From: a virus | IMG/VR virus record: IMGVR_UViG_3300010392_000437 | Coordinates: 1 to 27,299 of that record | Length of the DNA: 27,299 bases | Strand: one strand, 5' to 3' | Shown here: positions 1 through 27,299 of the stretch, piece after piece | Position numbering within the stretch: position 1 is the stretch's first letter | How the letters are laid out: every line of letters begins with the position of its first letter | Position numbers and translations under genes: made by a program | Notes under the pieces: generated by a model | What the model was told of the DNA's origin: nothing | The model's input: the letters and a program-made list of their open reading frames with translations, nothing else | Databases searched by the model: none

Positions 1-1566
1 AAATCATTACTCGCTTGTCTGATACAGTTGTGGAAGTTCTTTAACTGGCCCAGGCAACAGATCATGCTCGGTGCCAATAGTAAGGACCAAGTCAAGTTTG
101 TCCACTACGACATAATGAGGGACATCATTGTTAATAGCCCTAAGCTGTTTGCCAGAGTGGGAGGTAAGCGAAACATACAGGAGAAGGAGATACGACTGAA
201 GGACAGCGCAGGCAATATCAGGAGTATTGTTCGTTCCATCAGTTCATTCTCAGGTATCGTGTCGAACATCACAGGCTATACCTTCTCCGAGATTTTCGAT
301 ATGAAGAAACCAAAGTTCTTCACCCAACTCGATGGTTCAATTCGTAATATCCCCAATGCGTTTGGAGTCATTGATTCCACGGTCAGCGAAAAAACACATA
401 TACTCTATCAGCTATATATTAACTTCATCCAGGGCAAAACCACTACCGTGTTCTTTTCATATCGGTACTCTAAGGAAGGTCTACCCGAAGACTACTGGAA
501 CCCGAATATGGATAAGTCCCAATTAGACGATTACAAGGCGAAGTTTATGTTTGGGGACTTTGAGCGGTACTTCCTTAATCTCTGGTCTGCAGGAACCCAG
601 CGGGTGTTTTCGGAAGAGATGGTTGAGATGACTAAATATCTGGGAATGGACGGTCAACTGCTCAACACCTCCACAATGGTGGAAGAGTTACAAAGGAAAA
701 ACCATCTCATAGAAGTAATGACAGATATTAGCGGGAAGGGGTTTGCGGACGGTGGTGAGGAGACGGCTGGAAAGATCGATGAGATATACCTGCGGATGGT
801 GCCCGTGTCGGGCACATACAGGCTTTCGGACAAGTACGGTCAGCCCAAAATGGCAACAATGGAGAACTTAGTAACCCTATCCAATCTATTTGATACTGAT
901 TGGGTGCTAACAGCAGGTAGCGACTACGGTGACCCCTACGCCGTAAGAGGCTTGGCAAGAACTCTGGCGATCATTCTTGCTAAAGGTTTACCGGGAAGCC
1001 GTAGTCGTCCTTTTGAGGCACTACTCACTCCTGACACCGCCCCTAAATGGATATACGTCACACTTCTGGTATCTGATGTAGATAGCCACAGTGGTGACGT
1101 GGTTAAGCAACTGTATGAGGCGGCTCATATAGAGTTTGGGGGATTGGACGTAATGTGTTCTGAGAGGTATGGTGCATGGGACATGGAGAAGTGGTGTGAG
1201 GAGCGAGACATCGAATTTCAGCCAATCTTTCCTACCTATGATCGCCAGCGAGATGCTTTCAAACAGGTGCTTGAGGCAACGAAAGAAGGGCGTTTCAAGT
1301 GTCCTGAGTTAGCAATAGCAGGGAGCAAGAAGGAAGACATCAGGGACGAAGAAATGGAGTCCTTCGACCATGATTCTGAAAAACGATGGTTCGGGAGCAT
1401 AGAGAAATTTGAGAAATATGGCATCCAGGATGACTTTATGTTTGCTCTGGGATGGGCGTTCTACGGAGCCAGATTAAAAGGGATAGATGATTTCAGGATT
1501 CGTAAGGCAATTACTAATTTCGGTCACTTTATCCAGAACCCCGATCTGTTAGGAACGTATGCCTAA
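1..1566 (+). CDS. terL: Terminase large subunit, 5'-truncated by the window edge
   Basis: This is the packaging motor that cuts concatemeric phage DNA and pumps it into the prohead through the portal. The frame is open from base 1; the first candidate start inside the window is a TTG at 28 with no clear ribosome site, so the true start lies upstream. The Walker A loop is absent, as expected for the missing N-terminus. What remains begins in the ATPase domain: a QIMLGANSKDQ segment, then a Walker B-like strand, YTFSEIFDM, around nt 265-300, with Ser-Glu where Asp-Glu is common. The C-terminal half fits the RNase H-like nuclease: GSDYGD (about nt 916), LLVSDVDS (about nt 1063) and DDFMFALGWA (nt 1429-1458) supply the acidic residues expected for two-metal catalysis. 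Position directly before a portal gene supports the call. The family is well supported; the exact subgroup is not. Confidence 0.88.
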   Translation, partial: KSLLACLIQLWKFFNWPRQQIMLGANSKDQVKFVHYDIMRDIIVNSPKLFARVGGKRNIQEKEIRLKDSAGNIRSIVRSISSFSGIVSNITGYTFSEIFDMKKPKFFTQLDGSIRNIPNAFGVIDSTVSEKTHILYQLYINFIQGKTTTVFFSYRYSKEGLPEDYWNPNMDKSQLDDYKAKFMFGDFERYFLNLWSAGTQRVFSEEMVEMTKYLGMDGQLLNTSTMVEELQRKNHLIEVMTDISGKGFADGGEETAGKIDEIYLRMVPVSGTYRLSDKYGQPKMATMENLVTLSNLFDTDWVLTAGSDYGDPYAVRGLARTLAIILAKGLPGSRSRPFEALLTPDTAPKWIYVTLLVSDVDSHSGDVVKQLYEAAHIEFGGLDVMCSERYGAWDMEKWCEERDIEFQPIFPTYDRQRDAFKQVLEATKEGRFKCPELAIAGSKKEDIRDEEMESFDHDSEKRWFGSIEKFEKYGIQDDFMFALGWAFYGARLKGIDDFRIRKAITNFGHFIQNPDLLGTYA

Positions 1567-1581
1567 TTTTAAATTTCATGC

Positions 1582-1609
1582 TTGACAATTAGACCCGAGG
1601 CATGATATT
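1582..1609 (+). promoter_or_regulatory. Sigma70-like promoter before the portal gene
   Basis: A perfect TTGACA (1582-1587) is followed 16 bases later by GATATT (1604-1609), four of six matches to TATAAT. It lies in the 86-base gap between terminase and portal, the longest gap in the window together with the one before the glycosyltransferases. It would allow head genes to be transcribed separately from terminase. Called on motif match alone. Confidence 0.45.
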
Positions 1610-1613
1610 TCGT

Positions 1614-1634
1614 GATAATTAATTATCCTTTTTT
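1614..1634 (+). other. 14-bp perfect palindrome followed by a T-run
   Basis: GATAATTAATTATC (1614-1627) is its own reverse complement and is followed by CTTTTTTC. It lies just downstream of the promoter-like sequence and 19 bases before the portal ribosome site. An operator for a dimeric regulator is possible. As a hairpin it would be AT-only with no loop, so a terminator is less likely despite the T-run. Confidence 0.35.
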
Positions 1635-1652
1635 CAAACAGAGGAGCCAAAA

Positions 1653-3314
1653 ATGTTAGACAAGGCAAAGCAACTCGCCCTAACACATGATCAATTTGTT
1701 TCAGAATTAGAAAAGGTGCCCGACGAGGTCCTACAGAGGATCTCTTTTTCTATGCCCTGGCAATACAGCAGTCAGACTACTGAGGGGCGCCATAAAGATG
1801 AAGATGGGTTCCCTGTTACTGTTGGAGGACCTAAGGATGACACAACCCTCTCCCGGGAACCTCTCCAGCAAGAGTGCTTTGTCAAATTCCATCGCAATCC
1901 CCATGTGAACACTTCGATCAGAGGTTTAGTAGGTAGACTCACAGGTTTAGGCTTCGAGACCTCCTCTGAGATATGGGATATCCAATTAGCGATAGAGGAA
2001 ATTGAACAGGATCAACGTAATCGATTATATAACTACTGGCCCAAGTTCATAGGACGTCATCACATCGAAGGTGAACTCTTTTTGTCCTTAACTCCCCATA
2101 CCGACGGCTTCGTTGAGGTAGACTTCATTGACCCAAGTGTCGTTTCGTTAGGCGGAGATGACGATACAGGCATCATTTACCACTCAATGAAGACCCATAT
2201 GCCACTTTTTTACAACATATCGGTAAATGGAACGCAAAAATGGCAAATTCCTTCGATATTTGTCGCCAGATACCCCGATTTGGTACAAGATGCGAAGAAA
2301 AGCAAGTGGTGGAAGCCGGAATTTCAAGGAATTGCCCGAAGTAGGAAGCATATCTATCGAAAATTCGGTGGATACAGCAAATTTATCATCAGTTGGGACA
2401 GGGGATTTATGTCCAGAAGGGCTATCTCATATCTCCGAACCATCCTCGAATGGCTCAACCACTACGAAAACCTCAAGAAATACGAGATTGACCACAAAAA
2501 GTCATCTGGCGCTTATGTATGGGTTTTCAAGTTTGAGGACATGAAGGCGTTTCGACAGTGGTTATCCCTCTCAGATGCAGAGAAAAGGAACACAGCAGTA
2601 GGAGCAAAACTAACACCAGGCGGTCGTTTGATACTCCCTCCCGGCATGACCGTCGAAGCAGTCAACCCAAACCTCACCCAAATCAAAGATCAAGACACCG
2701 ATATTATGCAAATGATCGCCTCAGGGCTCAATGAGCCAGAGGACATTCTTGTAGGAACGTCAAAGTCACCATTCGCCAGTGTCAAAGCATCCAGAGGGCC
2801 ATTTTCAGATCGTAACTCCGATGAGATAGCCTATTTTGAGAGGTTCCTGAGGTATGACTTCTGGGGCAATCTATTCTGGCTCAGGGCGAAGATGACTGAC
2901 TTCCCAGAGACCTTCAAATTGAAGATGGCGACTGCGTGGAAGAACCGAGAGCCTGTATTTAAGAATGTACCCAGACGCCCTGAACAGTTGATTGACATTT
3001 CCTTTCCGATTAGTGATGTTATTGACTTGGAGAGCAGAACGAAGGCAATGCTCGGTGTCAAACACGGACCAATCAGCGAACAGCTTGGTATCCCGAACAG
3101 GCAGGTTGCTAACTACTTAGGCATTGGGGGATACGGCAGGGCGAGACTGCAAAAAGCGACGGAGGAGGATCGATACCCAGAACTCGACTATGAGGCAGGT
3201 GTCGATGCAGGCGCCGCGCAGGAACGAGCGCAAGAAGTAACGAGAGGGGAGCCAGGTAAGAAAAAAAATCCTACATTAAATAGGAGAAAGACAAATGCCG
3301 TGGACAGCAAGTGA
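1653..3314 (+). CDS. Portal protein
   Basis: The portal forms the dodecameric ring at the capsid vertex through which DNA enters and leaves and to which the connector binds. The 553-residue length suits a siphovirus portal. Supporting stretches are VEVDFIDPSVV in the wing region, a long amphipathic segment SYLRTILEWLNHYENLKKYE (stem-like), and IMQMIASGLNEPEDILVG followed by FASVKASRGPF, the late conserved part of many phage portals. The C-terminal 50 residues are charged and low in complexity. A GAGGAG ribosome site sits nine bases before the ATG. The end overlaps the next gene by 20 bases, which suggests translational coupling with the protease. Family assignment rests on these motifs plus gene order; no close named relative is recognised. 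Confidence 0.85.
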   Translation: MLDKAKQLALTHDQFVSELEKVPDEVLQRISFSMPWQYSSQTTEGRHKDEDGFPVTVGGPKDDTTLSREPLQQECFVKFHRNPHVNTSIRGLVGRLTGLGFETSSEIWDIQLAIEEIEQDQRNRLYNYWPKFIGRHHIEGELFLSLTPHTDGFVEVDFIDPSVVSLGGDDDTGIIYHSMKTHMPLFYNISVNGTQKWQIPSIFVARYPDLVQDAKKSKWWKPEFQGIARSRKHIYRKFGGYSKFIISWDRGFMSRRAISYLRTILEWLNHYENLKKYEIDHKKSSGAYVWVFKFEDMKAFRQWLSLSDAEKRNTAVGAKLTPGGRLILPPGMTVEAVNPNLTQIKDQDTDIMQMIASGLNEPEDILVGTSKSPFASVKASRGPFSDRNSDEIAYFERFLRYDFWGNLFWLRAKMTDFPETFKLKMATAWKNREPVFKNVPRRPEQLIDISFPISDVIDLESRTKAMLGVKHGPISEQLGIPNRQVANYLGIGGYGRARLQKATEEDRYPELDYEAGVDAGAAQERAQEVTRGEPGKKKNPTLNRRKTNAVDSK

Positions 3315-4989
3315 CGCCAAGCGTTTTAAAAAGGGCCTCACAGGGGCTCAGGCTTCCAAATGGGCAAGTATAGCGAACGGAGCATTAAAGAGTTGTCAAG
3401 CAAAGGGAGGAAGTGATTGTGAGGGGAGTGCTATTAGGATAGCAAACAGCAAGTTTAATTGGGAGGAGTCAGGTTGGGATTGGCTCCAGATGATGGATCA
3501 CGATGAACATTTTGGACTGGATAGAGATGACGATGGAATATATGATCTCCAAAAGAAAGCTAAACCGGGCGGTAGCAACGCCGGAAAATATAAAACCAAA
3601 GGACCGTTTTGCGGCCCAAGTGGCGGAGCACCTAAAGGCACTTACCCAGTAAATACAAGGGCACGGGCGATAGCGGCGATTAGTTATTCGCGGCACGCTC
3701 CGAACCCATCAGGCATAAAGGCTTGTGTGTGTCGCCACTGGGCTTCATTACCAGCATGTAAGAAAAAAACCAAACAAAGTGAGGGTACCATGACTGAACA
3801 AAAGTTACCGAAAGGAGCATTGAGGTTTACTGATCAGGGTTGCCATGCTCATGTCGAGATGGCTGATGAGGGTGACAAACAAGCGACTCCGAAGCTGAAC
3901 ATGGTTGCGTACAGCGGAGGAGTGATCAAGGGGCATTGGTACTGGGACAATTTAGCGATTGATCTTGACGGTATCAAGTTTAGCGGGAGCAAATTCCCTG
4001 TCCTCGAGAACCACAGTACAGATCGAAAGATCGCGGTAATAGGGAAGCCAGTTATCGAGGACGGTAAACTGAAGGCTCCCGAAAATGCAAAGTTCATGCC
4101 GACGGAAGCGAGTCAGGAGTTCCAGCAACTGTCGGCAGAAGGGTTCCCTTATCAATCCAGTATCTATGCGAAACCCTCGAATGTTGAGCGTATCGCAGAA
4201 GGTGCCAAAGCAGAAGTCAATGGATTCACCATGAAAGGCCCAGGCACTATATGGCGCCAGTGCGATTTTAAGGAGATGTCAGTTTGCGTCTTCGGGTGGG
4301 ACTCCAAGACGCAGGCTTCTGCCTTCTCAAAGGATGAGTTTGAGGATACATCCTACGAGGAGCACGAAGTAAACGCTGAAGGTAATGATGCCGACGGCAA
4401 ACCTAACCAAAAACTTCAACGAAGGAAGGAGGTGAAAAAGACTATGGATAAGAACGAACTGAAGGAAACCTATCCCGACATGGTAAAGGAACTTGTTGAC
4501 GAGGCAGTTACCGCCGCCCTGTCAACCGCCGAAGCCAAGTTTACCACGGAAAAGGAAACTCTTTCAACGCAGGTTCAGACCCTGCAGACTTCCAATGAAA
4601 AGTTGGGGGACCAGGTTCTTGACCTGCAGAAGAAGGATACCATCCGCTCCGAGGGCGAACTGTCTTCACAGGCAAAGGCGATCTGGAACCAAAAACTTGG
4701 GGAATCATCCATCCCCGAGCATGTGTGGGAAAAGGTAAGCCAGCATGTGTCCCATACCAAGTTCGTCTCCGATGGTGTGATTGATGTCGAGAAGTTTGAG
4801 GAAGCCATCGATGCTGAAATCAAAGACTGGGAGGGTAAAGGTGTGACCAGTACTGTTCTCGGGGCGGGCTTCTCTTCCAAAGAGCCCGAAGACGAGAATA
4901 AGAACGCCCAGGAAGCTGAAAATGTCCAAACGGACGTCAACCGCCTTGTAGGTCTGGCGGGTGGACAGACTTCCGATGATCAAAAATAA
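3295..4989 (+). CDS. Prohead maturation protease fused to scaffold, with an N-terminal accessory region
   Basis: This 564-residue polyprotein-like product should cleave head proteins during capsid maturation. Residues 1-55 (PWTASDAKRF, then SAIRIANSKF) match a short module often fused to phage head proteases. Residues 76-84 read DRDDDGIYD, a DxDxDGxxD calcium-loop pattern. Residues 103-155 (CGPSGG...YPV...CVCRHW...C) resemble the small DUF6582-type phage domain and contain several Cys that could bind metal. Residues 170-345 fit a serine protease of the S78/U35 type: candidate His240 in VLENHS and Ser288/289 in YQSSI. The C-terminus (384-564) is charged and coiled-coil-like, as in scaffolds. 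AGGAG precedes the ATG at 3295. A second in-frame start at 3790, behind GAGGG, could yield the protease without the N-terminal modules. Protease class is fairly sure; catalytic residues are by pattern only. Confidence 0.8.
   Translation: MPWTASDAKRFKKGLTGAQASKWASIANGALKSCQAKGGSDCEGSAIRIANSKFNWEESGWDWLQMMDHDEHFGLDRDDDGIYDLQKKAKPGGSNAGKYKTKGPFCGPSGGAPKGTYPVNTRARAIAAISYSRHAPNPSGIKACVCRHWASLPACKKKTKQSEGTMTEQKLPKGALRFTDQGCHAHVEMADEGDKQATPKLNMVAYSGGVIKGHWYWDNLAIDLDGIKFSGSKFPVLENHSTDRKIAVIGKPVIEDGKLKAPENAKFMPTEASQEFQQLSAEGFPYQSSIYAKPSNVERIAEGAKAEVNGFTMKGPGTIWRQCDFKEMSVCVFGWDSKTQASAFSKDEFEDTSYEEHEVNAEGNDADGKPNQKLQRRKEVKKTMDKNELKETYPDMVKELVDEAVTAALSTAEAKFTTEKETLSTQVQTLQTSNEKLGDQVLDLQKKDTIRSEGELSSQAKAIWNQKLGESSIPEHVWEKVSQHVSHTKFVSDGVIDVEKFEEAIDAEIKDWEGKGVTSTVLGAGFSSKEPEDENKNAQEAENVQTDVNRLVGLAGGQTSDDQK
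4444..4989 (+). CDS. Nested in-frame scaffold protein
   Basis: An internal ATG at 4444, in the protease frame, is preceded at eight bases by GGAGGTGA (4428-4435), a full-length anti-Shine-Dalgarno complement and stronger than the site at the long start. It would make a separate 181-residue protein. The product begins MDKNELKETYPD, has a coiled-coil-like middle (QVQTLQTSNEKLGDQVLDL) and an acidic, Gln/Asn-rich end, all typical of phage scaffolds. The arrangement parallels the lambda C/Nu3 genes, where the scaffold is an in-frame internal start product of the protease gene. Scaffold is needed in many more copies than protease, which explains the stronger site. Confidence 0.72.
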   Translation: MDKNELKETYPDMVKELVDEAVTAALSTAEAKFTTEKETLSTQVQTLQTSNEKLGDQVLDLQKKDTIRSEGELSSQAKAIWNQKLGESSIPEHVWEKVSQHVSHTKFVSDGVIDVEKFEEAIDAEIKDWEGKGVTSTVLGAGFSSKEPEDENKNAQEAENVQTDVNRLVGLAGGQTSDDQK

Positions 4990-4997
4990 AATAAGAT

Positions 4998-5017
4998 AGG
5001 AGGTGAGACTCTATGCC
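4998..5017 (+). promoter_or_regulatory. Duplicated translation leader, copy 1 (decoration gene)
   Basis: AGGAGGTGAGACTCTATGCC runs through the start codon of the decoration gene. It contains GGAGGTGA, full complementarity to the 16S 3' end, seven bases before the ATG. The same 20 bases recur at 5717-5736 before the major capsid gene. Shared high-strength leaders suit the two most abundant head proteins. Confidence 0.75.
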
Positions 5018-5714
5018 AAATTTTGGAAATCAAAGTCTGGACATTCCCCAGATACAAAGAGGCGTCCAATTGGACTACAAGCGTTTGTATTACTCCAACC
5101 CGGAGGCGGCGCTTAAAGTTCCGATCACGATTCAGGCAGGCTATGGTCTGATTCCGCAGGGTGCGGCATTGTCGAAGAACTTGTCGGCAGGTGGCAACGC
5201 AGGTCTGTTGCTCCCGTACAATGCAACAACGTTCGATGGATCGGAAACCTCGCCCGGAAGGGCGTATCTCGTGGCTGACACTCATGCGACTACTCCTGAT
5301 TTTTATGTTTCACAGGACGATTCGTACAAGTTTCAGGTTGGGGATGACCTAATTGTCAATGACGATACCACCGCAGCCGAAAATGTTGGTGCCATTACCG
5401 CGATTGATCGTGACACAGATCGCACCAGGGCCAAGATTACGGCGACCACGAACATCGGTGGTACCGCTTTCACCGCAGCACGGAAGGCTCATGTGTTCAT
5501 CGAGGCTGGCACATCAGGGAATAACTACTCTGACTGTGTTGGTCTCCTCGAAAAAGCCGTGCATACAGGGACCGGTGTGAGAGCGGCAGGAGCGGTCGCA
5601 ACATTAATCCTGGGCAACGCCGTGCTTTATGAAGGCTTGCTCGAAAACTTTGACGCTGCGGCGAAGACGGATCTTTCGGCTTCGTCCTTCGGTCAGTTCG
5701 TCTATATGAAATAG
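5013..5714 (+). CDS. Head decoration/stabilisation protein
   Basis: Placed between scaffold and major capsid, where lambda-like phages encode gpD, this 233-residue protein most likely caps the capsid surface. The N-terminal third (KVPITIQAGYGLIPQGAAL, then NAGLLLPYN) has the look of gpD-like or head-stabilising proteins, which feature a Gly/Pro-rich segment and a short beta-core. The middle, about residues 92-168, is a predicted beta-rich insert (DSYKFQVGDDLIVNDD...VGAITAIDRDTDR...AHVFIEAG) resembling a small barrel and comparable to an insert in the next gene. The C-terminus returns to a hydrophobic, Ala-rich segment. It starts behind a perfect ribosome site. Unlike its neighbour it has no Thr tail. 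Function is inferred from position and composition. Confidence 0.62.
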   Translation: MPNFGNQSLDIPQIQRGVQLDYKRLYYSNPEAALKVPITIQAGYGLIPQGAALSKNLSAGGNAGLLLPYNATTFDGSETSPGRAYLVADTHATTPDFYVSQDDSYKFQVGDDLIVNDDTTAAENVGAITAIDRDTDRTRAKITATTNIGGTAFTAARKAHVFIEAGTSGNNYSDCVGLLEKAVHTGTGVRAAGAVATLILGNAVLYEGLLENFDAAAKTDLSASSFGQFVYMK

Positions 5715-5716
5715 AA

Positions 5717-5736
5717 AGGAGGTGAGACTCTATGCC
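5717..5736 (+). promoter_or_regulatory. Duplicated translation leader, copy 2 (major capsid gene)
   Basis: These bases are identical to 4998-5017 through the start codon and second codon. GGAGGTGA lies seven bases before the ATG at 5732. Upstream and downstream sequences differ between the two sites, so only the leader is shared, either through a small duplication or through conversion kept by selection for high expression. Confidence 0.75.
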
Positions 5737-7069
5737 ACGAGGTGCTTCTGATATACCCATTCTCAGACTAGAAGTCCTTCAGGGCTTCATGACCACGTTT
5801 ATGAACGCCCCGAAGTTTTTTATGATGAACCTTTTTCCCTCATCCAACTCGCCCTCATCCACTGTAAAGTGGGAGAGTCAGCGAGGCGGGAGAGCAATGG
5901 CTCCGTTCCTTCCCCCGGGCGCCCCTGCTCATGTAACTGCTCCGCATGGTATCGCGGAACATTACGCTGAGGCTGCTTACTGGAAGGAGAAAATGCCCTT
6001 TGACGAGGAGTTTTTAAATAATCTTCGGAAACCGGGCACAACGGCAGACTACCAAACTGCCGAACAAAGGTTGGCGAGAGAACTTGCCGGACTTTCCTGG
6101 CGATCTGATCGTCGGAAGGAATGGATGTGGACCCAGATGATGTTTAACAATGGGTTTACATACCACGTGAAAGGCGGGTACCGTGTCACCATCGACTACG
6201 GGATTCCCTCTGATCACAACGTCACGCTCGCCAGTGCGTACAACTGGAACGATGGTGGCAGTAAAAACATTCTGGGTGACATCCAGGATGCGAAGATCAA
6301 GATCCGCAACGACTGCGGTGGAATGATCAATGTCGCCATTTGTAATTCCGAGGTATTGAAACTGTTGGCGAATGATACAGCAATTCGTCAGATCCTGCGG
6401 CGAACCGATTTCATGCGCGGTTCCGGCGGGGCAGACGGTGGAAACCTCTATTCCGGCAATCTCCACGACCTGATTGGTGTCAATCCCAAGGTCATCGGGG
6501 CTCTGCTGGATATAGACGCCTTTTATGTCTATGATGAAATGTACGAAGTCAGGGGCTGGCTCACAGCTGGCGTCACGGGCGGTTCCACAACGTGGATCTC
6601 CGTCGATGAGGCGACCGACTTTGAAGCCAACCAGACTTTGCGTTTCTGGGATTCCAGTGCCGGCACTTACGAGGATGTTTTCATCCTGGCAGTTAACCAC
6701 GAAGCGGGCACCATCCAGATCAGTACTCCGCCCGTCAATTCCTATCGTGCGTCCGAAGATTATGTCACCATGCAGAAATACTATGTCCCGTCGGACAAGT
6801 TTCTGATGATGGCTACTTCGGTCGACGGACAACCGATAGCCGAGTACAAGCAAGCACCGTTCGGACTGGGTCGTCATTGCGGTCAATACACCGATCGACA
6901 TGACAACTGGGATCCTGAGGTCACATGGATCCGCTGTCAGGACAAGGGGCTTCCCATTCTCTATAACCGGGATGCCGTCTATATCTTGACCGTGCAGACC
7001 ACGGCAGCAGGTGCCGCAACCAGCACCACCACAACTTCTTCATCCTCGACTACGACTACCACAGCGTAA
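5732..7069 (+). CDS. Major capsid protein, lambda gpE-like, with a Thr/Ser C-terminal tail
   Basis: This 445-residue protein forms the icosahedral shell. Its N-terminal region (PKFFMMNLFP, VKWESQRGGRAMAPFLPPG) and the following helix-rich segment (LAGLSWRSDRRKEWMWTQMM) fit the lambda gpE capsid family rather than the short HK97 gp5 type, as does the late motif IAEYKQAPFGLG. Residues about 273-350 look like a beta-rich insertion between two capsid segments (TTWISVDEATDFEANQTLRF...TIQIST). The chain ends in a 16-residue tail of Thr and Ser finishing TTTTTA. The tail is clearly distinct from the folded body, and the same ending appears in four other virion proteins in the window. Position after the decoration gene and a strong leader agree with an abundant product. 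Confidence 0.85.
   Translation: MPRGASDIPILRLEVLQGFMTTFMNAPKFFMMNLFPSSNSPSSTVKWESQRGGRAMAPFLPPGAPAHVTAPHGIAEHYAEAAYWKEKMPFDEEFLNNLRKPGTTADYQTAEQRLARELAGLSWRSDRRKEWMWTQMMFNNGFTYHVKGGYRVTIDYGIPSDHNVTLASAYNWNDGGSKNILGDIQDAKIKIRNDCGGMINVAICNSEVLKLLANDTAIRQILRRTDFMRGSGGADGGNLYSGNLHDLIGVNPKVIGALLDIDAFYVYDEMYEVRGWLTAGVTGGSTTWISVDEATDFEANQTLRFWDSSAGTYEDVFILAVNHEAGTIQISTPPVNSYRASEDYVTMQKYYVPSDKFLMMATSVDGQPIAEYKQAPFGLGRHCGQYTDRHDNWDPEVTWIRCQDKGLPILYNRDAVYILTVQTTAAGAATSTTTTSSSSTTTTTA
7019..7066 (+). repeat. Thr/Ser tail coding sequence of the major capsid protein
   Basis: Sixteen codons, only Thr or Ser except the last, which is Ala: TSTTTTSSSSTTTTTA. All four Thr codons and several Ser codons are used, so the peptide, not the DNA, appears to be kept constant. 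It lies in frame immediately before the stop codon. Confidence 0.9.
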
Positions 7070-7091
7070 TTGGGCTAAGGAGGCAATCGAT

Positions 7092-7370
7092 ATGTCAATC
7101 GAAAAGGTTATGCTAAAAGTAACCCTCAAAGCAGGGAAGAATGTTTGGGAGGAGGGGAGTGTCTTAACGGCACCCCTTCCCCCCGACATTCTCGATGAAA
7201 TTTATCGACAGACTGGAACCGTCGCCGTAATTGAAGGTGACCAAAGGAATCAAACCAAATTAACTTTTGTTGCTCAGAGGGTGGAGGAGACGGCGAGTTC
7301 AATGACCACAATGCAGACACCCCCACCCGAGAACAGCAGACCAAAGCCCAAATTAAATAGAAGGAGATAG
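7092..7370 (+). CDS. Small head-tail region protein, unknown function
   Basis: A 92-residue protein starting at an ATG ten bases after AAGGAGG. I do not recognise a family. The first 60 residues look folded (VMLKVTLKAGKNVWEEGSVL, PPDILDEIYRQTGTV), with a pattern of short strands and a helix similar to small proteins encoded next to capsid genes in other siphophages. The last 30 residues are polar and Pro/Lys/Arg-rich (PPPENSRPKPKLNRRR) and probably disordered. It is two bases from the next start and shares its transcript with the capsid and connector genes, so a role in head completion is plausible but not shown. Confidence 0.6.
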   Translation: MSIEKVMLKVTLKAGKNVWEEGSVLTAPLPPDILDEIYRQTGTVAVIEGDQRNQTKLTFVAQRVEETASSMTTMQTPPPENSRPKPKLNRRR

Positions 7371-7372
7371 TA

Positions 7373-7834
7373 ATGTCATTGACGAAACAGCAGATGGTGA
7401 CCTTGATAGAGAAAGAGGTAAAGGGGCTTACCAACTATCTGGATTCTGATGACTACAACAATGCCTGTGACGATGCCTCAAGAGAAACAGGCTTTTCATA
7501 TCCAGTCGCAGATGGTTTCGCCACTCTCTGGGTGAAATCCAGAGCCAAAAGGCATATCTTCTTTTATCTCCTCACCGAGTCTGCCCACAAATTCAAGTAT
7601 GAACAGATCAACCTCCAGCACCGTTTCGAGCATTACAGAGACATTATCAAGTATATGGACGAGCAATGGCAAATCGCTCAGGAAGAAAATGCTCTGGAAC
7701 TTGCTGGAGTTAGTGGGGTTAATGTACTCGGTACGAAGTTTGATGCAGGATTCGCCTACGAGTCTCAGACGGGTCGTGATTTTACTTATAACGATGGAAA
7801 CGTGACCATTGTCTCACCAAAGGATACTGACTAA
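7373..7834 (+). CDS. Head-tail connector adaptor (HK97 gp6/SPP1 gp15-like)
   Basis: This 153-residue protein occupies the position of the first connector ring beneath the portal. It is mainly helical: an N-terminal helix (TKQQMVTLIEKEVKGL), a segment YNNACDDASRETGFS, then a long helix around ATLWVKSRAKRHIFFYLLTE. This is the pattern of the adaptor family, in which four or five helices bind the portal clip. Its C-terminal 40 residues are more polar and probably extended. The ribosome site GAAGGAGA precedes the ATG. The stop codon overlaps the start of the next gene by one base (TAATG), the usual coupling between adaptor and closure genes. Family inferred from helical pattern and order. Confidence 0.65.
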   Translation: MSLTKQQMVTLIEKEVKGLTNYLDSDDYNNACDDASRETGFSYPVADGFATLWVKSRAKRHIFFYLLTESAHKFKYEQINLQHRFEHYRDIIKYMDEQWQIAQEENALELAGVSGVNVLGTKFDAGFAYESQTGRDFTYNDGNVTIVSPKDTD

Positions 7835-8559
7835 TGACCATCGGACCAGATATTAAGGAAGCCATTGTCGAAGTTGGTCTAAGTTATACAATAATCAGGG
7901 ATTCAGGTAACTTAACTGATAATTGGATGACCGTCAAGCCCAATGAACAGGTCACGAAGCCCTTTATCCGTGAGTATTTTTTAGAGGCTCAAATCGTCTA
8001 TGACGCTCCAACTCTTGCCGGCGATATTATCCAATTTGATACCACTGGAGAGCGTTATATTGTAATGCACTTTACGCCCACCTTATTCGAGAATACAATC
8101 ATTCGATATGAGGGGGTACTGTATAAGACCAACGTTAAAGTATCCATACTGCGTCCGGGAGAGAGAAGGAATCCAAATACTCTTGTCATGGAGACCTATT
8201 GGAACATCGTGCGAGAGGACGCGGACCTCCTTCTCACAACCCCTTTATTCGGGCAGGATCTCGAAACGCAGGAAGAATTAGGCTTGCTTGGAATAGAATC
8301 ACATGAAATCTGGTGTCCCAGCATTTACGGCATCGAACATCTTGATCGAATTAGAGTCACATCTGGTGTTGGTGTTGGGGATTACTGGAGATCGATAGCG
8401 ATTAGGAAGTATCGTTTTCCAGAATGTGATGTGGTAAAGGTTGATGAGGATACGAGACCGACAACAACAACATCTTCCTCATCTACCACTACGACTACCA
8501 CAACTCATACAACCACTACAACCACAGCAAGCAGTACCACAACTACCACGACCGCATAA
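7834..8559 (+). CDS. Head closure/connector-like protein with a Thr/Ser C-terminal tail
   Basis: The 241-residue product follows the adaptor and should form the next ring or stopper at the neck. Its body (about residues 1-208) is beta-rich, with segments VGLSYTIIRDSGN, AGDIIQFDTTGERYIVMHF and YEGVLYKTNVKVSILRPGE. These resemble the small barrel of the SPP1 gp16/HK97 gp7-type closure proteins, although this protein is longer than that family. From residue 210 the chain is Thr/Ser with one His and two Ala, 32 residues ending TTTTTTA. A tailed neck protein is unusual. It has no in-frame alternative explanation, and the tail is directly joined to the folded part through DEDTRP. Exact connector subtype is uncertain. 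Confidence 0.6.
   Translation: MTIGPDIKEAIVEVGLSYTIIRDSGNLTDNWMTVKPNEQVTKPFIREYFLEAQIVYDAPTLAGDIIQFDTTGERYIVMHFTPTLFENTIIRYEGVLYKTNVKVSILRPGERRNPNTLVMETYWNIVREDADLLLTTPLFGQDLETQEELGLLGIESHEIWCPSIYGIEHLDRIRVTSGVGVGDYWRSIAIRKYRFPECDVVKVDEDTRPTTTTSSSSTTTTTTTHTTTTTTASSTTTTTTA
8461..8556 (+). repeat. Thr/Ser tail coding sequence of the head closure protein
   Basis: Thirty-two codons, all Thr or Ser apart from one His, one internal Ala and the final Ala. The last nine residues read SSTTTTTTA. Codons are mixed (ACA, ACC, ACT, ACG). The sequence reads directly into the stop codon. Confidence 0.9.
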
Positions 8560-8580
8560 AGAGTATGTGGTCGCCTTATA

Positions 8581-8603
8581 AGTCTGTGCAAGAGGTACAG
8601 ACT
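8581..8603 (+). other. Intergenic hairpin
   Basis: AGTCTGT (8581-8587) and ACAGACT (8597-8603) are perfect reverse complements around a nine-base loop, within the 69-base gap after the tailed closure gene. No T-run follows, so it is not a standard intrinsic terminator. It could be a processing or mRNA-stability element separating expression of head genes from the smaller downstream genes. Confidence 0.45.
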
Positions 8604-8628
8604 ATTTAGCAAGCGTAGGAGGTTACGC

Positions 8629-8796
8629 ATGCCATACCCAGAAGGCGATAAAATCACTTGTAGGGAATGTGGCGCAGAGATGCTAATTTCGTCCTCAGCA
8701 GAGGAGGAGAAGTATGTCTGCCAAAAATGTCATGCAGTCATCCTTGTTTGGATAAGAACAGGGAGTGAACCAATTGATCCGAGGCATTTATGCTAA
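8629..8796 (+). CDS. Small zinc-ribbon-like protein
   Basis: A 55-residue reading frame behind a strong GTAGGAGG site. It contains two Cys-x2-Cys pairs 16 residues apart (C11-C14 and C31-C34, the second reading CQKCH), the classic zinc-ribbon spacing, with a hydrophobic strand (AVILVWI) after the second pair. Its last seven bases overlap the next gene's start. Such ribbons in phage structural regions are usually of unknown role; RNA or protein binding are both possible. The coding call is supported by the ribosome site, conserved Cys geometry and start-stop overlap. Function is not known. Confidence 0.7.
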   Translation: MPYPEGDKITCRECGAEMLISSSAEEEKYVCQKCHAVILVWIRTGSEPIDPRHLC

Positions 8797-9194
8797 CTTT
8801 ATTTGTAATCCCTTCGGGGAAGCCCAATGCTGATTATAATCAGACAGTTGAATCATTCAAGGCATCAGGAGTTCCAGTCAAAGCAGTAATGGCGCAGACT
8901 TGGAGAGATGTCAACGATTATCGATATAAGGATATATGGTACGCTGTCTTTTGGGACAATGAGGGAATTGACGAGAACCTTCAGAAAGCCCTTGAGACAC
9001 ACCTTAACAATAAAAATCCTGATTGCTTGATTCTCTATAAGCGAGTGAACGAGAAGGAAGCAGAGTACAGGACTCGATTTATGAGGCGCACCGTCTGGTT
9101 AACACATGACTATGCACCTCTTGAACAATGGATGAAACCAGAAACAATTTTAGATGGATGGGTCATAGATCATGCCAGCAGGGATACACATTAA
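8790..9194 (+). CDS. Unknown protein with a possible minimal GT-A-like fold
   Basis: This 134-residue protein has no family I can name with confidence. The layout is alternating strand and helix: LTLFVIPSG, a helix YNQTVESFKASG, VKAVMAQ, then WYAVFWDNEGIDENLQKAL followed by CLILYKRV. The central hydrophobic strand ending in an acidic cluster (WDNE) and continuing into a helix recalls the DxD region of GT-A/GT2 glycosyltransferases, although the protein is about half the normal length and lacks a recognisable acceptor part. It overlaps the zinc-ribbon gene by seven bases and the next gene by 23. The position, immediately after a Thr-tailed protein gene, makes a modification role attractive. 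It could equally be an unrelated neck protein. Confidence 0.55.
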   Translation: MLTLFVIPSGKPNADYNQTVESFKASGVPVKAVMAQTWRDVNDYRYKDIWYAVFWDNEGIDENLQKALETHLNNKNPDCLILYKRVNEKEAEYRTRFMRRTVWLTHDYAPLEQWMKPETILDGWVIDHASRDTH

Positions 9195-9717
9195 ATTTAT
9201 AGGCTTTCAATTTAAGAGGTGGATGAGAGCCTGTACCAGTGAAATGTTTGTTGCCAACCTTGAAGAGGATAGGCTTCCCTACCGCATGGCTACTGACTAT
9301 TCAGATTTACTCAGGAAAAACATACAAAGTGGGAAATTCGATTCCTCATATAGCCCCTATAACTTGAGGTACCATGACTGGAAGTATAATATCTTTGGTT
9401 CAAAGTATGGGTTCTGGAGGTTAAGAGGCGAATTGTTTAAATCAATCTCTGTGTTCAAGCACAAGGAAGGGAAAGACAAAGGATGGATGGGAGGGATACC
9501 GTCTGGAGAACAGGACTCAGGGAATGTCTCTTGGTTAGGTAAGGGCGACAGAGGACGTAAAATGCCTATCGCATTGTACGCAAGATACATGGAATTTGGT
9601 AGAAGAGGACAGCCTGCAAGACCTCTTTTTCAACCTACTCTTGTCGAGTATACGACAGGTGGAGCGATAGAGCAGTTTGCAAAAACAACCTTGAAGTTTA
9701 GAGGAGCATGGAAATGA
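9172..9717 (+). CDS. HK97 gp10-like tail completion/neck protein
   Basis: The 181-residue product carries the best-known signature of this family near the C-terminus: ARYMEFGRRGQPARPLFQPT (about residues 142-161), matching the EFGT-x-x-x-ARPF pattern of HK97 gp10-type proteins. In that family the protein helps join the completed tail to the head. Upstream, residues 1-130 are polar and contain many aromatic residues, with a long loop (GWMGGIPSGEQDSG) before the motif. The start overlaps the preceding gene by 23 bases. The ATG at 9172 is the first in frame and has only a weak ribosome site, so translation may be coupled. The family call is secure from the motif and from its place before the tail terminator. 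Confidence 0.75.
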   Translation: MPAGIHIKFIGFQFKRWMRACTSEMFVANLEEDRLPYRMATDYSDLLRKNIQSGKFDSSYSPYNLRYHDWKYNIFGSKYGFWRLRGELFKSISVFKHKEGKDKGWMGGIPSGEQDSGNVSWLGKGDRGRKMPIALYARYMEFGRRGQPARPLFQPTLVEYTTGGAIEQFAKTTLKFRGAWK

Positions 9718-10028
9718 AAATGGAAGATGCAACACCAGACGATTTTGTTTCCTTAATCAACGATAGATTCAGGGAACATTGTGGTAAGATCGGCAGGATC
9801 GATCTCAAATGGGGCCAGTGGTCAGTCATTATGAACAGGGAAATCAGGAAGCGAATAGATGCCAAAGATCCTGAGATGAAACAACTTGCAATGGTTTATA
9901 GCTACTGGACTGTAATGTCACAACTCCTTGACTTGAAATTTAGGTACAAGGGGAAATTCTTTGGGAAGAGTAAGATCAAGCAGAAGATCAGGGAAGCCCA
10001 GAGATTAGTGGAGGCAATGGAATTATGA
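9714..10028 (+). CDS. Small helical protein of unknown function
   Basis: I do not recognise this 104-residue protein. It is rich in charged residues and probably all helical (FVSLINDRFREHCGKI, WSVIMNREIRKRI, KIKQKIREAQRLVEAME). Three in-frame ATG codons occur at 9708, 9714 and 9720. GAGGAG at 9701-9706 is only one base from the first but seven from the second, so 9714 is chosen. It overlaps the end of the gp10-like gene and ends with an ATGA overlap to the next start. Its place between tail-completion genes suggests a virion-assembly role, but nothing specific can be read from the sequence. Confidence 0.6.
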   Translation: MKMEDATPDDFVSLINDRFREHCGKIGRIDLKWGQWSVIMNREIRKRIDAKDPEMKQLAMVYSYWTVMSQLLDLKFRYKGKFFGKSKIKQKIREAQRLVEAMEL

Positions 10029-10249
10029 ATGTTATTGATGTGTACCCAAAAGAGGTTCATGCAAACTTGGAAATATCAGTTCAGGAGATTGCTCATATCC
10101 TGACTTTCTATGATGATGCGCGGCCCTTATATGATAAAGTCTATGCTGATCAAAGGAGCGAAGAAGGAGAATATATGGCAAACGAGTTTATAGCTAAACT
10201 CAGACTCATATTTGACGATGTGAGGAAAGGAATCAAAAATGGCGCTTGA
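10025..10249 (+). CDS. Small acidic protein of unknown function
   Basis: A 74-residue product, starting in an ATGA overlap with the previous gene and overlapping the next by 11 bases. It looks like two helices (VHANLEISVQEIAHILTFYD and EYMANEFIAKLRLIFDDVRK) separated by a short charged loop. No family is recognised. The tight overlaps on both sides and the preserved frame support a real gene. Small helical products are common in this location in siphophages, but no function can be assigned. Confidence 0.55.
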   Translation: MNVIDVYPKEVHANLEISVQEIAHILTFYDDARPLYDKVYADQRSEEGEYMANEFIAKLRLIFDDVRKGIKNGA

Positions 10250-10700
10250 TGCAACAGCCCGAGAAGCCAACATTTGGGATAGTATTAAGAAGTTCTTTTT
10301 GGACAACTTAACGGCGTACCCAGTCAGTTTCGACAAGTCTCTGTCTGCTCCTGAGACGGCTGGGAAAGCAACCGACCGTTGGTATTCTGTTACTATGGGG
10401 AGTGCCCAGTTGACCGATATGTCTTCCATCATCCTTGATGTTTTTGTGTGTTCACAGCAGGACAACGAGTGGCACAAAAATGCACAGATGAAGGACACGG
10501 TGATGGAAGTGCTGACCGACCCAGATCAAACTGATACAATGAGGCGTATACCATTCTATCAGAGTCATCCAACAGACCCTTGGACTTTACTGGGAGCAAT
10601 CCTTGTAACTGAGATAATCGAATCTCCGCGAATGGAAGCGGTAGACGAAACCAAGTATAAGATATTGCATTGTACTTTGAGAACGGCATCGAAGGTGTGA
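10239..10700 (+). CDS. Tail terminator-like protein
   Basis: This 153-residue protein lies just upstream of the major tail gene, where siphophages encode the terminator ring that stops tail-tube polymerisation and joins the head. The N-terminal helix (REANIWDSIKKFFLDNL), the strand pair around RWYSVTMGSAQLTDMSSIIL and the late segment LLGAILVTEIIESPR followed by YKILHCTLRTAS fit the alpha/beta terminator fold (lambda gpU or SPP1 gp17 type) in order and length. An AGGAAAGGAA site precedes the ATG. Assignment rests on fold pattern and position, not on a diagnostic motif. Confidence 0.55.
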   Translation: MALDATAREANIWDSIKKFFLDNLTAYPVSFDKSLSAPETAGKATDRWYSVTMGSAQLTDMSSIILDVFVCSQQDNEWHKNAQMKDTVMEVLTDPDQTDTMRRIPFYQSHPTDPWTLLGAILVTEIIESPRMEAVDETKYKILHCTLRTASKV

Positions 10701-10702
10701 CT

Positions 10703-11035
10703 ATGGCTAAAAAAATGTTCCTGTATTGTGAAAAATGCGGAAAGCGAGTCCTTGAAAGGATGCCCAATGGTCTTTTTAAATTTGTATTCGGACGTAATCA
10801 AAATGATCCAGGCAAACCTCCAGTTGAGATGTTCATACATGGTTCCCTTAAGATGCGTTGTTTAAGGAGATCATGTAGGACGGAGAAGCCTGATCATTGG
10901 AACGTATTTAATTTTTTTCCTCATTCTGTTCCAAAAGTTGCCCACAAACAATCGGCAGACCAAACCGAAGACGAGGAATCAATCAGCTCTGGGCAGGCTG
11001 AACATTCTGGCATTGGTGATAACATTAACACTTAA
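10703..11035 (+). CDS. Zinc-ribbon protein with a disordered tail
   Basis: A 110-residue protein. The ATG at 10703 follows an AAGG site and the previous stop codon by two bases; an upstream in-frame TTG at 10670 lacks a ribosome site. The N-terminus has CEKC (C9, C12) and a second pair, CLRRSC, about 40 residues later, a possible four-Cys zinc site. The middle reads like a short beta hairpin (GLFKFVFGRN, VEMFIHGSLKMRC). The last 35 residues are acidic and polar, without hydrophobic core. This is the second Cys-pair protein among the small genes here and it may be a regulatory or assembly factor. No specific family is recognised. Confidence 0.62.
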   Translation: MAKKMFLYCEKCGKRVLERMPNGLFKFVFGRNQNDPGKPPVEMFIHGSLKMRCLRRSCRTEKPDHWNVFNFFPHSVPKVAHKQSADQTEDEESISSGQAEHSGIGDNINT

Positions 11036-11053
11036 CAGAAAGGAGTAAGGCTT

Positions 11054-11695
11054 ATGGCACGAACAGGTCCTTTGACCAAAGACACCACCACCATTGCTCT
11101 CGGTTTGGCTCAGATTCGTATTGGTAATTCTCCGAACAACATTACCAAAGAGAATCCCGTCCTCGCCGTGAGTGCTTCACTTGGTGCTCTGGCGTCAACC
11201 ACATTTACGTCTAATTCCGAGTACTTCATGCTGGAGTCAGGTTATCCACTGCTTGAAGATGCGACCTATCCCTTGCGGGAGAAGGCGATGCTCGAATGTG
11301 CCTTTAAAGAGATGACCCCTGCGAACTTTGCGTTGGCGAAAGGTCAAGATCCATCGACCTACACCAGTGTTCATACGGGTCGTGTCGCTTTAGGTGCGAT
11401 TTCAACCCCTGAGTTCGTGCGTATGGAGGCTATCTATACTTATCCTGATGGCGTCAATACCATGGTAATGCTCTTTCCGAGAGCCCAGGTAACCTCAGCC
11501 ATTGAGGCTGAATTTGCGGAAGAAGAGCCGGCAGCCGTTGCCGTGCAGATCGAGGCAAAGAGAGCAGACAGTGGAATCACCGACGCTGATAACCCTGGCA
11601 ACGCCGCGTGGGATGATCAACCTCTCGGAGTCATCATCTGGAATGATGGTTCAACTTACACCACCACCACGACAACCACAACCACAACTGCATAA
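11054..11695 (+). CDS. Major tail tube protein with a poly-Thr C-terminus
   Basis: This 213-residue protein is placed before the chaperone-frameshift pair and tape measure, exactly where siphophages encode the tube subunit. Segments such as TTIALGLAQIRIGNS, KAMLECAFKEMTPANFALAKG and EFVRMEAIYTYPDGVNTMVMLFPRAQV fit the beta-sandwich tube fold, including the typical FKEMT-x-x-N helix region. The final 11 residues are ten Thr and one Ala, joined to the folded part through WNDGSTY. The strong AAAGGAGT site supports high expression. As hundreds of copies line the tail, even a short modified tail would cover the tube surface. Family call good; tail function unknown. Confidence 0.78.
   Translation: MARTGPLTKDTTTIALGLAQIRIGNSPNNITKENPVLAVSASLGALASTTFTSNSEYFMLESGYPLLEDATYPLREKAMLECAFKEMTPANFALAKGQDPSTYTSVHTGRVALGAISTPEFVRMEAIYTYPDGVNTMVMLFPRAQVTSAIEAEFAEEEPAAVAVQIEAKRADSGITDADNPGNAAWDDQPLGVIIWNDGSTYTTTTTTTTTTA
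11660..11692 (+). repeat. Poly-Thr tail coding sequence of the major tail protein
   Basis: Ten consecutive Thr codons then Ala, directly before the stop. ACC, ACG, ACA and ACT are all used. Compared with the Thr/Ser tails of other genes in the window it is the shortest and has no Ser. Confidence 0.9.
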
Positions 11696-11720
11696 AAACA
11701 ATCCTGTAAAGGAGAAAGTA

Positions 11721-12251
11721 ATGCCAGAGACTAAAAAGAAGGATAAATCTGTAAAAGTTCAGGACGTCAATCCGCAGGTGAAGAGCATCAAACTTGGTGT
11801 TCGGACCCTGCGGAAGATTACCATTTACCCCTTGTCTGTTGCAGACCAGCTTGAACTAACAGACATGATTACGGAAGCTGTCGGTGTGTTTTTCAGCCTT
11901 GATGCTGAAGGAAAGATGGAAGGTGGTCCTCCGATGGAGTTTGTGGTCTTCGTGTTTGAATTGATCAAATCAAATATTGGGGACATTGTGACGAAGGTCA
12001 CAGGTGAAGAGGATTCGGATGCCATCTTGTCAGACATGACCAATGATCAGTTAACCTCGCTCATTGAGATTGTGTATAAGGAGAACTTCGAGGGCCCTTT
12101 CGGGAGGCTCGTAGACCTGTTCCAGACGGAGGAGAACGAGGAGACGAAGGTCGAATCGATCTTGGCGAAATTGCAGCCACAGTCTGTCGAGTCTACGGAG
12201 GATACCGCCTCGAACACTTCTTCCAAAGAAGCTACTGGGAAGGAGGACTAA
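11721..12251 (+). CDS. Tail assembly chaperone, gpG-like
   Basis: This 176-residue protein lies between tube and tape measure genes, the invariable position of the gpG-type chaperone that coats the tape measure during tail assembly. The N-terminus is basic and polar. The core (LRKITIYPLSVADQLELTDM, FVVFVFELIKSNIGDIV, LTSLIEIVYKENF) is mostly helical, as in other tail chaperones. Its last 30 residues are low in complexity (SVESTEDTASNTSSKEA) and look like a linker. The ATG at 11721 follows AAAGGAGAAAG. A second frame, open across its 3' end, continues in -1 phase, giving a longer gpGT-type product. Confidence 0.75.
   Translation: MPETKKKDKSVKVQDVNPQVKSIKLGVRTLRKITIYPLSVADQLELTDMITEAVGVFFSLDAEGKMEGGPPMEFVVFVFELIKSNIGDIVTKVTGEEDSDAILSDMTNDQLTSLIEIVYKENFEGPFGRLVDLFQTEENEETKVESILAKLQPQSVESTEDTASNTSSKEATGKED
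12092..12101 (+). promoter_or_regulatory. Candidate -1 ribosomal frameshift site
   Basis: GGGCCCTTTC carries two overlapping heptamers of the X XXY YYZ form in the chaperone frame: G GGC CCT (12092-12098) and C CCT TTC (12095-12101). Slipping back one base at either would move ribosomes into the frame that stays open to 12484. No other in-phase heptamer was found between here and the chaperone stop. The site is 150 bases from the stop and not of the common A-rich or lambda GGGAAAG type, so it remains a prediction. Confidence 0.5.
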
Positions 12252-12484
12252 CTGTAAAGCAAGCCTCCGCGCTTTACAATAGTTTCCAAGAAAGTGAATA
12301 CAATCGTTTCGTTTTGGATGCAAAACTGAGAGGTGTTGACGTGGAGAAAGAAGTTAAGAAAGCCAAGAAAAAACAAACGTTCACATTCCAAGATCCAAAG
12401 GAATACGAAAAAATGCCAATTGAAGAAAGGAGAGAACTCACCGACCAAATGTTAGGCGCACACAAGAAACGATTTAAAAGGTAA
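12101..12484 (+). CDS. -1 frame extension of the tail chaperone, gpT-like
   Basis: This frame is open from 12080 to the TAA at 12482-12484, but has no ATG, GTG or TTG before TTG at 12311, so it is expected only as a -1 fusion to the upstream chaperone (127 plus 127 residues if the shift is at the GGGCCCTTTC site). From about 12191 the peptide looks genuinely coded: a helical segment with aromatic residues (YRLEHFFQRSYWEGG), then LTVKQASALYNSF and a Lys-rich helix (EVKKAKKKQ). Downstream half-proteins of gpGT type commonly have this look. It ends five bases before the tape measure start. Nearly all tailed phages with long tails have such a shift. Confidence 0.68.
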   Translation, partial: REARRPVPDGGERGDEGRIDLGEIAATVCRVYGGYRLEHFFQRSYWEGGLTVKQASALYNSFQESEYNRFVLDAKLRGVDVEKEVKKAKKKQTFTFQDPKEYEKMPIEERRELTDQMLGAHKKRFKR

Positions 12485-12489
12485 AAACA

Positions 12490-15400
12490 ATGGCTGATAG
12501 ATCATTGACGCTTGGCACCCTATTTACTGCGAACGCCACGCAATTCATCAGTACCGTAGATATGATGAAAAAGAAGGTAGGACAGTTAAATGCTACCTTC
12601 GCTTCGGTAGGCAAAAAGGGTGCCAAAGGTATAGATAAGGCATCAAGTTCCGTCACTCGGCTTGGCAAATCGATGGACAAAGCCTCTGGTCAAGCAGACA
12701 GACACAAAAAGAGTTTGCGTGGAGTGGCTGGTGCTCTTGATAGAATCAAGGCTGCGGCGAAGATTACGGCTGCCTTTGCGGCTGCGGCTGCTGCTATAAC
12801 AGCGGTCACGACTGCCTTGCGAGTAGGTTTAAAAGAGATCGTTGACTATGACCAGGGCTTGAAGAACCTGCAAGCTATTACCAATTCGACTGACCAAGAA
12901 GTCGCCGCTATGGGTGAGACTATTAAGGATGTCGCCCGTACCACGAAGTTTTCCACAGCAGAGGTTGCGGAGGGCATGACTCTCTTGGGTCAAGCAGGTT
13001 TCAGCGCCACAGAGTCCATTCAGGCTATGCAGTCGGTTGCTGATCTGGCAACAGGTACTCTGTCTAATATGCAGTTTACCACAGACTTGATGACCACAAC
13101 GATTCGAGCATTTGGCATGAGTACCGTTGAGTCCACCAAGGCGGCAGACATCATGGCAAATGCGATCAATAGATCGAAATTGACCATTGATAAATTGCGT
13201 ATCGCTTTCAACTTCGTGGGTGCCGCGGCTCACCAAGCAGGTCTCACCCTTGAGGAAACAGCCGCAACTATGATGGTGCTTGCTAATCAGGGTCTCCGAG
13301 CAAGCACAATCGGTACAGGTCTCCGTCAGGTACTCTCTCGACTCCTTGCCCCAACAGGGAAACTGCGTGAGGAGTTTGAGGCAAACAATATTGAACTCGC
13401 TAAGGTTAATCCATCCATTGTTGGATTCCGTCAGGCACTTGAAAATCTCCTACCAGTCATCTACGATCAGGCAGATGGTACAGTCGATATGGCAAAGGCT
13501 TACCAACTGTTCGGTCTCAGGGGTGCCCAAGCAGCCGCTGTCCTTGCATCATCTATCGCCTCAGGTAACTACGATAAGATGTTGGATTTGACGTATGAGA
13601 CAGGAACAGCGGCACGAATGGCAGCCAAGCAGATCGAAGGTCTTGGTCTCAAACTAAAGAATATGGCAGATAGGGCACGACTGATCGCTGTGGCTCTGGG
13701 TGAAGCAGGGTTGATTGGTGCTCTTGGCGCCCTGCTTGATATGCTAAAACTATTGTTTACCGGCATTGAATCCTTCATCAACACAACGTTTGGTAATCTA
13801 TTAGTATCATGGATAGGATGGACAGTAGTCATCATGTCCAGCATCAAGGCTATTGATTTACTTGCCAGGTCTGTTCTTTGGCTTGGTAAATCAATTGGTA
13901 CCCTTATTACTAAGATATGGGCAGTCATCACTGCCCAAACCTCTTTAAATATCGCCCTTAAGACTGGAACCAAAGCGGCGATAACTTTTGGTACATCAAT
14001 GAGTATTGCTCTGTGGCCCCTGACCCTTATTGTTGCGGCTATCGCAGCAGTAGTTGCGGCTATTGGTTTATGGGTGACCGCAGGTCAACGTAGAATCAAG
14101 GCTTTGGAGAAAAGTCAGTCCCTGACCACAACTCATCTTGCTACCTTAAAATTATACGCTGGGGTTCTCGATGATTTGGCAGAGAAACAGGGGAAGGGTG
14201 CAGATATAACGAAAGAACATGGCAGAGCCATTAACCGCATGACCTCCGATGCAAAGAAGTTAAAACTTCAATTGGATTTAACTGGCGATTCCCTTGACGA
14301 GCATAGACAGTCGGTTGAGGAAGCCTTCGCAAGGGAAACTGAAATAGCAGTAGCCAGGCAGATTGAATTGATTAAAGAATATAAGGAAGCGGTTGAAGAT
14401 GCTACGTTCTGGAATGGTGTCTGGAACTTAGGCATCGCCGCCCTCACACAAATATGGACAGATTTCGTTGCTATCCTCAAGCAGACATGGGACCTGTTTC
14501 CAAGTAAAGCAGATTGGGCGTGGTTGGGAGACATAATCGATGAATACACTGGACTTGGTTGGGCGTTTACTTCAATCTGGGGGAAAATTGAGGCCCAGTG
14601 GGATAAGGCAGCCGCTTCGTATAAGGGCCTGATAGATCAGTACGCCGAAAGTTCCGACACGATATTGAATAAACAGGAGGAAGTCAATCAGGCGTTTGTT
14701 AGATTGGCGAAGATATTTAGCGAATCAAAGGAGTTCAAAGGAAGACCTCTTGGTGATGTCATTGACGCGGTGAACGAGATTGCAAAGAGTCTTGGCGAGG
14801 AACTGAATACAGCTACAATAGATCAGATCAATGAGGCACTTGGTGGAGTCACTCTGAAACTGAAAGAGGAGCAGAGCAAGTGGAAAGATAGCATTGATCA
14901 ACTCCCGGTCTACTTTCAGGAAATGTATAAGGACATGGACGGTCTGAGGAAAGCAAACTTTGCTAAGGCTATGAAGGCGATGCAAGCAGAGTTAGCTGGC
15001 TTTGAAAAGATGGCAGACCAGATGAACCTGTCGGATGAGGAACGTGCGGAAGCCAGAGCCGCTATCAGGGCTAAACATCTTGTCAAGTTTGAGTCAGATC
15101 AAAAGAAGGAGGCTAAGGTAACTGAGGAGAGTGTGAATGATCAACTCCGCGCCTTAGATATTCTTGCAGAGGGCACCGAAGAGATGTACCACAGACGCAC
15201 TACGTCCTTGATAAATCATTATCTAAAGCAGGCTGATTTAGCTGGGGATGATAAAGAGAAGTTGCTGGAATTGGAAAAAGAGTTCAACGAGAACATCAAG
15301 AAAGAGCAAGCCAAGCTAAACAAGGAATTGTTGAGTAACGATAAACAGAGGCATGCACTTACTCTCCAACTGCAAAAGCAGACTGTGGAGGAGATCAAGA

Positions 15401-16584
15401 AACTCCACAAAGAGATAATGGAAGACCTCAAAGAACAACTCGCCAGCCAGTACGATGCCATTAAGTCCGAGCGAGATGCGTTCCTTAATGACTTACAGGA
15501 TCTTGACAAATCGTATGAGGACACGATTCGGGGCATCCGTCAAAAGACCATGACGAATGAGCAGAAATGGAATGATGATCGAACCCATGCCCATGACTTA
15601 ATGAACAAGGCGAGGCGGGAAGGTGATGTAGAATTGTTCAAGGAGGCGATGTCGTTAGCGGCAAGTCTTGCCAGAGAGGTGAAGGACGTCAATGGTAATA
15701 CAGTCAAAACGATTCAGTCCACCGTCGGAGAGGCTGAGCGACTGGTCAATCAGATTCATACTCAACACCGCAACCTGATTCAGAAAGAGGTTAAGGACAG
15801 AGAGCGCCAGATGAGGTCCCTCACGGAGGCAATCGCTGAGGTTGATAGAACCATTGTTCAATTTGGTAAGACCATCGATGCTATCAACATGAAGGAGATG
15901 GTGATTAAAGCAGATAAGACTATCGCCGCCCTTGAGAGGGTCTATAATATCAATAACAAATTTAAGAAGGAATGGGATGACTTAGAGGATAAAACTATTG
16001 TCCTCACCATCCAATATAAATATGTAGGTAAGAAGGGTGGAAGTGGAGGTGCAGAGTCCTCAGGAGAAGGTGGTGGTGAAACATCTGGTGAGGGTGACAC
16101 TGGAGGCGGAGACGGAGGTGGTAACGGAGGTGGTAACGGTGGAGATGAAGGTCGAGTAGGGGGTTATGTCCAGAGAAAATTAGGTGGGGCAGTTGAAGCC
16201 ATGATGGCGATTGGGGGCAAACTCAGAGGGTATGGAGGAGGGGATAAAGTCAAGGCTCTTCTGGAACCAGGTGAGTTCGTTGTCCGCAAGGAAGCTGTCA
16301 AAAAATATGGTGGTCATGTGTTTGAAGGTCTCAATAATATGACCACTCCAAGCGTTGCTGGTTCATTAGGCAAGAGATTAGGAGGTATGATAACATCTGG
16401 ATTCCAACGCTTTCAGCAAGGTGGTGGAGTTCCTTCACATGCCGCTCTGCAAGCCAACCAGCAAACTTTTAATATAATCCTGCGACCTAAGTACTTGACG
16501 GGTGATAGGCAGGCAATGAGATCAATGGCTAAGGATGTCACGAAAGCTGTTGAGGAACAATCACGAAGGTGGGGGAAGAAATAA
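12490..16584 (+). CDS. Tail tape measure protein
   Basis: At 1364 residues this is the largest protein in the window and sets tail length. Residues about 110-320 match the phage tape measure core (TIGR01760-like): YDQGLKNLQAITNSTDQEV, KFSTAEVAEGMTLLGQAGFS and LEETAATMMVLANQGLR. Hydrophobic stretches lie near residues 89-113, 438-470 and 503-533 and could act at the host membrane during DNA entry. Residues 550-1150 are largely coiled-coil and highly charged. Residues about 1180-1220 form a Gly/Ser/Glu-rich linker (GGGDGGGNGGGNGG), then LEPGEFVVRKEAVKKYG, the conserved C-terminal tape measure motif. The ATG has a modest AAAAGG site. The chain overlaps the next start by one base. Confidence 0.92.
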   Translation: MADRSLTLGTLFTANATQFISTVDMMKKKVGQLNATFASVGKKGAKGIDKASSSVTRLGKSMDKASGQADRHKKSLRGVAGALDRIKAAAKITAAFAAAAAAITAVTTALRVGLKEIVDYDQGLKNLQAITNSTDQEVAAMGETIKDVARTTKFSTAEVAEGMTLLGQAGFSATESIQAMQSVADLATGTLSNMQFTTDLMTTTIRAFGMSTVESTKAADIMANAINRSKLTIDKLRIAFNFVGAAAHQAGLTLEETAATMMVLANQGLRASTIGTGLRQVLSRLLAPTGKLREEFEANNIELAKVNPSIVGFRQALENLLPVIYDQADGTVDMAKAYQLFGLRGAQAAAVLASSIASGNYDKMLDLTYETGTAARMAAKQIEGLGLKLKNMADRARLIAVALGEAGLIGALGALLDMLKLLFTGIESFINTTFGNLLVSWIGWTVVIMSSIKAIDLLARSVLWLGKSIGTLITKIWAVITAQTSLNIALKTGTKAAITFGTSMSIALWPLTLIVAAIAAVVAAIGLWVTAGQRRIKALEKSQSLTTTHLATLKLYAGVLDDLAEKQGKGADITKEHGRAINRMTSDAKKLKLQLDLTGDSLDEHRQSVEEAFARETEIAVARQIELIKEYKEAVEDATFWNGVWNLGIAALTQIWTDFVAILKQTWDLFPSKADWAWLGDIIDEYTGLGWAFTSIWGKIEAQWDKAAASYKGLIDQYAESSDTILNKQEEVNQAFVRLAKIFSESKEFKGRPLGDVIDAVNEIAKSLGEELNTATIDQINEALGGVTLKLKEEQSKWKDSIDQLPVYFQEMYKDMDGLRKANFAKAMKAMQAELAGFEKMADQMNLSDEERAEARAAIRAKHLVKFESDQKKEAKVTEESVNDQLRALDILAEGTEEMYHRRTTSLINHYLKQADLAGDDKEKLLELEKEFNENIKKEQAKLNKELLSNDKQRHALTLQLQKQTVEEIKKLHKEIMEDLKEQLASQYDAIKSERDAFLNDLQDLDKSYEDTIRGIRQKTMTNEQKWNDDRTHAHDLMNKARREGDVELFKEAMSLAASLAREVKDVNGNTVKTIQSTVGEAERLVNQIHTQHRNLIQKEVKDRERQMRSLTEAIAEVDRTIVQFGKTIDAINMKEMVIKADKTIAALERVYNINNKFKKEWDDLEDKTIVLTIQYKYVGKKGGSGGAESSGEGGGETSGEGDTGGGDGGGNGGGNGGDEGRVGGYVQRKLGGAVEAMMAIGGKLRGYGGGDKVKALLEPGEFVVRKEAVKKYGGHVFEGLNNMTTPSVAGSLGKRLGGMITSGFQRFQQGGGVPSHAALQANQQTFNIILRPKYLTGDRQAMRSMAKDVTKAVEEQSRRWGKK

Positions 16585-17327
16585 TGGCTAAGATCCGAAT
16601 ACTACCTTTCAATGTATTGAGTTTGGACACATCAGCGGTAGCGGTCACAAGTACTCCTGATTCAGGTTACCCAGAAGTGAGACTCTATGACCACTCCATT
16701 GACTTCTATTACAAGAGAACTGCTGTTGGTGACTGGGAAGTTGTTTGTGATCAGGGAGCAGGAGTAGACTGGCCCGTGGTTAATACCCTCTTGATCGATA
16801 GGCACAACTTCACAGGGAGAACAATCACGTGGGAGTACTCTACCGATGGTGCTGTTTATAATGATATGGTTCCAAGTTGGGTTCAAGGTAATAACCTGCA
16901 GATCGTGAAGGAGAGCGAGATTACCACAGCCTATAGGTATCATAAGCTGAAGGTCGCAGGTGCTGTGAACCCAACCCTAACAGAAGTCTACATGGGTGGT
17001 TACTATGAGTTCAAGGTACGCTTCGATGATCCTCCAGAAGAATCAGATATTGACAACATTGTATGGCAGGCAACGCTTGGGGGCATTGAGAGGTCAACCA
17101 AACTTGGTGATGTTCGGAGAGGACGTCAATACTCCTTGTTCCTCTATCCTGAGAAACTGGTAGAGTGGAGGGAGTTGGTCGTTTATTTAGATCAGTACTC
17201 GAAACCGTTTTATATAAAAGACCACGAGGATGATTACTGGTTTGCACGATTCAGGGCATTGCCAGTTGGAGCGTTTATTACCGAACAACAGCAAGAGAAG
17301 GACATTGAATTTTTGGAGATCCTATGA
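16584..17327 (+). CDS. Distal tail protein
   Basis: This 247-residue protein follows the tape measure, the position of the distal tail ring (Dit type) that joins tube to hub. The ATG at 16584 shares one base with the tape measure stop and is preceded by GGGGGAAG; an upstream in-frame GTG at 16569 lies inside the tape measure end and is less likely. The N-terminal half is beta-rich (SIDFYYKRTAVGDWEVV, TITWEYSTDGAVYNDM), and the C-terminal half includes a segment GGIERSTKLGDVRRGRQYSL and KPFYIKDHEDDYWFARFRAL typical of tail hub-ring proteins. No Thr tail is present. It ends in an ATGA overlap with the hub gene. Function inferred from position and beta pattern. Confidence 0.65.
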   Translation: MAKIRILPFNVLSLDTSAVAVTSTPDSGYPEVRLYDHSIDFYYKRTAVGDWEVVCDQGAGVDWPVVNTLLIDRHNFTGRTITWEYSTDGAVYNDMVPSWVQGNNLQIVKESEITTAYRYHKLKVAGAVNPTLTEVYMGGYYEFKVRFDDPPEESDIDNIVWQATLGGIERSTKLGDVRRGRQYSLFLYPEKLVEWRELVVYLDQYSKPFYIKDHEDDYWFARFRALPVGAFITEQQQEKDIEFLEIL

Positions 17328-20182
17328 GAACACTTAGCGCATTTAATCAGGCGGCGATAGATAACCCAAATGTTTCGCCAATCAAGTTGGTTAAAATTGA
17401 GTTCGACGGTCTCACCACGTACTTTTGCGATAGAGCATTTGGAGACCCAGGCTCAGTTTTCATTTTTGATAGCCAGATATATGAACCTCTTGTCCTTGCG
17501 TGGGGAGATTTACAACAGGGAGAAATAGGTCAGCTTGGGAGTGCTGGGTCACCCTCTGACTTCTCTTTTAGGGTTGACAATACGGTCGCCGTCGCAGGAT
17601 TCGATTCATTCACCTCAATCTTTGCCTTTTATAAACCCATCTATTCGACGGTTACCCTCTATGAGATATATGAGGGAGCAACCAGTGCCGCTGACCTTAT
17701 AATTCGATTCATAGGGACGATTGAAGACCTTGACATGGAATTGGAATACGTCAATGTCAACTCTACCAGCCTTGAGATATCCATATCTAACCAATTCTTG
17801 GTCGAAATGTGTAATGAGGATAACTATCCAGAGGCTGACCCTGATGATTGGGGCAAGATGCTCCCTATTGTTTACGGTTCAGGTCAACGGGTTCCTTTTT
17901 TGAGTGTCGATGCAGGGGCAATGGATGTTCTGGCAGAGGACATCAATTCTTCGATGACTGAGTTTGATGGTTCCGATCTATCGAAATTCCCTCAGGGTGG
18001 GGGTACCATTCAGATTGACTTTGAAACGATGACCTACAACTATATCGATGGGAACACATTTAAGGGTGTAACAAGAGGGGTGGATGATGTTGATCCGCCC
18101 GCCACTTCCCCTGCCCCACATGATACAGGTGCAACGATAGCAGAGATACAGACAGAATATTTTTTCATACTGGAACATCCGATCAAATCCTTTGGTGGTG
18201 TCTATGTAGTCAACAGGAACAACGATGAGAATGTCCTCCAGCATCCTGACATTTATGATCTCTATACAGGACAGTCAGGTGACGAACACGCAAGCTATCC
18301 AGGCAAAGCAGTTATTGTATTCAATACCTTACCAACGATTGCTCCTCAAGTCAACCTTGATGTGGATGATACCATTGATGTGGATGATACCATTGATGTG
18401 GATGATACCATTGGTGTGGTAGATCCTAAGCACGTTCACGGGGGTAACGCCTATGGTATTTGGCATTGCGAGTGGGGATATAATAATGACTCTGCAGGTC
18501 TCGGTCCTCCGTATGACAGTGGTCCAAGTGGTTGCTGTGATGGAAGCCTCTCAACCTATACTGTTTTCTATCATGGTCAATCATCACTTGACACCCAGAA
18601 GATATATTCAGAGGAACTCGGATCATTACCGTTATCTTATCGTCTTAACTACTTGCAGGACTTTTGTGATAATGGTGTTGCTGGACGGTACGAATGGAAC
18701 AATAGGAAGGTTGACTCGCCATACGGTTCAACAGGTATTTTTCGCAGTACCTGGTATACTGCACCATGGACAAACTGGTCACAGATTCAAACGCTAAGGG
18801 GACACCTCGAGAATCGTGCATCATCTGGGCAGCCAGGATGGGTTCAAATGCGTGATAGTTGGATTGAGTTTGTGCAATATGAGGTGACACCAGACTATTC
18901 AAATGCCAGCAAGTCAGGTGCCGCAACGAAAGATGGTTCAGCAGATAAAGTAGGTACAGTTGAATTAGTAGGCAACAGCGTGGCAGATACAGTCATTGGA
19001 GGTCAGGTAAGTGCTGATGTCAATGGGTGGGAATCTGATGATACAGACTACGGAACTGTGGGTTCCCTGATCGAAAGACCAGATTACATATTCAAACACT
19101 TTCTTGTCAACTATTGTGGGCTTACGGTAGCTGATAATATTGACGCTACCAGTTACGCAGAGACAGGAGCCTTGTACGAAAACGATAATGTGCAATTAGC
19201 GGTCGTTCTTTTAGAAAGACCTGATATGCGAGAGTTCCTTGCCTTGATCGCTCAAATGTGTAAATCGTATGAGTTCTGGGAATCAGGTAGGCATCATCTG
19301 CTTAGGGTGCCTGTATCAGAAACCTCAGATAAGGTGATTGAAGGTGGTAGAATTGACATCGATTCGGTGAAGGTGAGATATACTCCAAGAGATCAGATCA
19401 TTAATAAATTTACCATCAACTTTGACAAGCATTGGATAGGTGACTTCTCCTCTGATATTGAATCCTACAGAGGGATAGTAGTTGTGGAATCCACCCCAAG
19501 TCAGACAATCTATGGTGTACTTGAAGGTGACCCATACAATCTCCCCTACGTGAATAACAGCACACAGGCACTACGGCTTGGCAACTGGTTCCTTGACGAT
19601 CAATCTACTCCAAGACTTATTGTTGAATTTACAGGAGGTGAGTACCTCGCAGAGATGGAGAAAGGTGACATCATTGAATTTACCTTTGAGGATGGTGATG
19701 AATTAGACAGGAGACTGTTAGGGCTCGTGGTCGCAGATTCCGATCAATTCAGAATCATGCGAATGACGCAGACGGAGAGGGGGAGGTTCTTTATAGAGGG
19801 ATACTTCGTGGTTTCATCAACGTCAAGTACTGGCACGTTTTATCCTGCGGAACTCAATGATGATGGTTACACACAAGGGGCAAGTTTTTTCAATACCACA
19901 GTGGCGAATATGATAGGCAACTATACTGGTACCGCTTTTACTTCGACCACTACAACCACAACGAGTTCAACGGTGTCAACGACCAGTACAATATCAACAA
20001 CCAGTACAACCCACAGTACAACATCGTCCAGTACCACAACAACGACAACGGCATCAACGATCAGTACAAGCAGTACCACGAGTTCGACGGCATCGACCAG
20101 TTCCACATCGTCTACAATGAGCACCAGTAGCACCACTGGAACGACCTTAACAACGTTTAGCACTACAACCACAACGGCTTAA
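17324..20182 (+). CDS. Tail hub protein with an 80-residue Thr/Ser tail
   Basis: The 952-residue protein probably forms the tail tip hub to which fibres attach. Residues 1-195 are a beta-rich hub domain (IKLVKIEFDGLTTYFCDRAF, then WGKMLPIVYGSGQRVP, a motif common in siphophage tip proteins). Residues about 205-270 contain FPQGGGTIQIDFETMTYNYI and GVTRGVDD, a small beta module frequent in tail hubs. A DVDDTI hexapeptide repeats three times at 346-363. The middle (365-560) is a Trp/Tyr/Gly-rich insertion, perhaps carbohydrate-binding. Residues 570-830 (IDSVKVRYTPRDQIINKF, YLAEMEKGDIIEFTFEDGD) resemble gp27-like hub cores. From 873 to the end everything is Thr/Ser with scattered hydrophobics, ending TTTTTA. 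No catalytic domain is seen. Confidence 0.68.
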   Translation: MRTLSAFNQAAIDNPNVSPIKLVKIEFDGLTTYFCDRAFGDPGSVFIFDSQIYEPLVLAWGDLQQGEIGQLGSAGSPSDFSFRVDNTVAVAGFDSFTSIFAFYKPIYSTVTLYEIYEGATSAADLIIRFIGTIEDLDMELEYVNVNSTSLEISISNQFLVEMCNEDNYPEADPDDWGKMLPIVYGSGQRVPFLSVDAGAMDVLAEDINSSMTEFDGSDLSKFPQGGGTIQIDFETMTYNYIDGNTFKGVTRGVDDVDPPATSPAPHDTGATIAEIQTEYFFILEHPIKSFGGVYVVNRNNDENVLQHPDIYDLYTGQSGDEHASYPGKAVIVFNTLPTIAPQVNLDVDDTIDVDDTIDVDDTIGVVDPKHVHGGNAYGIWHCEWGYNNDSAGLGPPYDSGPSGCCDGSLSTYTVFYHGQSSLDTQKIYSEELGSLPLSYRLNYLQDFCDNGVAGRYEWNNRKVDSPYGSTGIFRSTWYTAPWTNWSQIQTLRGHLENRASSGQPGWVQMRDSWIEFVQYEVTPDYSNASKSGAATKDGSADKVGTVELVGNSVADTVIGGQVSADVNGWESDDTDYGTVGSLIERPDYIFKHFLVNYCGLTVADNIDATSYAETGALYENDNVQLAVVLLERPDMREFLALIAQMCKSYEFWESGRHHLLRVPVSETSDKVIEGGRIDIDSVKVRYTPRDQIINKFTINFDKHWIGDFSSDIESYRGIVVVESTPSQTIYGVLEGDPYNLPYVNNSTQALRLGNWFLDDQSTPRLIVEFTGGEYLAEMEKGDIIEFTFEDGDELDRRLLGLVVADSDQFRIMRMTQTERGRFFIEGYFVVSSTSSTGTFYPAELNDDGYTQGASFFNTTVANMIGNYTGTAFTSTTTTTTSSTVSTTSTISTTSTTHSTTSSSTTTTTTASTISTSSTTSSTASTSSTSSTMSTSSTTGTTLTTFSTTTTTA
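18359..18412 (+). repeat. 18-bp tandem repeat, three copies
   Basis: GATGTGGATGATACCATT occurs three times without a mismatch and a fourth time in decayed form (GGTGTGGTAGAT...). It encodes DVDDTI repeats within the hub protein. Perfect identity suggests recent slippage duplication. The unit length, six codons, is the same as that of repeats in the Thr/Ser arrays, although the sequence is unrelated. Confidence 0.9.
19940..20179 (+). repeat. Thr/Ser tail coding sequence of the hub
   Basis: Eighty codons of Thr and Ser with isolated Val, Ile, Ala, Met, Leu, Phe, His or Gly. Non-Thr/Ser residues recur about every six or seven positions in its central part. The last six residues are STTTTTA minus the first, that is TTTTTA, followed by the stop. 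Codon use is mixed. Confidence 0.9.
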
Positions 20183-20184
20183 TT

Positions 20185-23100
20185 ATGGCATGTTCAGTAT
20201 ACGGTTCAGATGTGACATGGGAAGGGGGTTACTCAGCCTCCAGTGAATATGGTAGTGGTATTGTAGTTGAGGATGCCTTTGATGATGACGTTGATACCTA
20301 TTGGTTGACTCTATCTGGTCAGATGAACAACAGTTGGATAGTGGTTGATTATGGTGCTGGTAACGAAAAGCAGATTGAAAAATATAGGTTCTATTTTTCG
20401 ACTGCGAGTTGGGAACAGTATCAACCAAAGGACTTCCAACTGCAGGGGTCGAATACAGGAGCGTTCAGTGGTGAAGAGGATGTTCTCCTTGACGTAACTG
20501 GTATGAGTTATCCCACACAGCCTCAATGGTACGAGTGGGAATTTGTGAATGGTACCAGTTATCGTTATTATAGGCTATATATTTTCGCAGTGGTAAGTGC
20601 CACGAACTACGCTATGGCCCGAGAAATCGAGATGATGGAGTGTGCGGTGGCTGTAAGTACCACAACCACAAGTAGTACCACAACCACAAGTAGTACCATA
20701 TCGACTACCAGTACCATATCGACTACCAGTACCATATCGACTACCAGTTCAACTGCATCAACAACCAGCACGGTTAGTACCACATCATCTACCGCCAGCA
20801 CTTCAAGTACCATGAGCACCACGTCCTCTACGGACACAACATATACAGGTTACACATACCCATCGACTACCACTTCATCGTCCAGTACCAGTTCCACAGC
20901 AAGCACAACCAGCTCCAGCAGTTCAACTGCTTCCACTATATCAACAACCAGTACACAGTCAACGACCAGTACACAGTCAACGACCAGTAGCACCTCGTCC
21001 ACTGCTTCGACTACATCCAGTTCCACGAGTTCAACTACCACAACAACTACCAGTACCAGCAGTTCCACATCATCAACAGCCTCAACGCTTTCCACGACAT
21101 CATCGTCCAGTAGCACAACTTCAACCACAGGACCCAATACCTCTTTTTGCGTATTCAGAGATGTTGCAATACCAGAGCAATCCCTGATTACCAGAGCGAA
21201 TGTATACCTTACAGCCCACAAGAGTGATATACCAACACCTGTATTCACACACGTTTATTTTTCAGCGGAGGATAACCCATCCCCTCCAGTCGATAAAGCT
21301 GATTTAGATGATAGACCGAGAGACAACTACATGCCATGGACTATACAGGCACCATGGTTTGATAATGTTATCTATAAGTCTCCTGATCTATCGGTCCAGT
21401 TGCAGGAGATTGTTGACAGAGCAGGCTTTATCGAAGGCAACAATGTGATGGTGATGTTAGAACACTTGTGGGATACTTCGATACCTAATTATTGGTACTA
21501 TGTTTCGTCTGCCCTTTCTGCGTATAACGCTTGGAGCATAGGACCGTATCAAAACCCAAATCAGGACAGGGCTTGGCCCTCTCATGCGTGGACAAGATTT
21601 GCGAATTGTACTATACCACAAGGTGCTACCATTACAAGTTGCGTGTTTAGATTATATCAATATACGGTGGATCAGGATGTTGATTCGGATATCCGGTTAT
21701 CTTTTTATAGAGGAGATAATGCCTTAGATATTGCCACCGCTGATGCTGAAGAGGCAACCACCCGTGCCGCCGAGAACAATACTGACATACGCACGGACGG
21801 TGTTACATGGAACGTAACTACTCCTTGGGTTCAAGGGAATTATTACAATACACCTGACCTTACCACTGAACTTCAAGAGATAGTGGATAGACCGGGGTGG
21901 CAGTCAGGTAATGATCTTGCTGTATTCTCCCATAGTCTTTATACTCCAGACATGTGGCCCAATAATTTAGAGGGATTTGATAAGAGAAGATGGACAGGTT
22001 TTGAAGCCGCATCTGGCAACAAGTTTCGGCTTGCAGTTACATGGACAACAGGGTCAGGGAACTTTTATGTTGAATTAACGGAAGCGCAATGGTCTGCACA
22101 ATTCTTCTCATGGCGTTGGAAATTATATGATCCATCTTCGGTGGAGGCTCAGAGGTTCTGGTCAGCCATTGAATATCGATTAGGAATTGAGAGGGCTTGT
22201 TTGAGGGCACACTGGCGAGCGGCAGAGAGGATTCAAACACCACGCATAGATCCTCAAGAGGAGTTCCAGTTAGATGATTTCTTTTGTTCGATTAGCACCT
22301 ACCCAACAGATGCAGACATATATTATACAACTAATGGTTCCGATCCAAATGAAAACGATACTTTGTACACCGTGCCTTTTGAGATTACCTTCGATACAAC
22401 AGTTAAGGCGAAGGCATACAAACAGTACTGGATACCAAGTTTTGTAGCCACAAAAGACTATGAGACATTATTTGTGTCCTGTGATCTTCCAAAACCGACG
22501 ACTGTATGGCCCCACAATTCTTTTCTCATAGCCAATAACGGATACAACGGATGCTTTGGTTTAGGTCTTGAAATAACGGACGATGGTACTGCCCATTTAT
22601 TCTATAAGAAACCTCAAGGCTCACATCTTTACCATATGTATGGTCCCGCCGATGGTTCAAGCTGGAGTTCTGAGGTGATGATCTATACGGATCCAACCGA
22701 TGCTTCTTGCTTTGTTCATAAGGTAAATACTGCCCATGAAGGTAACAATGTTTATATCAGCTTCCTTAAATATGACGCCTCCCCATCTTTTCACAATCAA
22801 AAGGCTATATGGATGAAGTGGAGTGGTTCTTCTTGGTCCTCACCCGAAGATTGGAGACCCTTATACTTTTCTGCTCCTAATTGGGGTATTGCGGTTGATA
22901 GTGCAGGGGTTACCTACATTCCTTGTCGAATAACACCATATTATGGGTACGTTAGGAGAAGTGCTGGAGGCTCCTATAGTTTCGTGCAGGTACATAATGA
23001 CTTCTCTACCAATATGTATCAGATGCAAGTGGTAGGTAGTGATCTTTATATAGCGTATGATCGTGGGCTCACCGCCGCTCAAAATGATATATATTCAGAT

Positions 23101-23634
23101 GAAGGAGGGAGTTGGGCGTTCAAAGAATCAATCACCTGGCCCGAAGGACTATATCAGTCATCAGGTCGATTCTCAAATATGGATTGGTTCCGTTCAAATG
23201 GAACCCATCTTGCTCTACTGGGTTCTCCATATGCTATATCTGGCGCTCTTAGCTATCGAGAGATAACCCCTGCTGATAACATCTCAGGAAGTTGGAATGT
23301 ATGGGATAAAATAAATTGTGGTGTGACTGGTGAAAGACTGTCTGGGACCTCACAGGGTACAGATTTAAGCCAGTCTGGTGTTCTTTACCAAGTTCAAACG
23401 TATGTCGAGTACCCATCACCTTATGAGTATTTCTTCTGGGTAACGAGAGGAACACGGACTGGTGGATTTACCAGCTATATTGTTGATGCTCCGCCATCTG
23501 ATTACGTTAGGGATTACTCAGTGGTAGGACGTGTCAATCCAGCAACTGGCAAATTCTCATTCATTTCAGGTGAAGCAAATGGTACTATAGGATCTGGTAC
23601 TGATTACGATGTGTTATATAGGGTGGAAACCTAA
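20185..23634 (+). CDS. Multidomain tail fibre/adhesin with an internal Thr/Ser linker
   Basis: This 1149-residue protein is built as a mosaic. Residues 8-152 form a discoidin (F5/8 type C)-like domain (ASSEYGSGIVVEDAFDDDVD, SWIVVDYG, WYEWEFVNGTSYRYYRLYI). Residues 158-315 are Thr/Ser-rich. Residues 316-450 and 452-625 are two copies of a beta-sandwich like DNRLRE/phage-type repeats (FRDVAIPEQSLITRANVYL; FANCTIPQGATITSCVFRLY, each ending near LQEIVDRxG). Residues 683-763 match the chitobiase C-terminal-like fold (ADIYYTTNGSDPNENDTLY, TVKAKAYK). The remainder has repeating Gly/Trp strands of a propeller type (SSWSSEVM, SSWSSPEDW). It probably binds host glycans. The ATG is two bases after the hub stop with no visible ribosome site, so reinitiation is likely. 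No catalytic motif is seen. Confidence 0.72.
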   Translation: MACSVYGSDVTWEGGYSASSEYGSGIVVEDAFDDDVDTYWLTLSGQMNNSWIVVDYGAGNEKQIEKYRFYFSTASWEQYQPKDFQLQGSNTGAFSGEEDVLLDVTGMSYPTQPQWYEWEFVNGTSYRYYRLYIFAVVSATNYAMAREIEMMECAVAVSTTTTSSTTTTSSTISTTSTISTTSTISTTSSTASTTSTVSTTSSTASTSSTMSTTSSTDTTYTGYTYPSTTTSSSSTSSTASTTSSSSSTASTISTTSTQSTTSTQSTTSSTSSTASTTSSSTSSTTTTTTSTSSSTSSTASTLSTTSSSSSTTSTTGPNTSFCVFRDVAIPEQSLITRANVYLTAHKSDIPTPVFTHVYFSAEDNPSPPVDKADLDDRPRDNYMPWTIQAPWFDNVIYKSPDLSVQLQEIVDRAGFIEGNNVMVMLEHLWDTSIPNYWYYVSSALSAYNAWSIGPYQNPNQDRAWPSHAWTRFANCTIPQGATITSCVFRLYQYTVDQDVDSDIRLSFYRGDNALDIATADAEEATTRAAENNTDIRTDGVTWNVTTPWVQGNYYNTPDLTTELQEIVDRPGWQSGNDLAVFSHSLYTPDMWPNNLEGFDKRRWTGFEAASGNKFRLAVTWTTGSGNFYVELTEAQWSAQFFSWRWKLYDPSSVEAQRFWSAIEYRLGIERACLRAHWRAAERIQTPRIDPQEEFQLDDFFCSISTYPTDADIYYTTNGSDPNENDTLYTVPFEITFDTTVKAKAYKQYWIPSFVATKDYETLFVSCDLPKPTTVWPHNSFLIANNGYNGCFGLGLEITDDGTAHLFYKKPQGSHLYHMYGPADGSSWSSEVMIYTDPTDASCFVHKVNTAHEGNNVYISFLKYDASPSFHNQKAIWMKWSGSSWSSPEDWRPLYFSAPNWGIAVDSAGVTYIPCRITPYYGYVRRSAGGSYSFVQVHNDFSTNMYQMQVVGSDLYIAYDRGLTAAQNDIYSDEGGSWAFKESITWPEGLYQSSGRFSNMDWFRSNGTHLALLGSPYAISGALSYREITPADNISGSWNVWDKINCGVTGERLSGTSQGTDLSQSGVLYQVQTYVEYPSPYEYFFWVTRGTRTGGFTSYIVDAPPSDYVRDYSVVGRVNPATGKFSFISGEANGTIGSGTDYDVLYRVET
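20656..21129 (+). repeat. Internal Thr/Ser array with 18-bp tandem repeats
   Basis: This region encodes residues 158-315 of the fibre. It contains three perfect copies of ACCATATCGACTACCAGT (20695-20748), two of AGTACCACAACCACAAGT (20656-20691) and two of CCAGTACACAGTCAACGA (20948-20983). Hydrophobic or Gln residues alternate at six- and seven-residue spacing through the first half. It separates the discoidin-like domain from the first beta-sandwich. Confidence 0.92.
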
Positions 23635-23643
23635 GGAGTCATA

Positions 23644-25011
23644 ATGGCTAATCGATACTATTGCAGGTTTACGAATGTTATCATCCGCAGGACTTCGGAC
23701 ATAAGGTACTGCTTTGTTCGATTTCTTGCATGGGATGAACAGGTAACAGCCGCTATGCGATTGAACTGTTACTTTGTGGATGAGGATGATCCTGATGCAC
23801 CAGCCAATAAAACTGAATTAGATGCTTTCCCCCTCACGGCTGGAATCGCTTGGGACAATCTGCCTGCATGGTCTGACGGAGCCGAATATCAAACACCTGA
23901 TTTGTCTACCATTTTTGAGTCAGTTACAGATAGAGCAGGATGGGAATCAGGTAATGCTATTATACTGATAGTTGATGACGATGGGACACCTTCAACCGTA
24001 CACCGTAAGGCTTCTGCGTTTGAGTACTTAGGGCACACGGAGAGACCTGCACTAAACGTAGGATGGTACAGTCCATGGGAGACTTTCTTTGACAACACAA
24101 GATGGCAGGCGATGCAGTTGAACCCAGCCACTGTGATTGAAACTGCATGGGACAGCATTAACAACCTGTGGGATTTCAATATAGATTCAACCTCAGATGG
24201 AGGTAGACTTGAGGTAAAGGGGACATGGCACCGTAACTATCAACCAAAAGAAATGATCATACAGCACACCCATGCAGGTACACCTGAGTTGAAAGTCCAC
24301 GCGGCTGATGGTATCATTCATCATTCTTTAGGTTACACATCAGGTACCATCATTACTCCTCTCTGGGCAGGTCGATCAGAAGGTATCTATAGGTTCGAGT
24401 TCCTGTTACCAGCAGGTGATAACACTCCATTTGAAGTCACCGATATTGTGTTCAATAGTGCGGCACCTGCGGCTCAGACAACGACCTCAACGAGTTCGAC
24501 AGCCTCAACAACGTCATCGACTGCCAGTACCACGAGTACAATTAGCACCACATCATCAACGTCATCGACTGCCAGTACCACGAGTACAATTAGCACCACA
24601 TCATCAACGTCAAGCACCTCAAGCAGTACCTCAACGATATCCAGTACCAGTTCGAGTTCCAGTACTGCTTCCACCGCATCGACCTACACAACGTTTAGTA
24701 CCACAACCTGTTCAACCACGACTACTACCACAACGAGTACAAGCACCAGTTCGAGTACCAGTTCAAGTACGTCATCGACAGCCAGTACTATTAGCACCAC
24801 GAGTAGTTCGTCCAGTACTGCATCGACCACAAGCACGATAAGCACCACGAGTACATCGTCCAGTACGTCATCGACTGCCAGCACATTGAGTACCACGAGC
24901 AGTTCCTCAACAACTTCCAGTACTGCATCGTCCACAAGTACGATCAGTACCACGAGCAGTACGATGACATCCACGAGTTCAAGTTCAACTACGACTACAA
25001 CGACGGCTTAA
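23644..25011 (+). CDS. Tail tip/accessory adhesin ending in a 177-residue Thr/Ser tail
   Basis: The 455-residue product starts behind TAAGGAG. Residues 1-140 are a third copy of the beta-sandwich found twice in the previous protein: CRFTNVIIRRTSDIRYCFV at the start and YQTPDLSTIFESVTDRAGW near the end align with those copies in both spacing and key residues. Residues 150-278 form another probable beta domain with many aromatics (WDSINNLWDFNIDSTSDGG, YRFEFLLPAG). The rest, from 279, is Thr/Ser with isolated Ala, Ile, Leu, Tyr, Phe, Met and one Cys, ending TTTTTTA. It looks like a short relative of the long fibre with the Thr/Ser block moved to the end. A receptor-binding or surface-coat role is inferred. 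Confidence 0.65.
   Translation: MANRYYCRFTNVIIRRTSDIRYCFVRFLAWDEQVTAAMRLNCYFVDEDDPDAPANKTELDAFPLTAGIAWDNLPAWSDGAEYQTPDLSTIFESVTDRAGWESGNAIILIVDDDGTPSTVHRKASAFEYLGHTERPALNVGWYSPWETFFDNTRWQAMQLNPATVIETAWDSINNLWDFNIDSTSDGGRLEVKGTWHRNYQPKEMIIQHTHAGTPELKVHAADGIIHHSLGYTSGTIITPLWAGRSEGIYRFEFLLPAGDNTPFEVTDIVFNSAAPAAQTTTSTSSTASTTSSTASTTSTISTTSSTSSTASTTSTISTTSSTSSTSSSTSTISSTSSSSSTASTASTYTTFSTTTCSTTTTTTTSTSTSSSTSSSTSSTASTISTTSSSSSTASTTSTISTTSTSSSTSSTASTLSTTSSSSTTSSTASSTSTISTTSSTMTSTSSSSTTTTTTA
24478..25008 (+). repeat. Thr/Ser tail coding sequence of the tip protein
   Basis: With 177 codons this is the longest Thr/Ser block in the window. It is built from variations on a short unit in which Ala, Ile, Leu or Thr is followed by STTSST-like residues. 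It ends with SSSSTTTTTTA and the stop. Confidence 0.92.
24513..24608 (+). repeat. Perfect 48-bp tandem duplication within the Thr/Ser tail
   Basis: Bases 24513-24560 are repeated exactly at 24561-24608. The unit starts GTCATCGACTGCCAGTACCA and spans 16 codons. Absence of any mismatch in a region with free codon choice points to a recent duplication, a sign that the array length is evolving now. Confidence 0.92.
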
Positions 25012-25021
25012 AAAATAACTC

Positions 25022-25051
25022 TTGACAGGGGTTAAGGGGTATATTAAGAAT
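25022..25051 (+). promoter_or_regulatory. Sigma70-like promoter before the glycosyltransferase genes
   Basis: A perfect TTGACA (25022-25027) is followed at 18 bases by AAGAAT (25046-25051), four of six matches to the -10 consensus. The 85-base gap between the last tailed gene and the glycosyltransferase block contains no other clear element except the ribosome site at about 25083. It would allow separate expression of the modification genes. Confidence 0.4.
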
Positions 25052-25096
25052 GAAACTATTTAAGGTCAATCGTCTACAACGAAAGGAGAAAATCAA

Positions 25097-26398
25097 ATGG
25101 CGAAGGTAGCAATCTTAACAAACTTCATGGATTTCAGTCCTGGTTACAGCTTAACAGGAATCGTCAAAGACCAGTGTTACATGCTTTTAAGGCATGGTCA
25201 CGAAGTTACCCTCTTTGTCAACGACCAATACAATCACAGTTCAGGGTACCCAGTCGAAGAGGCAGACGTTGTGCGACTGGGAGGGGATTTCAGCAAGTAT
25301 GAAATGAAGCCTGTCATCCCATTTCAGAAACTCACCGATTACAAGTCAATCAATGATGTGTCAGCAGAGGATAAGGAGATCATAGAAAGGACAAAAAATG
25401 TGCTTATTAAGGAACTCGCAGACACCGATTTTGTATTCACCCATGATTTTATCTTCACCGGGTGGTTCCTTATCTACGGGCAGGCGTGCCGTCATGCTTC
25501 TCCATCCCTGTCTAATGTGCGTGGATGGTTTCATTGGATCCACTCCGTCCCAAGCGTTGCATCGGACTGGTGGTTCATCAAACAATATGGGGAGAACCAT
25601 AAGGCTGTGTTCCCAAATTACACAGATCGAATTAGGGTGGCAGAACAATATCGAGGAGTAATGGATGATGTTCGTGTCATCCCTCATATCAAAGACATGA
25701 GGACATGGTTCGACTACTCACCAGAAACGTGTAGATTCATAGACAAGTATCCCGGGGTTATGACAGCAGACATAGTTCAAATCCTGCCTGCGTCAGTTGA
25801 TCGCCTTGAGTCGAAACGGGTTCGAGAAGTATGCAAGATAGTAGCGGGACTTAAAAAGCAAGGTCGGTCGGTATTTTTAGCGGTAGCAAATCAGTGGGCG
25901 ACAGGGCGACAACAAAAGCAGGATGCTGATAAATTCAGGATCGAAGCAGTCAGGGCAGGACTCACTGACCAAGTCGAGTTCTGTTTCACCTCTGATTTTG
26001 AGTCTCCCACCTTTGACGTTGGCATCCCACAGCACATGATCCGTGAGTTGGGCCTGCTCTGCAACCTGTTCATATTCCCCACAAGGGAAGAGAGTTTCGG
26101 ATTGGTAGTCCCAGAAGCCGCTCTGGCAGGATGCTTTCTGGTGCTTAACAAGTCCCTGCAAATGCAGATCGAGGTCAGTGGTAACGCAGGGATATACTTC
26201 GACTTTGGATCATTTCATCAGGAACACAACATTGTCTCCGACAAGTATTTTGATGATATTGGATTCGTGATTGCAGGCAGGATGAAAGAGAATGAAGCCT
26301 TGATGGCGAAGACCTTTGCACGGCAGACATATAACATGGATGCTCTGTACCACAAGAGTTACTTCCCAGCGATGGCAGAAATGAGGCTCGAAAGATGA
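25097..26398 (+). CDS. GT-B glycosyltransferase, GT4-like
   Basis: This 433-residue protein should transfer a sugar from a nucleotide-sugar donor. The N-terminus has the Rossmann start of GT-B enzymes (MAKVAILTNF, then a helix and HGHEVTLFV). The C-terminal domain has the GT4 signature: FIFPTREESFGLVVPEAALA, with the E-x7-E pair at Glu332 and Glu340, preceded by a separate helix of residues that would hold the nucleotide. Length is ordinary for the family. AAAGGAG lies nine bases before the ATG, and the gene ends in an ATGA overlap with the next transferase, so the two are co-translated. Sitting directly after the Thr/Ser-tailed genes, it is a candidate for modifying them. Lipopolysaccharide or DNA-base modification are alternatives; donor and acceptor cannot be read from sequence. 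Confidence 0.85.
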   Translation: MAKVAILTNFMDFSPGYSLTGIVKDQCYMLLRHGHEVTLFVNDQYNHSSGYPVEEADVVRLGGDFSKYEMKPVIPFQKLTDYKSINDVSAEDKEIIERTKNVLIKELADTDFVFTHDFIFTGWFLIYGQACRHASPSLSNVRGWFHWIHSVPSVASDWWFIKQYGENHKAVFPNYTDRIRVAEQYRGVMDDVRVIPHIKDMRTWFDYSPETCRFIDKYPGVMTADIVQILPASVDRLESKRVREVCKIVAGLKKQGRSVFLAVANQWATGRQQKQDADKFRIEAVRAGLTDQVEFCFTSDFESPTFDVGIPQHMIRELGLLCNLFIFPTREESFGLVVPEAALAGCFLVLNKSLQMQIEVSGNAGIYFDFGSFHQEHNIVSDKYFDDIGFVIAGRMKENEALMAKTFARQTYNMDALYHKSYFPAMAEMRLER

Positions 26399-27060
26399 AT
26401 TTCAACGTGATCATACCTGTTGTCCATAGTGATCTGTGTGATGATCTGCTCCGCTCCATTACACACAATACCATTCATCCAAAACGAGTGATCATCATTG
26501 ATAACACGGATCGATTAGATTATGAGCCAATCTCCGATCATTTTCCAATCGATGTCTATTATAGTGAGAAGGGTCATGTGAATGAGTCATGGAACTTAGG
26601 CATCTCCAAAGTGGACATCCGGTGTGATTATGTAAGCATCCTGAATGACGACATATTCCTGAATAAATATTTCTTCCAGAGAATCTTTGAGACATTCAAA
26701 AAACGTAAGGACTGTGGTGTTGCATGTCCCAGAACTGTCACAGAGATAGACGATTTGGGAGGGAAGGGTGTTGGCAGGCAGGATGTTAAACACATGAAAA
26801 AACGAGAGGGATGGGCATACACTATAAAAAAAGAAGTGCTGGATCATATTGCTCCCATCCCATCGCATAGAATCACAATCTTTCACGGAGATGATTGGTT
26901 CTGGTTCTGGACCAAAACGAGAGGGCACTATTGGTTCAAAGATCATGGCAATCTGATCTGGCACAAAATTGGTGCCTCTGTTACGAGCCTCAACATGCGG
27001 GGTTTGAAGAAAACTGAACGTAACGAATGGCGAAGGGTGATGGAAGAACTTGGGGGATGA
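26395..27060 (+). CDS. GT-A glycosyltransferase, GT2-like
   Basis: A 221-residue protein with a GT-A layout: an initial strand (FNVIIPVV), a second strand (RVIIIDNTD), then NESWNLGISK and YVSILNDDIFLN, in which Asn-Asp-Asp (84-86) stands where the DxD metal site is expected. A later block HGDDWFWFW (164-172) and His190 fit the acceptor side of GT2 enzymes. It has no membrane segment, so it is probably cytoplasmic and could act on proteins during or before assembly. It overlaps the GT-B gene by four bases. A two-step pathway, one enzyme starting and the other extending a glycan, is a reasonable inference. Which of them acts first is unknown. Confidence 0.78.
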   Translation: MNFNVIIPVVHSDLCDDLLRSITHNTIHPKRVIIIDNTDRLDYEPISDHFPIDVYYSEKGHVNESWNLGISKVDIRCDYVSILNDDIFLNKYFFQRIFETFKKRKDCGVACPRTVTEIDDLGGKGVGRQDVKHMKKREGWAYTIKKEVLDHIAPIPSHRITIFHGDDWFWFWTKTRGHYWFKDHGNLIWHKIGASVTSLNMRGLKKTERNEWRRVMEELGG

Positions 27061-27253
27061 CCTTAAACAATATGAGGTTCATATAGAGCAGCCCCTACCA
27101 GTCTGGTATCACGAAACGATTGAGGAATTTATCATCAACTATTGTCCCGACATGCACGTGGAAAATAAGTTAATGCTCCTCCATCTGATAGAGAAAGTTA
27201 AACCGAAACCTGTGAAACAAGCGAAAGTGGTAAAGCTGAGGAAATACGGATGA
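27050..27253 (+). CDS. Small basic protein of unknown function
   Basis: A 67-residue product that must start at TTG 27050, overlapping the transferase end by 11 bases, since no in-frame ATG gives a reasonable length. GGAAG is a few bases upstream. The middle looks helical (YHETIEEFIINYCPD, ENKLMLLHLIEKV) and the end is Lys-rich (KPVKQAKVVKLRKYG). No family is recognised. It ends in an ATGA overlap with the next gene, which supports its being translated. Function unknown. Confidence 0.5.
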   Translation: MGDDLKQYEVHIEQPLPVWYHETIEEFIINYCPDMHVENKLMLLHLIEKVKPKPVKQAKVVKLRKYG

Positions 27254-27299
27254 GGCTGATATTTTTGTATATGAGTTATGGACCTGCGAAAGAAGGAAC
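27250..27299 (+). CDS. Start of a further gene, cut by the window end
   Basis: An ATG overlaps the preceding TGA by four bases and the frame is open to the window end, giving only about 16 residues beginning MRLIFLYMSYGPA. The hydrophobic first strand followed by Gly-Pro resembles the opening of a GT-B transferase or other Rossmann-type enzyme, but the fragment is too short to assign. Confidence 0.45.
   Translation, partial: MRLIFLYMSYGPAKEG

Follow-up and report, generated by a model that had tools for sequence, protein, structure and literature searches.

Five virion proteins of an uncultured tailed phage end in a common Thr/Ser-rich tail, and comparison with related and unrelated phages suggests that such tails probably provide proteins on the virion surface with acceptor tracts for O-glycans. 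The tails are present or absent jointly on the proteins of a genome, their peptide is conserved, and they are linked across unrelated phages to a gene for one family of GT4 glycosyltransferase (hereafter GT4). On balance, and with less assurance, we also favor a broader interpretation, that several uncultured lineages have independently fitted a portable Thr-rich C-terminal tag to their outermost virion proteins, that one phage-specific GT4 reads this tag, and that a sister clade has replaced both with a different glycosylation machinery.

Tailed genes of the window

The window, i.e. the whole stretch of DNA analysed, is a 27,299-nt fragment of a tailed-phage genome from an uncultured phage (IMGVR_UViG_3300010392_000437, positions 1-27,299), in which genes for packaging, head, neck and tail are followed by two glycosyltransferase genes. 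A pattern search of the window for (ACN)5-GCN-TAA revealed exactly five matches (7049-7069, 8539-8559, 11675-11695, 20162-20182 and 24991-25011), all on the plus strand and each closing a long ORF; the reversed control pattern had no match in the window. The initial annotation had noted five virion proteins ending in TTTTTA-stop, with Ala codons that differ between the genes (GCG, GCA, GCA, GCT and GCT) and mixed Thr codons, and both observations were confirmed.

These five virion genes, out of about 24, are all located on the plus strand. They encode the major capsid protein (Phage_cap_E, 5732..7069; PF03864, 6e-34; Thr/Ser tail at 7019-7066), a neck protein that is probably the head-closure protein (7834..8559; Thr/Ser tail at 8461-8556), located after the adaptor and having weak head-tail adaptor matches, the major tail (tube) protein (11054..11695; T10A tail at 11660-11692), a probable tail hub (17324..20182; weak PF13550 match; Thr/Ser-rich tail at 19925-20179) and a probable tail tip or fibre protein (23644..25011; Thr/Ser-rich tail at 24472-25008). 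Profile matches support the identities first assigned to the capsid protein and to the major tail protein, in the latter case through the phrog_476 major tail protein profile, matched by 6 of 12 relatives (best 1.1e-5); those of head closure, hub and tip are probable, mainly on the basis of gene order. The tails of capsid, neck and tail tube are short (about 11-32 aa), and those of hub and tip are 85 aa and 179 aa long, respectively. A tail made only of Thr/Ser, as had been described for all five, was found in the capsid protein and nearly so in neck and tail tube, whereas the hub and tip tracts also include A, I, V, M, L, F, H, G and C. Within the window, no tail is present on the packaging enzyme, portal, protease, adaptor or tape measure.

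A tail fibre-like protein (20185..23634, plus strand), with an N-terminal phrog_17517 tail protein match and no C-terminal tail, is encoded between hub and tip; its internal tract of 166 aa rich in Ser/Thr (20647-21144) joins two folded parts and has the appearance of a mucin-like linker. The hub protein contains three in-frame copies of DVDDTI, at about 18350-18410 of the window.

From general virion architecture, the tailed proteins are expected on the outside of the virion. Residues 425-445 were disordered in the AlphaFold model of the capsid protein, the overall confidence of which was low (pLDDT 60). This model is too poor for the tail to be assigned to the outer face, so that tail exposure is deduced from what is known of how virions are built. 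Searches of PDB sequences with the capsid, neck and tail-tube profiles yielded no matches.

Tail distribution in the capsid family

A scan with tail-free capsid sequences yielded 80 capsid-family loci, and a scan with untailed capsids yielded 80 loci that partly overlap the former. When 79 distinct capsid proteins were arranged in a tree, one fully supported branch separated 52 tailed from 27 untailed proteins; all 52 sampled from the window's clade are tailed and all 27 from its sister clade are untailed. Judged from these sequences, the tail is a single change in the capsid family, with no reversal on the capsid tree. With near-duplicates removed, capsid and neck tails were both present in 37 genomes and both absent in 8, with no mixed genome. 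Tail-tube homologues found by the tailed query were tailed in 36/36 cases, and those of four untailed genomes (G069, L411, L416 and L420) were untailed. Since a single event underlies this distribution, the counts describe linkage among the tails and to the clade and are not independent trials. The hub tail is present in some relatives only and the tip tail is variable.

The final Ala, shared by all five window tails, turned out to be the commonest ending in relatives without being universal (44/66 capsid, 27/51 neck and 16/36 tail-tube tails), the remaining tails ending in P, S, T, V or one of a few other residues. It was also noticed that the last residue varies in concert within a genome, HC-TT being identical in 17/26 cases against 9.1 expected (p=2e-4).

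Tails in unrelated phages

Of 119 loci picked by the T5A-TAA pattern, 39 proved to contain a true T-tailed ORF, with two or more such ORFs in 25 of them, in agreement with the co-occurrence that the initial annotation had proposed to look for. When the reversed pattern was used to pick 120 viral loci (989 kb) as controls, none of them had a T-tailed ORF, by which chance and a general low-complexity bias are ruled out. By sequence, the T-tailed proteins form about 26 clusters. Outside the window's family the tail was seen on other folds, for example on a lambda-D-like head decoration protein (phrog_49), on an Ig-type major tail protein (phrog_807) and on tail proteins (phrog_1101 and phrog_1082). 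In the phages of L056 and L013, the decoration protein is tailed and the capsid protein is not, and the closest cultured relative of this decoration protein stops a few residues past the aligned part, with no room for a tail. The head decoration protein in place of the capsid protein as T5A carrier was observed in L056 (2539-3027), L013 and L032. A second style of Thr tract, with C-terminal TTTTTTTAxPTTTTTTT repeats, was seen in L017, L042, L088 and L127, which belong to phages that do not appear to be related to the GT4 group. A literature search of open-licence papers turned up no account of shared Thr tails.

GT4 and its linkage to the tails

The gene of the GT4-family glycosyltransferase (25097..26398, plus strand), the candidate tail-modifying enzyme, begins 85 bases downstream of the last tailed gene of the window and is followed by a gene for a GT2-family glycosyltransferase (26395..27060, plus strand; PF00535, 5e-6), the second enzyme of the cassette. 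As for the CAZy GT4 criteria tested, the structural model of GT4 has a GT-B fold (pLDDT 91.7), and the EX7E motif is present, with Glu332 and Glu340 invariant across 28 homologues. The best PDB matches of the model are GT4 enzymes, including MshA, BshA, PimA and TarM (E down to 4e-12, Z up to 17.5). A GT4 scan made without tail information yielded 35 viral loci. No match was obtained by tblastn in 50,697 cultured-phage records (INPHARED), and the only match in species genomes was a phage-like contig (L185) in a Deltaproteobacteria (Myxococcota) MAG, a host hint too weak for a host to be named.

At seven loci of unrelated phages (L075, L155, L162, L170, L171, L182 and L185), GT4 starts 9-23 nt past a T-tailed stop, and in L152 it starts 96 nt past one. 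A T-tailed ORF was located within 10 kb in 16/36 GT4 loci versus 0/120 control loci (p=3e-12), and in 8/19 of those GT4 loci that are not of the window's lineage (p=3e-8). T5 runs were present in 21/27 whole GT4 records, with almost all of them placed on one strand. GT2 homologues lie near GT4 in L075, L151, L153, L155, L162, L168 and L185, and the cassettes downstream of GT4 encode glycosyltransferases, many methyltransferases, sulfotransferases, hexapeptide acyltransferases and a sugar epimerase/dehydratase.

In the capsid family, GT4 was present in 9/9 tailed genomes of at least 60 kb, in one case through an identical sister contig. That genome (G037, 80 kb), a candidate for a tailed phage lacking GT4, was rejected as an exception, being 100% identical over about 55 kb to G051, which carries GT4 in a 4.7-kb segment of its own. 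The two IMG/VR records (L141-L144, L402 and L309-L311) represent a single phage genome with different cut points, and the G037 contig ends just where the GT4 segment, with the cassette, lies in G051. Some tailed records of 13-44 kb (such as G081 and G084-G088) have no GT4 and are perhaps incomplete. Conversely, three untailed GT4 records (G047, G049 and G059) are fragments in which genes for replication or sugars were seen but structural genes could not be recognised, and one (G058/L176) has tail-like genes but no T-tail; GT4 also occurs away from tailed genes and could have another substrate. The link between tail and GT4 within the capsid family counts as one evolutionary event, and its independent support comes from the unrelated lineages, which are few and fragmentary.

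The untailed sister clade

GT4 was absent from 34 untailed records (21 of up to 90 kb and 13 shorter ones). Downstream of the neck gene, 23/25 untailed loci encode instead a two-domain GT4-GT9 enzyme of about 690 aa, which was found in 0/21 tailed loci. Thus, the change between the clades swapped enzyme and acceptor peptide together, as an enzyme-substrate pair predicts. Relatives with untailed versions of the same proteins and unaffected neighbors had been put forward as evidence against a common tag; the relatives found here went the opposite way, being untailed on capsid, neck and tail tube jointly and also devoid of the enzyme. The GT9 domain is a heptosyltransferase, and the GT4-GT9 sugar cluster was observed in L392/L393 (G069, 10107-24580), L404, L406, L412, L429 and others. 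In G069 the GT4-GT9 gene adjoins genes for a PfkB-type kinase, a cytidylyltransferase-like protein and radical-SAM enzymes.

Possible role of the tails

Because the tail travels together with one phage-specific GT4, the tails most likely serve as attachment points for a coat of phage-made sugars. The tails would be unstructured tracts at the C-termini of surface proteins (capsid shell, neck, tail tube, hub and tip). That GT4 acts on them, and does so as the first enzyme, is an inference, as are the nature of the sugar and the advantage gained by the phage: GT4 may put the first sugar on tail Thr/Ser in the cytoplasm of the infected cell, before or after assembly, and the other cassette enzymes (GT2 in the window; methyl-, sulfo- and acyltransferases in relatives) may extend and decorate the glycan. 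The outcome would be a particle with a mucin-like sugar coat, which might serve for shielding, for binding to particles or the host surface, or for solubility.

Another possibility is that the bare tails act by themselves, as flexible hydroxyl-rich bristles conferring solubility or stickiness to ice, minerals, polysaccharide or the host surface, with the glycosyltransferase cassette serving another target, for example the DNA of the phage or sugars on the host surface. Such bristles would fit the disordered, hydrophilic nature of poly-Thr/Ser, and glycosyltransferase genes are common in phages and present in the untailed sisters as well. However, it is one particular GT4 family, not glycosyltransferases in general, that tracks the tails across unrelated phages, with its gene directly behind the tailed genes, and the glycosyltransferase of the untailed clade is a different one; we regard this explanation as unlikely. 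The initial annotation had suggested a recognition tag for an enzyme or a sorting step. The former gains support from the tight link to one glycosyltransferase family, whereas no linked sorting gene was found for the latter. A T5A end that is recognised at the C-terminus by a protease, a sorting step or an assembly chaperone would agree with a terminal motif common to five proteins and with endings that vary in concert within a genome. But the final residue drifts (A, P, S, T and V) while the Thr/Ser block stays, and what is linked to the tails is a sugar cassette rather than a protease or sorting gene, so that a tag of this kind appears improbable. It is also the case that the near-constant T5A ending exceeds what glycosylation alone explains.

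An origin at the DNA level, either as a functionless spreading repeat or by gene conversion among the tails, would be in line with the ability of low-complexity ACN repeats to expand and with the concerted tail endings within genomes. It is already contradicted by the codon statistics, by which a copied DNA cassette and gene conversion are ruled out, and we consider it highly implausible. At matched positions in different tailed genes of one genome, Thr codons agreed in 31.7% of cases, no more than the 30.3% of shuffled codons (0.317 vs 0.303), and between orthologues of different genomes in 28.4% (0.284); yet the peptide was kept in all 52 capsid proteins. The synonymous positions of the tails are saturated and the peptide is kept, and therefore selection acts on the peptide, as had been proposed initially.

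If glycan attachment to the tails is true, phages, like mucins and bacterial adhesins, sugar-coat the whole particle through a modular peptide tag. The T-tail together with this GT4 would then be an easily searched signature of glycosylated virions in uncultured phages, and glycoengineering would gain a useful tool in a short, genetically encoded tag that comes with its own cytoplasmic enzyme. The tailed and untailed sister clades offer a ready natural experiment on the role of virion sugars.

Comparison with known glycosylation systems

Eukaryotic mucins and mucin-like domains have disordered Thr/Ser-rich tracts with dense O-glycans, but theirs is a secretory-pathway chemistry, unrelated to phage enzymes. 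In serine-rich repeat adhesins (GtfA/GtfB) and staphylococcal SD-repeat proteins (SdgA/SdgB), a low-complexity Ser/Thr tract is glycosylated in the cytoplasm by a neighboring dedicated glycosyltransferase. These enzymes share with GT4 the GT4-type GT-B fold, and SdgB is among the structural matches of the GT4 model (Z 14.4); GtfA is not among the matches listed for it, which excludes nothing. No close sequence similarity was found between GT4 and GtfA/GtfB or SdgA/SdgB. The acceptors differ, those of the bacteria being cell-wall adhesins, whereas the putative acceptor in the window is dominated by Thr and located at the C-termini of virion proteins.

The initial annotation could match the pattern to no described system, a statement that finds no support, since mycobacteriophages Che8, Corndog and Myrna are reported to carry glycans made by phage-encoded glycosyltransferases on the C-termini of their capsid and tail-tube subunits (PMC12619734 and PMC12363180, in passages that cite Freeman et al. 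2023). Like these phages, the window encodes its own glycosyltransferases in adjacent genes (GT4 and GT2, with cassettes in relatives). Its capsid and tail-tube proteins have C-terminal tails, the putative sites of such a modification. However, the capsid, neck and tail proteins of Che8 have no Thr/Ser tail, and its glycosyltransferases gp108-110 showed no significant match to GT4 by BLASTP or profile search. Because Che8 lacks the tails as well as any relative of GT4, the tails and GT4 would work in the manner of the mycobacteriophage system but fall outside it in terms of both enzyme and acceptor. In contrast to that system, one poly-Thr tag is shared by five proteins in the window and unrelated folds are tagged in other phages; what would be new relative to mycobacteriophage glycosylation is a dedicated poly-Thr acceptor tag together with an unrelated enzyme.
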